A stretch of 56,650 nt of DNA from a virus, in IMG/VR virus record IMGVR_UViG_3300028189_000016, positions 1-56,650 of that record. One strand, given 5' to 3'. The notes under the pieces were generated by a model. That model searched no databases and was not told where the DNA came from. It was given only the letters and a program-made list of their open reading frames with translations. Numbering within the stretch: position 1 is the stretch's first letter; each line of letters starts with the position of its first letter. This document shows, piece by piece, positions 1-56,650 of the stretch. A program made the translations under genes and the position numbers.

Positions 1-2
1 GT

Positions 3-302
3 AAAAACACACACCCTACTGTCAAGCCGATAGAAATAATGAAATGGTGTGCTAGAGACATAAAACCTAACTCTAAAGTAGTAGACCCATTCTTAGGGTC
101 TGGAACTACTGGGATTGCGATGTCTCGTTTAGGGCATGACTTTGTTGGTATAGAGTTACAGGAAGAATATGCAAAGATCTGTGAGGCTCGGATTAGACAT
201 TGGATGCCTATTGGAACTGAGATAGAGTCTGAAGCTCAAGTAGGTAAAGCAGAACCTAAAAAGGGTGAGCAAGTATCTATATTTGACATCTTTGATTCAT
301 AG
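3..302 (+). CDS. DNA methyltransferase, C-terminal end (5' truncated by window)
   Basis: The frame is open from the first bases of the window, so the gene starts upstream. The visible 99 residues begin with HPTVKPIEIMKW, followed by DPFLGSGTTGIA and GIELQEEYAKICEARI. These are the conserved C-terminal block of amino-methyltransferases of the beta class (N4-cytosine or N6-adenine). DPFLGSGTT is the S-adenosylmethionine-binding motif I, and in this class it follows the catalytic (D/N)PP(Y/W) motif, which would lie outside the window. Phages commonly use such enzymes to protect DNA from restriction. An acidic, lysine-rich tail of about 25 residues follows the domain. An internal ATG at 39 exists but would cut the domain, so it is not the start. 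Specificity cannot be told. Confidence 0.9.
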   Translation, partial: KNTHPTVKPIEIMKWCARDIKPNSKVVDPFLGSGTTGIAMSRLGHDFVGIELQEEYAKICEARIRHWMPIGTEIESEAQVGKAEPKKGEQVSIFDIFDS

Positions 303-346
303 ATCATTTATTGTGCCTCATTTTTATTTGAGAAAGGAGAGCGTTA

Positions 347-1369
347 ATGCTCGCGGAATACATTTGGATAGATGGTGGAAACCCAACAGCTAGAGTTAGA
401 TCTAAGACCAAGTACATACACGACACCACACCAAACACCGTTGAGAGATTGCCTCTGTGGAACTTTGATGGTTCATCTACAATGCAAGCGAACGGCAAAT
501 CCTCCGACTGTGTATTAAGACCAGTACGAATTGTCAATGACCCCATTAGAGGAGGGGACAATATCTTAGTTCTTTGTGAGGTAGAGACTGTTGATGGCGA
601 TAAGCACCCCTCTAATACAAGGTCTAAACTTGTTAAATCTCTTGAGTCTTTTAAAGGTCAAGGAGAATGGGTTGCTTTTGAACAAGAGTATACTCTGTAT
701 AAAGGATCAAGACCTCTAGGATTCCCAAGTGAAAGAAGATTCCCAGCAGACCAAGGCCCATATTATTGTGGTGTTGGTGCAGATGAAGTATCTGGTAGAC
801 CTCTTGTAGAAAAGCACTTAGATATTTGTCTGCAAGCAGGATTGCCTATTACGGGTATTAATGCAGAAGTCATGCCTGGTCAATGGGAATACCAACTTGG
901 CGGGCCGAACATAGACGCTTTAACAGCGAGTGATCATCTATGGATTTCTAGGTGGCTCTTGTATCGCATTGGTGAGGACTTTGACATCACAGCAACTCTT
1001 GATCCTAAGCCTGTCACTGGAGATTGGAATGGGGCGGGTATGCACACCAACTTCTCAACCAAAACCATGAGACAAGAAGGTGGCATCGAGGAGATCAACC
1101 AAGCTGTTGAAAAGATGTCTCACAGGATTCAAGAACACCTTGATCGCTATGGGGCAGGTTATGAGATCAGACTAACAGGCCACCACGAGACTTGTCGTTA
1201 TGATGAGTTCAAGTGGGGTGTTTCAGATCGTACAGCTTCTGTTCGTGTCCCTGTCGAAACGGATAAAAATGGTTGTGGCTATTTTGAAGACCGAAGACCT
1301 AACGCTAACGCAGATCCTTATCTTGTATGTGAAGCATTGATAAGAACGATCTCTGAAACTTGGGAGTAA
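347..1369 (+). CDS. Type II (eukaryote-like) glutamine synthetase
   Basis: This 340-residue protein would make glutamine from glutamate, ammonia and ATP. It has the GSII layout throughout: an N-terminal beta-grasp part with LPLWNFDGSS (residues 36-44) and RGGDNILVLCE (69-79), then the catalytic part with FEQEYTL (111-117), NAEVMPGQWEYQ (172-183), DWNGAGMHTNFS (226-237), LTGHHET (276-282), SDRTASVRVP (293-302) and FEDRRPNANADPY (313-325). The metal-binding glutamates and the substrate-binding His/Asn positions look intact, and the length is close to the usual 340-360, so it should be active. A strong ribosome site (AAAGGAGAG) precedes the ATG. A small acidic gene follows 3 nt later. Glutamine synthetase is rare in phages, so this is a candidate auxiliary metabolic gene for nitrogen or nucleotide supply. 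Confidence 0.96.
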   Translation: MLAEYIWIDGGNPTARVRSKTKYIHDTTPNTVERLPLWNFDGSSTMQANGKSSDCVLRPVRIVNDPIRGGDNILVLCEVETVDGDKHPSNTRSKLVKSLESFKGQGEWVAFEQEYTLYKGSRPLGFPSERRFPADQGPYYCGVGADEVSGRPLVEKHLDICLQAGLPITGINAEVMPGQWEYQLGGPNIDALTASDHLWISRWLLYRIGEDFDITATLDPKPVTGDWNGAGMHTNFSTKTMRQEGGIEEINQAVEKMSHRIQEHLDRYGAGYEIRLTGHHETCRYDEFKWGVSDRTASVRVPVETDKNGCGYFEDRRPNANADPYLVCEALIRTISETWE

Positions 1370-1372
1370 ACC

Positions 1373-1567
1373 ATGAAAGTTCGTGTGGAATGGGATTTCT
1401 CTCAAACAGAGTTAGAAGATACAGAATACGACAAAGCAGTTGAGCAGTCTGGGCTTCCCCATATCGTCCTTATACCCATAGATGTGGCTTATGAGGATGA
1501 AGGTGGGATCTCCGATTGGATCAGTGACAAGTTTGGGTTTACAATCTACGAGTGGTGGGAAGTGTGA
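1373..1567 (+). CDS. Small acidic hypothetical protein
   Basis: A 64-residue acidic protein begins 3 nt after the glutamine synthetase stop, so the two are probably cotranscribed. The C-terminal part (ISDWISDKFGFTIYEWW) resembles a short motif, a Ser-Asp-helix followed by an aromatic tail, seen in many small phage proteins of unknown role. No enzymatic motif is visible. The gene converges on the minus-strand gene ending at 1575. Its stop codon lies in GTGACCCCCTTCTAAATA, which resembles the promoter element found at 29-47 kb. Confidence 0.75.
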   Translation: MKVRVEWDFSQTELEDTEYDKAVEQSGLPHIVLIPIDVAYEDEGGISDWISDKFGFTIYEWWEV

Positions 1568-1574
1568 CCCCCTT

Positions 1575-2147
1575 CTAAATAGGGGAGAGTAGGTCAAAGC
1601 GATAAAACGCTGACTTGACCCCTACCTCTAAGACCCCACCACTACGCACCAACAATTGAGAAAAGTTTGAGGGGTCATTTACTACATCATAAGTAGCCAA
1701 CCCACAGATGTAGAAATCGAGGTTAGACTTTCGTATCACGATGACCTGCGGTGTATTTGATGAGCTAGGTGTGGGTTTCCTTAACAGAGGAAAGTCTCCC
1801 ATGTTCACAGTCTTAACTCCGACTTCATAACCTGCTGATCTCAAGTCGGGAACATAGTAGTCATTAGAGTCTCCTATCGAGAAGTCTACAAAGGATTTAC
1901 CTATGTGTTGTTCCACTGCACACTCACCACCCCAACCAGTCAGGTATCTTTTAGCCAACGACTTTGGGTCTTTAAAGTATTGACCCCCCTCTTGTCTTTT
2001 CTTCTCGATCACTTTCTTAACGAACGACCTTATTTGAGCATCTTTATCGGTGCTTAGAGAGACTTTTGGGTATGAAGCTAAGTTCGGGTATACCCAATGA
2101 TTAAAAGTGGCTTCTACGCCCTCTAGTAAAACCATCTTATCCTTCAT
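1575..2147 (-). CDS. Putative PD-(D/E)XK-like nuclease, function uncertain
   Basis: A protein of about 190 residues with one candidate nuclease-like core: a PD pair (YVPDLRSAG) is followed on the next strand by GYEVGVKTV, then PQVIVIRKSNLDFYICGLAT. This spacing recalls the D...ExK strand pair of restriction-endonuclease-fold proteins, but the E and K are not in the canonical ExK spacing, so the assignment is weak. I place the start at the ATG at 2147, one base after the stop of the upstream RuvC-like gene. An upstream in-frame ATG at 2180 would add 11 residues and overlap that gene by 32 nt. Neither start has a strong ribosome site, so translation is probably coupled to the resolvase gene. 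A DNA-processing role fits the neighbour but is inferred. Confidence 0.7.
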   Translation of the reverse strand: MKDKMVLLEGVEATFNHWVYPNLASYPKVSLSTDKDAQIRSFVKKVIEKKRQEGGQYFKDPKSLAKRYLTGWGGECAVEQHIGKSFVDFSIGDSNDYYVPDLRSAGYEVGVKTVNMGDFPLLRKPTPSSSNTPQVIVIRKSNLDFYICGLATYDVVNDPSNFSQLLVRSGGVLEVGVKSAFYRFDLLSPI

Positions 2148-2148
2148 A

Positions 2149-2799
2149 TTAAATTTCTGACCATCTAAAGAAGCGATCATCTTCTTTATGTGTAATCCCT
2201 TTACGCTTCACTTTACCTGCTTTCTTGCCACGCACATATCGTTCAAAAGAGGTAAAGTGTTTGCGTTCTAAGTCTGAGAGATCATCGACTGTGATCTGTT
2301 CTTCAACTAAGAGCCAAAACCTGCTACTGGCTTTAGCTACCCAAAAGGCATCGGCTTGATGATTATTCCATCTCTTAGCCCCTTGACCATCGGTAGCTTG
2401 TTTTGCGGCATCCACCATATCTCCTTTACCCATCTTCCAACCTTTGGGTCTATTAAGAAAAGCGGCGGCATGGGATTTAACTTGATTAGGGGATAAATAA
2501 ACAGTGTCGCACTTTTCAAGCATGAGGGCTTCATTGCTATATAGGAAGAGTCCATACATACCCTCAGAGAAAAGGTCATTGAAGATAGGAGACTCAATCC
2601 CCACTCTTAAAGTCTCCTCTGGGTGGTCTGTTCTTACTTTCTGTACGATTTCTCGTAGTCCTTCTCGCAGGGTGATGTAGCGTTCAACGAACATGGTTTT
2701 GGCATCGGTTTTCATTGTGCCTTTATCCAAGAAGTGTCCGTCATCCCGAATGAGTGTCCACCCGAAGTTTCTTAATGAGGGGTCGAGTCCTAAGATCAT
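2149..2799 (-). CDS. RuvC-like Holliday junction resolvase
   Basis: This 216-residue protein has the RNase H-like fold signature of RuvC. The first strand is MILGLDPSLRNFGW with catalytic Asp6, the second acidic residue is in VGIESP (Glu69), and the helix NNHQADAFWVAKA supplies His147 and Asp150. In RuvC enzymes these acidic residues bind two metal ions and cut four-way DNA junctions symmetrically. Lysines around 123-125 (GWKMGKGD) fit DNA contacts. In phages these enzymes resolve recombination intermediates and debranch DNA before packaging. The C-terminal 50 residues are basic (GKKAGKVKRKG). The gene leads a two-gene minus-strand unit and diverges from the gene at 2866. Confidence 0.88.
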   Translation of the reverse strand: MILGLDPSLRNFGWTLIRDDGHFLDKGTMKTDAKTMFVERYITLREGLREIVQKVRTDHPEETLRVGIESPIFNDLFSEGMYGLFLYSNEALMLEKCDTVYLSPNQVKSHAAAFLNRPKGWKMGKGDMVDAAKQATDGQGAKRWNNHQADAFWVAKASSRFWLLVEEQITVDDLSDLERKHFTSFERYVRGKKAGKVKRKGITHKEDDRFFRWSEI

Positions 2800-2825
2800 T
2801 TGTAGTTCCTTTATATTCCTTATTA

Positions 2826-2838
2826 AGTATATTTATAT
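2826..2838 (+). promoter_or_regulatory. Putative class B promoter element (TATTTATA type)
   Basis: AGTATATTTATAT sits 28 nt before the ATG at 2866. It is the first of about a dozen elements with consensus TAGTYTATTTATA found 25-75 nt upstream of genes in the left 29 kb, always in the orientation of the gene. No -35 hexamer is conserved with it. An isolated A/T octamer at this distance is how T4-type late promoters look (TATAAATA in T4), so a phage-directed late promoter is a reasonable reading; this is inference. Confidence 0.5.
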
Positions 2839-2865
2839 GATACCTCTTTAAGGAGAGAACCCACC

Positions 2866-3792
2866 ATGAGACATGATAACAGTTATCGTAGAGCAAGACG
2901 CTCTTATCGACAAGCATCAATGAATCGTCAAGCTACAATGGAGCGTATCGCAGGACTTGAGCTTAAAGTTGCGGCGATGGAATATCAAGCAGGAATGACA
3001 GACTCATTAAAAGGTCTTTTCCTCAAGTATGTCGCAGAACCACTTGATAAGTATCGCAGGCATCTTAACCTTTTCTCTATGCCTGTCGATGATCTTATGG
3101 ATGATGTTGTCGAAGCAATCGCCCCAGAATATGCGGAAGCTCTGATGGAATCTGAAGTAGACGCTGACTTTGAGGAATTTGAAACAGGGGCTAAACTTAG
3201 ACAAGAAGAGAGAGAGCATGGTCAATCTTGGTTCTCACCGAGAGGGAAGTCACCAGAGTTTTACGAGGGTTATACTTGGGGCGACACCAATGATGGCCCA
3301 ATACCTAACGAAGTAAAAAAGCGTATCATTCAAGAAGCGGCTCAAGAGCATGACAAAAAGGTTGTTGAGAGAGCATTAAAGAAAGCTCTTAATGTCATCA
3401 ACCCTATTGAGATCATCAAACACGCTTACCACATCATTAAAAAGCATGGCTGGGACCCTCATTCCGAAGAGATTTGGTATAAAAAATGGCCTAAGCGTTT
3501 CTTCAAAGTTGTTATCATGGGTATTGCTGTTTCTATTGTAGAAACAATCGAACACTATGTACTCCCTGCTCTCATGGTCAAACTAACTGGAAACCCTGCA
3601 TGGTGGGGTCTTGCTTCTATACCTCTCCTAGAGATCATTTTACCTATCGTACTTCAATACTTCAAGAAGTCTAAGGGAGACACAGTAGATGAACCAGGAC
3701 ACCTTGATTGGTATGAAGAGAACTATGGTGAAATTGAGGACTCTCTTGAAGACGAAAATGCTTTTAGAGGTCGTAGAGCTTACGACTTTTAA
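2866..3792 (+). CDS. Putative membrane-associated virion or internal protein
   Basis: A 308-residue protein I cannot assign. The first 40 residues are rich in Arg, Tyr and Ser, then ATMERIAGLELKVAAME resembles the second half of the N-terminal tag shared by the proteins at 3854, 13775 and 25828. A charged helical middle is followed by a hydrophobic stretch, roughly residues 215-265 (KVVIMGIAVSIVETIEHYVL, then WWGLASIPLLEIILPIVLQY), that could form two membrane segments. The C-terminal 40 residues are strongly acidic. It has its own putative promoter and a perfect AAGGAGAG ribosome site. Arrangement and tag similarity suggest a virion-associated protein that touches membranes, but no family was recognised. 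Confidence 0.8.
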   Translation: MRHDNSYRRARRSYRQASMNRQATMERIAGLELKVAAMEYQAGMTDSLKGLFLKYVAEPLDKYRRHLNLFSMPVDDLMDDVVEAIAPEYAEALMESEVDADFEEFETGAKLRQEEREHGQSWFSPRGKSPEFYEGYTWGDTNDGPIPNEVKKRIIQEAAQEHDKKVVERALKKALNVINPIEIIKHAYHIIKKHGWDPHSEEIWYKKWPKRFFKVVIMGIAVSIVETIEHYVLPALMVKLTGNPAWWGLASIPLLEIILPIVLQYFKKSKGDTVDEPGHLDWYEENYGEIEDSLEDENAFRGRRAYDF

Positions 3793-3806
3793 TAGTTTAT
3801 TTATAG
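3793..3806 (+). promoter_or_regulatory. Class B promoter element
   Basis: TAGTTTATTTATAG begins directly after the TAA stop of the preceding gene; its first three bases form a second in-frame stop. It lies 48 nt before the ATG at 3854. The flanking bases (ATAAGTGA.TCTCTTTA) are also shared with the element at 26315, which drives another gene carrying the same N-terminal tag. Confidence 0.55.
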
Positions 3807-3853
3807 TCGTTAATAAGTGAATCTCTTTAACCTTAAACAAATGGAGAACCATT

Positions 3854-4411
3854 ATGAGAAGATCTGCATCAGAAATCATCCGTAATCTTGAGCAACGCAT
3901 TGCTCAACTTGAAAAGGGAAGTTTCAATGTTGGGGATCAAGTAAAATGTGATGTACTTGGAAAACAAGTCAAAGGAACTATCCAATCAGATCACTTCGGC
4001 AAGTATGTCTTTGTAGACTTTGGCAGTCAAACTCTGGCTGTGCCTTATGGAGACTGTGATCTTGTCAATCAAGCAACAGCACCTTGGAATCCCAAAGATA
4101 TGTTTAAGAATATGGCTAGGTCTTTCCCTAGTTTACCTAGAGGCCAAGCACAGTCTAAGAATGGTCGAACGGAAATCTTTGTGTCCGAGATTAAAAAGCA
4201 TTCCGCTGTGATTTCTATCGCAGGACCTACTTATTCAGTCGCCAACAAGATCGTGGCAAAGATTGGGAAACTAGGTAAGAAGTTTGGGTTCGATCTTGTA
4301 GATGATAGGACTCTTGTATTGAATGATGGCAGTGGGTACAAATATGTGATCAAGATAAGTACAATGGGGAGTGTTTATTTTGGTGCTAACGAGCATATTC
4401 GTTTGTACTAA
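3854..4411 (+). CDS. Tagged hypothetical protein with SH3/KOW-like segment
   Basis: The 185-residue product starts with the tag MRRSASEIIRNLEQRIAQLE, almost the same as in the proteins at 13775 and 25828. After the tag, NVGDQVKCDVLGKQVKGTI.. ..KYVFVDFGSQTLAVPYGDCDLV reads like a small SH3/KOW-type beta barrel. The C-terminal 80 residues (SAVISIAGPTYSVANKIVAKIGKLGKKFGFDLVDDRTLVLNDGSGYKYVIKI) look like an alpha/beta domain of unknown type. Sharing only the tag with otherwise different proteins suggests that the tag is a targeting or processing signal. It has a TATTTATA-type promoter and an AATGGAGAA ribosome site. Confidence 0.8.
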   Translation: MRRSASEIIRNLEQRIAQLEKGSFNVGDQVKCDVLGKQVKGTIQSDHFGKYVFVDFGSQTLAVPYGDCDLVNQATAPWNPKDMFKNMARSFPSLPRGQAQSKNGRTEIFVSEIKKHSAVISIAGPTYSVANKIVAKIGKLGKKFGFDLVDDRTLVLNDGSGYKYVIKISTMGSVYFGANEHIRLY

Positions 4412-4452
4412 ACCCATATGATGATCAATAATTTTAGGTGTTAGTCTAAAAC

Positions 4453-4896
4453 CTAATCCTTGTCTAAGACGCAAATACCTCGACTCACATTGTGGATTAC
4501 GGGGAAGCATTTCCCTCCTGCTACAATGACAGTTCCCAACATAGAGGGGTCTTTAGGGTGAACCACATTATCAGTGGTAATCACCTCATCTATACCTAGC
4601 TCATTCAACCTTTGTTCTGCATCGGTGAATGAGCCTTGTTTTATGCCCCACAGCTCTTTTTCACTACGATCTAGTGCAATCCCTAGCATAGCCTCTATAA
4701 CTTCCTTTACAGAGGCTTCTATGCCCCATGTAAGCACAGACTCTCTATTGGATGGTTGCTCGACCCATTTAAGTAAAGCATCACCTTTAGGAGCACCAAC
4801 TAATAAGGGCTTACACTTAGGTGGCACATCAACTTCCATAAAGACAGGTGTCTTACCTTTTACTTGTAGTTCAACGACTTCAATCATCATCATCAT
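4453..4896 (-). CDS. Hypothetical protein, last gene of the clamp/ATPase operon
   Basis: A 147-residue protein without a recognised domain. It starts with four Met codons in a row (ATG repeats) that overlap the Asp-rich end of the preceding gene by 17 nt, so the exact start Met is uncertain and translation is probably coupled. The middle (FTDAEQRLNELGIDEVITTDNVVHPKDPSMLGTVIVAGGKCFPVI) looks globular. It is the last of a minus-strand run that begins at 7368. An imperfect inverted repeat (TTAGGT...ACCTAA, 4433-4455) near its 3' end could be a weak bidirectional terminator with the convergent gene ending at 4411. Confidence 0.75.
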   Translation of the reverse strand: MMMMIEVVELQVKGKTPVFMEVDVPPKCKPLLVGAPKGDALLKWVEQPSNRESVLTWGIEASVKEVIEAMLGIALDRSEKELWGIKQGSFTDAEQRLNELGIDEVITTDNVVHPKDPSMLGTVIVAGGKCFPVIHNVSRGICVLDKD

Positions 4897-5284
4897 CCTG
4901 TGAGTTATCTACATCATCTGCGAGTACCCACAAGAGAGCGGCCACATCGGGGTATTTACTCGCTATTTTACCCATGTCACCCTCATTGATGAGGCCATCA
5001 AACTCTTTATTAAACCTTTCCTTAATCTCTTCTTCTGATTCGTGAGGTTTAAAGAAAGGGCAATTGTTTGGGACTGAGTTGTCGCAAATGACACCATCCC
5101 AAGTTTTTGGGTTTTCTACATCTTGTAGGCATACATAGAAAAGAGCTTCGTTAGCATTCCCAATAACTTGCCCAGAGTGGGTGCAGTTATTGGGTTTTTT
5201 CGATAAACCATTGCGTATCGCTTTCTGAAGCAGTCTATATTTAACTTGCTTGAGTTTATGTCTAACAGCACCTTGTTTCTTCAT
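4880..5284 (-). CDS. Hypothetical protein with Cys pairs and poly-Asp tail
   Basis: A 134-residue protein with a basic N-terminus (about 40 residues), four or five cysteines between residues 34 and 75, which could bind a metal or cluster, and an acidic C-terminus ending in five Asp. The poly-Asp codons are the GAT repeats that double as the ATG repeats of the next gene. It overlaps the upstream ATPase-like gene by 4 nt (ATGA). Position between a sliding clamp/ATPase pair and an unknown gene suggests a part in DNA replication or repair; nothing in the sequence proves it. Confidence 0.75.
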   Translation of the reverse strand: MKKQGAVRHKLKQVKYRLLQKAIRNGLSKKPNNCTHSGQVIGNANEALFYVCLQDVENPKTWDGVICDNSVPNNCPFFKPHESEEEIKERFNKEFDGLINEGDMGKIASKYPDVAALLWVLADDVDNSQDDDDD

Positions 5285-5901
5285 TTGATTCTCTTTAGTG
5301 TTGCACCATTTTTGCTTGGGGATATTTTATACCCTATATCACAGTTATCGGCTATTGTTGGGTCATGTGTAATACATAAGATGTCCATACCCAAGCGTTG
5401 ACAGAGAACTTTAAGAAAATCGACTAATATTTCTACTCGATTTTCGTCCACAGCAGGAAATGTCTCATCAAGAATAAGTACTGGTCTAAGATTTCTTTTA
5501 AGGATTAGAGAGATTCTTAACAACAGGCTTTGGATAGTGGTCACTGCTCCGCCAAACGCATCTAAACCAGCCCCTACTATCTCAAGCCCATCTTGACCCT
5601 TAAAGGTAGTCTTGAGGTTAACAGCTACCTTCCCTCGAACCTTTGTAATCTCGGCAGTAAGCCCAACTTCCTGTTCGGGGAAGATTGCCTTTAAACCCTC
5701 TTCTAAAAGGGATATATAAGTAGACACCCCTCGCTCTACTTCATCTTGAGCGAGAGTATCCAGAACGACCCCTGCTTCTGTCTTTTTATCCTTATCAAGC
5801 TCAAGGAAAGCGATCTCATTTTCAAGATCGTCTATGCGTTTCTCACACGATTCTTTGAGAGCCTTTAATCGGTAACATCGAGAAGCAAGATCATTCATCA
5901 C
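5281..5901 (-). CDS. SMC/Rad50-like ATPase C-terminal lobe lacking Walker A
   Basis: This 206-residue protein carries the C-terminal half of an ABC-type SMC/Rad50/gp46 ATPase head. A predicted coiled coil (residues 10-45) leads into a head with a degenerate signature motif (FGGAVTTIQSLLLR), Walker B plus catalytic Glu (PVLILDE), a D-loop-like segment (FPAVDENR) and an H-loop His in CITHDP. No Walker A GxxxxGK(S/T) exists anywhere in the frame or in the adjacent genes. It is therefore either a stand-alone lobe that pairs with another protein, or a remodelled non-hydrolysing form. It follows the sliding-clamp gene by one base and shares 4 nt with the next gene, so it belongs to the same operon. 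In T4 the functional equivalent is gp46, which works with nuclease gp47. Confidence 0.8.
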   Translation of the reverse strand: MMNDLASRCYRLKALKESCEKRIDDLENEIAFLELDKDKKTEAGVVLDTLAQDEVERGVSTYISLLEEGLKAIFPEQEVGLTAEITKVRGKVAVNLKTTFKGQDGLEIVGAGLDAFGGAVTTIQSLLLRISLILKRNLRPVLILDETFPAVDENRVEILVDFLKVLCQRLGMDILCITHDPTIADNCDIGYKISPSKNGATLKRIK

Positions 5902-5902
5902 A

Positions 5903-7108
5903 TTAAAGCATCCAACCTATAATAGAAACAGTTTGTACTCCCGAATCTTGATCCGATTTAAAGAGCATATATCCTTTTTTGCCCTCAAGATTACATCCAA
6001 AGACAATATTATCATTATATATTTCCACTGCTTTTTTGATTGAAAGATAGTTGAAATCAAAACTAGCAATGTCATCACCCTCGCCTGCTTCTTTAAGACG
6101 AGTCGCATACATTAGGTCTGAGAGGTCAGAGATCTCATCAAGTGACTTCTCAGCATCTTCAAAGAGGGGTACTTCAAGGTTGTATGAAAGGCCTTTACTG
6201 CTTGAGGACTTCATCTCAAGACTAGGAGGTAATAATGCCTCGTCTTCTGGGTCTTTAAATGAGACCTTATAGTTAGTCTTATCTGCAAACGCTGATAAGA
6301 AGGTAAGGCCATTCATAAAGTTCTCCTTAGACAACCTCCAAACCCTACGAGGTGTCCAGTTGAACGCATCCGCATATTGCTGTGTGATTGGAGGGAAAGT
6401 ATAAGGCAAATCCATTACAGCAAATAAAGCCCCATCTTCTGCTTTAAAGAAGGTAGCCTGACCCCCACTAAGAACCTCAATGACATTCCCCTCGTATGCT
6501 TTGAGGTACTTCATTAATGGTGAGATGTCCTTATAATGGATTTTTACATTCATTCCTTGTAAGTCATCGTGACGAGACATATTAAGCATGAATCCATCAC
6601 AAGCGATAGCTTTGCCCCCTTCAATCAAGACCATAGCAAGTTCTGGTCTACGACTATCATCTTGAGACACAAACTGCTTATTAGTATTAAGTGTGTCGTA
6701 AAGGATAGACGAAGAAATCTCACCAACCTTAGAGGCTTGGTTGAATTTATCTACCCAAGGGGGGAAGGACTCTGGGTCGAGCGAGATTGTAGTCGCTTCT
6801 CCCTCACTACCTTTTAACGAAACTTCTTTCTCCTCCTCATTATACTCAATCTCTACAACACCTGTCATGACATTGGTTGCAGTGATTAAACGCTTACCCT
6901 CAATCGAGAATGTGCCTGTGTCTTGGACTGTAGCTCCAATGACAGGAATCTTTGAAAACTGTCGAGGTGGAGAGCAAGCCATAACGCTCACACCAGAATT
7001 GTCATTGGTGAAGATAAAGTGTGAGGTGATGTCTGGGTTATTACCTAAAGTGTTTTGGGCGATGGAAAGATTTGCTTTCAAATCCTGTGCAGAAACTGTG
7101 ATCTTCAT
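5903..7108 (-). CDS. DNA polymerase sliding clamp, DnaN-like
   Basis: At 401 residues this fits the three-domain bacterial beta clamp (about 370) rather than the shorter two-domain T4 gp45. The N-terminus MKITVSAQDLKANLSIAQNTL matches the first strand and helix of DnaN. The second domain has the characteristic SSILYDTLNTNKQFVSQDDSRRPELAMVLIEGGKAIACDGFMLN, which corresponds to the conserved region with t.fa.s.De.R and atDghrl in DnaN. The C-terminus (VQTVSIIGWML) ends in the same hydrophobic way as DnaN. Sequence identity to cellular DnaN is low, so it is a divergent phage version. It overlaps the preceding coiled-coil gene by 4 nt and is followed at once by the ATPase-like gene, which suggests that clamp and ATPase act together. 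Confidence 0.85.
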   Translation of the reverse strand: MKITVSAQDLKANLSIAQNTLGNNPDITSHFIFTNDNSGVSVMACSPPRQFSKIPVIGATVQDTGTFSIEGKRLITATNVMTGVVEIEYNEEEKEVSLKGSEGEATTISLDPESFPPWVDKFNQASKVGEISSSILYDTLNTNKQFVSQDDSRRPELAMVLIEGGKAIACDGFMLNMSRHDDLQGMNVKIHYKDISPLMKYLKAYEGNVIEVLSGGQATFFKAEDGALFAVMDLPYTFPPITQQYADAFNWTPRRVWRLSKENFMNGLTFLSAFADKTNYKVSFKDPEDEALLPPSLEMKSSSSKGLSYNLEVPLFEDAEKSLDEISDLSDLMYATRLKEAGEGDDIASFDFNYLSIKKAVEIYNDNIVFGCNLEGKKGYMLFKSDQDSGVQTVSIIGWML

Positions 7109-7368
7109 AGACTGTCTACTCGACTTTCGATTCTTGTGATGACTTGCTCTGCATCCAACAGAGCTTCATTAAGTAGTATGATTGCCTCTTGCCTTTCAGC
7201 TTTAAGGCGATTTATTTCTTCTTCAAGAGTGTCGGGGTTAATACCCCTTTCGACTAACCTCTTATCAAGCTCTAAAAGACTTGACTTAGCGACTTCTAGT
7301 TTACCTAGCAAACGCTCCCTTCGTCTTTCAATGTCGATTTTTTTATTAACCAGTTGTTCAAGATCCAT
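7105..7368 (-). CDS. Small coiled-coil protein, first gene of clamp operon
   Basis: An 87-residue protein that is almost entirely heptad-like, with Leu/Ile spacing (LEQLVNKKIDIERRRERLLGKL, then LEEEINRLKAERQEAIILLNEALL). A short break near residues 42-48 (RGINPDT) makes it a helical hairpin. The start has a clear AAAGGAGAG site. It leads the operon with the clamp and the Walker-A-less ATPase lobe. A separate hairpin coiled coil beside an SMC-like head is suggestive of a split SMC/Rad50 arrangement, but that is inference. Upstream, the minus strand reads ATCATATAAAAGAGGTATCA, partly like the region before the resolvase gene, and may hold the operon promoter. Confidence 0.75.
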   Translation of the reverse strand: MDLEQLVNKKIDIERRRERLLGKLEVAKSSLLELDKRLVERGINPDTLEEEINRLKAERQEAIILLNEALLDAEQVITRIESRVDSL

Positions 7369-7416
7369 TTGAACTCTCCTTTGAGTGGTGTGTTTGTGAT
7401 ACCTCTTTTATATGAT

Positions 7417-8391
7417 TCATTTCATATCAAGGTTGATAACCCCACCACCTTGTTCCGTTGGGTCGGGTGTTTTTGTTTTACCCATACCACGCTTGGCCGC
7501 ATTACGCTTCTTCTGTGCTTGTCTAGGTTCACAAATGTTCTCGAACTTACACCAAGTACAATGCTTCGGAATAGGGTTAGGCTCAAAGACACCTCTATGG
7601 ATAGCACGATTAGTCTCTATCGCTTCTTTCCCTAATCTTCTTATATCATCTTCGGTGATCTTCACTTCCACGAACCCAGTCCATTCTGCGTCTTTATCTG
7701 CAAAGTGTTTTTCAGGGGGGTTTGATCTAGGATACCTAAAATAAAAGAACCCTAACCTGTCGGGTACTTTCCCATACTGTAATCTAAAACAGAGAGCATA
7801 CCATCTTAACTGATCTTCATCCTCATATTTCATCGGAGTGGAAGCGTTCTTCCCGTCAAGAAGATGAACTTTGCCTTCTTTATCTCTATATACGAGGTCG
7901 GCAATACCACAGACATTAAAGTATTTGTTCATCGCAGGGGTCATACGCAACTCGGACTTAGCGTAAGGACCGAGAAATCTATGCTCTTTCAAAATCTCAA
8001 GAAAGTTCTGAGCACCTCTTTGGCAGATGTCCATCGCTTCTTCTCTAGTCATATATGACCAGATTACATAATGGCGTTGCTCTGCTTTGGTAAACGCTTG
8101 GTCTACAATGTCCTTAATCTTTGTCTGTATCGTTTTAGGGTCTCGATACAGTTCATGATCGTAGACTTCTTCAACCACAGTGGATAACACAGTACCCATA
8201 AGTTGATGGTGTTCAGAGTCCTTTGACTCATCGGGTAAGGGTTTTCTTTTACCTTTCCCTGATCCAAGATCGTGATCTGGATGCCCTTTATGCCATAGGT
8301 ATTGTTGAGGGCAAGCTCTCATCATTTTTAAGTGAGACCAGTATATGTTTCTCATGGGATCGTCCAATACTTCGGTGTTCGGTTCACCCAT
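7417..8391 (-). CDS. PD-(D/E)XK nuclease of the RecB/Cas4 type
   Basis: This 324-residue protein has the motif order of RecB-family nucleases: Asp165 in CGIADLV, then LLDGK (Asp179, Lys181) for the D-x-K pair, and DEDQLRWYA with Gln194 and Tyr198 (the RecB-specific QxxxY motif). One cysteine near the N-terminus (CPQQYLW, Cys27) and three at the C-terminus (CTWCKFENIC, Cys278, 281 and 287) match the four ligands of the iron-sulfur cluster in Cas4/AddB-type nucleases. Such enzymes degrade or process DNA ends in recombination. It lies upstream of, and in the same direction as, the clamp operon. The basic C-terminal tail (QAQKKRNAAKRGMGKTKT) may bind DNA. Confidence 0.9.
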   Translation of the reverse strand: MGEPNTEVLDDPMRNIYWSHLKMMRACPQQYLWHKGHPDHDLGSGKGKRKPLPDESKDSEHHQLMGTVLSTVVEEVYDHELYRDPKTIQTKIKDIVDQAFTKAEQRHYVIWSYMTREEAMDICQRGAQNFLEILKEHRFLGPYAKSELRMTPAMNKYFNVCGIADLVYRDKEGKVHLLDGKNASTPMKYEDEDQLRWYALCFRLQYGKVPDRLGFFYFRYPRSNPPEKHFADKDAEWTGFVEVKITEDDIRRLGKEAIETNRAIHRGVFEPNPIPKHCTWCKFENICEPRQAQKKRNAAKRGMGKTKTPDPTEQGGGVINLDMK

Positions 8392-8442
8392 ATTGTACCT
8401 CCTTAATGCTTAAAGTTGACGACCCCTCTACTTATATGTTTG

Positions 8443-8458
8443 TAGACTTTTTATAACC
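8443..8458 (+). promoter_or_regulatory. Class B promoter element
   Basis: TAGACTTTTTATAACC lies 38 nt before the ATG at 8496. It differs from the consensus at two positions but keeps TAG-C-TTTATA. A minus-strand element lies beside it. Confidence 0.4.
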
Positions 8459-8462
8459 CCCC

Positions 8463-8476
8463 CAATAAATAGACAC
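8463..8476 (-). promoter_or_regulatory. Class B promoter element, divergent partner
   Basis: On the minus strand this reads GTCTATTTATTGGG, pointing to the nuclease gene that starts at 8391 (72 nt away). Together with the plus-strand element at 8443 it makes a compact divergent control region. Confidence 0.4.
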
Positions 8477-8495
8477 TGAGCATTAAGGATAAAAA

Positions 8496-9380
8496 ATGTT
8501 AGATAGAATAGTACAACAACATATGGTTAGAATTGCTTGTCAAGTCGCCTACGATCAAAGTCCGAACTTGAAGAGGGCAACCTCTTCTGATTTAACAATC
8601 GAAGTGGTACAGGTTATTGCTAAACACTTAACGAATAATAGTCGACAAGACTTCACACAAAGAAAAGCATTTATGTCTTTGGTGAAAAAGGTCAAGCAAA
8701 TCATCAAGTTGTTTAAAAAAGCTCCAGAAGCATGGGGCAAGTTTAAGGAGATGCTTGGACTTACAAGCAGTGGTTTAGGGCTGATTAAAGAAATCGACAA
8801 AAAACTTGGTGACCTTCTTGAGGAAGGCAAAAAAAAGCTCGCTAGTACTTCTAAAAAGATCCTAAATGAATTACCCATGCTTCGTCTTGTTGGAGAGGTG
8901 TTAGAAGAACAGAGTCGATGGGAAGGTCTAATACAAAGGTACAAGAACTATGTTCCCGAATCTGTAAGATCAGGTCTTGCAAAGATAGAAAGAGGAACAG
9001 CCAAACTTGGAGACTTCTTAGATAGCATTCTTGCAAAGTCAAGAATCCTTAAAGCTCTTTCTGCACCTATTAAGATTTATCTTTTCTTCCAAATCTGGGA
9101 TTGGTTTGCAGATTTTGACTTAAGAATAGTAACAGCAGGTCTCTTAGGCACACTTTCATTTTCTGCACTAGTGGGAATGCTACCCGCAGAAAGTATCGAG
9201 GTTATATTAGAGTTAATCCTACCACCACCCGCTAATGGTGCTTTAGCAAAACTTGTGGTTGAAGTAGGTATCGCTTCTACTATGGCTGTGGTCTTAGTTT
9301 TGGAAGTTAAATACTTGATGAGTATCAATAAGGTCAATACCCCCAAAGACCTCTTTTCGATACTAGAAGCGACTATTTAA
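8496..9380 (+). CDS. Putative membrane-active virion or internal protein
   Basis: A 294-residue protein of unknown family. The N-terminal 60 residues are unremarkable, residues 60-130 are Lys-rich amphipathic helices (VKKVKQIIKLFKKAPEAW, KKLGDLLEEGKKKL), and the C-terminal third holds hydrophobic stretches around 190-205 (IKIYLFFQIWDWF), 212-228 (VTAGLLGTLSFSALVGM), 235-245 and 262-280 (GIASTMAVVLVLEVKYLM). This layout, helices first and several membrane segments last, recalls the protein at 2866. Proteins of this shape are often internal virion proteins that enter the host membrane, but this is inference. Its end overlaps the convergent recombinase gene by 8 nt. Confidence 0.75.
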   Translation: MLDRIVQQHMVRIACQVAYDQSPNLKRATSSDLTIEVVQVIAKHLTNNSRQDFTQRKAFMSLVKKVKQIIKLFKKAPEAWGKFKEMLGLTSSGLGLIKEIDKKLGDLLEEGKKKLASTSKKILNELPMLRLVGEVLEEQSRWEGLIQRYKNYVPESVRSGLAKIERGTAKLGDFLDSILAKSRILKALSAPIKIYLFFQIWDWFADFDLRIVTAGLLGTLSFSALVGMLPAESIEVILELILPPPANGALAKLVVEVGIASTMAVVLVLEVKYLMSINKVNTPKDLFSILEATI

Positions 9381-10587
9381 AGAGGTCGTCTAACTCGTCT
9401 ACCGCAGACTGTGCGTCATCACCGAGTTCATTTGTGGGGATTTCCACAGCGTTTGGTTCATCTTTCTGTTTAGAAGTAAGATAACCACGCACTTGATTGA
9501 ACATAATATCAAGCCAATTATCGGGTAGTTGGTTTCGGAATCCCTCAAGACCTTGACCCTTATGCTCTTTGCCTGAGGTTGGGTCAGCCCATGTATACCA
9601 AGCCCCCCCCTTCTTGACTACACCCACAGAGATCGCAAGATCAAGCACAGTACGCTCGTTATCAACGCCTATACCATTCATGAGGTAGAACTGTGCTTCA
9701 TGTTTATAAGCGTCTGACACCTTGCATTTATCAAGAGTGGCACGAACGATATTGCCTTTAACAGTTTCGATCATCTTGTTTTGAAGACCATCCCACTCTT
9801 TACCTCGATCCTTACCGATTACACGGAGCATAATCTTGAGAGATGAGTAGAACTCCCATGCCTTACCCCCTTGAGGTTTAGTGGTTGGGCCTCCACCAAA
9901 GCCACCCATCCCACCAATTTTTTCTCGCAACTGTGAAATACCAATCACCGCTGTATTAGATCCTGCAATCACCCTTTTAAACAAGGGAAGAAACTGTGAC
10001 CATTGACGAGCCAAAAGACCCACAGCTACTTGATCCCCTGCCTCTTTTTGGAACATCTTTTCGGGAACGCCTGCACCTACAGAGTCAACCACGATTAAGT
10101 CAACGCCAGCTTTAGCAAATTTGATCATGAGTTTGAAACCTTGTTCCAAAGTCTCTGGTTGAAGTAACATGAATTTTGATTTATCCGTTACTGGAACACC
10201 TAACTTGGAAGCATAACGAGGCTCAACTTCATTTTCCCAGTCGATGTAAACACAGGTTCCACCCTCCTCATCACAAATCGAGGCGGCTGTTTGCAAAGCA
10301 ATCGTGGTTTTACCTGCTCCTGCAAGACCATAAATGTTGGTGATGCGTCCACGAGGAAGACCTGGGCATGGGCGAACCCCTTGAGCGTTCTCCTTACCAC
10401 CAATGAGATAATCAAGAGAGATAGAACCTGAGCTTATATGAGGCATTGAGGTTGAGAGGGAATCGATGTCAAGTTCTACAAGAGCTGTGTCTTTTTGACC
10501 CTTTTCAGCATCTTTAAGAACACCTTGTAGGTCAGCCCCTTTAAGAGCAGACTTCACTTTAGACGATTTGGACTTGGCTTTAGCCAT
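9373..10587 (-). CDS. RecA/UvsX-like recombinase
   Basis: The 404-residue product has a RecA core: Walker A GLAGAGKT (residues 87-94), Walker B LIVVDS (164-169), the motif AVIGISQLREKIGG before loop L2, and a Gly-rich L2 region followed by QGGKAWEFYSSLKIMLRV, as in bacterial RecA (GG.aLkFYaS.rl...). It catalyses ATP-dependent strand pairing in recombination-dependent replication and repair. The C-terminus ends in an acidic DELDDLFK, the kind of tail that modulates RecA or binds partner proteins. I take the ATG at 10587, placed 7 nt after AAAGGAG, as the start; an in-frame GTG two codons upstream is less likely. Strand-exchange DNA is then processed by the resolvase and nuclease encoded nearby. 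Confidence 0.95.
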   Translation of the reverse strand: MAKAKSKSSKVKSALKGADLQGVLKDAEKGQKDTALVELDIDSLSTSMPHISSGSISLDYLIGGKENAQGVRPCPGLPRGRITNIYGLAGAGKTTIALQTAASICDEEGGTCVYIDWENEVEPRYASKLGVPVTDKSKFMLLQPETLEQGFKLMIKFAKAGVDLIVVDSVGAGVPEKMFQKEAGDQVAVGLLARQWSQFLPLFKRVIAGSNTAVIGISQLREKIGGMGGFGGGPTTKPQGGKAWEFYSSLKIMLRVIGKDRGKEWDGLQNKMIETVKGNIVRATLDKCKVSDAYKHEAQFYLMNGIGVDNERTVLDLAISVGVVKKGGAWYTWADPTSGKEHKGQGLEGFRNQLPDNWLDIMFNQVRGYLTSKQKDEPNAVEIPTNELGDDAQSAVDELDDLFK

Positions 10588-10655
10588 AAACACACTCCTT
10601 TAAAACATGATGTGAAGAGAAAGACTTCAATACCCTTATATGAACTCCACATTTA

Positions 10656-10668
10656 TAGTCTATTTATA
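10656..10668 (+). promoter_or_regulatory. Class B promoter element
   Basis: A perfect TAGTCTATTTATA, 31 nt before the ATG at 10700. On the opposite strand it reads TATAAATAGACTA, so it could also serve the recombinase gene on the minus strand. Confidence 0.55.
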
Positions 10669-10699
10669 TTTCTTTTCCCTATGTAAGAGGAGATCAAAC

Positions 10700-11032
10700 A
10701 TGATTTACAATACTTTCGCATATATTGGGGATACAGTCCCTTGTCAGATTTCTTGGCTTGGGTTTGACCTCAAACCACTCAATGTACAGAATGTAGAGGC
10801 GACCCTTTTCCACTATGTCGAGGATGTACGGACAATCTTAGATGGGCCAAAAGCTATGGTAGCCACAGACCAAACTCATCGCTTTGTTTATCGATTCACC
10901 ATACCTGAGAGTGTTTTGGGACAAACTATCTTTGTAGCATTTAAGGCAGAGTTAGTCGCTGACAACACACTCGTTTACGGAGAACAAACCATATCTGTTT
11001 CCTCAAGAGACACTTTTATTGAGGTAGTGTAG
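10700..11032 (+). CDS. Small beta-rich hypothetical protein
   Basis: A 110-residue protein. The frame is open upstream to an ATG at 10640, but that would run through the promoter element. The ATG at 10700 has a GAGGAG site, so I use it. The sequence reads as alternating strands (DTVPCQISWLGFDLKPL, ATLFHYVEDVRTIL, FVYRFTIPESVLGQTIFVAFKAEL) and suggests an immunoglobulin-like sandwich. It heads a five-gene plus-strand unit that ends with the cyclase and the coiled-coil membrane protein. Phages often use such small beta domains as capsid or tail decorations; no direct evidence here. Confidence 0.75.
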   Translation: MIYNTFAYIGDTVPCQISWLGFDLKPLNVQNVEATLFHYVEDVRTILDGPKAMVATDQTHRFVYRFTIPESVLGQTIFVAFKAELVADNTLVYGEQTISVSSRDTFIEVV

Positions 11033-11034
11033 TT

Positions 11035-11355
11035 ATGGCGGTTATATTTGAACAGCGTACACAGCTTGGACCCAATGACTTAAGGGTTGAAATATATGGT
11101 AGTCAAGGCAATGGCTTAGACCCATACCTCATTTATTATTCTTTTTACGGGGTTGATTCTGGTAGAGGAGATTGGATGGTAGGTACTCAAAAGCGTACTC
11201 CTGTTAAAGAAGATATTGGGAAATATTATGTGGGCGAAAAACTCACTTCTGGTTTTATTCCAGGTTCTTACTTTGTTCAATGGGTTATAAAGCGAACAGA
11301 ATCTTCCCCTCTTGAAATAATTAAAAAACAAGAATTTGCTTTGATTGGGGGCTAA
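11035..11355 (+). CDS. Small beta-rich hypothetical protein
   Basis: A 106-residue protein that starts 2 nt after the previous stop. It has the same general shape as its upstream neighbour: a beta sandwich of roughly 100 residues with an inner segment FIPGSYFVQWVIKR that parallels VLGQTIFVAFKAEL. This pattern (predicted strand, Gly-turn, FxVQWxIxR) is common in phage tail and baseplate accessory proteins. The two may be diverged duplicates, but identity is too low to be sure by eye. Confidence 0.75.
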   Translation: MAVIFEQRTQLGPNDLRVEIYGSQGNGLDPYLIYYSFYGVDSGRGDWMVGTQKRTPVKEDIGKYYVGEKLTSGFIPGSYFVQWVIKRTESSPLEIIKKQEFALIGG

Positions 11356-11356
11356 T

Positions 11357-11563
11357 ATGAAAAGGGCTTTTATTTTGATCGCACTCTTTTATTCGTGTGA
11401 TCAATCATCTACTTTTGTAGATGAACGAACAGAATGTGAAAAGGCTTTAGACCATATACAATCGTGTGTCGGGTACAGACCCTATCTTAAAACCTGTACT
11501 TTTTCGGTAGCAGAAAAAATACGCTCCACACCTTGTGATGAATTTAAGGAACTGCGGAGATGA
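11357..11563 (+). CDS. Small secreted Cys-rich protein, probable lipoprotein
   Basis: A 68-residue product with a short signal sequence (MKRAFILIALFYSC). Cys14 could be a lipid attachment site, although the lipobox (FYSC) is imperfect. Four more cysteines at 27, 37, 47 and 60 are spaced evenly and could form two disulfides, which fits a periplasmic or outer-membrane location. I take the ATG at 11357, just after the upstream stop, because it places the signal sequence at the very N-terminus; an ATG at 11345 would add four residues. It sits between a virion-like pair and the nucleotide cyclase, and may be an O-spanin-like or superinfection-exclusion lipoprotein; neither is shown. Confidence 0.7.
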   Translation: MKRAFILIALFYSCDQSSTFVDERTECEKALDHIQSCVGYRPYLKTCTFSVAEKIRSTPCDEFKELRR

Positions 11564-11566
11564 TAT

Positions 11567-12463
11567 ATGGCTATGAAATATGACATAAATATGAAAGAGC
11601 GATACTTAGCTATCGTCTTATTAGATCTAATCGGGAGTACTGCCTTCGTTCAAAGAGCGGGTGCTCATGTAGCCGCTCAGTGGTTTCAAGTGCATGATCG
11701 ACTCGCTCGATCTCTCGTTTATAAACACAGTGGTCGAGAGATTGATAGGTCAGATGGGTTTCTATTGTCTTTTGATAAAATAGGTGACGCTATAAATTTT
11801 GGACTTGCCTATCAGCGTACAGTACCTAAAAAAACAAGACTTCAAACTAGAATAGGGATACACTGGGGAAAGATTGTTGAAGTCAAGCAGGATGATGTGT
11901 TCGTTGGTGCTGGTGCTAAACGAGTCGAACTTGAGGGATTAGCTAAAAACATTGCCGCTAGAACCATGAGCCTTTGTCAAGCAGGACAAGTTTTACTAAC
12001 CAAAGAAGCAATCGTTGCCACACGAGGCCGTACTGCAAATAAACTACCAAGAGATGCAAGATATGTCTGTGTGGGTGTATATCGGTTCAAAGGTGTTAGT
12101 AAACCACAAGAAATATATGCCGTGGGGGAAACTATACAGTCTCTCCAACCACCTAAAGGGTCTGACAAAGTAAAGCGTCTTGGTGGACCTAAATACATCC
12201 GTAAAAAAGCTAGGGATAGAAAGTTCCTTGATTGGGCAAGTTGGGTGTTTTGGAGAGCAGGGATTTTAGCGACTTTATTTTGGTTGTGGGTCTTCTTTCA
12301 AATGTCTTTAAGACCAACTGTTCGGTCGCTGATGGGGATGGATTATCATATGCCAAAGTATGACTCTTTCATCGAATTTGTTTCCGACTCATACAAGAAA
12401 GTGAAAAAAGATTTAACCTCCACCAAAGATCAAAGGGGAAATAATGACAAACCAAACAAATAA
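11567..12463 (+). CDS. Class III nucleotide cyclase with C-terminal membrane segment
   Basis: Residues 12-190 form a class III adenylate/guanylate cyclase domain. Visible are the first metal-binding Asp20 (VLLDLIGST), the second Asp63 in GREIDRSDGFLLSF, RIGIHWGKI (95-103), and NIAARTMSLCQAGQVLLT, with Asn128 and Arg132 at the transition-state positions. The domain ends in FKGVSKPQEIYAVGE, as bacterial cyclases do. The purine-selecting positions are unusual: Glu121 stands where Asp is typical and Asp60/Arg61 where Lys is common, so the product (cAMP, cGMP or a pyrimidine cNMP) cannot be told. Residues 222-246 are a membrane helix, and the last 50 residues are basic. All catalytic positions look intact. 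It overlaps the next membrane-protein gene by 20 nt. Cyclases encoded by phages are rare. Confidence 0.9.
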   Translation: MAMKYDINMKERYLAIVLLDLIGSTAFVQRAGAHVAAQWFQVHDRLARSLVYKHSGREIDRSDGFLLSFDKIGDAINFGLAYQRTVPKKTRLQTRIGIHWGKIVEVKQDDVFVGAGAKRVELEGLAKNIAARTMSLCQAGQVLLTKEAIVATRGRTANKLPRDARYVCVGVYRFKGVSKPQEIYAVGETIQSLQPPKGSDKVKRLGGPKYIRKKARDRKFLDWASWVFWRAGILATLFWLWVFFQMSLRPTVRSLMGMDYHMPKYDSFIEFVSDSYKKVKKDLTSTKDQRGNNDKPNK

Positions 12464-12980
12464 ACAGTTCACCCAAACTGAAAAGGCTAAAAGAGGTTGG
12501 TGGGCTTCTGTAGTCTTTATGATTCTTATTTGTATCTTAATATGGTTTTTAGCAAAACACGAGATACAAGAAAAGAACCGAGATATACTTATAGGTATTA
12601 TAGGTATGCTCACAGGATCGATTTCTTCAATGCTTGCAATTGCATCAGGTCGTGATCCTAGTGAAGTAGAAGAACTCAAGGATAAACTATCTACTGCCAA
12701 CGGTGATCGTGCGGCTCTTATTGCTCGTCTGAGAGATGCTCAGATACAAATGCAACTTCTAAGAGAACAAATATTTGAACTCCAAAATGCAGTTATAGAT
12801 AAACTTTCAATCTTTCATGGTCAATCCGTAATCACTAAGAAAACAGAAGATCAAGTCGAGCTAAAGGGTGTTGTTAGTGAGTGGATAGACCACAAAATAG
12901 AGAAAAAAAAAGACCTGGAAAGCGAACCCGAAGATAAAGAAGAGGACACTTTGGAAGAGGGCGAGGAGGAGAACTCTTAA
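12444..12980 (+). CDS. Membrane protein with coiled coil, holin-like
   Basis: The 178-residue product has a membrane helix at about residues 18-38 (WWASVVFMILICILIWFLA) and a second hydrophobic segment at about 48-68 (ILIGIIGMLTGSISSMLAIAS). A coiled coil follows at about 72-115 (EVEELKDKLSTANGDRAALIARLRDAQIQMQLLREQI), and then a charged, Glu-rich tail. The second segment plus the following ASGRDPSE resembles the end of many phage holin-like proteins. The start (AAAGGGGAAATA-ATG) lies inside the cyclase gene, so the two are translationally coupled. A membrane protein coupled to a membrane-anchored cyclase may be its effector or partner; this is inference. The gene overlaps the convergent gene by 4 nt. 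Confidence 0.75.
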   Translation: MTNQTNKQFTQTEKAKRGWWASVVFMILICILIWFLAKHEIQEKNRDILIGIIGMLTGSISSMLAIASGRDPSEVEELKDKLSTANGDRAALIARLRDAQIQMQLLREQIFELQNAVIDKLSIFHGQSVITKKTEDQVELKGVVSEWIDHKIEKKKDLESEPEDKEEDTLEEGEEENS

Positions 12981-13321
12981 TAGTCTAAGGTTTCTCTTAT
13001 GTGAGATTGAATCGCCCTTATCCAGTCTGAGGGTGATTCGATCTCGTAGTTTCTCATAAGGTACTCATCAACTTCCTTTGCAGTAGTAGGTTGTGTCAAA
13101 TCTATAGACAAATTGTTAAGCATAGAGGTCTGTAAAACAAAACCCCTAAAGTTTTGATACTCAATACGAAGCATTTGAATCCTATACTCCTCATTGAGAG
13201 CACACTCAAAATGGGCTGGGCATCTCATGTCTACCCCATTACTCAAGAAAACATACCCGTCACCCTTACATTCACAGTCTAAAATTGACAGTGTGACTCT
13301 TTTGATTATTTTTAGTTCCAC
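12977..13321 (-). CDS. Hypothetical protein with Cys motif
   Basis: A 114-residue protein not assigned to a family. Cysteines at LDCECKGDGYVF and DMRCPAHFEC could make a small zinc site (CxC...C...C). The rest looks helical and amphipathic. It is a single gene on the minus strand between two plus-strand units, with an AAAGGAGG site before its ATG. Confidence 0.7.
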   Translation of the reverse strand: MELKIIKRVTLSILDCECKGDGYVFLSNGVDMRCPAHFECALNEEYRIQMLRIEYQNFRGFVLQTSMLNNLSIDLTQPTTAKEVDEYLMRNYEIESPSDWIRAIQSHIRETLDY

Positions 13322-13337
13322 AAGCCACCTCCTTTAA

Positions 13338-13350
13338 TAGTTTCTTTATA
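13338..13350 (+). promoter_or_regulatory. Class B promoter element
   Basis: TAGTTTCTTTATA, one mismatch from consensus, 33 nt before the ATG at 13384. Confidence 0.5.
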
Positions 13351-13383
13351 CAAAACCCACTTAAAATAGAGAGGAGAATTGTT

Positions 13384-13734
13384 ATGGAAAACTTCTGGAT
13401 ACGACCAGACGGTCAAAACACCCTCAAAGGTGTAGAAGATGACCCTACTAATAAACCTGTACTACCTGCCTATCTTATCCTTGAGTTCTTGTCGAACGAT
13501 AATCAGAAAGCAAGAGATGACTTTTTGAATCTACTTCCAGGAATGAATGAAGAAGAACAGTATCGGTTACAAGAAATCTATGCTTTCAGTACTAAGCCAA
13601 AAGACTATCCCCAGATTATGGAGGACAAGTTTCAAAAGGCTATGACTCCTAGAGTCAACATGGGGAACAATCATCTCCCTAAAACAGTAAACACATCATC
13701 TAACCAACGCACCAAACTTAGAGTGAACCAATAG
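13384..13734 (+). CDS. Hypothetical protein
   Basis: A 116-residue protein. The first half (VLPAYLILEFLSNDNQKARDDFLNLLPGMNEEEQYRLQEIYAF) is a compact helical region; the last 35 residues are Asn/Thr/Lys-rich and probably disordered. It may be a small scaffold or accessory factor of the nearby virion genes. A GAGGAGAA site precedes the ATG. No motif was recognised. Confidence 0.7.
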   Translation: MENFWIRPDGQNTLKGVEDDPTNKPVLPAYLILEFLSNDNQKARDDFLNLLPGMNEEEQYRLQEIYAFSTKPKDYPQIMEDKFQKAMTPRVNMGNNHLPKTVNTSSNQRTKLRVNQ

Positions 13735-13774
13735 CTACGACCTCTTTAAAAAGAGACCGCAATGGAGAATAAAA

Positions 13775-14686
13775 ATGAGAAGACGAGCTTCGGAAATACT
13801 TAAAGATTTAGAACTAAGGGTAGCTCACCTTGAAAGTGGCTTTCAAGGTGAGTTGAGGAAATCTATTGAGGTTGTCATCGAAAATACTCCCTCAAATGTA
13901 AGAATTGATCGAGTAGAGTTTCCCAGAACACAGGAAGAGTTTTTAGAGATAGAGGCAAATAATGTGCCCGTTATTTTTTACAACTGCCCACTTGGAACAA
14001 ACATGGCCAACCGATTGGAACTGTTCAAGTCTGGTTTTAATCCTATGGTAGAGTCTAGGCTTGCAGATAGGAATAAGAAAGACATTGGTGAGTTGCTAGA
14101 GATTAACCTCCAAGACCTCTTAAGATCAAACTTTGAGCGGGGTTCTCGATATGTAGGGAAGCACCGTCTGAATACGAGGGCTTTGAAAAAACTTCTAGGG
14201 GTTAATCTTTATGGTAAAGGTCAGATCTTAGAAGGTATGGGGATAAACTCTGCAAATATGTGGTGCGGTCCTAAAGGGTGTGTCACCCCGCTCCACCTTG
14301 ACACAATCAATAACTTGGCATGGAATGTATATGGGCAAAAGACATGGTTCTTGGTAAGCCCAGAGGATATGTACCATAAGGCTTATTTAGAACCATTCAA
14401 AGAGCCTTATGAAGAGGACTATAAGGGTGATTGGACTAGGAATGATGGTGGGCGATCTCCTACCTTTTCAAAGATGACGGAGAACCCACTAAAGAGTTTT
14501 AATCAGTTCCCTATGTCTAGGGGCATAAAGTTCCATAAGGTCGTGTTCAGAGAAAATGAAATGCTGTATCTTCCCGCTTATTGGGGACACTATGTTAATA
14601 CTGACTCCGACTCTTTAATGATTAACCATTGGTACGATGAGGTGCCTATAATCCTTAGCTCAACAAGAGTGAAAGGCAATTTGTAG
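13775..14686 (+). CDS. Tagged JmjC/cupin-like Fe(II)/2-oxoglutarate oxygenase
   Basis: The 303-residue protein starts with the tag MRRRASEILKDLELRVAHLE. Residues 60-295 then look like a cupin_8/JmjC-type oxygenase: TPLHLDTINNLAWNVYGQKTWFLVSP carries the HxD iron ligands (His174, Asp176) and a likely 2-oxoglutarate Lys (Lys189), and YLPAYWGHYVNT carries the distal His272. This is the arrangement of FIH-like hydroxylases, which oxidise protein side chains or small molecules. All three iron ligands are present. The substrate is unknown, and the tag suggests that it may be taken into the particle or act on particle proteins. Iron and 2-oxoglutarate dependence is inferred from the family. The TAG stop is also the first triplet of a TATTTATA-type element. 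Confidence 0.82.
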   Translation: MRRRASEILKDLELRVAHLESGFQGELRKSIEVVIENTPSNVRIDRVEFPRTQEEFLEIEANNVPVIFYNCPLGTNMANRLELFKSGFNPMVESRLADRNKKDIGELLEINLQDLLRSNFERGSRYVGKHRLNTRALKKLLGVNLYGKGQILEGMGINSANMWCGPKGCVTPLHLDTINNLAWNVYGQKTWFLVSPEDMYHKAYLEPFKEPYEEDYKGDWTRNDGGRSPTFSKMTENPLKSFNQFPMSRGIKFHKVVFRENEMLYLPAYWGHYVNTDSDSLMINHWYDEVPIILSSTRVKGNL

Positions 14687-14696
14687 TTCGTTTATC
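14684..14696 (+). promoter_or_regulatory. Class B promoter element sharing a stop codon
   Basis: TAGTTCGTTTATC starts at the TAG stop codon of the oxygenase gene and lies 38 nt before the next ATG at 14735. It is a weaker match than the others. Confidence 0.4.
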
Positions 14697-14734
14697 GCTT
14701 CTCCATAGATGATCTACACAATGGAGAATAAAAA

Positions 14735-15085
14735 ATGGCTACAGAGAAATCACAAGACCCAACACAGCTTGATAAACTACCACTTAAGAGCAAGAAGTTC
14801 CTTGCTTATCTGATCGCAGACATCGGGTGGAAAATCCTTATGTTCTATGTGATTTGGGAGTATCAAACTAAGATTGAACATTATGCGTTTATGGTTCTCG
14901 TAACTATGATCGTTACTAGCGGTTTCATTCAGATCGGATACATCTTAGGTCAGGCCGCACTTGATAAATACACTACAGTGGCGGTCTCGGCTCTTGAGAG
15001 AGATGGGGATAAACCTACCCCACCTAAACCAAAGGCTAAAGAAGAACCCGACCCTAATAGCACAGACCCTAACGAGTTCATGTAA
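14735..15085 (+). CDS. Small membrane protein with two helices
   Basis: A 116-residue protein with two clear membrane segments at about residues 24-44 (FLAYLIADIGWKILMFYVIW) and 50-72 (HYAFMVLVTMIVTSGFIQIGYIL). A charged Pro-rich tail (KPTPPKPKAKEEPDPNS) follows. Two helices with a short turn and a charged tail fit a holin-like or an exclusion membrane protein. No further family match. The site ATGGAGAA precedes the start. Confidence 0.7.
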   Translation: MATEKSQDPTQLDKLPLKSKKFLAYLIADIGWKILMFYVIWEYQTKIEHYAFMVLVTMIVTSGFIQIGYILGQAALDKYTTVAVSALERDGDKPTPPKPKAKEEPDPNSTDPNEFM

Positions 15086-15148
15086 ATCAGAGATAAAGAT
15101 TAAATGACTTACTCCTATATGAGTGAACCCTTTTATAGGAGTAAGAAC

Positions 15149-15355
15149 ATGAGTGCTAAATCCTTTGAAGAATCCGTAAGAACAACTCAGCCTGTCATTT
15201 ATGTAGGAGTTGAGCGTCAAGAGGCTAAGGGCTTCAATAAAGTAGTCCTCATACAAGAGAATAAAGAAGGGCTACAGACAACCGAACACCACATGACAGG
15301 TGATGTCTCTGTTCAAATGGTGAATGGTGTCTTAAAGGTTTATGTTAAAAGCTAA
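15149..15355 (+). CDS. Small hypothetical protein
   Basis: A 68-residue protein that reads as a small beta-rich domain (PVIYVGVERQEAKGFNKVVLIQENKEGLQTT...). The ATG at 15149 with TAGGAGT 7 nt upstream is a better start than the in-frame ATG at 15104. It overlaps the end of the convergent phoH gene by 4 nt. Confidence 0.65.
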   Translation: MSAKSFEESVRTTQPVIYVGVERQEAKGFNKVVLIQENKEGLQTTEHHMTGDVSVQMVNGVLKVYVKS

Positions 15356-16641
15356 AGCAGATCTGCCGCTATATCAGATAGCGTAGATCTCTCTGACTTA
15401 TGTAAACTCACACACGCAAATAAAGGTTGACCCAACATACGCTCAATCACATACACAAGACCATTAGATTGCTTTGTGAGGTAAGGGTGATCAATCTGAT
15501 AGGGATCACCTAAGAGAACTACTTTAGTTCCCTCTGCCGCTCTTGTGATGATTGATTTGATTTCATGCTTGGTGAGATTCTGAGCTTCGTCAATAATCAT
15601 AAAGGCTTGTTTAAGTGAGCGACCTCTGATGGAGTGGATTGGTTGGATTTCTATCTGATTCTTTTCAAGGAAACCTTCTTTAGTACCCATCTCTGCACCC
15701 ATCGGCCCTGCGTCCCACATTGGGTTGATTTGATCTAGGTTGTCAAAAAAGCTCTGCATCCAAGGCTCAAGTTTCTCCGATAGTGAACCAGGCAAAAAAC
15801 CAATACCAGTTCCTACATCAACGACTGGTTTTGAGAGTAGGATACGCTGGTAAGTATGAGCTTGCTCAAGGGCAGAGGCTAAAGCAAGAAAGGTCTTACC
15901 TGTACCCGCTTTTCCTAATAGACATACCAACTCAATGTCGGGATCTAAAAGAGCATCAAGAGAGGCTCTTTGTTCAAGATTTCTAGGTTTGGCTTTTTCG
16001 GTACGCACTTTGTCTACATTAAAGAGAGATCCGTCTTTGTGTTGGAAAAGATGTTTTTTCTCACCTGGTGCAACAAACCAAACATACTGATTTTCATGGA
16101 AATCTTCATCAAACTCATGTGGAAGTCTTACAGCACCTTGCCAATATGACTTAACCAATTGATTCATAAACTTTACATCAGGTACAAAACCTTTTAACCC
16201 TATACCAGAGAGGGTGTCCAGACTTGTGTCCGAAGTGTAGTCAGAAGAATTAACCCCCACAGATTCACATATGATGCGTAGGTTGATATCTCTTGAAACG
16301 AGAGTCAGATCGTATTCGTCTTTGAGGTGAATAGCAGTTTGTAGAATAAGTAAATCTACATACCTAATCTGATTAGCTCGGTCTAAAGAACTTATGCTGA
16401 GTCCTCCTTCGTGTGATACAACTTTAACCTTATCTTCAGTTTGAAGTTTAAGGATAAGATTAGAGGCTTGACGAGCGAGATGTGCTACATGAGATTTCTC
16501 TCGTTTGGGTGTGTCTTTGAGAACATCAAGCTCCATGATTACATAGATTGGGATGAGGACTTCGGTATCATTTCCAAAAGAGGTCATCGAGGTAGGGTCG
16601 TGTATTAAAACACTAGTATCTAGCAAAACAGCCTTTGTCAT
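15352..16641 (-). CDS. phoH: PhoH-like ATPase with N-terminal PIN domain
   Basis: This 429-residue protein joins two domains as in bacterial PhoH2/YlaK. The PIN RNase domain (residues 1-135) has the acidic residues Asp8 (LLDTS), Glu37 (IMELD) and Asp118 (SRDIN). The PhoH ATPase (residues 215-429) has Walker A GKAGTGKT (243-250), Walker B FMIIDE (347-352), and the sensor region VVLLGDPYQID. Characteristic PhoH segments RILLSKPVVDVGTGIGFLPGSL and SIRGRSLKQAFMIIDEAQN are present. PhoH2 proteins are coupled RNA helicase/RNase enzymes, and phoH is common in phages of aquatic bacteria, where its role is unsettled. The gene is single on the minus strand and diverges from the deaminase gene. Confidence 0.95.
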   Translation of the reverse strand: MTKAVLLDTSVLIHDPTSMTSFGNDTEVLIPIYVIMELDVLKDTPKREKSHVAHLARQASNLILKLQTEDKVKVVSHEGGLSISSLDRANQIRYVDLLILQTAIHLKDEYDLTLVSRDINLRIICESVGVNSSDYTSDTSLDTLSGIGLKGFVPDVKFMNQLVKSYWQGAVRLPHEFDEDFHENQYVWFVAPGEKKHLFQHKDGSLFNVDKVRTEKAKPRNLEQRASLDALLDPDIELVCLLGKAGTGKTFLALASALEQAHTYQRILLSKPVVDVGTGIGFLPGSLSEKLEPWMQSFFDNLDQINPMWDAGPMGAEMGTKEGFLEKNQIEIQPIHSIRGRSLKQAFMIIDEAQNLTKHEIKSIITRAAEGTKVVLLGDPYQIDHPYLTKQSNGLVYVIERMLGQPLFACVSLHKSERSTLSDIAADLL

Positions 16642-16700
16642 GTGGACTCCATTCTGAGGGTAATTCTCCTCACCCTATAAGCGAAAGGTATCTAAAGAAT

Positions 16701-17150
16701 ATGAAGCAGAAACATATCGAAATCCGAAAACAACAATGCTCTCTAATCGCCTCTGCAAGCACCTGTTGTCGGAGAAAAGTGGGTTCTGTGATCGTAGACT
16801 CAGATAGTAATGTTGTTGTTAGTGAGGGGTACAATGGTCCACCAAGAAATAGTGATAGAGATTTATGTGGTGGGGGCGATTGTTTGCGTGATCGGTTTAA
16901 AGTCAAAAGTGGGACTCAAAATGATGTCGGATGCCACCACGCAGAAATCAACGCAATCTTAAATGCCACTCGAAATGGTATGTCTACTATGGGTAAGTGG
17001 TTGTTCACTTCCTGTGACCCATGTCTCATGTGTGCTAAAGCGATTCATCATGCAGGTATCGTTAAGGTATATGCCCCTCTCCAAACATCTATCCACCAAG
17101 AAGGATTAAATTACCTTGAGCAAAATGAAGTAAAAGTGGAGTGTTTTTAA
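16701..17150 (+). CDS. dCMP/cytidine deaminase family protein
   Basis: The 149-residue protein has the zinc deaminase motifs: CHHAEINAI (His80, Glu82) and SCDPCLMCAKAI (Cys108, Cys111 in PCxxC). An extra Cys/Gly-rich insert (DLCGGGDCLRD) between them is typical of dCMP deaminases of the T4 and ComEB type. The expected reaction is dCMP to dUMP, feeding dTMP synthesis for phage DNA. The frame is open further upstream to 16635, but that region overlaps the divergent phoH start, so I start at the Met that begins MKQKHIEIRK. No thymidylate synthase lies in the window. Confidence 0.92.
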   Translation: MKQKHIEIRKQQCSLIASASTCCRRKVGSVIVDSDSNVVVSEGYNGPPRNSDRDLCGGGDCLRDRFKVKSGTQNDVGCHHAEINAILNATRNGMSTMGKWLFTSCDPCLMCAKAIHHAGIVKVYAPLQTSIHQEGLNYLEQNEVKVECF

Positions 17151-17163
17151 TACTCTGTTTATA
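17151..17163 (+). promoter_or_regulatory. Class B promoter element
   Basis: TACTCTGTTTATA follows the TAA of the deaminase gene with no gap and lies 45 nt before the ATG at 17209. Confidence 0.45.
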
Positions 17164-17208
17164 ATCGACTCTTAGTATCAGTTTTTCTAATCAAAGGAGA
17201 TTCCAATC

Positions 17209-18270
17209 ATGGACAAAGCACAAAGAGAACAAATACTAAAACTCGCCAATGAAGACCCTGCTCTCAAAGCAAAACTTATCGACATCCTTAAATCAGATAA
17301 AACAGCGACTGCACTCAACACTGAAGATGCGGCTGCTTTTGCGGCTTGGGCTAAAATGTCAAACCCACAAGGTATGAGTGTAAATGAAGTCATTTCATAC
17401 CTTACTAGAGCAGGTGTTAAAGTTCGTCCTCAAGGTGAGTCTGCACCGCCAAAGAAAAAAGGCCCTCTTGAGGTAGGTGAGCTTGTAAAAGTTGATCCTT
17501 CAAAGTGCATCCACCCCGACAACAAGCGTAACTGTGGTGTGCTTGAGCATACACCAGATAATGAGCAGTATTGTTATGTCGTTGCTCGAATGGAGCCAGC
17601 AGATCTTCGTGAACTTTGCACTTACCAAGTCTCACCAATCGACACTAAGACTGGAAAAGTTGGAAGTAAGAAATTCGAGTTCAAAGCAGTTATGCCTGCA
17701 AGAGGTATTGCGGGTCTTACCAAGAAACTTGAAAAAGCCGAAGCTAAAGGAGATACCACAGCAGTTGATCGTGTGCTTGGTGAGATGCGTGAAAAAGCTC
17801 TTGCACCCCATAATGGGCATGGGCTTTATCGTGCTTCTTTCAAGGATCTCGCTCACTACAAAAAAGTCATCAACCAACCAAAAGTAGGTGACTTTGTAAT
17901 GGTATATGAGCGTGGCGGTAAACTCCCTGTGCCTTCTATTCGTAAACAATACGCAGAGAAATCAAATGTTGATCGTACACGCCAAACTCTCCTTAGTGGC
18001 GAATTTGATGACCTTGTAGAAGGTGGACTTTCAGACTACGCTAAGATTTATTATGAGGGTCAAATGAAAGGTGCTGGATACAGTAAGTCAGATGAGTTCT
18101 ACTTCCTTATGGACACTGTATCTCAAGGATTCACAAATGCTAATCCGACTGTAGGTACTGTGTACTACATCGCTAAAGCGTCCGATATGCCTTCTGAGAG
18201 GGAATGGAAAGATGATCTTCGTGCTCGTCTTAAAGCAGTCGTTGAGGAACACCTCAAAGGAAGCCTCTAA
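17209..18270 (+). CDS. Hypothetical protein, possible virion component
   Basis: A 353-residue protein that I do not recognise. It has a helical N-terminus (residues 1-70, with two HEAT-like helices), a linker rich in Pro and Lys (about 75-85), then a globular region of about 250 residues. It is the first gene of a plus-strand series that leads to the terminase, so it may be structural. The strong ribosome site (AAAGGAGA) and class B promoter fit a highly expressed late gene. Ser, Lys and Gly codons are unremarkable and there is no metal motif. Confidence 0.75.
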   Translation: MDKAQREQILKLANEDPALKAKLIDILKSDKTATALNTEDAAAFAAWAKMSNPQGMSVNEVISYLTRAGVKVRPQGESAPPKKKGPLEVGELVKVDPSKCIHPDNKRNCGVLEHTPDNEQYCYVVARMEPADLRELCTYQVSPIDTKTGKVGSKKFEFKAVMPARGIAGLTKKLEKAEAKGDTTAVDRVLGEMREKALAPHNGHGLYRASFKDLAHYKKVINQPKVGDFVMVYERGGKLPVPSIRKQYAEKSNVDRTRQTLLSGEFDDLVEGGLSDYAKIYYEGQMKGAGYSKSDEFYFLMDTVSQGFTNANPTVGTVYYIAKASDMPSEREWKDDLRARLKAVVEEHLKGSL

Positions 18271-18287
18271 GACTAGCTAGTTTTTAA

Positions 18288-18300
18288 TAGTCTATTTATA
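18288..18300 (+). promoter_or_regulatory. Class B promoter element
   Basis: A perfect TAGTCTATTTATA, 37 nt before the ATG at 18338. It stands just upstream of the run of presumed virion genes ending with the terminase. Confidence 0.55.
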
Positions 18301-18337
18301 CTCTCTCTTTGTATGATTATTAGAAAGAGAGAGTATT

Positions 18338-18961
18338 ATGACAAAGGCGAACCCTAGAGCAGTAGCTGAACGCTATATGCTTATAAAGAAAGCTCGTAAG
18401 ATCAACGCCCGATCAAAGACAGCGGGTAGGGTCAAGACTGCTGGTGAAGTTCGCTTCATTAAAGATCATGGTGATGATTCAAATGCGTGGGCTTGGGGGC
18501 AACACCCACCTAGCCAACGCACTATGGACTCAAACCATATCTTCAATAGAAAGAGCACGAAGAACATAGCTAAAGTTCTTCGATCTACTTTATCTTCTCT
18601 TGGTCATGCGATGAGTGCATACACTACATTCGCTAAGATCAAGTCGAGGGATATTAGCCCCGATGGTAATCTTGGTGGTCGTGGGTATATCATGGAGATT
18701 AAAGCGATTCGTAGACAATATATGAATGTTGTAGAAGCTCTCTCTGCTATGTCTGATACACTCTATGATGAGATTACGGCTGACCATTGGAAAGTAGAAC
18801 AGAGTAAAATGCTCAATCAAGTTATGGAAGAGGTTGAGGATATTAAAGATGACCCAGAAGCATGGGCTGTCGAAGTAGAAGAAGCACCAAAAGACCCAAA
18901 AAATGAGGAACTAAATAGAGACTTTAGTTCGCCTCGACCTCGACCTCGAAAGGATACCTAA
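18338..18961 (+). CDS. Hypothetical protein of virion gene cluster
   Basis: A 207-residue protein. It has a basic N-terminus (KKARKINARSKTAGRVKTAG), a helical middle (about residues 75-150), and an acidic then Pro/Arg-rich tail (DFSSPRPRPRKD). The next gene begins 1 nt after its stop, so the two are cotranscribed. A capsid or head-neck role is inferred from position only. Confidence 0.7.
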   Translation: MTKANPRAVAERYMLIKKARKINARSKTAGRVKTAGEVRFIKDHGDDSNAWAWGQHPPSQRTMDSNHIFNRKSTKNIAKVLRSTLSSLGHAMSAYTTFAKIKSRDISPDGNLGGRGYIMEIKAIRRQYMNVVEALSAMSDTLYDEITADHWKVEQSKMLNQVMEEVEDIKDDPEAWAVEVEEAPKDPKNEELNRDFSSPRPRPRKDT

Positions 18962-18962
18962 A

Positions 18963-21317
18963 ATGAGTAAGAATAAAAGTCATATGCCTAATGGTGGTTA
19001 CACCCTTACTCAAGGGTCAAACTATATGATGGATGGATTTCATTTTGACACCGAATATGGTGGAGGGCCTCAAGAAAAAGCAAGACTGCCATCAGCTAAA
19101 GGTTTAGCGGACTTACCTCGTGGTATGATCCCAATGGACAGTTCGGGTATTTCTACACTCCCTGAAGGTATTGAGAATGAAGTAGATCTCAACATGGGAG
19201 AAATCACAAGAGAGGCTACTCAAAGCATTAACATTGTAGACCACTCTTGGTTAGCTTCACAACCCGAACCCGATTTGTCGGGTTCTATTGAGATGGAGCA
19301 AGTTTATAAAAACCTAGAGGAAGGTCATATGAACAATAAGGAATACAACTCACTTAAATCCTTAGAGGAAGCGTGGGGTCAAACAAGTACGACAGGACTT
19401 GATATTATTCCGAACTCAAATCGTAGCCATGAACCTTATCGAAGTACTTATCGTGATGATCAGTCTAACCTACCTGGAGATGATTATCGTGAGATGATGG
19501 AAAAGAATGTTCGTAAACTCGCTTATGGGCATTCTCTCAATCATGTACTCGCAGAGGTAGAAGAGTCCCTTATCCTTGATGTTAAAGCTAAGTTAGCCTC
19601 AGAATATGGTTTACATGGTCGTGTCTATATCAAAGAAGAATACTTCCCTGGTTTGTTTAATGGCAGATGGAATGAAGTAATCAATAAACGGTGTGCCACA
19701 TCAATGTATATCATCCCTAAAAACGAAGATTGTGCTTATGACCGCTTCTTAGGGATGGAGGTAGTTAATCAAGTACCTTGGAAGAAAGCCGCTAAGGTTC
19801 TCCTACCAAAACTAGAAGTATACGGAGTAAAAGTAGCTTCTGGTTCTGCTAAATCTCGATTGCAAACAGCTTTCATAGATCTCATTGAGGGTCGTGTTAA
19901 TCGACAAGAGAAGTCAGCTACATGGTTTCCTACACAGGTAGATCAATCTAGTTTTATCTCTCTTGACCATGCTCGTAGAGAGTTAGATAACGCAAGAGAA
20001 GAAAACATCTTTATTGCCTCTACACAAGAGGTTGAACAGTCTAAGATTTCTAGTAAACTACAACGAATTGCGAAACAACTTGTCGCTCAAAGGTTTCTTG
20101 AGAGTGAACAAGTAGAGGCCATTGTAGGGTCTGACAAGTCTGCGTCAAAAAAAATTGAGCGTCTATATAAGTTAGCCAGTACCCCTACTGAATCAAGTTC
20201 ATATGAAGGTTACGGCAAACTTGCTTCTTATCATAATATGCGTAAGCGTCTATCTAAGGGTGATGAACAGATACCCCAAAAGGGTATTCGTGAGTTAGCA
20301 CACCGAAATCAAGTAGCACAAAAAAAGATTGCTAGTCTTATTTCTGCAAACTTAATCACTATCGAAGAAGTCCAGCAAATCGCCAAAGGTAAAACACCAG
20401 AAGAGAAGGTTGCTTCTGTTTTGAACCATCTAGCGAAACCAAAAAAGGCTTCAAGTTACAAGCAATATGATGTGAAAGAACATCGGATGGTTAAAAGTCG
20501 CAACAAACCCTTAGATGTCGTCCCAAACAGACAAAAAAGAGCAAGTGCGAATCTATGGAAAGAAGCACACGCAAAAGTAGATAAACTTTTAGAAACTGGG
20601 CTTCTTTCACAAGAGAGTTATGAAAAGGTTAGAGACATTAATGACCCTAATGACTTTGTACGCAAAGCATTTGATCTTGCATCTAAACCTAATCAGGCGA
20701 CTCAGTATCAAGGAGATCAAACAGCTCATATCCTTAATGGATCAAAGAAGTCTAACACTATGACAGCCACAGAAAAGAAAGTGTCTACTTGGGTTCGTCA
20801 AAAGATGAGCGAGGGTTCGGCAGGTGAAGAGTTAGATGTATTGATTGCTACCCGATTTAATCAGAATGCAATCGATGAATACAAATCAAGGATTGCCTCC
20901 GTCAGATCAGAACACGAAGGTCTATCGGGTCATGCTTATGTAGACGCTACGGCATACATGACAAATGGAACAGAGGGGTGTGATAAAGGGGCTTTAGTAC
21001 ACAGGGCAAATCAGATCCCTACTCTCCTAAAGACCTCAAAATGTGGTTCGTGTGTATTCAACACAGATGGTTCGTGTCAGAAGTATAATAAACCCATCAT
21101 CGCCTCCGCAGATGAGATTGTAGAAAGTCCTCAGTCTTATCAACAGGAGATGATAAGACTGGCTAATGCAAGCGATAGTGAGCAAACTGCATCACTATTT
21201 GTTAATAACTATGATGCCAATGAGTTTAACTTAACAGCTAGTGATGAGGTGTCTGTTGATGATGCTCCGTCACATGATCAGTTAGGAGATATTCTATTTG
21301 GTGGATTTGAAATTTAA
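18963..21317 (+). CDS. Large virion-associated protein with three helical repeats
   Basis: A 784-residue protein. The N-terminal 170 residues are low in regular structure and Gly/Ser/Asn-rich. Around residues 355-595 three related segments can be seen, each a helix pair of pattern L...(G/A).L(I/L)..E....I...K.P...V...L.LA.KP..ASSY (segments near KLQRIAKQLVAQRFLESEQV, QKKIASLISANLITIEEVQQ and HAKVDKLLETGLLSQESYEK). Near the C-terminus (about residues 685-705) CGSCVFNTDGSCQKYNK offers three cysteines of a possible metal site. In size and place it fits a portal-region, neck or internal capsid protein, but I see no portal signature. It sits in a five-gene run ending in the terminase. Confidence 0.78.
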   Translation: MSKNKSHMPNGGYTLTQGSNYMMDGFHFDTEYGGGPQEKARLPSAKGLADLPRGMIPMDSSGISTLPEGIENEVDLNMGEITREATQSINIVDHSWLASQPEPDLSGSIEMEQVYKNLEEGHMNNKEYNSLKSLEEAWGQTSTTGLDIIPNSNRSHEPYRSTYRDDQSNLPGDDYREMMEKNVRKLAYGHSLNHVLAEVEESLILDVKAKLASEYGLHGRVYIKEEYFPGLFNGRWNEVINKRCATSMYIIPKNEDCAYDRFLGMEVVNQVPWKKAAKVLLPKLEVYGVKVASGSAKSRLQTAFIDLIEGRVNRQEKSATWFPTQVDQSSFISLDHARRELDNAREENIFIASTQEVEQSKISSKLQRIAKQLVAQRFLESEQVEAIVGSDKSASKKIERLYKLASTPTESSSYEGYGKLASYHNMRKRLSKGDEQIPQKGIRELAHRNQVAQKKIASLISANLITIEEVQQIAKGKTPEEKVASVLNHLAKPKKASSYKQYDVKEHRMVKSRNKPLDVVPNRQKRASANLWKEAHAKVDKLLETGLLSQESYEKVRDINDPNDFVRKAFDLASKPNQATQYQGDQTAHILNGSKKSNTMTATEKKVSTWVRQKMSEGSAGEELDVLIATRFNQNAIDEYKSRIASVRSEHEGLSGHAYVDATAYMTNGTEGCDKGALVHRANQIPTLLKTSKCGSCVFNTDGSCQKYNKPIIASADEIVESPQSYQQEMIRLANASDSEQTASLFVNNYDANEFNLTASDEVSVDDAPSHDQLGDILFGGFEI

Positions 21318-21328
21318 GGAGATAGAAT

Positions 21329-21994
21329 ATGCTTTCCTCTTACAATCGTAGGGTCGTTGCTAGTCCTCAGTTTAAAATGCTTGTCGCTCATTTAAAGAAG
21401 TCCTCTGACCCATCAAAAGGAGAAGCAGGAAATCCCGAACCAATTCGTCAAGTTTTTGAAACACAAGTGATCACCACTTGTATGGGTACTGGTATGCTTG
21501 GTAATATAGACGCAAGTACAAACCAAGTACGCATTAAGGTAGAGACCACTGACTTCGGCAATGAAAACCTCGGTAATGCTCCACCCTTTTATGATCAAGA
21601 CATTATTCAAGTTCAAACATCTGGATATATTGATGTAGACAGGATCAATGCCCTTAAAGCAGGAACTCACTTTGGTCGAGGTGAAGGCGAGAGTGCAGGT
21701 AACATCAATGATGTAGCCTCTGATCTCGCTCTCGTTTTAAATGACTCGGTGACCGATATTACTGCGAGTGTAGACCCCCAAAATCTTAACCATGTTCTTG
21801 TGCGTAGTAATGAAGTTTCATCCGCTTTATTTATCAAAGTATATAGCTTCTCTTACTTACTCTTAGCAGGCACACCTCCTTTTATTATTGAAGATATGGA
21901 TGGCAACACCCTTTATGACCCGACAGCTACAGAAGGTGGTGCAGGTGTTCTTTTAGTGCGACCGAATGGTATATTACCTATGAATGAGTCCTAA
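21329..21994 (+). CDS. Beta-rich virion-like protein
   Basis: A 221-residue protein with many predicted strands and acidic residues. Segments like VFETQVITTCMGTGMLGNID and NHVLVRSNEVSSALFIKVYSF look structural. The N-terminal MLSSYNRRVVASPQFKMLVAHLKK has a distant likeness to the basic, helical tag of the 3854 protein. AAGGAGA precedes the start. The run of neighbours suggests a head or tail component. Confidence 0.72.
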   Translation: MLSSYNRRVVASPQFKMLVAHLKKSSDPSKGEAGNPEPIRQVFETQVITTCMGTGMLGNIDASTNQVRIKVETTDFGNENLGNAPPFYDQDIIQVQTSGYIDVDRINALKAGTHFGRGEGESAGNINDVASDLALVLNDSVTDITASVDPQNLNHVLVRSNEVSSALFIKVYSFSYLLLAGTPPFIIEDMDGNTLYDPTATEGGAGVLLVRPNGILPMNES

Positions 21995-22012
21995 TAAGTT
22001 AAGGAGGTTTAT

Positions 22013-22696
22013 ATGTCAATCCCCATACCAGCGGGTGCTACAAGGGTTCAAGTAGAAGATGAATATGGTAAACTTATTTGGCGTAAACCCTCCGAAGTTT
22101 TAAATACCGATACAATACGCATTAACTTTAAGACAGGCGAACCCTTTGTCATGTTTGGTAAGCCTGGACAGCCAAGTTCAAACACTGCTAATGTGAAAAG
22201 CACACCAGTAAATACACCTAATCCTGGAACAAGCTCTCAAGCAAATATTAATCAGTTACAACAACGCAAGCAAGCTAAACTAAGTAATGACGCTATTTTT
22301 GGGACAACTAAAAAGAACGCAGATTCCTCTGATGTTCTTACTCATGTCCTTGTTGGTTTAGCAGAGGAGTCTGCTTCCCTTGCTTTTGAAAGAGAAGAAG
22401 CAGAGCGTAGAGGCGAATCCACTTCTCAGATTTCTCTTAGACGAGTCAATGCGTTAAGGGCTGTGGGTGATACTTGGATCAAAAAGAAAGAGATAATGTC
22501 ATCTAAGTCGATAGACTTGGAATCTAAGGCGTTTAAAAAAGTTTTTGGTCATATCGCTGAGACATTTAGAAAAGCGTGTGACGAGGCAGGTATACGACCC
22601 GAACTCGCTGAAAGCGTTTTTGCTACCTTTGGGAAAATGGTGGATGACCCCGAATGGCTTACGGACGCTAAAAAGGCGATAGAAAGTGATAAATAA
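22013..22696 (+). CDS. Possible terminase small subunit
   Basis: This 227-residue gene shares one base (TAATG) with the terminase large subunit gene, the usual place of the small subunit. An N-terminal beta segment (residues 1-55) and a disordered Asn/Pro/Thr linker lead to a helical C-terminal half (about 105-225: DVLTHVLVGLAEESASLAFEREEAE..., then RRVNALRAVGDTWIKKKEI). A helical oligomerising region is expected for small terminases, but no helix-turn-helix is evident. The call rests mainly on position. Confidence 0.55.
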   Translation: MSIPIPAGATRVQVEDEYGKLIWRKPSEVLNTDTIRINFKTGEPFVMFGKPGQPSSNTANVKSTPVNTPNPGTSSQANINQLQQRKQAKLSNDAIFGTTKKNADSSDVLTHVLVGLAEESASLAFEREEAERRGESTSQISLRRVNALRAVGDTWIKKKEIMSSKSIDLESKAFKKVFGHIAETFRKACDEAGIRPELAESVFATFGKMVDDPEWLTDAKKAIESDK

Positions 22697-25600
22697 TGAG
22701 TTTTGGTTCGGTCGCTATTTCAGCAAGTGCTAGGGCAGGGAAAAAGTCAGAGAAAAATGCTGACATTATTGAGTTTGTAGAAGCACCTTGGGGGTTGAAG
22801 ATGGCTCTATTCCCCGTTCAAAGAGTTATCCTTAAAGCCCACTATGGCCTTGAACTTGATGATGAAGAGATTTTTCAAATCTCTGACTGGACTAGAACCA
22901 AGATAGAGAACCATACAGAGAAATCTTACCTGCGAAAGATTTATGAGGAGGGGCGTTGCAATATAGGGGAAGTTATACCAGGGAAACAACGAAGAGAAAT
23001 GATCCTCTCTATTGGTCGTAGGTCTGGTAAATGTGTGACTGGTGAGACACTCATACCCACAAATAAAGGATTGGTTCGGATTGATTCTTTAGGAGATCCC
23101 AACGGTGATGAAGTACAACCACTACAAGTTAATGTTGCACAAGAGTGCGGAACAAACTCTAGGTCTGCTTACTTTTATAATGGAGGGGTTAAACCAACTA
23201 AGTATCTTGAAACATTCTGTGGGTACAGGATCGAGGGTACAGGAAACCATCGTATTAAAGTAATGACCAAAGAGTGCAGGGTCGAATGGAAATACCTTGA
23301 AGAAATAGAAGTAGGCGATATGGCTTGTATCAATAGAACAAGTCAACTTTGGCCTACCGAATATGTCGATATAAGTCGCTATCGTACTGATGGAAGTCAG
23401 CCTAAATACCTAGATGAAAAATGGGGAGAGTTGTTAGGGTTATTAGCAGGCGATGGTCATTGGACAGATACTAGAGCAGTTGGTATGACAGTAGGGGAAA
23501 AAGCATTTGAACCTTATCTCATGACCTTATTTCGTGATCTCTTTGGGAAAGTCTCTTACCACCCAGATAAGCGTAAAGTTGATGTCGGGCGTATAGGTGC
23601 GTATGGGAAAGACCTAAGAAAGTTTCTCGATCACTTAGGGTGGGTAGTTGATTGCACTACAAAAACTAAAAGCGTTCCCCATACCATCCTTAAATCACCA
23701 ATGTCTGTTGTATGTGCCTTCTTAAGAGGGTTGTTTGAAACCGATGGCTCGGCTTATGACTCTGCAATCACCTTATCTTCAGCTTCTTATCAACTTGCAC
23801 ATGAAGTTCAAATGTTACTAGTTAATATAGGCATTGTAGCTAACCTCTCTAAAAGCAACCGAGAAGATAGAACAGAATATCGGATACGACTCAAAGGATC
23901 AAAGTCTAAGAGACTTTTCGATCAACACATAGGGTTCATATCAGACCGCAAGAAAAAGTGCCTAGAGAGCGTATTGTCGAAAGTCTCTTATCGTGGAGGT
24001 AATGAGGGCGTTCCTCACTTCTATGGCTATTATCAAAGACTCAAACAATTCTACCCCAATGTTAAATGCAAGATAGATAAAACAACAAAGTACACTCCTT
24101 ATTGGAAGATTAAAGAGGTTGCAGAGTCAGAGGGATTACCAGAGACTATTAGAACACAACTTAATCATCTCATTGATCTTGATTACTTCTTTGACCCCAT
24201 CATCAAAATAGAAAAGCGTGAATCTCATGTCTTTGACCTCAATGTGCCTAATGGTGCTATGTTCATCGGGAATGGGTTCACTAACCATAACACTACGATT
24301 TCTGCCTGTATTGCCGCTTATGAAACATACAAGCTCATTAAAAAAGAGAACCCTCAAAAGTTCTACGGACTACCCCAAAGCAATAACATCCAAATCATTT
24401 CTGTAGCCACAGATAAAGACCAAGCTGGTTTGCTTTACCAAGAAGTCTCAGGACATTATCGCAATTGTGCGTTCTTTGGGCCTTACACTGCAAATAATAC
24501 TCTCTCCTATGCCCGATTTCAAACTCCAGCAGATGTAGAGAACTATGGTAGATACATAGAAGACCCCTCCGCAAAAGCAACCTTAAAAGTCACATTCAGA
24601 TCCTGTGTCGCTAAAGGTCTTCGTGGTGCAGGTAATATATGCGTCATCCTTGACGAAGTTGCTCACTTCACAGAGACTGGACAATCGGGAGCAGAAGAAG
24701 TTTATAACGCTGTCGTACCATCGACATCAGCTTATTCAGCTAAAGACCCAGAAAACCCCACTATCCCTATAGGTGAAGTAGAGGGTCGGGTTATTTTGAT
24801 TTCCTCTCCTTTGGGTAAACAAGGATTGTTCTATAACTTATTCCAAATAGGTATGGGTGGAGGGGCCGCCGCTGATAACATTCTCGCAGTACAAGCACCC
24901 ACTTGGGAAGTAAACCCCACTGTCCCAGCTCAAGAGTTTGAAAAGCATTACCTAAAAAATACTGCTGTATTCTTTACAGAGTATGGGGGTGAGTTCACAG
25001 ACAGAACAAGAGGGTGGATCACTGATGAACAAGATTTACTCTCTTGTGTTGACCCTAAACTCAAACCCGCTCGATCAGCACCTGCTCGAAAGCCTCACTT
25101 CATGGGGATCGACTTGGGTCTTGTAGGTGACGGAACAGCTATCGCTATTGGACACTTAGAAGGTGAAGAAATCATTGTAGATCTAGTAACACAAATCAAA
25201 GCAGGTGAAGGTCTCTACCAAGATAAAGAACGATTAGAGTTTGATGAGGTCGCTGATTGGGTGCTAGATTTTACTAAAAAGTTTTATATCTCAGAAGGTA
25301 TGTTCGACCAATGGGCAGGTATACCTTTCCAACAGGCACTTGAAAAGCGAGGTCTAAAAAATCTCACCTCTCATAACATGACTAAACAACTCACATCTCA
25401 GATGTACCAAAACTTTAAGGACATGATGTGGGATCAGAAGGTCAAACTTTATAATCAAGAAAACTATGAGACTGAAGGACATGAACCCTATATCGCAGAG
25501 CTATTAGAACTACAGCAAACTGTTCATGGTAAACACCTCATTACTGTGGAAGCACCAAAAGCTAAAGGTAAGCATGATGATATGTCAGACGCACTTGTAC

Positions 25601-25818
25601 GCATGGCATGGCTTGCCTCTAATAGCATCGGCAAAGGACGATACTTTGCTTCAGGGTCTAAAGGAAGTAGACAATACCGACACCCAATGGCAGGAGGTAA
25701 AACCTTTGCCACAGGAGGTCGATATACTGGTCGAAGCTCAAACCCTAAAAGGGTTGCACCTAAATCACCTCGCTATAGCCTAAGAGACTCTATCAATGGT
25801 CGCTTTGGGAAAAAGTGA
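22696..25818 (+). CDS. Terminase large subunit interrupted by an intein
   Basis: The 1040-residue precursor contains a packaging motor split by a 420-residue intein. The N-extein runs to GRRSGK (end of residue 112) and the C-extein restarts with TTISACIAAYE, so splicing rebuilds Walker A GRRSGKTT. Walker B is VILDE in NICVILDEVAHF. The nuclease domain shows Asp in FMGIDLGLVGDGTAIAIG and the terminal acidic pair in KHDDMSDALVRMAWL. The spliced enzyme would have 620 residues, normal for a T4-type large terminase. It packages DNA into the head using ATP, with the nuclease cutting concatemers. Without splicing, the ATPase site would be broken. The C-terminal 70 residues are basic and Gly/Ser-rich. 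The convergent gene ends 10 nt downstream. Confidence 0.96.
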   Translation: MSFGSVAISASARAGKKSEKNADIIEFVEAPWGLKMALFPVQRVILKAHYGLELDDEEIFQISDWTRTKIENHTEKSYLRKIYEEGRCNIGEVIPGKQRREMILSIGRRSGKCVTGETLIPTNKGLVRIDSLGDPNGDEVQPLQVNVAQECGTNSRSAYFYNGGVKPTKYLETFCGYRIEGTGNHRIKVMTKECRVEWKYLEEIEVGDMACINRTSQLWPTEYVDISRYRTDGSQPKYLDEKWGELLGLLAGDGHWTDTRAVGMTVGEKAFEPYLMTLFRDLFGKVSYHPDKRKVDVGRIGAYGKDLRKFLDHLGWVVDCTTKTKSVPHTILKSPMSVVCAFLRGLFETDGSAYDSAITLSSASYQLAHEVQMLLVNIGIVANLSKSNREDRTEYRIRLKGSKSKRLFDQHIGFISDRKKKCLESVLSKVSYRGGNEGVPHFYGYYQRLKQFYPNVKCKIDKTTKYTPYWKIKEVAESEGLPETIRTQLNHLIDLDYFFDPIIKIEKRESHVFDLNVPNGAMFIGNGFTNHNTTISACIAAYETYKLIKKENPQKFYGLPQSNNIQIISVATDKDQAGLLYQEVSGHYRNCAFFGPYTANNTLSYARFQTPADVENYGRYIEDPSAKATLKVTFRSCVAKGLRGAGNICVILDEVAHFTETGQSGAEEVYNAVVPSTSAYSAKDPENPTIPIGEVEGRVILISSPLGKQGLFYNLFQIGMGGGAAADNILAVQAPTWEVNPTVPAQEFEKHYLKNTAVFFTEYGGEFTDRTRGWITDEQDLLSCVDPKLKPARSAPARKPHFMGIDLGLVGDGTAIAIGHLEGEEIIVDLVTQIKAGEGLYQDKERLEFDEVADWVLDFTKKFYISEGMFDQWAGIPFQQALEKRGLKNLTSHNMTKQLTSQMYQNFKDMMWDQKVKLYNQENYETEGHEPYIAELLELQQTVHGKHLITVEAPKAKGKHDDMSDALVRMAWLASNSIGKGRYFASGSKGSRQYRHPMAGGKTFATGGRYTGRSSNPKRVAPKSPRYSLRDSINGRFGKK
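23032..24291 (+). other. Intein with LAGLIDADG homing endonuclease inside terminase
   Basis: The intein starts with Cys (CVTGETLIPT, precursor residue 113) and ends with His-Asn (NHN, residue 532), followed by Thr as the +1 extein nucleophile, as required for standard class 1 splicing. The N-terminal Hint block has GNHRIKV, the block B His region. Two LAGLIDADG-type helices are visible: LGLLAGDGHW (near 23436) and FLRGLFETDGSAYD (near 23720), each with an acidic catalytic residue, so the endonuclease part looks complete. The insertion point, the P-loop Lys-Thr bond, is the kind of invariant site where inteins persist. The block has base composition close to that of its host gene, so the insertion is not recent or has adapted. 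Confidence 0.95.
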
Positions 25819-25827
25819 TTACAACGA

Positions 25828-26262
25828 TTAGTAGTTTTCTTGAGCCTCTTTACCCGCTTTGTACTCATAAAGCAGTTCACTTCGATCAGTCAAACCGACT
25901 TTCCATGTGTATTCTAAGTTATTTAAAGAAACACCATTCATGCCCATGTAGTAAACGATTTCTATGATAGCTCCGTCCAAGTCTTTGATCATAGACTCTT
26001 GGTTGAGGTATCTTGAAAGTTTCTCGATGTTAAGGATGAAATTTTCTTTATCTTCTTCCGAACCCTTTACCATTCTTTCCTTAGCAAAGTTTAAAAGTTG
26101 TTTGGTGTATGTATTGCGATGGTCAAGACCCAAGAAATAATCCTCGTGCTTACTCTCCATCATCTCTAAGAAATGTTTAGGGGTGAGTCTTGCAGACTGA
26201 CGCTCTAAACGAGCAATCCTCATCTCAAGGCTTCTAATTACTTCTGATGCTGATCTTTTCAT
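25828..26262 (-). CDS. Tagged hypothetical helical protein
   Basis: A 144-residue protein that begins MKRSASEVIRSLEMRIARLE, the third clear case of the tag. The remainder is helical and mixed in charge (SEEDKENFILNIEKLSRYL...), followed by a small C-terminal segment (GVSLNNLEYTWKVGLTDRSELLYEYKAG). It differs in length and content from the other two tagged proteins. A TATTTATA-type element upstream is nearly the same as that of the 3854 gene, including flanks. Confidence 0.78.
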   Translation of the reverse strand: MKRSASEVIRSLEMRIARLERQSARLTPKHFLEMMESKHEDYFLGLDHRNTYTKQLLNFAKERMVKGSEEDKENFILNIEKLSRYLNQESMIKDLDGAIIEIVYYMGMNGVSLNNLEYTWKVGLTDRSELLYEYKAGKEAQENY

Positions 26263-26314
26263 AAGAGTTTCCCACTTTGTTTAATGTTAGAATAAAGAGA
26301 TCACTTATGAGAAC

Positions 26315-26330
26315 CTATAAATAAACTATC
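26315..26330 (-). promoter_or_regulatory. Class B promoter element
   Basis: The minus strand reads TAGTTTATTTATAG right after the TGA of the preceding gene, 53 nt before the ATG at 26262. The downstream bases (ATAAGTGATCTCTTTA) match those after the 3793 element. Confidence 0.55.
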
Positions 26331-27705
26331 AATAGTTCTGGTTCTCCCAAGTCGCTGTACGACCACGCTTCTCCAACGCATTGGATACCGTAGCCTTGTC
26401 AGAGTCCATAGGGTAAGCACTATCGGGAGTAACAGGATATAGTGCATCTCCTCTAGCTGTATAGGTATCTCTCTGAGGCCAGTACCCATATCGAGTCTCT
26501 GGCCATGAAACAGGAACTCCCTCAATAGGGAATCTATATCGTATGTCGCCACTATCCAAATACGCTATGTTGAAATGCTGTTGAAGAACATTACCTCTGT
26601 TCGAGGGCATATTAACAGCACCACATGAATACCGTTCATTATTAGGTTTAACTATAAAGTCTTTCTGACTCACAATAGGACTAGGGCCGATCCATACTTC
26701 ATAGGAGTGTTCTTTGCGTCTACCACGATCCTCTTGGCTAATCCTACGCTCACTATCATTAGGACACACAATAATGTCATAAGGTCCATCATAACCTCCC
26801 TTAATACCTGTGCCAAAACAAATCGTACAAAGACTGTCTGGTTGCTTTGCATACTTAAGAGTCTCTTTGTTAAAGGAAGTGCAATAACAAGGTATACCCG
26901 CTATCCTACGAGTAAATAACTTAACCCGCTCCCCCCCTTGTTCAAGTATCCAGTTATTACGCCTTATCCCTTCTCTCCACATATAGTCAACACGCTCAAG
27001 CTCTCTATCTGAGAAGGGTTTGCAATGCTCTAAGGGGGTCTCATGTAAAACACTCGTCTTAGGGTCTTCTGCTACTGTCGCTATACGATAGAAATCACGC
27101 TTATCTGTACCAAGTCTTAAGCGACTCTCTGGGTCATAAGCAATATAACTGATCGTGACCACCGTATTGTCATCTATAGGAGGAGGTAAACTACCTTCAG
27201 TTAAAGTGATCGCATCGGGTTGAGGTCTGCCTGTATAAAATAAAGTAACCTCACCAAACTCACCAAGCACTCTCGATGTGGGTACGATAACACCGTTAAT
27301 CATCACCACTACATCTCTAGGTGAATCAGCAGGGTCATTGATGCTATTTTGTCTCGCTATCGGGTACTCCACTTGAAACCGATAAGGGTCTTCACCTTGA
27401 TCCCCCTTAGAAATCCACTTGTCGGTAGTAATAACCTCATCATTAACTGCCCATGTGTCAATACGGTCTCTGTATATCGTCCCACCAATAGGTGTAATGT
27501 TCACCCTACGATAAGGTCCACGATCAGAGTTGCCCGACCTATATATGTTGACACCACGAATAATCCAACCCTCATTACCATGTAGGATTGATGGGTTATC
27601 CCAATGAACATCTATCTCCCCCTTAGCGAAAGGGGAGACAGCACTAGTGTTCCTCGGAGGTACAGGCCAAGGACTTCTACTGTCGTACCAACCATGTTGT
27701 GCCAT
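26329..27705 (-). CDS. Virion structural protein with fibronectin-like and zinc segments
   Basis: A 458-residue protein. The first 100 residues suggest a fibronectin-III/immunoglobulin-like domain (GEIDVHWDNPSI...WIIRGVNIYRSGNSDRGPYRRVN). The next part (about 130-215) is another beta domain. The region around residues 285-325 has cysteines (CYC.., CTICFGTGIKGGYDG, then VCPN) of the type C..CFGTG..GGY found as a zinc ribbon in neck or head-closure proteins of several phages. The C-terminus is Tyr/Arg/Pro-rich. Together these suggest a head-tail connector or neck protein. A strong GGGAGG site precedes the start. Confidence 0.78.
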   Translation of the reverse strand: MAQHGWYDSRSPWPVPPRNTSAVSPFAKGEIDVHWDNPSILHGNEGWIIRGVNIYRSGNSDRGPYRRVNITPIGGTIYRDRIDTWAVNDEVITTDKWISKGDQGEDPYRFQVEYPIARQNSINDPADSPRDVVVMINGVIVPTSRVLGEFGEVTLFYTGRPQPDAITLTEGSLPPPIDDNTVVTISYIAYDPESRLRLGTDKRDFYRIATVAEDPKTSVLHETPLEHCKPFSDRELERVDYMWREGIRRNNWILEQGGERVKLFTRRIAGIPCYCTSFNKETLKYAKQPDSLCTICFGTGIKGGYDGPYDIIVCPNDSERRISQEDRGRRKEHSYEVWIGPSPIVSQKDFIVKPNNERYSCGAVNMPSNRGNVLQQHFNIAYLDSGDIRYRFPIEGVPVSWPETRYGYWPQRDTYTARGDALYPVTPDSAYPMDSDKATVSNALEKRGRTATWENQNY

Positions 27706-27771
27706 AATAATAACCTCCCTTATAAATCGTTTTACTTATAGAGAGATCATAAATGACTTATTACTTAGCGA

Positions 27772-27785
27772 CCCCTATAAACGAA
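27772..27785 (-). promoter_or_regulatory. Possible class B promoter overlapping a terminator
   Basis: On the minus strand CTTTTCGTTTATAG follows the hairpin at 27787-27823, so the T-run of the terminator is also the start of an element that could drive the gene starting at 27705. The match is partial. Confidence 0.3.
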
Positions 27786-27786
27786 A

Positions 27787-27823
27787 AGAGCCTATCTCCT
27801 CATCGGTGAGGAAGATAGGCTCT
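27787..27823 (-). terminator. Rho-independent terminator
   Basis: A long stem, AGAGCCTATCTCCTCA / TGAGGAAGATAGGCTCT, with one bulged A and the loop TCGG is followed on the minus strand by TTTTCGTTTATA. It lies 44 nt beyond the end of the minus-strand gene 27867-28277 and should stop transcription of the 28826-27867 unit. The plus-strand side has no T-run. Confidence 0.85.
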
Positions 27824-27866
27824 CTAAGTCGATCTTGCTACAACCCTACAAGGGTCAGAGGGCTAC

Positions 27867-28277
27867 TTAATCTCGATGACCAGGAATGTCGTCATCTGGA
27901 TCAAGATTACCCTGCATCTCATTGATTTCTTCTAAAGATGTAGATTTACCATCGGGCGAGAATGGAGAAGCAGATTTATCTACTGATGGAAGGATCGCTA
28001 ATACCGTCCCGTCTTCTTGAATCTGCCAAGGAGCATCTCCTGAAATACCAAGACGATCACGAGCAGAAGCAACTACCTCCTGTGCCTGTGCTTCATTACG
28101 CTCTATCTGAAATGCAAGGCGAGTCTTACGAAGCTCTAACTGACCAAGCTGATTCAATAACTGATTAGCGTTCTGTCGTAGTTGTGAGATGGTAGACATC
28201 TCCTCCTCCGTGAGTGCCCCCACTTCTACAGGTTGATTGGTGATTGCTGACTCTTGGTTTACATTCTCTTCTGACAT
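27867..28277 (-). CDS. Coiled-coil hypothetical protein
   Basis: A 136-residue acidic protein with a coiled coil (about 20-75: LTEEEMSTISQLRQNANQLLNQLGQLELRKTRLAFQIERNEAQ) and a disordered acidic tail. The fragment NQLLNQLGQLELRKTRL...A resembles small phage chaperone-like or scaffold coiled-coil proteins. AGGAGAC precedes its ATG, which supports a start inside the upstream gene: the two frames overlap by 113 nt. It is the last gene before the strong terminator. Confidence 0.72.
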   Translation of the reverse strand: MSEENVNQESAITNQPVEVGALTEEEMSTISQLRQNANQLLNQLGQLELRKTRLAFQIERNEAQAQEVVASARDRLGISGDAPWQIQEDGTVLAILPSVDKSASPFSPDGKSTSLEEINEMQGNLDPDDDIPGHRD

Positions 28278-28524
28278 CTTTGTCTCCTGTGCTTTTAAGC
28301 ATACGGGTGATTTGGCAAGTCATGTGAAGTAGATCATCTACTTCACATCTCATATCTGAAATTATATTGGCTTGCTCTACTGCTACACTTTCTATTTGTA
28401 CCAACCCTTTATCTGTTTCAAACACCTTGTCAACACTTTCTTTTGAACTACTGCCCTCTATACTTAGACCACTCACTAAAAAAAAACTAAAAAAGACCAC
28501 TACTAATAAAACTAACTTCTTCAT
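28165..28524 (-). CDS. Secreted small protein, possible outer spanin
   Basis: A 119-residue protein with a typical signal sequence (MKKLVLLVVVFFSFFLVSG). The exported part has cysteines in MRCEVDDLLHMTC, RREC and STC. Its start shares 4 nt (ATGA) with the preceding membrane/coiled-coil gene, and its 3' 113 nt lie inside the next gene in another frame. A membrane protein with coiled coil followed by a small exported protein with overlapping genes is the usual look of an i-spanin/o-spanin pair. No lipobox is obvious, so this remains a guess. The low-complexity end (THGGGDVYHLTTTTER) may be a by-product of the overlap. Confidence 0.5.
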   Translation of the reverse strand: MKKLVLLVVVFFSFFLVSGLSIEGSSSKESVDKVFETDKGLVQIESVAVEQANIISDMRCEVDDLLHMTCQITRMLKSTGDKDVRRECKPRVSNHQSTCRSGGTHGGGDVYHLTTTTER

Positions 28525-28826
28525 GGATTCTTACCCTGCTGGCGTAAAACCCATTGATAAATCTCTCGCATCATAGCGTTTTGTTGATTTAAGTCCGTCC
28601 TCATCTGCCTCAACTCTTGACTGTTAAGTTGGACTTGATTCAAATCCTTCTCAATACGCTCAATCTTACTATCTAACTTCTCCACAACTCTCGCTTGGGA
28701 CTCCGATTTCTGCTCCATTAACTTCAAACTAGTACTCATATTAAATAGATAAATAATTACAGGGATCAGAAAAACAGATAACACCTTAAAAACCCACTCA
28801 AGAGCGTTCTTCATAGACTCGGACAT
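28521..28826 (-). CDS. Membrane-anchored coiled-coil protein, possible i-spanin or holin
   Basis: A 101-residue protein with one membrane helix (residues 9-28, LEWVFKVLSVFLIPVIIYLF) and then a heptad region of about 60 residues (KLMEQKSESQARVVEKLDSKIERIEKDL...). This is the shape of inner-membrane spanins and of several small phage holin-associated proteins. It heads the three-gene unit 28826-27867, with a class B element near its 5' side. Host lysis is the likely role by context; it needs a lysis gene nearby, which was not found in the window. Confidence 0.7.
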   Translation of the reverse strand: MSESMKNALEWVFKVLSVFLIPVIIYLFNMSTSLKLMEQKSESQARVVEKLDSKIERIEKDLNQVQLNSQELRQMRTDLNQQNAMMREIYQWVLRQQGKNP

Positions 28827-28872
28827 GGCAATATACTCCTAGATTTTTTTGCTTCTTATTCACCATACAGGT

Positions 28873-28889
28873 CGATATAAAAAAACTAT
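28873..28889 (-). promoter_or_regulatory. Class B promoter element sharing a stop codon
   Basis: The minus strand reads TAGTTTTTTTATATCG; its TAG is the stop codon of the gene at 28886-29242. It lies 47 nt before the ATG at 28826. Confidence 0.45.
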
Positions 28890-29242
28890 AACTTAGAACG
28901 AACCCAAATTTTACGGATCTCTGACCATATCGTGTCCAAATCTAACCTAAAAATCGTGTCCGTGTCATCGTTGTCCATTTGACCCTTTAAACCAACACGA
29001 TAACAAATCACCAAGTCTCTGTTCAACTCCACTAAATAAAGACGCACCACCACACCATCTAAATGTAAATCTGTTACCTTACTTAAAGGTGAGTAAGAGG
29101 TGTAGTCTTGCTTAATAAAACCCGACTCCTCAAGCCCTAAAACTAAACTCGTATATCGGTCTTCAATAGATAGTAAATCATACGATAATACAAAGGTTTT
29201 TGACCAAACTCTCTTTTCGTTAATCTTTTCGGTTATAGACAT
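28886..29242 (-). CDS. Member of ~110-residue paralog family (LTxKxNG)
   Basis: A 118-residue protein: MSITEKINEKRVW at the start, L..GLEESGF near residue 40, a beta-rich middle, and the closing helix LDTIWSEIRKIWVRSKL. The same three marks (start motif, L..E.GF, and a terminal I+..W helix) occur in the products at 29421, 31925, 41615, 42436 and, less fully, 42752. Function unknown. No own promoter element was found, and it may be read from the element at 29794. Confidence 0.72.
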   Translation of the reverse strand: MSITEKINEKRVWSKTFVLSYDLLSIEDRYTSLVLGLEESGFIKQDYTSYSPLSKVTDLHLDGVVVRLYLVELNRDLVICYRVGLKGQMDNDDTDTIFRLDLDTIWSEIRKIWVRSKL

Positions 29243-29340
29243 AAGGCATGGTTTAACCCCCTTCGCCTATAACACCCCAACTCATTTAATAACAACAAAA
29301 CTAAAAAACCCCCCCAACAAAACCCGCATATTTAAGCGTC

Positions 29341-29421
29341 TTAATCTGCCTCCCAAGCATTACGAATCATCTCCCACAAATCACATAACTCATCACTAAC
29401 CAAATCATAGTGGTTCATCAT
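29341..29421 (-). CDS. 26-residue coupled ORF resembling a family C-terminus
   Basis: An ATG overlaps the TAA of the upstream gene (TAATGATG). The frame encodes MMNHYDLVSDELCDLWEMIRNAWEAD and then stops. Its helix, YDLVSDELCDLWEMIRNAW, matches the terminal helix of the paralog family (for example LFDQIREVWE at 42436). It is either a micro-protein or the relic of a further family member. The A/C-rich stretch from 29243 to 29340 between it and the next gene holds nothing else I can identify. Confidence 0.35.
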   Translation of the reverse strand: MMNHYDLVSDELCDLWEMIRNAWEAD

Positions 29422-29771
29422 TACTTCGTACCTCCAACCCAAACATCCCTTACAGACAGTATGATCGAATCCACAAAGTCATGCAGGTCATACTCACCAT
29501 CTACTCTATGATCCTTAGAATTATCCCCACGATGTATACTCAAGACATAGGGATCTTCTCGCCAAACTACGCAAAGCGAAGATGGACTCATTGGACTTGT
29601 GGATTGGTGAACATACACAAGACTTTGATCTTTCCTTTTCAGCTCAAAAACAAAACCTAACTCACCAAGCAAGTTCTCATAACTATTGCGTATCTGATCT
29701 GCATTAACCCTAGTTCCAATAAAAGAACTATTGGCTACCCGAACTCCATTTTCTTTTACTGTTAATAACAT
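29421..29771 (-). CDS. Member of ~110-residue paralog family (LTxKxNG)
   Basis: A 116-residue protein with the start MLLTVKENGVRV, L.GELGF near residue 40, and the end helix DLHDFVDSIILSVRDVWVGG. The closest look-alikes in the window are 28886 and 41615. The middle is variable, as in the other copies. A GTGACCCC-type element sits just upstream. Confidence 0.75.
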   Translation of the reverse strand: MLLTVKENGVRVANSSFIGTRVNADQIRNSYENLLGELGFVFELKRKDQSLVYVHQSTSPMSPSSLCVVWREDPYVLSIHRGDNSKDHRVDGEYDLHDFVDSIILSVRDVWVGGTK

Positions 29772-29793
29772 ATGGCTCTCCTTTCAAGAGATT

Positions 29794-29811
29794 ATAGATA
29801 AGGGGTTGTTC
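29794..29811 (-). promoter_or_regulatory. Class A promoter element (GTGACCCCTTATCTATA), variant
   Basis: The minus strand reads AACAACCCCTTATCTATA, 23 nt before the ATG at 29771. This is the leftmost of about 19 elements with consensus TGTGACCCCTTATCTATA between 29.8 and 46.9 kb. They lie mostly 23-90 nt upstream of genes, in the orientation of the gene. The 17-18 nt core is nearly invariant, more like the promoter of a single-subunit phage RNA polymerase or of an activator-dependent middle promoter than like a bacterial -35/-10 pair. This copy has TTG for TCA and is weaker. Confidence 0.45.
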
Positions 29812-29825
29812 CATAGGAGACTTAA

Positions 29826-30341
29826 CTACCCCCCAATCCTCTTTATTGCACCTAAAACCCTATGATGCTCTTCATCACTTAACTTAAATAGATTGTCAAG
29901 CACATCACTTGAAAGACCCTCAAGCCCATAAAGAGCAATGACCTCCTCTCCTGTCATTTGCGGATTAGAAAAGCACTCTTGCTCGACTCTAACCTTAGAC
30001 CATCCAAACATCTCCATACACACCTCTTTATGTGGTCTAAACACCTCTACTTTAGGTTCACTCTTAAATGCTGAACCCCAACCATTAAGATCCTGTACCA
30101 AATCAGTATAGTTCACCTTAGCCCTCTTCAAAACATGATGATGAAAAGAAATGCTCCCCCAATCACTCATTTCAAAGAACTTCCCTTCATAAGCTCCGCT
30201 ACCTACCCTCTCTTTTAACCAACCATGTATGTGGTTAAAGGTAATATCTGGATATAGGTCTTTAAAGTTAGGGTGGATCGTATACACCTTTGCATAAGGC
30301 ATTTTACGATTGTTGTCATGTGAGTATCTTATTAAACTCAT
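29826..30341 (-). CDS. Hypothetical protein
   Basis: A 171-residue protein with no recognised fold. It has a basic/aromatic N-terminus and a helical C-terminal third with Glu/Asp-rich turns (MTGEEVIALYGLEGLSSDVLDNLFKLSDEEHHRVLGAIKRI), which resembles a short helical DNA-binding or protein-binding bundle. No recognisable promoter element precedes it; a run of ten C (30466-30475) lies 125 nt upstream. Confidence 0.65.
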   Translation of the reverse strand: MSLIRYSHDNNRKMPYAKVYTIHPNFKDLYPDITFNHIHGWLKERVGSGAYEGKFFEMSDWGSISFHHHVLKRAKVNYTDLVQDLNGWGSAFKSEPKVEVFRPHKEVCMEMFGWSKVRVEQECFSNPQMTGEEVIALYGLEGLSSDVLDNLFKLSDEEHHRVLGAIKRIGG

Positions 30342-30484
30342 CTCGGTTCTCCTTTCAAGAGACTGTAAACGGGGGTTTCAAAATCAACCCCAAAAATTCC
30401 AAACTCAAATAATATACAGATTCACTTATCCAATATCGCTTTTTCAAAAACACTCATATATAAGACCCCCCCCCCTCTCTGGAC

Positions 30485-30721
30485 TTAACCTTTATACATA
30501 ATCTTGTAATCATGCTCCCCCATACGCTTGTATGACTCAATCTGCTCCGCATTCGCTTGCTCTATCTCATCCGAATCTCCCCAAAGAGTTAGCTCTTTGC
30601 CCCAATATCGCCCTAGCTTCAAGTATTCAGAAGAAGTCAGTTTTAATAAGTCTTCCACAGCTTCCTGTTTGGAGACTGGTAGTTCCAAGCCATGTCTCTT
30701 TATGTATTCTTCACAAGTCAT
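30485..30721 (-). CDS. Small hypothetical protein
   Basis: A 78-residue acidic helical protein (MTCEEYIKRHGLELPVSKQEAVEDLLKL...). A longer reading starts at 30757, but that ATG abuts a TATA-like sequence and has no ribosome site. The internal ATG at 30721 has a weak AGGGAAG site and lies 40 nt after a degenerate class A element, the usual distance, so I use it. Confidence 0.6.
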   Translation of the reverse strand: MTCEEYIKRHGLELPVSKQEAVEDLLKLTSSEYLKLGRYWGKELTLWGDSDEIEQANAEQIESYKRMGEHDYKIMYKG

Positions 30722-30760
30722 TTGTCTTCCCTGTATTGGTAAAGGTGGTTGAAACATGGT

Positions 30761-30779
30761 TATAGATCAAGGGATGTCA
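30761..30779 (-). promoter_or_regulatory. Degenerate class A element
   Basis: The minus strand reads TGACATCCCTTGATCTATA, 40 nt before the ATG at 30721. Only the CCCTT.ATCTATA half is kept, so the call is tentative. Confidence 0.25.
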
Positions 30780-30798
30780 TTTTGTATGCGTTTTCAAT

Positions 30799-30829
30799 AT
30801 GGGTTTTTGGGACTCCCCCGAAAACCCAT
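30799..30829. other. Intergenic RNA hairpin
   Basis: ATGGGTTTT...AAAACCCAT with an inner GGG/CCC pair forms a stem of about 12 bp around a short loop. No T-run follows on either strand, so a simple terminator is unlikely. It lies between the orphan class A element at 30904 and the next gene. Confidence 0.5.
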
Positions 30830-30903
30830 AGAGTTTTAGATGGGGTTCTGAGAGAATGTTGATTAACCCTAATCTTTGATGGCCTGTCTCCTCGTAGTAA
30901 TCA

Positions 30904-30922
30904 AATAGATAAGGGGTCACAA
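30904..30922 (-). promoter_or_regulatory. Class A element, stop codon embedded, orphan
   Basis: The minus strand reads TTGTGACCCCTTATCTATT. The TGA is the stop codon of the gene at 30917. The next start (30721) is 183 nt away, much more than usual, and a hairpin lies between. Confidence 0.55.
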
Positions 30923-31510
30923 TTCCTTAGATGCCTTAACTTTTTCTTTTAGCTGATTGATCTCTTTTAATAGCCGATCACGCTCACCTAGTAGGTGGTT
31001 ATTATTTTGGTAAAAGGCGTTGAGGTGGTTCAACATAGTCTCTTTAGGTACGCCTCGCTTTTTTAGGTAGAGGTCTTGAAAGGCAACCGCCTGCCATGTT
31101 CCATTTGGATTCAGACATTCGGTAAAGCAGACGACAGACTTAACTTCGCCTTGCACGACCTCACCAGTGTACGATTTGTAATGGTACAGATCTCCAGGTC
31201 TGGGTAGGTCAGAGCTAGAAAGTTTAGGGTCAAGATGAGCGACTTCGGGGTGGAGGGACTTAGTAGAGGGGTTGCTTTGTTCCTGCTCCTCCGATTGCGA
31301 TGCTTCGCAAACGAGCGACTCTTTGATCAAATCGAAGGGGTCTGCTTCGGCTGGGTTTCTAATCATGTCACCGTCAAGAATAAAGTCTCCGTTCTTAATG
31401 CCTTTGTCGAGGATCATCTTAAAACGAGCATCGCCCATTCTCTTAACGCCCAACTCCTGCTTCGCTACCTCTTTAGCTTCCTTGAGGTTAAGTCCGATCA
31501 ATGCTTTCAT
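30917..31510 (-). CDS. Hypothetical protein with C-terminal coiled coil
   Basis: A 197-residue protein. The N-terminal part (KEAKEVAKQELGVKRMGDARFKMILDKGIKNG) is helical and basic, and a middle of about 40 residues is low complexity. The region LPRPGDLYHYKSYTGEVVQGEVKSVVCFTE...WQAVAFQDLYLKKRG looks like a small SH3-like fold. The C-terminal 45 residues form a coiled coil (NHLLGERDRLLKEINQLKEKV). It shares a base (TAATG) with the gene upstream, so the two are coupled. Confidence 0.65.
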   Translation of the reverse strand: MKALIGLNLKEAKEVAKQELGVKRMGDARFKMILDKGIKNGDFILDGDMIRNPAEADPFDLIKESLVCEASQSEEQEQSNPSTKSLHPEVAHLDPKLSSSDLPRPGDLYHYKSYTGEVVQGEVKSVVCFTECLNPNGTWQAVAFQDLYLKKRGVPKETMLNHLNAFYQNNNHLLGERDRLLKEINQLKEKVKASKEL

Positions 31511-31884
31511 TACCAGTCTCTACTTTCTCGCCATTCATCATGGCTTACCATCGTTTGCATATCCTCATTAAACTGCCTTCGCAAGAGGGAGGTCTTAGTT
31601 CGGATAGTTTGGTGATCTCCCCATCCATTTATTTGATTTGGGTCATGATCCTCACCCCAACCTTGAGGGTTCTCTGATCGTAGGTTGATCCAAGATCCAA
31701 GAGCTTGGAGATACCCACTCACCTCATCGCTAAACTTACTGACCTCTGCCACCCACTCGCTAGGGGTAGGAGGAACATCAAGATCAGCAAAGGCTCGCTC
31801 GATCTCTCTCCACTCCCCACGATAAGGGTGAGGTAGGCTGTTGCGTATATTAGCGTATTGTTGTCGTTGTTGTTCAATGGTCAT
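31510..31884 (-). CDS. Hypothetical helical protein
   Basis: A 124-residue protein, mostly helical, with many Trp and Arg (WREIERAF, VAEVSKFSDEVSGYLQALGSWI, WGEDHDPNQINGWGD). No domain recognised. It is the first gene of the two-gene minus-strand unit that begins after the class A element at 31909, with an AAGGAGG site before the ATG. Confidence 0.65.
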   Translation of the reverse strand: MTIEQQRQQYANIRNSLPHPYRGEWREIERAFADLDVPPTPSEWVAEVSKFSDEVSGYLQALGSWINLRSENPQGWGEDHDPNQINGWGDHQTIRTKTSLLRRQFNEDMQTMVSHDEWRESRDW

Positions 31885-31908
31885 CTTGAACCTCCTTCTC
31901 TACCATTA

Positions 31909-31925
31909 TATATTTAAGGGGTCAC
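31909..31925 (-). promoter_or_regulatory. Class A element (AAATATA variant)
   Basis: The minus strand reads GTGACCCCTTAAATATA, 25 nt before the ATG at 31884 and one base after the TA of the upstream TAG stop. Confidence 0.6.
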
Positions 31926-32566
31926 TACTTCGTATTGCCCTTATGGTGAACGATGCAGTCATAGTGTACCTCCACCACAGACCCTACACGCTTGATCTTC
32001 TTGACCCCTCGCTCCTCTAACAGCTCGACCTTATAGTAGTTCCGACCCCATGACCCCCCGACCCCTACAACCTTAGCTCGTGTGCGTTGCCCCCCACCTG
32101 CTGGTGTGCCACTAAACACGATCTCATCACCGAGCTTGATCTCATTTTTGTTAGGTCGGTTATCAGCGACCCAATCCAACCGAACCAACTTGAGGAACCA
32201 GTTGCCAAGATGAGCATCGTTATGAGACTGGGGCTTATCGTACCCTCTCCAAGTATTATAAGGGTAGGTTATAGAGTTTGTACAGTTGCCATATAGACTC
32301 ACTGTAGACGCTCCATCCTTAGCCCATGTCAAGGTGAGGAAGAAGTCGCCAAACCCCTCCTTTCGGAGTACGAGTACCCTCTCCTCTTCTTTGGTATTTA
32401 GGCTTGTCTGAGCGACCGAGAATCCGATCTCCTCAGCTAGATCTGTAAAGAGTTTGGTGTGTCGGTCATACCACGACTGCCTTGACCCTTTGGTCTTGTA
32501 CGCAGTCTTGTGATGTGGTGTCGGGATCATCTTGCGTACCCCATTAACTTTTTGAGTCAGTGCCAT
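31925..32566 (-). CDS. Paralog-family protein fused to a C-terminal SH3/KOW-like domain
   Basis: A 213-residue protein. The start MALTQKVNGVRK and the segment LFTDLAEEIGF (about residues 38-48) mark it as a member of the LTxKxNG family. The family part ends with NWFLKLVRLDW at about residue 128. An extra 80 residues follow (LGDEIVFSGTPAGGGQRTRAKVVGVGGSWGRNYYKVELLEE...VHYDCIVHH), which look like a small beta barrel. The ATG at 32566 has AAAAGGAGA at the right distance; the earlier in-frame ATG at 32632 would run through the promoter element. Confidence 0.72.
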   Translation of the reverse strand: MALTQKVNGVRKMIPTPHHKTAYKTKGSRQSWYDRHTKLFTDLAEEIGFSVAQTSLNTKEEERVLVLRKEGFGDFFLTLTWAKDGASTVSLYGNCTNSITYPYNTWRGYDKPQSHNDAHLGNWFLKLVRLDWVADNRPNKNEIKLGDEIVFSGTPAGGGQRTRAKVVGVGGSWGRNYYKVELLEERGVKKIKRVGSVVEVHYDCIVHHKGNTK

Positions 32567-32597
32567 TAGCAGTCTCCTTTTAAGAGTTACAGTAGGG

Positions 32598-32615
32598 TAT
32601 ATATAAGGGGTCACA
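32598..32615 (-). promoter_or_regulatory. Class A element, divergent pair (minus)
   Basis: The minus strand reads TGTGACCCCTTATATATA, 32 nt before the ATG at 32566. It is back to back with the plus element at 32632. Confidence 0.65.
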
Positions 32616-32631
32616 GATTCTCTGTTACGCA

Positions 32632-32650
32632 TTGTGACCCCTTATTTATA
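32632..32650 (+). promoter_or_regulatory. Class A element, divergent pair (plus)
   Basis: TTGTGACCCCTTATTTATA, 64 nt before the ATG at 32714, separated from the minus copy by 16 nt. The leader between it and the gene contains a hairpin. Confidence 0.65.
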
Positions 32651-32663
32651 GGATAGTGTAAGA

Positions 32664-32688
32664 GGGGTGCAGAATAATCACGCACCCC
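32664..32688 (+). other. 5' leader hairpin
   Basis: GGGGTGC ... GCACCCC, seven G/C-rich base pairs with an 11 nt loop, lies 14 nt after the promoter element and 26 nt before the ATG at 32714. It would be near the 5' end of the transcript and may stabilise it. Confidence 0.55.
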
Positions 32689-32713
32689 ATCACTCCCAAA
32701 TGGAGAAGCCAAC

Positions 32714-33289
32714 ATGAGCTACTACCCCTCACTTCAAGACCTAAACTTCACCTCCGAGCAACTCACTGAGGCGATCCAACAAGACCTCAAAAAGTTGAAG
32801 TCAGCTAAGGCTTCACTCGAAGAAGCTAAGGCTCGCCTCCAATCCTCATCCTACGCAGACGCTGTAGAGTGTCAAGAGTGTGGCGGAGAAGGTCGGATAG
32901 GGCGTATGTTTCAGGTCGGATATGACGACTACGAAGCGGACACAGAACTGTGCGAGTGTTGTCTCCTTGAAGGGGTATACCCTTGGGATGTCAATCGGGA
33001 GTGGTTCGATGAGGAAGTGGCTAAGGCGAGCCTCGATCCAAACTTGGATGAGGACGAGCGAGAGGATGAGTTAAGAGATCTTCTTGAGGATCAGGCTTAC
33101 GACCTTGACCTCTCTGCTCCAGTGGAGGTCAAAGAGTGGAAACAAGCCTTACATCACTATAGCTTCCTTCCTTACAACCTCCACCAGAACCTATCCATTC
33201 TGAAAGACCACAACGAGACTGAGACCCCCTCATGGGTAGACAAGGCTCTGATAGAGGTCGAAGCACTAATCGAAAAGGAGAACCCATGA
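32714..33289 (+). CDS. Acidic zinc-finger hypothetical protein
   Basis: A 191-residue acidic protein. The N-terminal 35 residues form a coiled coil (TEAIQQDLKKLKSAKASLEEAKARL). CQECGGEGRIGR...DTELCECC then offers two CxxC-like knuckles, typical of a DnaJ-type zinc ribbon (CxxCxGxG). Two Glu/Asp-rich helices follow. The CxxCxGxG signature is known in chaperones, but only one full copy exists here, so I do not call it a chaperone. The stop overlaps the next start (ATGA). Confidence 0.68.
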   Translation: MSYYPSLQDLNFTSEQLTEAIQQDLKKLKSAKASLEEAKARLQSSSYADAVECQECGGEGRIGRMFQVGYDDYEADTELCECCLLEGVYPWDVNREWFDEEVAKASLDPNLDEDEREDELRDLLEDQAYDLDLSAPVEVKEWKQALHHYSFLPYNLHQNLSILKDHNETETPSWVDKALIEVEALIEKENP

Positions 33290-33828
33290 AGCAAGTCGAG
33301 ATAAAACCTAGTGAGTTCCTCGCTCACCTCAACGCCCCTTTCTTCGGGGCGACACATGACCATAACGGTGCCGCCCTTCCGTCCAAGAGAACCAAGTCCT
33401 GGGTGTTCACTCTTGGCAACGAGCGTAAGGACAACCACCTCACCTACAAGGCGACTCGTCTAAAGGGGCAGACCCTCAATGAACCTGTTGAAGTGAGCCT
33501 TAACCTACATGGACTTAACAGCTTGTATGACCCTGTGTATCAGACCATCGGGACAGTGGACTCTAAAGGTACGCTCCGAATCCAATACGGACTGAACCTC
33601 AATCAGCCCCGACTCGACATCGGTTACGAAACCCTCGTCTGGCTCTTAGGAGTATCTACTGACCAAGACTTCGAGATGCCCGATAATCTACAGATCATGT
33701 GTGAAGCCAAGTGTGCGAGATGTGCTCTCCCCCTCACTAACCCTTCGAGCTTAAAACAAGCTATCGGCCCCATCTGTCGTAAGAAGATCAATAAGAGTAG
33801 TCCAGCTCATAAAGACATCAGTTATTGA
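33286..33828 (+). CDS. DUF6011-like zinc-knuckle protein, copy 1
   Basis: A 180-residue protein. The start at 33286 follows AAAAGGAGAA and overlaps the upstream stop. The first 130 residues form a beta-rich domain (SWVFTLGNERKDNHLTYKATRLKG). The C-terminal region has CARCALPLTNPSSLKQAIGP followed by ICRKK, the pattern C..C...L.(N/D)P.S...G.GP.C.KK of DUF6011, a short zinc knuckle common in phage and plasmid proteins. It is a paralog of the gene at 35275: both begin with a matched F...L.APF.G..H...G.ALPS segment. Confidence 0.75.
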   Translation: MKQVEIKPSEFLAHLNAPFFGATHDHNGAALPSKRTKSWVFTLGNERKDNHLTYKATRLKGQTLNEPVEVSLNLHGLNSLYDPVYQTIGTVDSKGTLRIQYGLNLNQPRLDIGYETLVWLLGVSTDQDFEMPDNLQIMCEAKCARCALPLTNPSSLKQAIGPICRKKINKSSPAHKDISY

Positions 33829-33892
33829 GAGTCCTTAGTAGCCCAAATCATATAATAAATAGTACTCTTAAATATGATTCAAGGACACTAAA

Positions 33893-34180
33893 ATGACTAG
33901 AGAAATGATTACCACCGACCTTATCCAGTTGCTTCGTAAGTCAAGGGAGACACGCTCAAGCTGGATTCCAATGTGGGAAGACTTAGCAAGAGGTCATTAC
34001 CGAGACTTGAGAAATCGATGGATGAACGCTAACGACAAAACCCTCACTGAGTGGAGAGAGATTGAAAAGTCCGCACAAGTTCTTATGTGGCAAGAGGTAG
34101 GAACTAACTACGCAGAGGATTGGCTCAAGTTTGCGTATAACCTTGTCATGGTCAAAGAGGACGCTCAGATTGCCCTCTAA
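33893..34180 (+). CDS. Small hypothetical protein
   Basis: A 95-residue basic helical protein, Trp-rich (SSWIPMWEDLARGHYRDLRNRWMNANDKTLTEWREIEK). It has no recognised domain. It is monocistronic, with AT-rich sequence upstream (ATATAATAAATAG) that might hold a promoter but does not match either element class clearly. Confidence 0.62.
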   Translation: MTREMITTDLIQLLRKSRETRSSWIPMWEDLARGHYRDLRNRWMNANDKTLTEWREIEKSAQVLMWQEVGTNYAEDWLKFAYNLVMVKEDAQIAL

Positions 34181-34246
34181 GGGCATTAAACAGATCAAGG
34201 TGGGCGAGTGCTAGGGCTAAGGCTCGAACTGCTCTCTAAGGCTCTC

Positions 34247-34648
34247 TCAGAGCTTCCAAGTAGTGATGCGTGAGTCCTCGCTCCAAGTGATTGTGAGCGT
34301 TGTCTTTCTCTGAGAGGTCATTGCTTTACCCTTACGAGCAGACCACTTGGTGACGGTTGGTCGGCTGATCTCGATGCCGAAGACCCTGACGCAGGACTCG
34401 ACCTTAGCGAACTCCTGTGCGATTGCCCCCACGATAGCCGAGTGATCGTTCGGGTCGCAGACGAGATCATAAGTGCCTGTTGTTTGTGTGAGTGGTGCAT
34501 CTACATCCGTGTCATCTCCGAAGAATGTCTTCTGAAAGCCATAGTTCATGTTGGTCAGAGTAGCAATGGCTGTCGGGATGACACGCTTGAAAGTATCATC
34601 GTAAGTCTCGAAGCGATTGAGGGCGTTGTTGAGGATGATGTCGATCAT
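34247..34648 (-). CDS. Hypothetical protein
   Basis: A 133-residue protein with a helical N-terminus and a beta-rich C-terminal half (CVRVFGIEISRPTVTKWSARKGKAMTSQRKTTLTITWSED). No family was recognised. It has an AAGGAGAAA site and a class A element 40 nt upstream. Confidence 0.65.
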   Translation of the reverse strand: MIDIILNNALNRFETYDDTFKRVIPTAIATLTNMNYGFQKTFFGDDTDVDAPLTQTTGTYDLVCDPNDHSAIVGAIAQEFAKVESCVRVFGIEISRPTVTKWSARKGKAMTSQRKTTLTITWSEDSRITTWKL

Positions 34649-34687
34649 GGTTGGTTTCTCCTTGTCAGAGTGTGGTTGATATGGGGG

Positions 34688-34706
34688 TATAGATAAGGGG
34701 TCACAA
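34688..34706 (-). promoter_or_regulatory. Class A element
   Basis: The minus strand reads TTGTGACCCCTTATCTATA, 40 nt before the ATG at 34648. Confidence 0.7.
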
Positions 34707-34727
34707 TCCTAAAGAGGAAGTGAGTTC

Positions 34728-35270
34728 CTATTTAGAAAGCAAAGGCCAGCCATCTTGCCAGTTGTCGATGAGAGATCTCGACTCCTGATTCTTCATCATC
34801 GTGGAAACTACATACTCACTCTCCATAGGCACACCTAGATATTCCCACTCATCTGGGATCACTCCAAGCACCCTGTCCATCAAGTCTTCCTGTGGCGAAT
34901 CTCCTGCAAGGAAGCGTTGGGTAGACTCTGGGTCAGTGCTGAGAGTGACATCCACGATCTTACCGTCAAGGGTGATCCAGGCATGGAGGATAGGCATAAA
35001 CCCAGTCCACACATAGCCCTCGTGATACTTGACCCTCTGGTGGACTCGGTAGCTGTCGGCAAGGGTCATCATCTGAGCATTATGGAAACACTGCTTAGGA
35101 AGGCACTCAATCATTCCTGTGATCATTTTGAGGTACGAGTACTGCTCCTCTGTTAAAGTCTCGCTAGAGGTCATCTCAGTACCCTTACCGAGTACATACT
35201 CTTCCTGGGTGAGAAGATCTGGTCTTTGACCTAGAATCTCAGCTCTCTGTTTTAGGTGTTCTCTTATCAT
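34728..35270 (-). CDS. Possible Cys-His-Asp (papain/transglutaminase-like) protein
   Basis: A 180-residue protein. Three motifs in order suggest a papain-like catalytic core: Cys61 at the start of a helix (PKQCFHNAQMM), His96 in PILHAWITLDG, and Asp107 in KIVDVTL. The pattern C...N...YxEGYv...HAW...DGxivDxT is typical of transglutaminase-like or NlpC/papain-like folds. All three residues are placed as expected, but overall similarity is low. A host-modifying or protein-processing role is possible. The gene ends upstream of the 34688 element and starts 4 nt before the stop of the gene at 35275, so the two are coupled. Confidence 0.62.
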   Translation of the reverse strand: MIREHLKQRAEILGQRPDLLTQEEYVLGKGTEMTSSETLTEEQYSYLKMITGMIECLPKQCFHNAQMMTLADSYRVHQRVKYHEGYVWTGFMPILHAWITLDGKIVDVTLSTDPESTQRFLAGDSPQEDLMDRVLGVIPDEWEYLGVPMESEYVVSTMMKNQESRSLIDNWQDGWPLLSK

Positions 35271-35274
35271 TCTC

Positions 35275-35799
35275 TTAGACCCCTCGACTTACCTTGCTCG
35301 ATGAAGCCTTCTTGCGACAAACTGGCCCCATGCCATCGTCCACACTGTCTGGGTTGGTGAGCTTCTTAGCACACCGACAGCACTTTGAAGCACCCTTGAT
35401 CTCAAGAGCTTCGGGAAGATCCACCCCATTGTTGAGCTTCGTGAGAAGCCACACGAGGGTGCGATCAGCGACTACCTTGCGATCAGCATCAACTTTGCTC
35501 TTAGGGCTTGCCTTGTAGAACCCACGAGGGCTGACCGAGCCGAGGAAGCCGAAGTCTGAGGAGTTATCCTTACCGACCATGAGGTCGATAAGGACGGGGC
35601 TTTCAACTGTCCACCCACGAGGGCGGCGAGCCTTGAAGGTGAGGTGGGTATCACGCTCTGTGTTATGGAGCGTGAATGTCCACGCCTTTGAAGTTGAGCT
35701 TGGGAGAGCCTCGCCCTCTGCGTTGTGGGTGTCCTTGCCACCGAAAGGGGCGAGGAGAGCTGGAAGGAAGTTGTCGGATGTGATGTTTACTGTGTTCAT
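35275..35799 (-). CDS. DUF6011-like zinc-knuckle protein, copy 2
   Basis: A 174-residue paralog of the 33286 product. The shared N-terminal region (FLPALLAPFGGKDTHNAEGEALPSSTSKAWTFTLHN) and the zinc knuckle CCRCAKKLTNPDSVDDGMGP followed by VCRKK match at nearly the same spacing. I start at the ATG at 35799 (GGAGAA site); an in-frame ATG at 35889 would run across the promoter. The base composition is G/C-richer than the neighbours. Confidence 0.75.
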   Translation of the reverse strand: MNTVNITSDNFLPALLAPFGGKDTHNAEGEALPSSTSKAWTFTLHNTERDTHLTFKARRPRGWTVESPVLIDLMVGKDNSSDFGFLGSVSPRGFYKASPKSKVDADRKVVADRTLVWLLTKLNNGVDLPEALEIKGASKCCRCAKKLTNPDSVDDGMGPVCRKKASSSKVSRGV

Positions 35800-35854
35800 T
35801 TTGTTCTCCGTTTGGGAGTTAGGGTTGGTGAGGATTGTTCCCCTTAGGCTATGG

Positions 35855-35873
35855 TATAAATAAGGGGTCACAA
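35855..35873 (-). promoter_or_regulatory. Class A element
   Basis: The minus strand reads TTGTGACCCCTTATTTATA, 56 nt before the ATG at 35799. Confidence 0.7.
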
Positions 35874-35903
35874 TTCTTAAATACACCACCTAAACCCTCG
35901 ACT

Positions 35904-36716
35904 TTACTTGTCGTTTGAGTTTATCCCTGTAGAGGACTTGATGATCTTCTCTAGGTGATCCATCATGCGAGGTGCGATGTCGAGAGCAGACTTACCACTG
36001 ATACCGTTAGGTAAGTCAGACCCCTGTACGCCTAATCCTATACCTACTAGCTTTATGCCTTGAGATAGGGCTTGGAGTCGCATTGACTCAAGGTATGCCT
36101 TCTCGTAGTCCTCACCATCAGTAAGGAAGAATGCGATCTTATGAGTAGCATCAGATTTAGCTACCATATCGATTGCAGTTTCGGCATAGCAGACGATACT
36201 TGTCCCACCACTGCAACGCTTCTTACGAAGTTTGTCTGAGGTGTCCTTCTGCCACGATTCACCAAGACCTTTGATGATGTTCGCTACAGGCTTGTATGAA
36301 GACGAAGCCATAGGCACATCTTGTCTCCCATATGTGTACATGACAAGAGCAGAGGAGGAGTCAACCCCAATGGACTGACATGAAGTATGGAGTCCATGTA
36401 TCATAGAGACACATTCCCTCCAATAACTCCCCGATGGGGAAGTGGTTGTGTAGTTCATGCTATCGCTTCCATCGATAGCGAAACTAAACGCCGCACGAAC
36501 TTTAGGCTTCTGATACATATGGTGGTATCTGTCTCGATTGACTTGACCAGTCCTCACGCTCGTAAGCGTATTGACTAAGGCAGAGCTTCGAGTGTTGAGT
36601 CTAGCCCCGATGAAGTTTTGACCTGCCTTCTGATTGGCAACTTCTAAGGATCTGCGAACCTTATTAGTGCCTCGACCAAGAGCCGAGAGGACTTTGGAGT
36701 CATATTGGTTTGGCAT
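35904..36716 (-). CDS. VWA-domain protein (CobT C-terminal-like)
   Basis: A 270-residue protein. Residues 60-260 form a von Willebrand A domain with the metal-ion motif DGSDS (Asp82, Ser84, Ser86), a Thr in SGGTS (about residue 170) and FFLTDGED with Asp near 200. The domain resembles the C-terminal VWA of CobT and of VWA-like proteins paired with AAA+ ATPases. VWA domains bind ligands through Mg2+. The order of genes (VWA, metallopeptidase-like, then divergent AAA+) repeats the known MoxR/CobS-CobT pairing. The N-terminal 60 residues are basic. The AAAGGAGA site is strong. Confidence 0.85.
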   Translation of the reverse strand: MPNQYDSKVLSALGRGTNKVRRSLEVANQKAGQNFIGARLNTRSSALVNTLTSVRTGQVNRDRYHHMYQKPKVRAAFSFAIDGSDSMNYTTTSPSGSYWRECVSMIHGLHTSCQSIGVDSSSALVMYTYGRQDVPMASSSYKPVANIIKGLGESWQKDTSDKLRKKRCSGGTSIVCYAETAIDMVAKSDATHKIAFFLTDGEDYEKAYLESMRLQALSQGIKLVGIGLGVQGSDLPNGISGKSALDIAPRMMDHLEKIIKSSTGINSNDK

Positions 36717-36747
36717 GGGAGTCTCCTTTCAAGAGTTATCTACTAGG

Positions 36748-36764
36748 ATATTTAAGGGGTCACA
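36748..36764 (-). promoter_or_regulatory. Class A element, stop codon embedded
   Basis: The minus strand reads TGTGACCCCTTAAATAT, 32 nt before the ATG at 36716. The TGA is the stop codon of the gene at 36760. Confidence 0.65.
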
Positions 36765-37905
36765 GGAGTTTACGATAGATTGGTTTAGACCCATTCGGGA
36801 TATAAAGCTCATGGTCTAATTGCTTTTTATTCTTATTGACCTCTTGCTTCATTGCACTATTAGGATCAAGTGCTTTACCCTCACCGTCTAAGAGTCGTTT
36901 GATGTCGTTGAGGCTCATGGGAGACTTACCTGCTTCTTGCCCTTCACCTTTATTATCCCCTTGCCCACCACCTTGATTACCCCCTTGCCCTTCACCTTGA
37001 TTACCCCCCTTACCTTTACCCTTACCTTTACCCTTACCTTTACCCTTACCTTTACCATCTTCGGGAGGTGGTTCTTTCAGCATCTTATGAAGAGCGTTGA
37101 TGACCTCGACAGCGACATACACTGGAAGGTGAGCCGAAGACTCCCAATCAGTGTCTTTAGGTTTTAACTCCGCCCATATAGGTTTGAGGTAGTCCACCAA
37201 GTCTCTAGCCTCTTGCTTGTACTCAGCATAGACAGCTTTTGACTCATCGGAAACCCAACCCTTCCCACTGTCTCTAAGAGCCATGAGAAAGTCACTAGGA
37301 ACTTCCTGTCCTCTCCCTTCAGATTCAAGTTCATGACACCAACTTTGGATGCTGTGGAATCGGTGTTCAACTTCGGGATACGCTAAAGACATACCTGGCT
37401 CAAGTCTCATATCAGCAGTCACATTAACCCATTTAGGGAGGTTAGACTCATGGTATGGGATGGTCATATCGAGGTGGCGACCAACATGAGTGTAAAACTC
37501 AGCATAGGTTGGAAAGCGACCATTCGCACAATCGCAAATGGCATGACCCGCCTCGTGGATGCCACCACCGACCCCTGCGGAAGCATTGATGGTAGTCACA
37601 CCTGCCGCTGATGGTGCAGGGAGGTATAAAGTTGCATCATCGGGAGATGACTGAAATTTATACTGAGCGTCTTGATATATGGCCTTTAGCCACTTTGCTT
37701 TATCAGACGAGTCGAAGTCTTTCCCTCTAACATCTTGTATCGCTCGTCCAAAGACGAGCCAAGGGAAGGAAGCAGAGATAGCGAATGTGCCACCCTGCCT
37801 CTGCACAGAGATGCCTGGAAGCATCGTGGTCAGCCCCTCGAACGCTCCCTTAGCGAAGCTCAAGGGGTCTCTTTTGTGGTAGTTTTTAGGGTCATAATTT
37901 GTCAT
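36760..37905 (-). CDS. CobT N-terminal/DUF2201-like metallopeptidase domain protein
   Basis: The 381-residue protein shows HEAGH (residues 117-121), a zinc-protease HExxH signature, followed 45 residues on by NVTADMRLE, where Asp165 or Glu169 could be the third zinc ligand. This layout is that of the putative metallopeptidase half of DUF2201/CobT-type proteins, whose VWA half is here the separate downstream gene. Around residues 275-330 a low-complexity Gly/Lys then Gly/Gln/Asn stretch (GKGKGKGK, GNQGEGQ) replaces the acidic linker of CobT. Together the two minus-strand genes look like a split CobT. The ATG has AAAAAGGAGT upstream. Confidence 0.8.
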   Translation of the reverse strand: MTNYDPKNYHKRDPLSFAKGAFEGLTTMLPGISVQRQGGTFAISASFPWLVFGRAIQDVRGKDFDSSDKAKWLKAIYQDAQYKFQSSPDDATLYLPAPSAAGVTTINASAGVGGGIHEAGHAICDCANGRFPTYAEFYTHVGRHLDMTIPYHESNLPKWVNVTADMRLEPGMSLAYPEVEHRFHSIQSWCHELESEGRGQEVPSDFLMALRDSGKGWVSDESKAVYAEYKQEARDLVDYLKPIWAELKPKDTDWESSAHLPVYVAVEVINALHKMLKEPPPEDGKGKGKGKGKGKGKGKGGNQGEGQGGNQGGGQGDNKGEGQEAGKSPMSLNDIKRLLDGEGKALDPNSAMKQEVNKNKKQLDHELYIPNGSKPIYRKLL

Positions 37906-37942
37906 AAGGCGACTCCTTTTTGTTTTGTGGCTGATATAGTCT

Positions 37943-37960
37943 TATAGATAAGGGGTCACA
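37943..37960 (-). promoter_or_regulatory. Class A element of the triple cluster (minus)
   Basis: The minus strand reads TGTGACCCCTTATCTATA, 38 nt before the ATG at 37905. Two plus-strand copies lie within the next 95 nt. Confidence 0.72.
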
Positions 37961-37988
37961 GTTTTGAACAACCCTCACAGATTATTTT

Positions 37989-38006
37989 TGTGACCCCTTA
38001 AATATA
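37989..38006 (+). promoter_or_regulatory. Class A element of the triple cluster (plus, distal)
   Basis: TGTGACCCCTTAAATATA, 83 nt before the ATG at 38089. Confidence 0.62.
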
Positions 38007-38037
38007 AGACCTAGTGTGAAGGGTAAACATATAAAAG

Positions 38038-38055
38038 TGTGACCCCTTATCTATT
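38038..38055 (+). promoter_or_regulatory. Class A element of the triple cluster (plus, proximal)
   Basis: TGTGACCCCTTATCTATT, 33 nt before the ATG at 38089. Confidence 0.7.
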
Positions 38056-38088
38056 ACATCTCATAACCCACTCTCAAAGGAGAACCTC

Positions 38089-39225
38089 ATGGCTCGTCAA
38101 GCACCAAATCTAAACACACTAAACCACAACAGTTTTTGTGGGGTAAAGAGACTGATGTCTCCCCTCACTCCCGCTGAGATCAAAAGAGCAGGTTGGACTC
38201 CTGCAATCAGACCGTCCAACTATGTAGAGGACACGACAGAGGGATGGATGCAGGACGCATCCATGTTCATGAAGATCAACCACCTTATCGTCAGTGGGCC
38301 AGCAGGCACAGGTAAGGATGATCTAGTGATAGCGTTCTGTCATGCGTTTAACATCCCATGCAAGAAGTTCGCCTTCAAGCAAGGCACTTCACCTACCGAT
38401 TGGGTGACCCGAACCACCCTCGTTTCAGTCGATGGAGGTACTGAAACGAAGGAGGTGGAAGGTGAACTCCTCAAAGCGTGTCGTGGAGTCACTTGCAAGC
38501 GTGACTTTACAGGTGCTACTGAGCAACAACTCTCTGAGGCGATTAAGGACATGGAGAGTAATGGGTACACCGTTATTGATAACGATGGTATGCTCACCAT
38601 CACTGTTCCAGGAGTCGTCATCTTTAGTGACTATGACCGAGCGTCACCCGACCAAGTTGAGCTTCTTAGAGAGGCAGTGGAGCTTGGTAAGGAGATGATC
38701 TCCAACCCGATTGAGGGTGGTATGTTTAAAGTGCTACCAAACACTCGCTTTTATTTCACCGCTAATAGTGGTGCAGATGGAAGTGATGGTGGAGGGAATA
38801 TCACGCAGATGAAAGACTCCAGCTTCCTCTCTCGGCTCATTGGTATCTATGCTCCTCCTCCTACCCCCAAGTTTGAGAGAATGGTTGTACAGGCTGAGTT
38901 TCCTCAGTTTGATACCGATCAAGTAAAGCTCCTAGTGGATTGCAATCGAGCGATACGCAAGGTGGCTGAAGAACAAGATATGGGACTTGAGATCACTCTA
39001 CGACAGGCCAAACAGTGGGGTCATGCTTGTCTTTTGGTCATGAACGACTTGGGTATCACAGACTTCAAAAAGGCACTCAAGCGTTCGTTTGTGACCATAA
39101 AAGGTCATTTAAATATGAAGCACAATCAGAACGCTTTTGAGGGTGCTATTGATCCTTACTTGAGATCAGATGTGGTTGACGCTCAAAGCCAATCTTCATC
39201 TGATGTTTGCCCTATTGACCTCTAA
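38089..39225 (+). CDS. CobS/MoxR-like AAA+ protein with degenerate ATPase motifs
   Basis: A 378-residue protein related to CobS/MoxR AAA+ ATPases: P-loop region LIVSGPAGTGKDDLVIAFC (residues 67-84), Walker B region GVVIFSDYDRASPDQVELL (175-193), sensor-1-like FYFTANSG (221-228), and FLSRL, with Arg249 as a possible Arg finger. Two key residues are altered: Asp77 replaces Ser/Thr after GK in Walker A, and Tyr182 replaces the catalytic Glu after Asp181 in Walker B. It is therefore probably a nucleotide-binding regulator or a dead ATPase, unless the metal site is rebuilt. It is divergent from the metallopeptidase-like and VWA genes. Family members remodel proteins or load metals with VWA partners; phage cobS is usually read as an auxiliary gene, but that role is not shown here. 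Confidence 0.82.
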   Translation: MARQAPNLNTLNHNSFCGVKRLMSPLTPAEIKRAGWTPAIRPSNYVEDTTEGWMQDASMFMKINHLIVSGPAGTGKDDLVIAFCHAFNIPCKKFAFKQGTSPTDWVTRTTLVSVDGGTETKEVEGELLKACRGVTCKRDFTGATEQQLSEAIKDMESNGYTVIDNDGMLTITVPGVVIFSDYDRASPDQVELLREAVELGKEMISNPIEGGMFKVLPNTRFYFTANSGADGSDGGGNITQMKDSSFLSRLIGIYAPPPTPKFERMVVQAEFPQFDTDQVKLLVDCNRAIRKVAEEQDMGLEITLRQAKQWGHACLLVMNDLGITDFKKALKRSFVTIKGHLNMKHNQNAFEGAIDPYLRSDVVDAQSQSSSDVCPIDL

Positions 39226-39228
39226 GGT

Positions 39229-39246
39229 CGTGACCCCTTATCTATT
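39229..39246 (+). promoter_or_regulatory. Class A element
   Basis: CGTGACCCCTTATCTATT, three bases after the upstream TAA stop and 33 nt before the ATG at 39280. Confidence 0.65.
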
Positions 39247-39279
39247 AACTCTTAACACCACTCCCAAAGGAGACTACCT

Positions 39280-39768
39280 ATGAAACAAAAAGAACTAGAA
39301 CTAATCCTATCACTAGAAGATGACCTCTTCGGTGACTTTGAGATCGTACAGTCTACTCCAAGTCTCTATAATCTCAACGATGAGGAAACAAGGATACGCC
39401 TCGTGGCGACCACAGATTGTTTCGGCAAAGTCGTACAATCAGACTCTATGTGTCAAGGTTGCCCTCTCTTTGGCTCTTGCTGTGAAAAGAAGGGTGAAAC
39501 TTCCCTCGCTAAAAGAGAAGCGAAGGAAGCACGAAAGGAAGCCCTACAGCAAGCCTCTGAAGCAGGGTATGACTTGACTAAGGTCAAATTGCCCAAGTCG
39601 GCTCGACTCCACGAGACCAGGCAAATAGAGGCACTATCTGATACCTCTTGTGTCGTGTCGGGTGAACACATCGTCAAAGGTGAAGTTGTTTATCATATCC
39701 CAAGTTGGGGTATGGTAAAGAAAGTCATTGGAGACTCATATAAAGCAATGAACAATCTTACTTCGTAA
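39280..39768 (+). CDS. Hypothetical protein with Cys cluster
   Basis: A 162-residue protein with a cysteine cluster (TTDCFGKVVQSDSMCQGCPL followed by FGSCCEKKGE, about residues 47-76), which could bind zinc or an iron-sulfur cluster. The following 60 residues are Lys/Ala-rich helix, and the last 50 are beta-rich (ALSDTSCVVSGEHIVKGEVVYHIP). No homolog recognised. It starts a plus-strand unit of three genes, each with an AAAGGAG site. Confidence 0.65.
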   Translation: MKQKELELILSLEDDLFGDFEIVQSTPSLYNLNDEETRIRLVATTDCFGKVVQSDSMCQGCPLFGSCCEKKGETSLAKREAKEARKEALQQASEAGYDLTKVKLPKSARLHETRQIEALSDTSCVVSGEHIVKGEVVYHIPSWGMVKKVIGDSYKAMNNLTS

Positions 39769-39780
39769 AGGAGAACCACA

Positions 39781-40410
39781 ATGAATAGAGATGAAGTTTT
39801 AAGGTACGCTAAGAGCGTACACCTCGCCCTTAAAGGGGAAGCACTACCTCTCGAATACCAAGACTGCTCTGATCATCCTTACGAGGGCTATGATATTGAT
39901 TTAATCCAAGATTTGGTAAACGGAGACTTGGTTAAGTCTCAAGTGAAAACTTTTGACAAAGACCTCAAGGTTGAGATGGATGCGATGTATTCCAACCTTG
40001 AGATTGGAACTCCAGTTAAGGTCACTAAGGGTAGCAAAGATAAGCGTGGTCTTGAAGGGTTCATCCTTCACGCTAAAGAACCACTTCAAGGTTCGGGTAA
40101 AGCACTCTTCGTCTATGATGTCCTCACTCATAAATCTTGCATGGTAAGAGACTCAGCAACTAAAGTCCGACTCCCTAAGCCAGGTGAGAGAAGCCTCCTT
40201 CAACAAACCTATGATGTCTGTGAAAACCTAGCTCCTCACTTTACAACGGGCAAGTCTGTGTCCTTAAAGTCCGACCCTAATATGAAAGGTCTAATCCTCC
40301 GAGATGCACAAAAAAACCTTCACCTAGATGGAAAAGGGTTTCATGTAGTGAGTGTCTCATGGGGTGTAGAAACTTCCAACCACATCTTAACTGAACTTGT
40401 TTTAGAATAA
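39781..40410 (+). CDS. Hypothetical protein
   Basis: A 209-residue protein in the same unit. A helical N-terminus (EVLRYAKSVHLALKGEALP) is followed by two similar beta segments beginning LEIGTPVKVTKGSKDKRGLEGFI and FTTGKSVSLKSDPNMKGLILRDA, perhaps an internal duplication of a KOW/SH3-like barrel. Function unknown. Confidence 0.65.
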   Translation: MNRDEVLRYAKSVHLALKGEALPLEYQDCSDHPYEGYDIDLIQDLVNGDLVKSQVKTFDKDLKVEMDAMYSNLEIGTPVKVTKGSKDKRGLEGFILHAKEPLQGSGKALFVYDVLTHKSCMVRDSATKVRLPKPGERSLLQQTYDVCENLAPHFTTGKSVSLKSDPNMKGLILRDAQKNLHLDGKGFHVVSVSWGVETSNHILTELVLE

Positions 40411-40441
40411 CCACTTCTACTTCGTAAAAGGAGAACTGACA

Positions 40442-40858
40442 ATGAATATCAATCAACTAATCAACACAATGAATGACTCTACCCTCACACTCAATGAAAG
40501 AACCGAAGCGGCAAGTAAACTATGGGAAGCACAGAACAGACTCAACAAGTCTCTAAAGGGATTCAAGAGTGAACTGATCGAAAAGGCTGACGACCAAGAC
40601 CTCATCATCGAATCCACATCGGGTAAATACACGACTAAGGTTGAGAAGCAACCCCCCACACCTAAGCTAGAGTCTGTAGACATCTTAGACCTTGAAGAGG
40701 CTATCGGGGAAGACCTCTTCGATCAATATATCGCTCATAGTTATACGATCCGTTGGAGCGAGTTTAGAGATGCTCCCCAAGAGGTGAAGGAAGCGTTCTA
40801 CGCTGTGCCCAACCTCGAAATGATGCAGACCTACCAAGTTAAGTTTAAGAGGTCGTGA
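40442..40858 (+). CDS. Hypothetical protein
   Basis: A 138-residue acidic protein with a helical N-terminus (residues 1-45) and a small domain with many Asp/Glu (SVDILDLEEAIGEDLFDQYIAHSYTIRWSEF). Its TGA stop is inside the following class A element. No family was recognised. Confidence 0.65.
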   Translation: MNINQLINTMNDSTLTLNERTEAASKLWEAQNRLNKSLKGFKSELIEKADDQDLIIESTSGKYTTKVEKQPPTPKLESVDILDLEEAIGEDLFDQYIAHSYTIRWSEFRDAPQEVKEAFYAVPNLEMMQTYQVKFKRS

Positions 40859-40870
40859 CCCCTTATCTAT
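40854..40870 (+). promoter_or_regulatory. Class A element, stop codon embedded
   Basis: CGTGACCCCTTATCTAT contains the TGA stop of the upstream gene and lies 23 nt before the ATG at 40894. Confidence 0.65.
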
Positions 40871-40893
40871 GAGTTAGTGGGAGGAGATAAATA

Positions 40894-41628
40894 ATGATAT
40901 ATCAGAACAAACGCAGAGACTTTCACAAAGCAATCTTAGCAGGTAAGACTCCTGCTGAGATCGCAGAGGAGAATGGCCTCACTGAGCTTGATGTAGTTCA
41001 GACCCTACGACACCCCAAGCCTAAAATTGCATGGGCTAACTATAACCACTTAAAAGTACCAATCCCGATGGACGAAATCATAGATGCGTATCACGAGGGT
41101 ACGCTTGAGGTCTTAGGGAAAATTTATGGGGTGACTAAACAAACAATATATAAGCGACTCCCACAAGAGTTGAGGAAGTCAGTAAAACGAGGCCCCAAAC
41201 CTAAAGGTCGTAGACCCACAGAGTTCAAACTGATCACCCAAGAAGAAAAAGATCGGATTGTAGATCGCTATTATCGTTCGGGTCGCAAACTCTCCGCCTG
41301 TGGAACCACATACAAGATCGCTAAAGAGGTCTTAACCGAACAAGAGATCTCTTTCCTAAAGAAAGGAGAACAAATACCACCCAAAGATATGGTCACTTTA
41401 CTTGACTGTCTCTTAGAAAAGACCGCTCAAGGTATCATCGAACCTCAAGTTATGTACCATTGGAGTCGGAAACTTTATGAGTTTAAGACCAATAGCCCTC
41501 ATGTATGGAAAGGGCAGATGCTTGACTGGCTCTTAGGGAATAAAATCTCTCAAGAGATCATCCCTCATATAAATGAAGCTATCGAAGAGATCATTAAACT
41601 ACGAGGGTATGAAGATGCTGACAGTTAA
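40894..41628 (+). CDS. Putative DNA-binding protein with two HTH motifs
   Basis: A 244-residue basic protein. Two helix-turn-helix-like segments are visible: AGKTPAEIAEENGLTELDVV (about residues 16-35) and LEVLGKIYGVTKQTIYKRLP (about 69-88). A basic linker (RKSVKRGPKPKGRRPTEF) and a helical C-terminal half follow. This is the layout of resolvase-type or phage regulators. Position at the head of the 40.9-43.5 kb unit makes it a candidate regulator of the middle genes, perhaps of the class A elements; that is inference. Its ribosome site is GGAGGAGA. Confidence 0.68.
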   Translation: MIYQNKRRDFHKAILAGKTPAEIAEENGLTELDVVQTLRHPKPKIAWANYNHLKVPIPMDEIIDAYHEGTLEVLGKIYGVTKQTIYKRLPQELRKSVKRGPKPKGRRPTEFKLITQEEKDRIVDRYYRSGRKLSACGTTYKIAKEVLTEQEISFLKKGEQIPPKDMVTLLDCLLEKTAQGIIEPQVMYHWSRKLYEFKTNSPHVWKGQMLDWLLGNKISQEIIPHINEAIEEIIKLRGYEDADS

Positions 41629-41941
41629 GCAAGACGGTAAGAGGATTGTTAATCCCGAACTATATGAAGTTGATGTGGTTGATGCCTCTAAGGACTCTCT
41701 GTTCAAAATACTCGCTGTGGAGTGTGGCTTTCAAGCATCAAAACAAATCGAAGTGTGGGCACATACAAAAGAGGGGGACTTCAAAGTGAGGCTTGACTCG
41801 GATAATAACATCTTCCTTTTCAAGTACAAACACCTTGCAGACAAGTACGAGTACCCTAGCAAAAGCACTAACAGAGAGTTCATCTCAAATTTCTTAGAGT
41901 CTTCTCGAAACTTTTTCAGCAAGATACAGCGATCAGAATAG
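41615..41941 (+). CDS. Member of ~110-residue paralog family (LTxKxNG)
   Basis: A 108-residue protein that starts MLTVKQDGKRIVN, with LAVECGF at about residue 39 and a closing helix (FISNFLESSRNFFSKI). It overlaps the end of the regulator-like gene. The ATG at 41615 has the CGAGGG site at the right distance; in-frame starts at 41573 and 41609 are less likely because they lose the family N-terminus. Confidence 0.7.
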   Translation: MLTVKQDGKRIVNPELYEVDVVDASKDSLFKILAVECGFQASKQIEVWAHTKEGDFKVRLDSDNNIFLFKYKHLADKYEYPSKSTNREFISNFLESSRNFFSKIQRSE

Positions 41942-41957
41942 AGGGGGGGTAATATAA

Positions 41958-42368
41958 ATGGATGTCCAAATATGTAGTCAATGTAACTGGCCTATGGAGG
42001 ATAGCCATTTTAACATCTGTTGGACTTGCTGGAGGGATACGCAAGGGCATAAGAGGATAAAGTCGGATCTAAAATATGAAGCCCTACAAAAGATCATACA
42101 TAAACTTCTACAAGAAGAAACGCCCCCCGACCATCAAGCCAACATCCTAAAGGTTGAAAACCACCAGCTTAAAATACAGATGAACCAGCTTAAAATGCAG
42201 ATTTCTTGCTTGATTCATGCACGAGATAATTCCCCTAAGCATCCTCTTGATCAGAACCTTATCAAAACCCTCCTCATGTTCTGTCACCCAGATAAAAACC
42301 AAACACGAGAAGTAGAAGCTGGAGAAATCACTAAAACTTTACTCAAAATGAGGGAGAAGAAAAAATGA
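41958..42368 (+). CDS. Zinc-finger protein with a minimal J-domain motif
   Basis: A 136-residue protein. The N-terminal CSQCNWPMEDSHFNICWTCW gives two CxxC pairs, a small zinc ribbon. A coiled coil spans about residues 55-85 (LKVENHQLKIQMNQLKMQI). The C-terminus holds LIKTLLMFCHPDKNQ, with the HPD motif of J-domains between two short helices, followed by EITKTLLKMREKKK. A real J-domain has about 70 residues; here only helix II, HPD and helix III are seen, so it may recruit host DnaK or only mimic it. The SD is G-rich (GGGGGGG). Confidence 0.68.
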   Translation: MDVQICSQCNWPMEDSHFNICWTCWRDTQGHKRIKSDLKYEALQKIIHKLLQEETPPDHQANILKVENHQLKIQMNQLKMQISCLIHARDNSPKHPLDQNLIKTLLMFCHPDKNQTREVEAGEITKTLLKMREKKK

Positions 42369-42439
42369 AGACCACTACGAGAAAAGATACGAGAAAGGAC
42401 TTTAAGATTGAAGATAATGGAGAGGTGAAATTCAGATGA
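42365..42439 (+). CDS. Tiny ORF, 24 residues
   Basis: An ATG overlaps the upstream stop (AAATGA), and the frame encodes a 24-residue basic peptide ending just inside the next start (AGATGA). There is no independent support beyond the double overlap, which suggests translational coupling. Confidence 0.25.
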   Translation: MKTTTRKDTRKDFKIEDNGEVKFR

Positions 42440-42750
42440 CTCTCACTAAGATAGAAAATGGAAAGCGGGTTTGGCTTGATGTCCAAATCAAAGATGATAA
42501 AGCAATCCACCTCGCCCTCGTTAATGAGTTGGGTTTTGAGTGCGAAGAAGATGAAGATGGGAATCTTGAGTTTTACAGGTTTTTTGATGGAGGTGGCATA
42601 GGGGTCAGCAAAAACTATGGCCGTTGGACGATCATTCACAGACATACTCAGGTTAAGTTGAAAAGCAGACATACCCTGTTCGATCAGATTAGGGAGGTCT
42701 GGGAGATCGAAGCTGAGGATAGAGAAAATGCTAAAGGTAGGGTGTGGTAA
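42436..42750 (+). CDS. Member of ~110-residue paralog family (LTxKxNG)
   Basis: A 104-residue acidic protein: start MTLTKIENGKRVWLDV, LVNELGF near residue 30, and the end helix LFDQIREVWEIEAEDRE. It is the copy with the clearest family N-terminus and C-terminal helix. Function unknown. It overlaps the small downstream gene's upstream start option by a few bases. Confidence 0.75.
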   Translation: MTLTKIENGKRVWLDVQIKDDKAIHLALVNELGFECEEDEDGNLEFYRFFDGGGIGVSKNYGRWTIIHRHTQVKLKSRHTLFDQIREVWEIEAEDRENAKGRVW

Positions 42751-42751
42751 A

Positions 42752-43120
42752 ATGAACACATACCTAAGTAGAGACAGCGAGGGGCGAATGATCCCCAACC
42801 CCTCATTAATGACCAACATAGAAATGACCCAACACCTATCCCCCGCTGATTGGAAAGATGTTTTTGCGGAGATTGGGTTTGTAGACGACCAAGACCCTTA
42901 TCCTAAGCATAACGCAAATTTATATCCAGACAGAGTTCACTACAAACACGACAAGGACTCCAACCTTCGCCTTAGCTTTGACAGTAGTATAAATCTGGTC
43001 ACTATCTCCACAGATACCACTGAAGAAATCTATATTTACCCTGTTGATTCTAACTCTTTAAGCTATGCAATTGGACTCTTGTTAAAAACCATACGAGGTC
43101 TATATGAAACTCACTGTTGA
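42752..43120 (+). CDS. Probable divergent paralog-family member
   Basis: A 122-residue protein. I place the start at MNTYLSRDSEGRMI, because it matches the family pattern (short beta, polar/Gly turn, Arg), rather than at 42728. It keeps FAEIGF and the closing LLLKTIRGLYETH helix. The middle is rich in Asp/Ser and beta strands. The next gene starts before its stop (17 nt overlap). Confidence 0.65.
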   Translation: MNTYLSRDSEGRMIPNPSLMTNIEMTQHLSPADWKDVFAEIGFVDDQDPYPKHNANLYPDRVHYKHDKDSNLRLSFDSSINLVTISTDTTEEIYIYPVDSNSLSYAIGLLLKTIRGLYETHC

Positions 43121-43553
43121 ACTCGTCCCTCAATCCTCATGGGGCAATAACCTACGCTCTGAAGCCAACCTCTCCAAAGCCCAATGGGATAAGCTACGCA
43201 AAACCTCTTACAAGCAAGCAGGATACAAATGTGAGATCTGTGCAGGTAAAGGATCTAAGTGGCCTGTTGAGTGTCATGAGATCTGGCACTATGATGACCA
43301 GAACAAAACCCAAACGCTCAAAGGTCTGATTTCTCTCTGTCCTACCTGCCACAAAGCAAAACACATTGGAAGAACTCTATCTGTCGAACCACCAGAGGTT
43401 CAATCGCAGGTGATCCAACAACTCGCTTCGATCAATAACCTATCTCCCCAAGAGACTGAGGACTACATCGTTCAAGTCTTTGAACAATGGAACGAGAGAT
43501 CCAAACACCAATGGACGCTAGACCTCTCATGGCTTACTGAGGGTTGTTGTTAG
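43104..43553 (+). CDS. HNH endonuclease-like protein
   Basis: A 149-residue protein with a HNH/treble-clef core: a zinc pair CEIC (Cys43, Cys46), then VECHEIWHYDDQNKTQTLKG (His58, Glu59) and LCPTCHKAKHIGR (Cys79, Cys82, His83, His87). The four cysteines hold the fold and the HE...H residues are the metal-binding catalytic set of HNH enzymes. The preceding WGNNLR...WDKLRKTSYKQAGYKCEIC is the usual N-terminal lead of a widespread HNH-like phage family. It may be a homing or packaging-type nuclease or a host-DNA nicking enzyme; no intron lies nearby. The last residues overlap the convergent gene by 20 nt. Confidence 0.8.
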   Translation: MKLTVELVPQSSWGNNLRSEANLSKAQWDKLRKTSYKQAGYKCEICAGKGSKWPVECHEIWHYDDQNKTQTLKGLISLCPTCHKAKHIGRTLSVEPPEVQSQVIQQLASINNLSPQETEDYIVQVFEQWNERSKHQWTLDLSWLTEGCC

Positions 43554-44073
43554 AGTCTCGATCCACAGTCTCGTCATGCTCTTGGATCTCATGACGGATG
43601 TAGCGTGGGAGATTGAGGTTCTGCTCGATGCAGTTGCGTATTGCAGTGAACAGGTGTCTTGCTTCTTTAAGGGGGTAGTGTCCATCAACGATGACACCTC
43701 TCACATATTGGCGACCGTCCTCTGAGAAGAAGAAGGGGCTACCATCTCTGCGAGTGAGTCTCCCACTGTAGTTAGCTGGTCGGTTAGTGTTGCGACCCTC
43801 AAGAGAAGCGATGGTGCTAGGGATAAGACCCTTAGACCCGAACAGAACCTTTTGGACATCCTTCTCGGTGCAAACCACACCTGCTTCGTTGATGAGGCGA
43901 GTAGCTTGCTCAAGGCTCGGTGTTGAACCCACCCAAGCGTTGAGGCGATTCAACCTCTCCTGCAACACATCTTTATAAGAGATGGTCATATCCAAGATGA
44001 CGCTGTACTTGTTGTCTCCGTTGATTCTTGACAGTTTTACTCTTGGGTGGTTGGTTGGGGTTGAGTTAGTCAT
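43534..44073 (-). CDS. Hypothetical protein
   Basis: A 179-residue protein. The start at 44073 follows ATGGAGAA; a longer frame to 44139 crosses the promoter. A helical middle (DVLQERLNRLNAWVGSTPSLEQATRLINEAG) and a C-terminal helix (PLKEARHLFTAIRNCIEQNLNLPRYI) flank a basic stretch. No family recognised. Confidence 0.65.
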   Translation of the reverse strand: MTNSTPTNHPRVKLSRINGDNKYSVILDMTISYKDVLQERLNRLNAWVGSTPSLEQATRLINEAGVVCTEKDVQKVLFGSKGLIPSTIASLEGRNTNRPANYSGRLTRRDGSPFFFSEDGRQYVRGVIVDGHYPLKEARHLFTAIRNCIEQNLNLPRYIRHEIQEHDETVDRDSNNNPQ

Positions 44074-44123
44074 GGTGGTTCTCCATTGAGAGTGGTGGGG
44101 CTTGATTGCCTTCATGTTAGGTA

Positions 44124-44141
44124 ATAGATAAGGGGTCACAA
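44124..44141 (-). promoter_or_regulatory. Class A element (minus), divergent pair
   Basis: The minus strand reads TTGTGACCCCTTATCTAT, 51 nt before the ATG at 44073. The plus copy lies 38 nt away. Confidence 0.68.
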
Positions 44142-44179
44142 TATGACTAAGTGCTTGAAATATCTAAGGAAACAAAAAG

Positions 44180-44197
44180 TGTGACCCCTTATCTATA
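44180..44197 (+). promoter_or_regulatory. Class A element (plus), divergent pair
   Basis: TGTGACCCCTTATCTATA, 50 nt before the ATG at 44248, followed by a leader hairpin. Confidence 0.7.
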
Positions 44198-44205
44198 CCA
44201 TTATA

Positions 44206-44221
44206 TGAGGAACGATCCTCA
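44206..44221 (+). other. 5' leader hairpin, copy 1
   Basis: TGAGGAACGATCCTCA makes a perfect 6 bp stem with an ACGA loop. The same 16 bases stand at 46945-46960, also about 10 nt after a class A element. Confidence 0.6.
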
Positions 44222-44247
44222 ATAACTTACTCCCAATGGAGACTTTC

Positions 44248-44505
44248 ATGAACGCACTTTTAACCTACTCAGAGGCTTCTAACAGAATCAGCGACATCAT
44301 CAGCTCACTCAGCTTCGCCCTAAAGATGGGAGAGGCTGAGGCAAAGCCCACAGTTAAGGCTCTGCGACTTGAGGTGTCTGCTTACTTCAAATCTCTCAAT
44401 CGTGAGAACAAACTCGATGTCCTCCACTCTTATGAGGCGAAGAACAAGGCAGAGCTGATCGAGAACGCTCTAACAGAGATGTTTGAGCGAGTCGGGGGAG
44501 CGTAA
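44248..44505 (+). CDS. Small helical hypothetical protein
   Basis: An 85-residue helical protein with low complexity; the ATG at 44248 (ATGGAGA site) is preferred to 44236. No motif was recognised. It is monocistronic between class A elements. Confidence 0.62.
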   Translation: MNALLTYSEASNRISDIISSLSFALKMGEAEAKPTVKALRLEVSAYFKSLNRENKLDVLHSYEAKNKAELIENALTEMFERVGGA

Positions 44506-44508
44506 GCT

Positions 44509-44526
44509 GTAACCCCTTAAATATAT
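44509..44526 (+). promoter_or_regulatory. Class A element, variant
   Basis: GTAACCCCTTAAATATAT has GTAA in place of GTGA. It lies 86 nt before the ATG at 44613, with a small CCTAG/CTAGG stem (44527-44545) in between. Confidence 0.45.
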
Positions 44527-44612
44527 CCTAGTGTGAGAGGCTAGGGAACAATCAACCAGCAATCATATAATCATTTCAAACTGCAAACCACATCTCTTGA
44601 AAGGAGACTCCC

Positions 44613-45218
44613 ATGCAGAACATCACAGCAACACCAAACACAACTTTAACTTTCACTACAACCAAGAGTGGTAAGGCTGACCTCAAGAAAGACGGAGGCA
44701 CTGTTCGTGGTCGCCACACTGTTGAGGTCAGCATGACCGTGGGGGTCGACCACAAAACCATCGCGGCTCTTGATTGTGCGAAGGTCGAGGGTGCTGACCG
44801 AGACACGCTCAAACTCGCACTTGAAGGTCGTGGGCTTGTGTTCACCGACCTTGACTTCAACCTCGCCCTAGAGGGTGACCAACCTCGCAAAAAGGGTGTG
44901 CTGACAGCGTTGCGACAGAGTGCTACAGGGTCTAACGATGACAACTCTCATCTTGAGGCTTACAGCGATCATCCAGCAGGTGTGAAGGGAGTGAGCATTC
45001 ACGATGGGACAGGTGATGTCCATGTTCGTGGAATCATCATCAATGAAAAGGTCTTAACCGAAGATCCCAATGGATCTGCGAGAAAGACTAAGAGTGGGCT
45101 TCATGTCCAACTGAAGAACGCTATCTCAAGTGAACTTGATCTAACATCTCGCAAGTGGAGACAGTACAAGCTCCCTGCTTCAGCGACTGTGAATGGGATT
45201 GACAACCCTACCATCTAA
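44613..45218 (+). CDS. Beta-rich hypothetical protein
   Basis: A 201-residue protein, rich in Gly, Thr, Lys and Asp; repeated strand-like segments (TTLTFTTTKSGKADLKKDGG, VEVSMTVGVDHKTIAAL) suggest a beta sandwich, with a short C-terminal helical part. Base composition is G/C-richer than the flanks. The strong AAAGGAGA site suggests high expression. A possible DNA-binding, SSB-like role is only a guess. Confidence 0.68.
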   Translation: MQNITATPNTTLTFTTTKSGKADLKKDGGTVRGRHTVEVSMTVGVDHKTIAALDCAKVEGADRDTLKLALEGRGLVFTDLDFNLALEGDQPRKKGVLTALRQSATGSNDDNSHLEAYSDHPAGVKGVSIHDGTGDVHVRGIIINEKVLTEDPNGSARKTKSGLHVQLKNAISSELDLTSRKWRQYKLPASATVNGIDNPTI

Positions 45219-45222
45219 AAAC

Positions 45223-45240
45223 TGTGACCCCTTATCTATA
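45223..45240 (+). promoter_or_regulatory. Class A element
   Basis: TGTGACCCCTTATCTATA, four bases after the upstream stop and 31 nt before the ATG at 45272. Confidence 0.7.
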
Positions 45241-45271
45241 ACTCTCTGTAATACTCACTAAGGAGAACATC

Positions 45272-46375
45272 ATGGCTACGAACAAGTATCAAGCAGTTAT
45301 GACCGAAATCGCAAATCAACTCCCCTCACTGATCGCTGGTGACCCAGGCCACTCCTCTCGACACTATGAGAGGTTGTTCCTTGCGAATAATCCCACTCTC
45401 AACACTTTGGGCGATCAAATCCGAAAGGGTAAGTTTCGCAAAACTGTCCTTGAGGATAAGGTCAATGATGTGATCATTGATCTGCATCATAAACTTCAAG
45501 TACAGAAAGTGGGGGTCAAGTATTACCCTTTGGGTTTTGACTTGTCTACAATCCCTACAACAAAGGCTAAGAAGGCTAAGGCTAAAAAGGTTGCGACTGT
45601 GGTCGAAACTGTGGTCGAGCCTACCCTTGAGGTCGAGGAAACTCTAATCGAGGTTGAGGTGGACAACCCTGCTGTCATCGAAGCCCACATCGACACCGAG
45701 ACTCAAGAACTTGTGGAGAATGTCGGTGGGTCTAAGGACTACCGCATCTCTCTTGATAAAGTAGAGGATGGGTACATCACATCAAGTGTGCAGGTAAGCA
45801 CGACTACACTTGAGCCTGTTGAGGTTGAAGAGACTGTAGAACCTAATCTTATTGAAGAGACTCAAGAACCTAATCTTATTGAAGAGACTCAAGAAGAGGT
45901 CGAGGTTAAAGAGACTCCAGTTGCAGAGCAGGTTGATAACGAGCCTGTAGTGGTTCATAAATATGACCTCAAGGCACTTCGCCAGAGTGCCTCTTTTGAC
46001 CCCATCGCAATCACCATAAGAAAAGTCACAGGAGAATATGAGGTGTACCGAGACATGGAGAATCGAAACATCGTTTTGACTCAAGTAGATCGGAAGGACT
46101 ATGAGGTAATCTCTGTGGATGTGGATCACGACCACTTGAAGAGTGTTAATCCTGTTCTATCCACATACGCCTCGCAAGCAATCTCTGATTTTGAGAAAGC
46201 TAGTAATCATAAAGAGGGTTGCACGAAGGTTGTGAGGGCACTTGTGTCATGTTTGATAAAATGTCAACATACCGATGATTTTGGGGGGTTTGTCGAGGAG
46301 TGTGTAAACCCAGTTTGCCCTCTCAAGACGATTTGGGGTGGGGGGGCTACTAATGTCAACCCGAACGCTTCATAA
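45272..46375 (+). CDS. Acidic modular hypothetical protein with Glu-rich linker
   Basis: A 367-residue protein. Residues 1-100 are a helical domain (ITEIANQL-type start, HSSRHYERLF). A Lys/Ala stretch (TKAKKAKAKKVA) follows, then a 100-residue Glu/Val-rich linker with the repeat EPNLIEETQ (two copies), and a C-terminal domain with four or five cysteines (CTKVVRALVSCLIKCQHTDD, CVNPVCPL) that may bind a metal. The linker is disordered in type. The neighbour at 46353 also has an ECLNQVCP segment like ECVNPVCP, so the two may share a C-terminal motif. Confidence 0.68.
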   Translation: MATNKYQAVMTEIANQLPSLIAGDPGHSSRHYERLFLANNPTLNTLGDQIRKGKFRKTVLEDKVNDVIIDLHHKLQVQKVGVKYYPLGFDLSTIPTTKAKKAKAKKVATVVETVVEPTLEVEETLIEVEVDNPAVIEAHIDTETQELVENVGGSKDYRISLDKVEDGYITSSVQVSTTTLEPVEVEETVEPNLIEETQEPNLIEETQEEVEVKETPVAEQVDNEPVVVHKYDLKALRQSASFDPIAITIRKVTGEYEVYRDMENRNIVLTQVDRKDYEVISVDVDHDHLKSVNPVLSTYASQAISDFEKASNHKEGCTKVVRALVSCLIKCQHTDDFGGFVEECVNPVCPLKTIWGGGATNVNPNAS

Positions 46376-46577
46376 AGAAATGCCACTCACTCTCTGTGGC
46401 GAGAGTCAAATAGAGGAGTGCTTAAATCAAGTTTGTCCAACCTTAACCAGAGTGGAAGTGAGTAATAAACTACTCACTTTGGTTTTTGATTCTCAAACAA
46501 TTGTACTACCCCTTACTAGTACGATGACATGGGGGCAACTAATCAAATCCCTAAAGAGAAAGGGTTTATCTAAATGA
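46353..46577 (+). CDS. Small hypothetical protein
   Basis: A 74-residue protein, MSTRTLHKEM at the start, IEECLNQVCPTLTRVEVSNK in the middle. It begins 22 nt before the upstream stop. The C-terminus is basic (SLKRKGLSK). The match ECLNQVCP with the upstream protein's ECVNPVCP is worth noting. No function known. Confidence 0.55.
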   Translation: MSTRTLHKEMPLTLCGESQIEECLNQVCPTLTRVEVSNKLLTLVFDSQTIVLPLTSTMTWGQLIKSLKRKGLSK

Positions 46578-46825
46578 GCCTCACTAGAAAAGACCTACAA
46601 GAATCCATCTTGATCGTGATTGAAAAAGATGGGTCACACCATATTAAACTACCCAACAACGATGAACTAGAGTTTGAACCAAAGGCTTATAAAGCTATGG
46701 TCAATACCTTAACAGTGCTTGACTCACCGAGCTTTGTACTCAGGGCTTTTCTTTGGGTCGAGCGTAAACTCCAGTATCTTAATGTAAGGCTCTTTGGATC
46801 TGATAAATTAACAAGCAAAGGATAA
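46574..46825 (+). CDS. Small hypothetical protein
   Basis: An 83-residue protein, ATGA overlap with its upstream neighbour. The segment MVNTLTVLDSPSFVLRAFLWVERKLQYLNVRLF is amphipathic. No domain recognised. Confidence 0.58.
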   Translation: MSLTRKDLQESILIVIEKDGSHHIKLPNNDELEFEPKAYKAMVNTLTVLDSPSFVLRAFLWVERKLQYLNVRLFGSDKLTSKG

Positions 46826-46830
46826 TAACA

Positions 46831-46923
46831 ATGCTCGACACTATCTTAGACATCGGAACGGTTGCAGGAATCTGCTTCATCGGGATCTTCCTCGTCAGTT
46901 ATTATCGCATGAAGGATCTGTGA
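46831..46923 (+). CDS. 30-residue single-pass membrane micro-protein
   Basis: The frame encodes a 30-residue peptide, MLDTILDIGTVAGICFIGIF followed by LVSYYRMKDL: one clear membrane helix and a short basic tail. An AAAGGATAA site lies upstream, and its TGA stop is inside the class A element that follows. Small phage membrane peptides of this sort often act in lysis control or exclusion; unproven. Confidence 0.55.
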   Translation: MLDTILDIGTVAGICFIGIFLVSYYRMKDL

Positions 46924-46936
46924 CCCCTTATCTATA
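46919..46936 (+). promoter_or_regulatory. Class A element, stop codon embedded
   Basis: TGTGACCCCTTATCTATA contains the TGA stop of the membrane micro-protein and lies 43 nt before the ATG at 46980. Confidence 0.7.
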
Positions 46937-46944
46937 ACCATACA

Positions 46945-46960
46945 TGAGGAACGATCCTCA
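46945..46960 (+). other. 5' leader hairpin, copy 2
   Basis: TGAGGAACGATCCTCA, the same 16 bases as at 44206, 9 nt after the element core. Confidence 0.6.
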
Positions 46961-46979
46961 ACTCTTTAAAGGAGAAACA

Positions 46980-47207
46980 ATGACCACTACTAGAACACCC
47001 CTAAGCCTTAAACTCGATAAGTTAGAGGGTACACCTCTCAAGGCGATGCTGTGGCACTTGAATGAGGCTGTTAACGGCCCATACATCACAGCAAAGAATA
47101 TGCGTGGGTGTACCGACCTCGCTATCAACGAAGCTCTCAGTCTCCTCAAGAAAGAGAGCGAGTCAATGTTCGATGAAGTATCCTCGCAAATGGGAGTAAA
47201 AGCATGA
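46980..47207 (+). CDS. Small hypothetical protein
   Basis: A 75-residue helical protein (LKAMLWHLNEAVNGPYITAK, CTDLAINEALSLLKKESESM). The ATG at 46980 has AAAGGAGAAAC upstream; 46944 would lie in the hairpin. The next ORF overlaps it by 4 nt. Confidence 0.6.
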   Translation: MTTTRTPLSLKLDKLEGTPLKAMLWHLNEAVNGPYITAKNMRGCTDLAINEALSLLKKESESMFDEVSSQMGVKA

Positions 47208-47380
47208 GCATCAAAAGACATCTATCAGTTCTGTTCTACCGAGAGCGTTGCCAGAGGGAGACACTGACCTCAATGCTCGAAAAGTTAAATGAGCAAGAGG
47301 CTCATGCTCTATGGAGACTACTCCAAGAGAAAGAGCAACAAGCTAACCGAGCGAAGAGTAAACTCAAACGAGGTTTTTAA
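47204..47380 (+). CDS. 58-residue helical protein
   Basis: An ATGA-coupled frame of 58 codons that ends TTTTTAA. The peptide is a strongly charged helix (SMLEKLNEQEAHALWRLLQE, then KEQQANRAKSKLKRGF), possibly a nucleic-acid or protein binding adaptor. No homolog recognised. Confidence 0.5.
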   Translation: MSIKRHLSVLFYRERCQRETLTSMLEKLNEQEAHALWRLLQEKEQQANRAKSKLKRGF

Positions 47381-47474
47381 AAAAAATAAAAAGATTTGTC
47401 CGATTTCGTGTGCTGAGATCGTTAAGTATATATCAACACCCACAAACACTACTCCGTAAGTAGAGAGAACAAAC

Positions 47475-48020
47475 ATGGTAAACATCATCAAGCCAGAGTA
47501 CCTCAGGTGGAACTCAAACAATTCAAAAGAACACTTCGACATCGACCCCACTAGCTGGGAGAGTGGTGCAGAAACTTTCTTCCAGGTGTTCAATAAAGAG
47601 GTCTTCTGTTTATGCACTTACAGTTTACTCAAAAAAGAATATGTTCTTGAGGCCGAAGGCGTAAACATCATCAACCAAGAGCAAAAGAGCACTGAGTACC
47701 CCCCCTTTGAAGACGATGACCCTATCCGTGAACAACACGAGATCGAAATCGAATGGACGATCACAGACCCTAAAGGTCATGTCTTTATCACTGTTGACGA
47801 TAAACGAGTAGGTATCGAATGGGCTGACGGAAGGATCAAGGATCTACAAGGGAATGAAGCAAGACTGATACCTAGTGAACCGTATCGAGTAGAAGAGACA
47901 CTTACATCTGATGAACATGATACTCTCATCGAGATCAAACGACTCGCTCGTTTAAGAGATATGTCCACAGGTGAACTTCGTCAAAGTCTAAATCGTAGAA
48001 TGACGAGCATAAGCAGATGA
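47475..48020 (+). CDS. Tandem paralog 1 (WTITDPKGHV family)
   Basis: A 181-residue protein with a central beta-rich segment IEIEWTITDPKGHVFITVDD, then WADGRIKDLQGNEARL, and a C-terminal helix pair (ETLTSDEHDTLIEIKRLARLR). The same order is seen in the next gene, so the pair is a tandem duplication. It is preceded by a separate AT-rich upstream region without a class A element. Function unknown. Confidence 0.68.
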   Translation: MVNIIKPEYLRWNSNNSKEHFDIDPTSWESGAETFFQVFNKEVFCLCTYSLLKKEYVLEAEGVNIINQEQKSTEYPPFEDDDPIREQHEIEIEWTITDPKGHVFITVDDKRVGIEWADGRIKDLQGNEARLIPSEPYRVEETLTSDEHDTLIEIKRLARLRDMSTGELRQSLNRRMTSISR

Positions 48021-48595
48021 AAAACTTTAGACTCTTTGGAGAGGATAGCAGAGAATGGGGGTCATGGGATAACTATATCTTCGAGAACCCAAACGATAGA
48101 GGTGGAGCGTCTACATACTTTGACGCTTGGGAAGAATGCGGGTCTCTTCAGTTCAGAATCTGGCACATTAAAAAAGATTTACACATAGATCTTATAGGCA
48201 ATGGATTCAACATCGCTGAAAGAAAAATAAAGTTCCATCCCGATGAGTTTCAAGGAATGGACTACAGCTCTTACTGCACCACTATCATCTTTCAAATCAC
48301 AGAACCTCAAGGACAAGTCGAAGTTAAAATACCAGATGAAACCTTTTATGATGATGACGCTATCATTCAATGGGGGGACGGAATCATAAAAGACTTTATC
48401 GGTAGGGAAGCAAAGCTCGATATAAAAGCCCTTGACCACTACAAGATCTCTGAGATCCTTACCCCCAAACAAAAACAAAACTTCGTACTTGAAGATCGAG
48501 TCGATAAACTTATAAAAATCGTTCAAGGAAAGTCATGCCCCGATCTCGCAAGGGATCTTTTCCTCGCTAAAGCAAGAGGTGAATTCAAAATCTGA
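48017..48595 (+). CDS. Tandem paralog 2 (FQITEPQGQV family)
   Basis: A 192-residue protein overlapping the upstream copy by 4 nt (ATGA). IIFQITEPQGQVEVKIPDE, then WGDGIIKDFIGREAKLDI and SEILTPKQKQNFVLEDRVDKLIKI line up with the corresponding parts of copy 1. The N-terminal parts differ. The 188 nt between this gene and 48783 hold a long AT-rich stretch, but no clear element of either class. Confidence 0.68.
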   Translation: MKNFRLFGEDSREWGSWDNYIFENPNDRGGASTYFDAWEECGSLQFRIWHIKKDLHIDLIGNGFNIAERKIKFHPDEFQGMDYSSYCTTIIFQITEPQGQVEVKIPDETFYDDDAIIQWGDGIIKDFIGREAKLDIKALDHYKISEILTPKQKQNFVLEDRVDKLIKIVQGKSCPDLARDLFLAKARGEFKI

Positions 48596-48782
48596 TCGGT
48601 TACGGGTCAATAAATGGCTACCGTAGGAATCAAATTCAGTTTTTTAGCCAGTAAATCTTTATGGGTTTGATATTTATATTTGTTTTATTGTTTGTGTAGT
48701 AGAATACACCTAGAGAACACAGACCTACATACATCTTGCGTGTGTTGTAATTCTGACAACATTAAAACAACGGAGAAGACCT

Positions 48783-49343
48783 ATGCCAATCCCCTTAGTG
48801 GTGGGAGCGATAAGTAGCTCTATCATGTCGGTATCAACGAGTAAGACTCCACACCTGGTGAGTATAGCAAACGCAGTGGATTTGAGTTTGAACGAGTGGT
48901 TACGCAGTAGTTGTACGGTACAGGGCACAGGAGCGGGGATAGTGGGTGGTGGTACAGGTTCGGGAGTATTAACGGTGTTTCCTAACCCTTTCTATATGGA
49001 GAGTGCGTTTAAGGGGAACGGATTGCTTGGGGGCTTATCACCTAGTTTATGGCTTCCGATCATGTTTGGTGTGAGCGGGGTATATGGTTTAAGTGGTCCT
49101 AGTGTGATAGTGGGAGTGGGTTTATTCAGTGGTGGTTTTGTTGGGGATGTGAACTTATTGGTATCTAGTATTTTAAGGAACTTGGGAGTCATGGGTATTA
49201 TAGGTCAAAACGCAATCAACTTAGCGTCAGCGTTAGGGCAGGGTATTTATGCACACTTTCAATCGGGTCTTGTAGTGGGAGCGATAGTTGGTAGTGTGAG
49301 TTTAGCGGTGTCAACAGGTCCAATAGTTTGTAGCTTTACTTAG
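48783..49343 (+). CDS. Glycine-rich putative virion protein
   Basis: A 186-residue protein rich in Gly, Ser and Val, with alternating hydrophobic stretches (GLLGGLSPSLWLPIMFGVSG, VIVGVGLFSGGFVGDVNLLV, ALGQGIYAHFQSGLVVGAIVG). These could be membrane segments or structural repeats; Gly-rich low-charge proteins of this kind are common among phage tail and baseplate components. It is strongly G/T-rich. A GGAGAAGACC site precedes the start. Confidence 0.65.
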   Translation: MPIPLVVGAISSSIMSVSTSKTPHLVSIANAVDLSLNEWLRSSCTVQGTGAGIVGGGTGSGVLTVFPNPFYMESAFKGNGLLGGLSPSLWLPIMFGVSGVYGLSGPSVIVGVGLFSGGFVGDVNLLVSSILRNLGVMGIIGQNAINLASALGQGIYAHFQSGLVVGAIVGSVSLAVSTGPIVCSFT

Positions 49344-49359
49344 TAGGAGTCGAACCATT

Positions 49360-52300
49360 ATGAAGAACAAGAAGATCATTTTAGATGTGCGTAGTGGAGA
49401 CCGTAATGATTCGTCTTCGGGTTTATGTTTACGAGCAGTAGATGCGAGTGTGGTTGAGATAGATGGTCGTTGGGAGCGTGTGGGTCGTGATTTATATGAG
49501 ATAGGTAGTAGTTGCGGAGCAGTAGGGTCTTACGCTTTGATTGCTTCGGGAGATGGTGAGATAGGTTCGGAGAGTGTGGTGGTTAGTTTTGAGAAGTTAT
49601 TTGAGGATGCGATTGATGGAGTCTATTATTACTTAACGAACAGTCGTGTATGGTTAAGTTCGGTAAGGGATGAGAATGATGCAGTCTTAGATCATTTCTT
49701 TGGTGGGACGGTGGTTCATTCAGTTCGTTCAGATTTGGACAGTGATGATTTGGTGGGTACAGGAGTATGTGGTGGTTTATTTTGGTGGAGTCGTAATGAT
49801 GTGAGTCGGACTAGGTTTTCATATGAGAACAGGGGTTGGTCATTATTGAGGGGAGGTGCTGGTAGTGTAGTTGGAGTGGTAGGTAGTGAGGACGACATTA
49901 TATCTGGGTTAGAGGGAGAGTTAAGGATAGGTGGGGGTAATGTAGCGGAAGTATCTGTTACGGTGTATGAGATAGGCACTGAGGGAGTGTTCCCTGTGGT
50001 GTCCGAGGGATCTGAGGAAGATGCGTTTAATGGTGGTGCAGAGGGTGTAGTTTTAAATCCATCGGGCAAGGTTTTATTTAAGGAAGGGAGTGATCATGTT
50101 GGTAAGGAGATCTTGTATATATCTGGTACGCTTGGTGGTTTTGAATCGAATGTTGTAGGGGAGCAGGATTATTTATCTCCGAAGCCGAGATTGAATGAGC
50201 GACCTTTATTGCGAGTGGCTGGATATGGTTATAGCGATGTAGAGTTTGTGGCTACCGAAGCTCAATTGGTTGATGCTGAATATGGGAAAGTGAAGGTGGC
50301 GTTGGATAGTGGTCGTATTTTGTCTAGTGGGCAACCTGTGATTTATGATGGTTTGGTTTTATGTGATGCCCCTATTGGGGTGGGTGCAGGAGTAGACGGA
50401 TTAACACCCGTAGAGAAGATGGATATACCAGATGGTTCGGGATTAGAGCCTAGTGGAGTGGCGAGTTCATTTGGACCGACAGGTGTGGGTTTAAAATGGG
50501 CTTACAGATATGAGCGAATGTATGTTCGTTTAGTGGAGGCGGGTCGTACATTACCAGTGGAGCTAGTAGAGAGGCTACCTAAGAGGTTATCGGTACATCG
50601 AGGTTATTTAGTACAAGGCACAACGAGTGTTGTATTGAGTCGTGCTTGGTCTAATCAGACGAAGAAGATTTTCGGTGGTCATGTAGCTTTAAACAGAGGG
50701 GGATTAAAGCACATGAGTATTTTGAGGCTCACAGGTACTGGTTCATTTAAGGTGGATGGTGCAGTGGTATCGTTTACAGGGGAGAATGTGGTTGGATCTG
50801 GAGTATCTGTAGTAGACGGTTATTTGGTAGTGGACTCTGGATCTATTGTAGATCATCCATCAACGGTGGAGGAGTTTGAGTCCTTAAGGTCTATTGGTCT
50901 TGTGCCGAGTTCGAGTCTTGAGACAGGTCTTGAGTTTGTTCTGACTCGATCATCAGTTAAGGGTTATTATTCTTTTGATGAGGAGAAGGTAGCGGACATA
51001 AGTGGTAGCACAGCGTTCCAGTTTTTACAGTTTGAGCCTCGTGTGGATTTCTCAGGTTATGAATCTGGCAAGTTTTTCAAGATAGGAGATAAGGTACTTG
51101 GAGATACGGACATCGAGCCAGCTTTTGGTGGCAACCCAAATGGTTTCCATTGGATTGTAGGTCGTACAGTAAGTTCTAAGGTGAACCAAGAGACATCACG
51201 CTTGGCTTTAGGTGCTGGATTAAGGGTAGGCACAACATCTATCACGATCACCCAAGAGCAGATGAATGGTTCTATATCGACTCAGCCTTTAACAGAGGGA
51301 GTTGACTATGACCTTCCTAGTGATGGGTTAGAGGGTCAAGCTCGTTTAATCAATCGTTTAGGTTCAGAGGTCTTATCGGGGCAAAAGGTTGGATCATTAG
51401 TAGGTGTAGATTTAGACTTATCTGTAGGAGTGGATGCTACGCAAGTGAGACAGGGAGATTTCTTTTATGACGGGTTAAACTATTTTAAGATCGTTGCGAT
51501 TACAGGCACAGTGATCACACTTAGTTCAGCGTTGGGTATTCAGCTTGGGAGATGGAAGATTTACAGAGGTTATAGAGAGGGGTTGGAGGAAACGGAGACA
51601 CCCGACCCAACGAAGATTGTAGGGGAGATTTTAGATGACCTACCTGTGTTGGATCGTAAGGCAGTAGAGGTTTATAAAGTTTACAGTACGCTTGCGTTTG
51701 ATAAGGTGTTGCCTAGCTCAACTTTATTTATCCGTAAGGGAGATGACTCTTATCCTCTGACAGTCTTGAGGGATGATGTGTTGTTATCCCCTTATGAATT
51801 GAGTGGTGATCACTACACGGGTGGTTCATATCGGATTAAGATAGGAGAGATAGAGTATGAGGTTGGGGTAGGTCATACCAAAGAAGGTGAGGTTGTAGAG
51901 AAGGGTTTTACAGTCACAGATAACAGGGTTGTTTTTGAAAGCCCTATGGGGGTAGCGAACAGTAGTTGGGTCAGTGGTGAGGTGATCTTTGTAAGGAAAC
52001 CTCGTAGTGGATTGGTTGATACAGCCGAGATGGATTTGAGTTTAACGCTGACGACCCCATTTGACCCAGACCCATTTGACGATTTCTTAGAGTTGTTAGC
52101 GAACCCAAGATTTGAAGCAACGAGTGGAGCGATTAGTTTTGAAGATCCTTTAGAGGTAGGTGTTGGTGTAGAGGTATCTTATACGCCAACAGATGATCCT
52201 GATGGGGTACGCATCATTGAAGCGATGGGTTTTGTGGTAATTCAAGAAGAGGCTACAAGGGTTAATGGTTTTGAGTTTACTTACAACCCTACAGGTAAAG

Positions 52301-55300
52301 GGGTGGAGTTATTAGCAACGCCCACAGTATTGGTTGGTCCAGAGCAGATTAACGCAGGGCTTTACAGTATAGATCAGAACACGATTAGATTTTCTTTTGA
52401 GGTGTCGAGTACGACATCGGTCAAGGTGTCTTATACGACCTTAACCTCTAACGGTGGAGATGGAACAGTTCGGACATCTAGTGGTATGGTGATCCCTAAA
52501 TACAAGATAGACAAGGGAGCGACCTCTTTATCTGTTCAAAGAGACTTTACGAGTGTTTTAGGTGTTGGAGATTTGATTTATGTAGGCACACAGATCTTCA
52601 ATGTTGGGTCAGTGAGTGCGAGTAGCATTACAGTAAGTCCACCTGCGAGGGTAAATATAGAGTCCGAGATGATTGCATATCTGAATGTGCCTACATTCAC
52701 TTATGGTGGAACGACTAGCTCTTATGCCTTTAGAACGGTGAATAATGCGAACATCACGGCAAAGCCGAAGAGTCCAGACATTTTGATACAAGGCGATTAT
52801 AGAGACTTCATAAAGGCTCAATCCATTGTGGTTCTTCAAGGAACTCCGTACCGAGTCAAAGTGGTAGGTCTTGATGACGCAACAGGTATGACCAAAGTCA
52901 CAGTGGAGGGTTTCACATCGGGGCATGACTTTATCTCAACCAATGATTTCCATGTCTCGTTTAGACCAGTACTTATTGAGGGTGATACAAGCCTGACTTT
53001 AAACACTGGTCTTGTAGACACCGAGAGTTTTCAATTTATCAAGTACAATCACACAGATGGTAGGGGTCGCCTTCTAACTCCTAATGAGGACTATAGACTT
53101 AACTCAGAAGCAGGGTTAATCAACCTCACTAATGGACATGATGTTAGACCTCAAGTCAGTTATTACTTGCTCCATACAGCTTTGAGTGGTGTCAAGCCTT
53201 TTACTCTTTTAGGTGGTCGGGTCAGTAAGCCAGTCTATTCAGCTACCTTTAACCAATCAACAAGACCCGATTCTTATGATGGTTTGGGATTGAATGTGAA
53301 CTGTGTTGTTAGTTCACCCGACACATTCCAAATTCGCATCGCAGACGAGGATACTTACTCATCAGAAATCGCCAATGAGCTTCAACAGAGTCTTAATCAA
53401 GGAACAGGTTCAGGAGGTAAGTTGGTTATCGTTTCTCCTACTTCACAGGGTAAAGCGATAGGGGTATATGACTTATTGGCGAATGATGTTGTGGCTCGAT
53501 CAAGGATCAATCTTTACAATGGTTATGTTCAACCTGTGGATGACATCATATCTACCACAACGGGTAAAGTGGTTGGTGATGCTGACGGATCATTTAAGTT
53601 TAACTTATTGAGTTCGGGTGATTGGATCGCACCAGGTATGGAAGACACGATCACAAGAGAGATTTATCCTCGTTATGTGAGCATGGAATATCTGACCCCT
53701 CTTAATCCTGATAACCATTACCCCATTCCATCTGATACGATTAAGATCAATGGAGAGCCACCCGAAGCAAAGGTGTTGGCTTCAATCCTTGAGCAACAGC
53801 GTCCACTCATCGAAAATGAGATGGACGATTATGTGCTCATACGACAAAAAGAGAGGACAGTCTTTGACCTCTCAGCAGACTTTCCATTTGTTCGAGTAGA
53901 CTATGATCCTGTGTATTCGCAAATGTGGAAGCGACATAGGTTCAGTAGGCTGTTCCCAACTAGCACGAGAATGTATTCATATCGCAATCCTGGAGCGTTA
54001 GACAGATCCACCAATGGTATTACCATAGCCAATGCTCAAAACAACGCTATGGGGCAAATAGAGAACATCACATCGCTTCCTATGGTTAATCGTAGACCTG
54101 CTCGATTTAGGGTGTATGATTTTTCTCTTACAGGATTCCCAAGTATAGATGCTGGATCGAGTGGTAGACCGACATTTATTTTATCTGCTGTTCCTTTAGA
54201 TGAGTTCCCTATTGTAAATGGGTTACCAGATACTACTAAGTTTCTCTCAGACACAGTGAATAATGGGACAATCGCAGATGTCAAATATGGGAATGTAGAC
54301 AAGACCTTTAACGGGTTACTAGAAGGAAGTAAACTTCAGTTGAGTCGAGATGGTGGTGCTTTTTATAAAGTTATGGATGATGCGGGAACTGCATCATTAC
54401 CTGACCTTGGACTGTTCCCTCCTCTTAGTGCCTCTGAACCTCGTAACGCAAAAGTAAAACAGATACTGAAGGGCTGTTTAGTTGTTCTTGAAGGAAACGC
54501 ATTTACCCTAAAGATCAACGGAGAAAGTTTAATCACTAACCCACCTAAGCGTGGCGATACAGTCATTGAATCTTTTGCTCGTGATCTTGATGACGACAGT
54601 TCGCCTACAACTACTTTTAGAGTCGGTGCTGACATCGGTCTTAAATCAAGCACAGGTGAGCTTGTAGATATAAGCCTCCCAAGTGCTAACGATCCCGACT
54701 GGCCTATTAAAGAAATAGTAGGTCAAAATGTTCCTGGTGGTGGGTTGGCCTTAGAGGGTTTGGTTGATTTCTTATACACAGAAACGACACCTTTCAAATA
54801 TCCCGCCTTGAGTGGAGAATCTGTTGATGACACGGGCGATGAATCTATCCCTTACATGAGTAGGTTTAATGAGAGGGACTTATTACCTCAAATACCTCCT
54901 GCTTTGAATGGGCTTCAAGTACAAACGCTTAATGAATATGTTTATCCAGATGAAGCGAGAGGAACAGCTTCTATAGGTTCTGGGTCAATCACAACGAGTG
55001 AAGATTTCTCTAACTTGAATGGAGTCTGTGAGCAAGCCCCAAGACAGGGTGACTTGGTGGTTTTAAAACCCGACCCAAGTAATGCTCCAGGTTGTGCTTC
55101 AACAGGAGTGCTTGAGGTTGCAGAGATTAGTGGTACTGAGATTGTCGTACCTGCTTACACTACCCCTGCTTCACAAGTTAAGTACGACTTGACCAATATA
55201 TTGGTGGAGTTAGCTAATGAGGGTACAAGAGGGGTTAAAATAACCGAGCAATTTTACTATAATGTGGTAACAAGCAATTGGGATAGATCTATTGTGCGGC

Positions 55301-56650
55301 TCATTTTTAGTGACTTACCTTTTAACTGTATCCCACAAATCTTTACTCATCTTGACACTAACGGTGGTTCACTCAAAATTGACCTGCATAATCCGACAGC
55401 ACCTTATGACACCACTTATTCAATCATGCTAATTGTTGTTGCACCAAATGTTTATTCGGCAGTTATCTATGATGGATCTAACTCTTCGTCTAGTGTAGTT
55501 AGCGTATCCACAAGTTTTAATGTGATAGAAATAGATCAAGACCCAATCCCTAATGTTTTAACAAGTGTTGAAGAAGCGAATGGTGAGTTCTTAAACTATG
55601 CTAGTATGGCATCATGGTTGTTTGAAAACGCTCAAGTAGACTTTTGGGGTAACTGGCCCCACTACATTGTGGATAACACGATTAAGGATTTAAGAACTTC
55701 ATTAGATGGGATTAATGAACATTATTTTGATTATCGCTTAAGCTATTATGCGGTTGAAACAGGACTCTCAATCTCTTCAAATCGAGTAGATCTCATTGGG
55801 ACGGGTACAAACTTCAACAACTGGTATAACTCGAACATTGACCCTGCGATTGTAGGTGTAATGGATATAAGTAGTAAAGTTGAGATTAAAAGCTCAAATC
55901 TTGATGTGGAAGAAGAAGGTGGGGTAGGAACAGGTGCGGTCGAATCAGATGTGAATAATGGCACATATCAAGTTGAAGTTATAAATGACACCACCCTTAG
56001 AGCATTACCTCTTAATGGTATCACACGAGTAGATGATCCAATGTCAATCTTCATTGGTTCAGAGGTAGATGAGACAGATACGATTTTACAAGGCACAGCT
56101 CGATCTGGACTTGTCAACTCAGCAGGTGATGAAGATAAAGGTAAAGGCATACTTCGTAATGTATTCCCTACACAGGGTACAACGGCTCAAGTCCACACAG
56201 GTGATCTGCTGTATATTGAGAGTGGTCACAATGCGGGTACACATCGGGTCTTAGATGTCATAGAGACTGATATAAGCTCAGAGATCACAGAAACTTTGGG
56301 GTCAAGCCAAGTCCTACCCGTAGTGTTCCCTAAAGTTGTAAGCCTAGACACAGGCACAAAAGTTTTAACTACAGATGTAGCTGATCTCACGCAATACTTT
56401 AGCGACCTCAATGCTGGCTCTATCTACATCATATTAAATGATAACTACACTAACACCCCCACTCCAACATTAGACTCTACTCCAGCTCTCGTTAAAGACC
56501 CAGTATTTGGTGTCTCTATTATTAAGGTCGATTACACTAACATCGCAGGGTCAGAGATCACTTTGGATTTCCCATGTGAATATGCAGATGGAACAGGTAT
56601 CGCAAACGCTACTGGTTTGAATACGATCTTAGGGGAGTATAACCAAGTCA
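49360..56650 (+). CDS. Giant phage structural protein, 3' end outside window
   Basis: The frame is open from the ATG at 49360 (AGGAG 10 nt upstream) to the last base, 2,430 codons without a stop. I checked the translation line by line. The product is beta-rich throughout, with Gly/Ser/Asn turns, many VSYT-, VxVxG- and FxIxS-type strands, and segments like QGDYRDFIKAQSIVVLQGTP, GDTSLTLNTGL and VEVINDTTLRALPLNGITRV. I see no intramolecular chaperone or catalytic motif. Size and texture fit baseplate wedge or tail/fibre proteins of large phages; a tape measure is unlikely because helices are few. The first part is very rich in G and T and poor in C, unlike the last 3-4 kb. Together with the small gene at 48783 it probably opens a tail module continuing past the window. 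Confidence 0.82.
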   Translation, partial: MKNKKIILDVRSGDRNDSSSGLCLRAVDASVVEIDGRWERVGRDLYEIGSSCGAVGSYALIASGDGEIGSESVVVSFEKLFEDAIDGVYYYLTNSRVWLSSVRDENDAVLDHFFGGTVVHSVRSDLDSDDLVGTGVCGGLFWWSRNDVSRTRFSYENRGWSLLRGGAGSVVGVVGSEDDIISGLEGELRIGGGNVAEVSVTVYEIGTEGVFPVVSEGSEEDAFNGGAEGVVLNPSGKVLFKEGSDHVGKEILYISGTLGGFESNVVGEQDYLSPKPRLNERPLLRVAGYGYSDVEFVATEAQLVDAEYGKVKVALDSGRILSSGQPVIYDGLVLCDAPIGVGAGVDGLTPVEKMDIPDGSGLEPSGVASSFGPTGVGLKWAYRYERMYVRLVEAGRTLPVELVERLPKRLSVHRGYLVQGTTSVVLSRAWSNQTKKIFGGHVALNRGGLKHMSILRLTGTGSFKVDGAVVSFTGENVVGSGVSVVDGYLVVDSGSIVDHPSTVEEFESLRSIGLVPSSSLETGLEFVLTRSSVKGYYSFDEEKVADISGSTAFQFLQFEPRVDFSGYESGKFFKIGDKVLGDTDIEPAFGGNPNGFHWIVGRTVSSKVNQETSRLALGAGLRVGTTSITITQEQMNGSISTQPLTEGVDYDLPSDGLEGQARLINRLGSEVLSGQKVGSLVGVDLDLSVGVDATQVRQGDFFYDGLNYFKIVAITGTVITLSSALGIQLGRWKIYRGYREGLEETETPDPTKIVGEILDDLPVLDRKAVEVYKVYSTLAFDKVLPSSTLFIRKGDDSYPLTVLRDDVLLSPYELSGDHYTGGSYRIKIGEIEYEVGVGHTKEGEVVEKGFTVTDNRVVFESPMGVANSSWVSGEVIFVRKPRSGLVDTAEMDLSLTLTTPFDPDPFDDFLELLANPRFEATSGAISFEDPLEVGVGVEVSYTPTDDPDGVRIIEAMGFVVIQEEATRVNGFEFTYNPTGKGVELLATPTVLVGPEQINAGLYSIDQNTIRFSFEVSSTTSVKVSYTTLTSNGGDGTVRTSSGMVIPKYKIDKGATSLSVQRDFTSVLGVGDLIYVGTQIFNVGSVSASSITVSPPARVNIESEMIAYLNVPTFTYGGTTSSYAFRTVNNANITAKPKSPDILIQGDYRDFIKAQSIVVLQGTPYRVKVVGLDDATGMTKVTVEGFTSGHDFISTNDFHVSFRPVLIEGDTSLTLNTGLVDTESFQFIKYNHTDGRGRLLTPNEDYRLNSEAGLINLTNGHDVRPQVSYYLLHTALSGVKPFTLLGGRVSKPVYSATFNQSTRPDSYDGLGLNVNCVVSSPDTFQIRIADEDTYSSEIANELQQSLNQGTGSGGKLVIVSPTSQGKAIGVYDLLANDVVARSRINLYNGYVQPVDDIISTTTGKVVGDADGSFKFNLLSSGDWIAPGMEDTITREIYPRYVSMEYLTPLNPDNHYPIPSDTIKINGEPPEAKVLASILEQQRPLIENEMDDYVLIRQKERTVFDLSADFPFVRVDYDPVYSQMWKRHRFSRLFPTSTRMYSYRNPGALDRSTNGITIANAQNNAMGQIENITSLPMVNRRPARFRVYDFSLTGFPSIDAGSSGRPTFILSAVPLDEFPIVNGLPDTTKFLSDTVNNGTIADVKYGNVDKTFNGLLEGSKLQLSRDGGAFYKVMDDAGTASLPDLGLFPPLSASEPRNAKVKQILKGCLVVLEGNAFTLKINGESLITNPPKRGDTVIESFARDLDDDSSPTTTFRVGADIGLKSSTGELVDISLPSANDPDWPIKEIVGQNVPGGGLALEGLVDFLYTETTPFKYPALSGESVDDTGDESIPYMSRFNERDLLPQIPPALNGLQVQTLNEYVYPDEARGTASIGSGSITTSEDFSNLNGVCEQAPRQGDLVVLKPDPSNAPGCASTGVLEVAEISGTEIVVPAYTTPASQVKYDLTNILVELANEGTRGVKITEQFYYNVVTSNWDRSIVRLIFSDLPFNCIPQIFTHLDTNGGSLKIDLHNPTAPYDTTYSIMLIVVAPNVYSAVIYDGSNSSSSVVSVSTSFNVIEIDQDPIPNVLTSVEEANGEFLNYASMASWLFENAQVDFWGNWPHYIVDNTIKDLRTSLDGINEHYFDYRLSYYAVETGLSISSNRVDLIGTGTNFNNWYNSNIDPAIVGVMDISSKVEIKSSNLDVEEEGGVGTGAVESDVNNGTYQVEVINDTTLRALPLNGITRVDDPMSIFIGSEVDETDTILQGTARSGLVNSAGDEDKGKGILRNVFPTQGTTAQVHTGDLLYIESGHNAGTHRVLDVIETDISSEITETLGSSQVLPVVFPKVVSLDTGTKVLTTDVADLTQYFSDLNAGSIYIILNDNYTNTPTPTLDSTPALVKDPVFGVSIIKVDYTNIAGSEITLDFPCEYADGTGIANATGLNTILGEYNQV

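Follow-up and report, generated by a model that had tools for sequence, protein, structure and literature searches.

The window, the whole stretch of 56,650 nucleotides of viral DNA analysed here, covers part of the genome of a huge phage, and its middle region carries a real repeated element, class A. The most probable reading of this element (about 55%) is a promoter specific to the phage and used by host RNA polymerase, composed of a -10-like core and a box read by a fast-evolving putative phage factor. There is good support for class A as a promoter element of the phage itself that differs from the classical -35/-10 type of sigma-70, as an earlier sequence-only reading had held. A matrix scan of the window returned the following class A sites:

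29793..29809, minus: degenerate copy ACAACCCCTTATCTATA, 11.3 bits, before gene 29421-29771
30904..30920, minus: GTGACCCCTTATCTATT, start codon far downstream
31909..31925, minus: GTGACCCCTTAAATATA, ortholog sites in G001/G006
32598..32614, minus: GTGACCCCTTATATATA, divergent pair with 32634
32634..32650, plus: GTGACCCCTTATTTATA, leader hairpin GGGGTGC...GCACCCC, ortholog sites
34688..34704, minus: GTGACCCCTTATCTATA
35855..35871, minus: GTGACCCCTTATTTATA
36747..36763, minus: GTGACCCCTTAAATATC, before a VWA-domain gene
37943..37959, minus: GTGACCCCTTATCTATA, divergent promoter region used in the cross-genome comparison
37990..38006, plus: GTGACCCCTTAAATATA, upstream member of a tandem pair
38039..38055, plus: GTGACCCCTTATCTATT, before a CobS-like AAA ATPase gene
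39230..39246, plus: GTGACCCCTTATCTATT
40855..40871, plus: GTGACCCCTTATCTATG, start codon just 39 nt from box start, ribosome site between
44123..44139, minus: GTGACCCCTTATCTATT, divergent pair with 44181
44181..44197, plus: GTGACCCCTTATCTATA
44509..44525, plus: GTAACCCCTTAAATATA, position 3 is A, unlike in all other strong copies of the window
45224..45240, plus: GTGACCCCTTATCTATA
46920..46936, plus: GTGACCCCTTATCTATA, leader hairpin GAGGAACGATCCTC

Seventeen of these sites score at least 21 bits; below the degenerate one, the sole further match in the window reaches 8.9 bits and is intragenic. First-order Markov sequences served as the random background: 40 of them gave no match of at least 21 bits, and the mean number of chance matches was 0.55, 0.025 and 0 at thresholds of at least 8, 12 and 15 bits, respectively. 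The 18 copies plus a degenerate one counted previously are corrected to 17 plus one, over essentially the same extent (29.8-46.9 kb), and the variants TCTATA, TTTATA and AAATATA are present as described. All 17 strong copies are intergenic in a window that is 92.7% coding by the gene calls made here, and an equal density inside genes and away from starts was what the sequence-only reading had named beforehand as evidence against a promoter. Its claim that the element precedes and points at start codons also stands: in 16 of the 17 strong copies a same-strand start codon follows 39-104 nt downstream of the base that opens the box, and only for 30904-30920 (-) is it farther off, at about 163-232 nt. 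The scan likewise agrees that neither the left 28 kb nor the right end has class A; a second element is present in the left stretch.

This second element, class B (TTAATAGTTTATTTATA), fills the left 29 kb of the window and would serve packaging, recombination and some tail genes. Its sites are:

296..313, plus: class B, 14.2 bits, contrasting promoter class
2799..2816, plus: class B TTTGTAGTTCCTTTATAT
3789..3806, plus: class B TTAATAGTTTATTTATAG
8439..8456, plus: class B TTTGTAGACTTTTTATAA
10652..10669, plus: class B TTTATAGTCTATTTATAT
13334..13351, plus: class B TTAATAGTTTCTTTATAC
14680..14697, plus: class B TTTGTAGTTCGTTTATCG
17147..17164, plus: class B TTAATACTCTGTTTATAA
18284..18301, plus: class B TTAATAGTCTATTTATAC
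26315..26332, minus: class B TTGATAGTTTATTTATAG
28875..28892, minus: class B GTTATAGTTTTTTTATAT

The comparison with related genomes showed that class A changes in concert. The relative G006 (375.7 kb) is near-complete, since genes adjacent in the window sit at its opposite ends, and it carries 62 class A copies genome-wide in which GTGACCCC has become GTAACCCC. Near-exact copies number 32 in G001 and 52 in G006, all with GTAACCCC. An 11-nt core of the element occurs 40 times in G001 and 62 times in G006, with 36/40 and 59/62 copies intergenic and a same-strand start within 130 nt in 34/40 and 51/62. Over both genomes the box is GTAACCCC in 102 of 102 sites, against GTGACCCC in 16 of the 17 strong window copies; such a concerted change is the mark of a promoter family with a dedicated trans-factor. 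Class A precedes nearly all gene groups of its region at short range, and because close relatives share it with one letter altered in essentially every copy, it is almost certainly a virus-specific start switch with a quickly changing code. At orthologous genes in relatives 14 of the 17 window sites are kept, and in other lineages the orthologous promoters have class A swapped for different promoters with C-rich boxes, as in G028, where the box is TGACACCC and the spacing is longer. The gapped promoter patterns were derived post hoc from orthologous promoters; a de novo motif search with one ungapped model (G008, G002, G012) blurred the second promoter class.

The logo of the 102 sites presents no conservation upstream of position -2 and no -35, the element that bacterial sigma-70 promoters have 16-18 nt upstream of the -10; a weaker conserved block covers positions 18-31. 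None of the genomes examined showed an excess of the -35 sequence TTGACA ahead of its TATAA sites, and a sigma-70 -35 upstream of the class C TCATATAA-like sites was rejected for lack of enrichment. The TATA occupies positions 13-16, and the base that follows it (position 17: A30 C10 G31 T28) is not a conserved purine or G. A pyrimidine-purine step is found at T23 (72%) and R24 (88%). Where the start codon comes as early as position 39-42, the ribosome site falls at about 27-34, so that transcription must start upstream of it. Leader hairpins start 5-13 nt after TATA, and their left arms at positions 22-30 were observed 18 times against 3.5 expected (0/200 shuffles), with a G-rich consensus at 27-31 that shuffling does not fully remove.

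The room for the Shine-Dalgarno sequence, the 5' hairpins and the pyrimidine-purine step together suggest that transcription begins near position 24, some 8 nt beyond TATA, and speak against the start inside or just after TATA that had been predicted. With this start, TATA would be a -10-like element, in a place compatible with the TATAAT-like -10 that sigma-70 promoters have about 7 nt before the start, GTRACCCC would lie at about -24 to -17, and there would be no -35. An arrangement in which TAGTGT (block 2, positions 20-27) serves as the -10 and the GTRACCCC box as a -35 was rejected because the ribosome-binding site of the shortest sites would fall outside the RNA and the leader hairpins would be cut. 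The distance between box and TATA flexes by about 2 nt in G006 (TCTATA directly, or a shifted TCATATAA) and also differs between lineages, pointing to two modules read separately.

Profile searches looked for proteins that may read these elements. The single-subunit RNA polymerase profile PF00940 matched none of 13 records, the window included; G006, G001, W01 and other relatives have no such gene by this profile, G026, G028 and G010 are negative as well, and T7 as positive control scores 1e-110. N4-type or very divergent enzymes may escape this profile. No beta' of a multi-subunit RNA polymerase was found in G006, and T7-type and multi-subunit phage polymerases were discarded as readers of class A, as none was found in the relatives searched. 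MotA, suggested earlier as the type of activator, and AsiA (PF09114, PF09010) were not found in G006 by profiles that detected the T4 controls. An alternative sigma factor, also suggested, is found in the relatives and not in the window: a single sigma-like gene is present in 9 of the 11 related records that were searched. G001 and the window, which lack it, are both fragments, and the window's own gene lies outside the fragment. The relatives encode this single-copy, conserved protein without a detectable RNA polymerase. In G006 it has 201 aa and two sigma domains, and it comes closest to sigma-H (E 4e-9) and to sigma structures; a literature search on gp79 sigma, among the structure matches, returned nothing relevant. 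A box-reading factor was sought among 67 proteins specific to the class A lineage, which include several helix-turn-helix proteins, none convincing, the clearest (G006 211579-212148) being poorly conserved. These lineage-specific helix-turn-helix proteins are the only candidates for a reader of GTRACCCC.

According to the preferred reading, host core RNA polymerase would transcribe from class A, melting the right half TTATNTATA (positions 8-16) as a -10-like element and beginning the RNA about 8 nt after TATA. The left half, GTRACCCC, would be the recognition box of a putative lineage-specific phage factor, preferably a small DNA-binding activator working with a sigma factor. Of the options offered by the sequence-only reading, that of an activator box joined to a -10 fits best. 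Known activator boxes such as that of MotA lie farther from the start than -24 to -17, which counts against this reading. Transcripts from class A, which tend to open with a short 5' hairpin, would form a separate regulon, plausibly expressed early or in the middle of infection, with small genes without assigned function, genes for AAA/VWA proteins and, in relatives, one for a helicase, while packaging, recombination and some tail genes would be under class B.

It is rather unlikely, although worth serious weight, that a phage ECF-like sigma factor reads the whole of class A on host core RNA polymerase, in the manner of T4 gp55 on a contiguous late promoter, classes A and B being versions of one promoter with a TTATNTATA core. 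Both classes do have the core TTAT[CT]TATA in common, the two-domain sigma-like gene is conserved, no RNA polymerase genes were found in the relatives searched, and RNAP-lacking jumbo phages are said in a review to use, in all likelihood, sigma factors with host RNAP (PMC13282480). However, class B is conserved even in genomes whose sigma is just 46-57% identical to that of G006, and the class A box differs, with longer spacing, already at 78% identity (G028). If a single sigma recognised both elements although only one of them drifts, an extra factor would be needed; for the conserved sigma-like protein, class B is the more likely target.

We consider it doubtful that a host sigma, primary or alternative, reads the element, each phage lineage having taken over its host's promoter. 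The strong divergence of orthologous promoters between lineages and the TATAA-like -10 elements in several of them would agree with this, as would W01, with 29 copies of CTAAA-N14-16-GCCGATAGG, 18 of them close before starts, a pattern that resembles the flagellar sigma-28 consensus. The missing TTGACA enrichment opposes it, and GTRACCCCTTATNTATA matches none of the host sigma consensus sequences known to us.

It is very improbable that class A serves a divergent phage RNA polymerase of the single-subunit kind (SP6-, T7- or N4-like; an SP6-like promoter was one option of the sequence-only reading), with RNA beginning directly after TATA. The contiguous 17-nt block ending in TATA is superficially SP6-like, but no PF00940 gene was found in near-complete G006 or the other relatives, position 17 has no conserved G or purine, TATA shifts by about 2 nt, and the hairpins begin 5-13 nt after TATA. 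Equally improbable is GTRACCCC as a repressor operator or a DNA-replication/partition site outside the promoter proper, which the divergent pairs (32598/32634, 37943/37990, 44123/44181) might suggest, against an asymmetric box of fixed orientation toward the start codon, a near-fixed distance to the -10-like element and the frequent same-strand starts within 130 nt in G001 and G006.

Of the systems already described, T4 middle promoters, in which a MotA box and a sigma-70 -10 work together with AsiA, would be similar in having a phage box in place of the -35 next to a -10 used by host RNA polymerase, and in driving a temporal class. The spacing variation of class A supports such a two-module anatomy, with host polymerase as its probable reader. 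Unlike them, the class A box would lie at about -24 to -17 and not near -30, has another sequence, and comes from phages in which no MotA/AsiA homologues were detected. T4 late promoters (gp55, contiguous TATAAATA, dependent on gp33 and the sliding clamp) resemble class A in being contiguous and lacking a -35, and the phages with class A likewise have a sigma-family protein, with no RNA polymerase detected; on the other hand, class A has 17 nt and a different sequence with a C-rich half, and class B is the closer parallel. From SP6/T7 promoters class A differs in the lack of rigid spacing. RNAP-lacking jumbo phages with sigma factors ('group 2' of PMC7824862; PMC13282480) are similar in gene content, although the class A lineage is uncultured, and for them the host enzyme at phage-specific promoters has been proposed (PMC7824862, PMC13282480); according to a 2026 review, most huge phages have no RNA polymerase, and their own sigma factors probably bring the host enzyme to such promoters (PMC13282480). 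By description, Moraphages are also alike, being jumbo phages, for the most part from freshwater, that have a sigma factor and no RNA polymerase, some with glutamine synthetase genes, and no promoter analysis of them was found in that work (PMC12619734). The literature searched contained no description of class A- or B-like promoter sequences in RNAP-lacking jumbo phages and no report on phage-specific promoters of uncultured huge-phage lineages like this one.

Tentatively, class A may represent a new architecture, a C-rich specificity box abutting a -10 and used by a putative fast-evolving phage factor with host RNA polymerase, its code rewritten at orthologous promoters in each lineage and that of class B fixed. 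With two families of promoters, the gene territory of each, a likely start site and one conserved candidate sigma described, a reconstituted assay becomes possible. In addition, the replacement of the class A code lineage by lineage at orthologous genes offers a natural series for the co-evolution of promoters and their recognisers.

A matrix scan for the class A element (a 17-nt promoter-like sequence with a GTRACCCC box and a TATA half, in the middle region of the window at 29.8-46.9 kb) recovered 17 sites at 21-31.5 bits, and otherwise no match of note except a single degenerate site at 29793-29809 on the minus strand; Markov-random sequences never reached 15 bits. All 17 sites are intergenic, though gene calls make the window 92.7% coding, and 16 of them point at a start codon that lies 39-104 nt away, counting from where the box begins. 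The anatomy proposed by the sequence-only reading was right in these respects, as was its one degenerate copy, while the strong copies number 17 and not 18.

The relationship of the window to other huge phages is illustrated by its terminase gene:

22696-25818, plus strand: large terminase, split by a LAGLIDADG-domain intein

This terminase is 63% identical to that of LR745208.1 (W01, a 485-kb uncultured phage); its identity to the counterparts in G001 (226.7 kb) and G006 (375.7 kb), both IMG/VR records, is 87% and 80%, respectively. Several relatives have a shorter terminase gene, apparently without the intein. Two adjacent genes of the window, 11375-11563 and 11567-12463, have their matches at opposite ends of G006, which is therefore a near-complete, permuted genome; the window, with 56,650 bases, represents roughly a seventh of a comparable genome. 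A phage-encoded glutamine synthetase-like gene is located at 347-1369, and moraphages have also been reported with such genes.

The 16-nt class A pattern, with at most one mismatch, occurs on both strands in 32 copies in G001 and 52 in G006 (reversed-pattern controls, zero), and the 11-nt core in 40 and 62 copies, respectively. All G001 and G006 copies present GTAACCCC, whereas 16/17 window copies present GTGACCCC; the related record G026, whose sigma gene is 89% identical, likewise has GTAACCCC. For 14 of the 17 window sites, a class A-like element lies upstream of the G001 or G006 ortholog. The change of all copies with retention of their sites is the pattern that a shared trans-acting reader would be predicted to leave.

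Counting the G of the box as position 0, a logo built from 102 sites reads (C/T)GTAACCCCTTAT(C/T)TATA from -1 to 16. No conservation was found further upstream of -1, hence no -35, and a weaker conserved block spans positions 18-31, including T23 (72%) and a purine at 24 (88%). Where the spacing is tightest, a start codon at 39-42 with its ribosome-binding site at about 27-34 means that the RNA must begin before about 26. Leader hairpins with a left arm beginning at 22-30 numbered 18, against 3.5 in dinucleotide shuffles, and 0 of 200 shuffles attained the observed count; the same analysis of class B leaders showed no such excess. The hairpin sequences vary by site, as in GAGGAACGATCCTC and GGGGTGC...GCACCCC. 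These hairpins, such as those at 46945-46960 and 32660-32690, are short, lie at the inferred 5' end and keep their pairing. Logo, ribosome site and hairpins combined place the start most likely near position 24; TATA would then be a -10-like element, with GTRACCCC at about -24 to -17.

In several G006 promoters TCATATAA follows the box and TATA is displaced by about 2 nt, and orthologous promoters of G028 (sigma 78% identical) have TGACACCC or ACACCCC, then a longer gap to CTATAA. This variable spacing, within and between genomes, speaks for two putative modules, a box plus a -10, rather than for a single contiguous element recognised as a rigid unit. At 44509-44570 and at the G006 and G001 orthologs, class A is followed about 50 nt on by TCATATAA (class C), which suggests tandem promoters; no TTGACA -35 was found at class C sites.

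In the window, G001 and G006, class A elements stand in the divergent region that separates the AAA gene from its neighbour; other related records present TTATCCCAA-N-CTTATTA (G012), CCCCC-N-(T/C)ATATAA (G008), CCCCC-N-TTTGATAA (G002) and CTAA-N-CCGGTTAGG (G016). Copies of each pattern in its own genome lie just before starts in 15/15 (G008), 13/13 (G002), 23/28 (G012), 6/11 (G016) and 18/29 (W01) cases, with 0-1 in reversed-sequence controls, the patterns having been made after promoter inspection and the counts being descriptive, not a test. The 29 W01 copies, CTAAA-N14-16-GCCGATAGG, resemble the sigma-28 promoter consensus; many are preceded by a conserved GATTTC and followed by a leader that is likewise conserved.

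The second element, class B (TTaATAGTTTaTTTATAa / TTAATAGTTTATTTATA), occurs mainly at 0.3-28.9 kb, with very little overlap with class A territory; the two are nearly complementary in the window. At 12 bits or more, class B reaches a density of 10-25 sites for every 100 kb in G006, G008, G012, G002 and G010, with about 80-93% in intergenic positions; G016 and W01 lack it. Class B is conserved in five or more related huge phages.

Among candidate readers, the sequence-only reading suggested an alternative sigma factor; a sigma-like protein was found in relatives, as a single gene absent from the window itself. Exactly one copy was found in 9 of 11 related records, the gene missing only from G001 and the window, both fragments; 44 IMG/VR loci, on contigs up to 618 kb, encode relatives. 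The family has a match to sigma-H at 4e-9 and a weaker one to PHROG sigma family 1740. The predicted model (mean pLDDT 82, pTM 0.44) has two domains. Most of its top structural matches are sigma factors, but since the relative placement of the domains is not fixed, the scores stay modest (best E 0.005). Class B is retained at 46-57% sigma identity and the class A box is already altered at 78%. The sigma thus follows class B more closely than class A, and for the GTRACCCC box we prefer a putative factor of its own that evolves faster. Among the lineage-specific proteins searched for this factor, no one candidate stood out; a possible regulator is encoded in G006, some 6 kb away from the sigma gene. 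Coordinates are those of L076, a stretch of G006:

L076:18172-18777, minus strand: ECF-like sigma protein, single-copy, conserved on huge-phage contigs
L076:11579-12148, minus strand: protein of 189 aa, with several helix-turn-helix repeats in tandem

Neither MotA nor AsiA was found (T4 control positive), nor was a single-subunit, T7-type polymerase in the genomes searched (T7 control positive). Beta' (PF00623, PF04998) was not detected either, with a weakly positive phiKZ control, so that a divergent enzyme could escape detection.

By the features tested, class A is not of the SP6/T7 type. The closest functional likeness is the T4 middle promoter, with the box plus -10 and the host polymerase that are proposed for class A, but MotA/AsiA were not found and the predicted box position differs. 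Phage-specific promoters are expected in sigma-encoding, RNAP-less jumbo phages (PMC7824862; PMC13282480), so class A is a variant within a known promoter kind; its unusual traits are the abutting box, the 5' hairpins and a code replaced lineage by lineage. Class A genes encode CobS-like AAA proteins, VWA proteins, unknowns and, in G006, a helicase; class B sites occur throughout the window region with RecA, PhoH and terminase, and one precedes a baseplate gene in G006. We infer that class A may be an early or middle class, and class B a later or general one.
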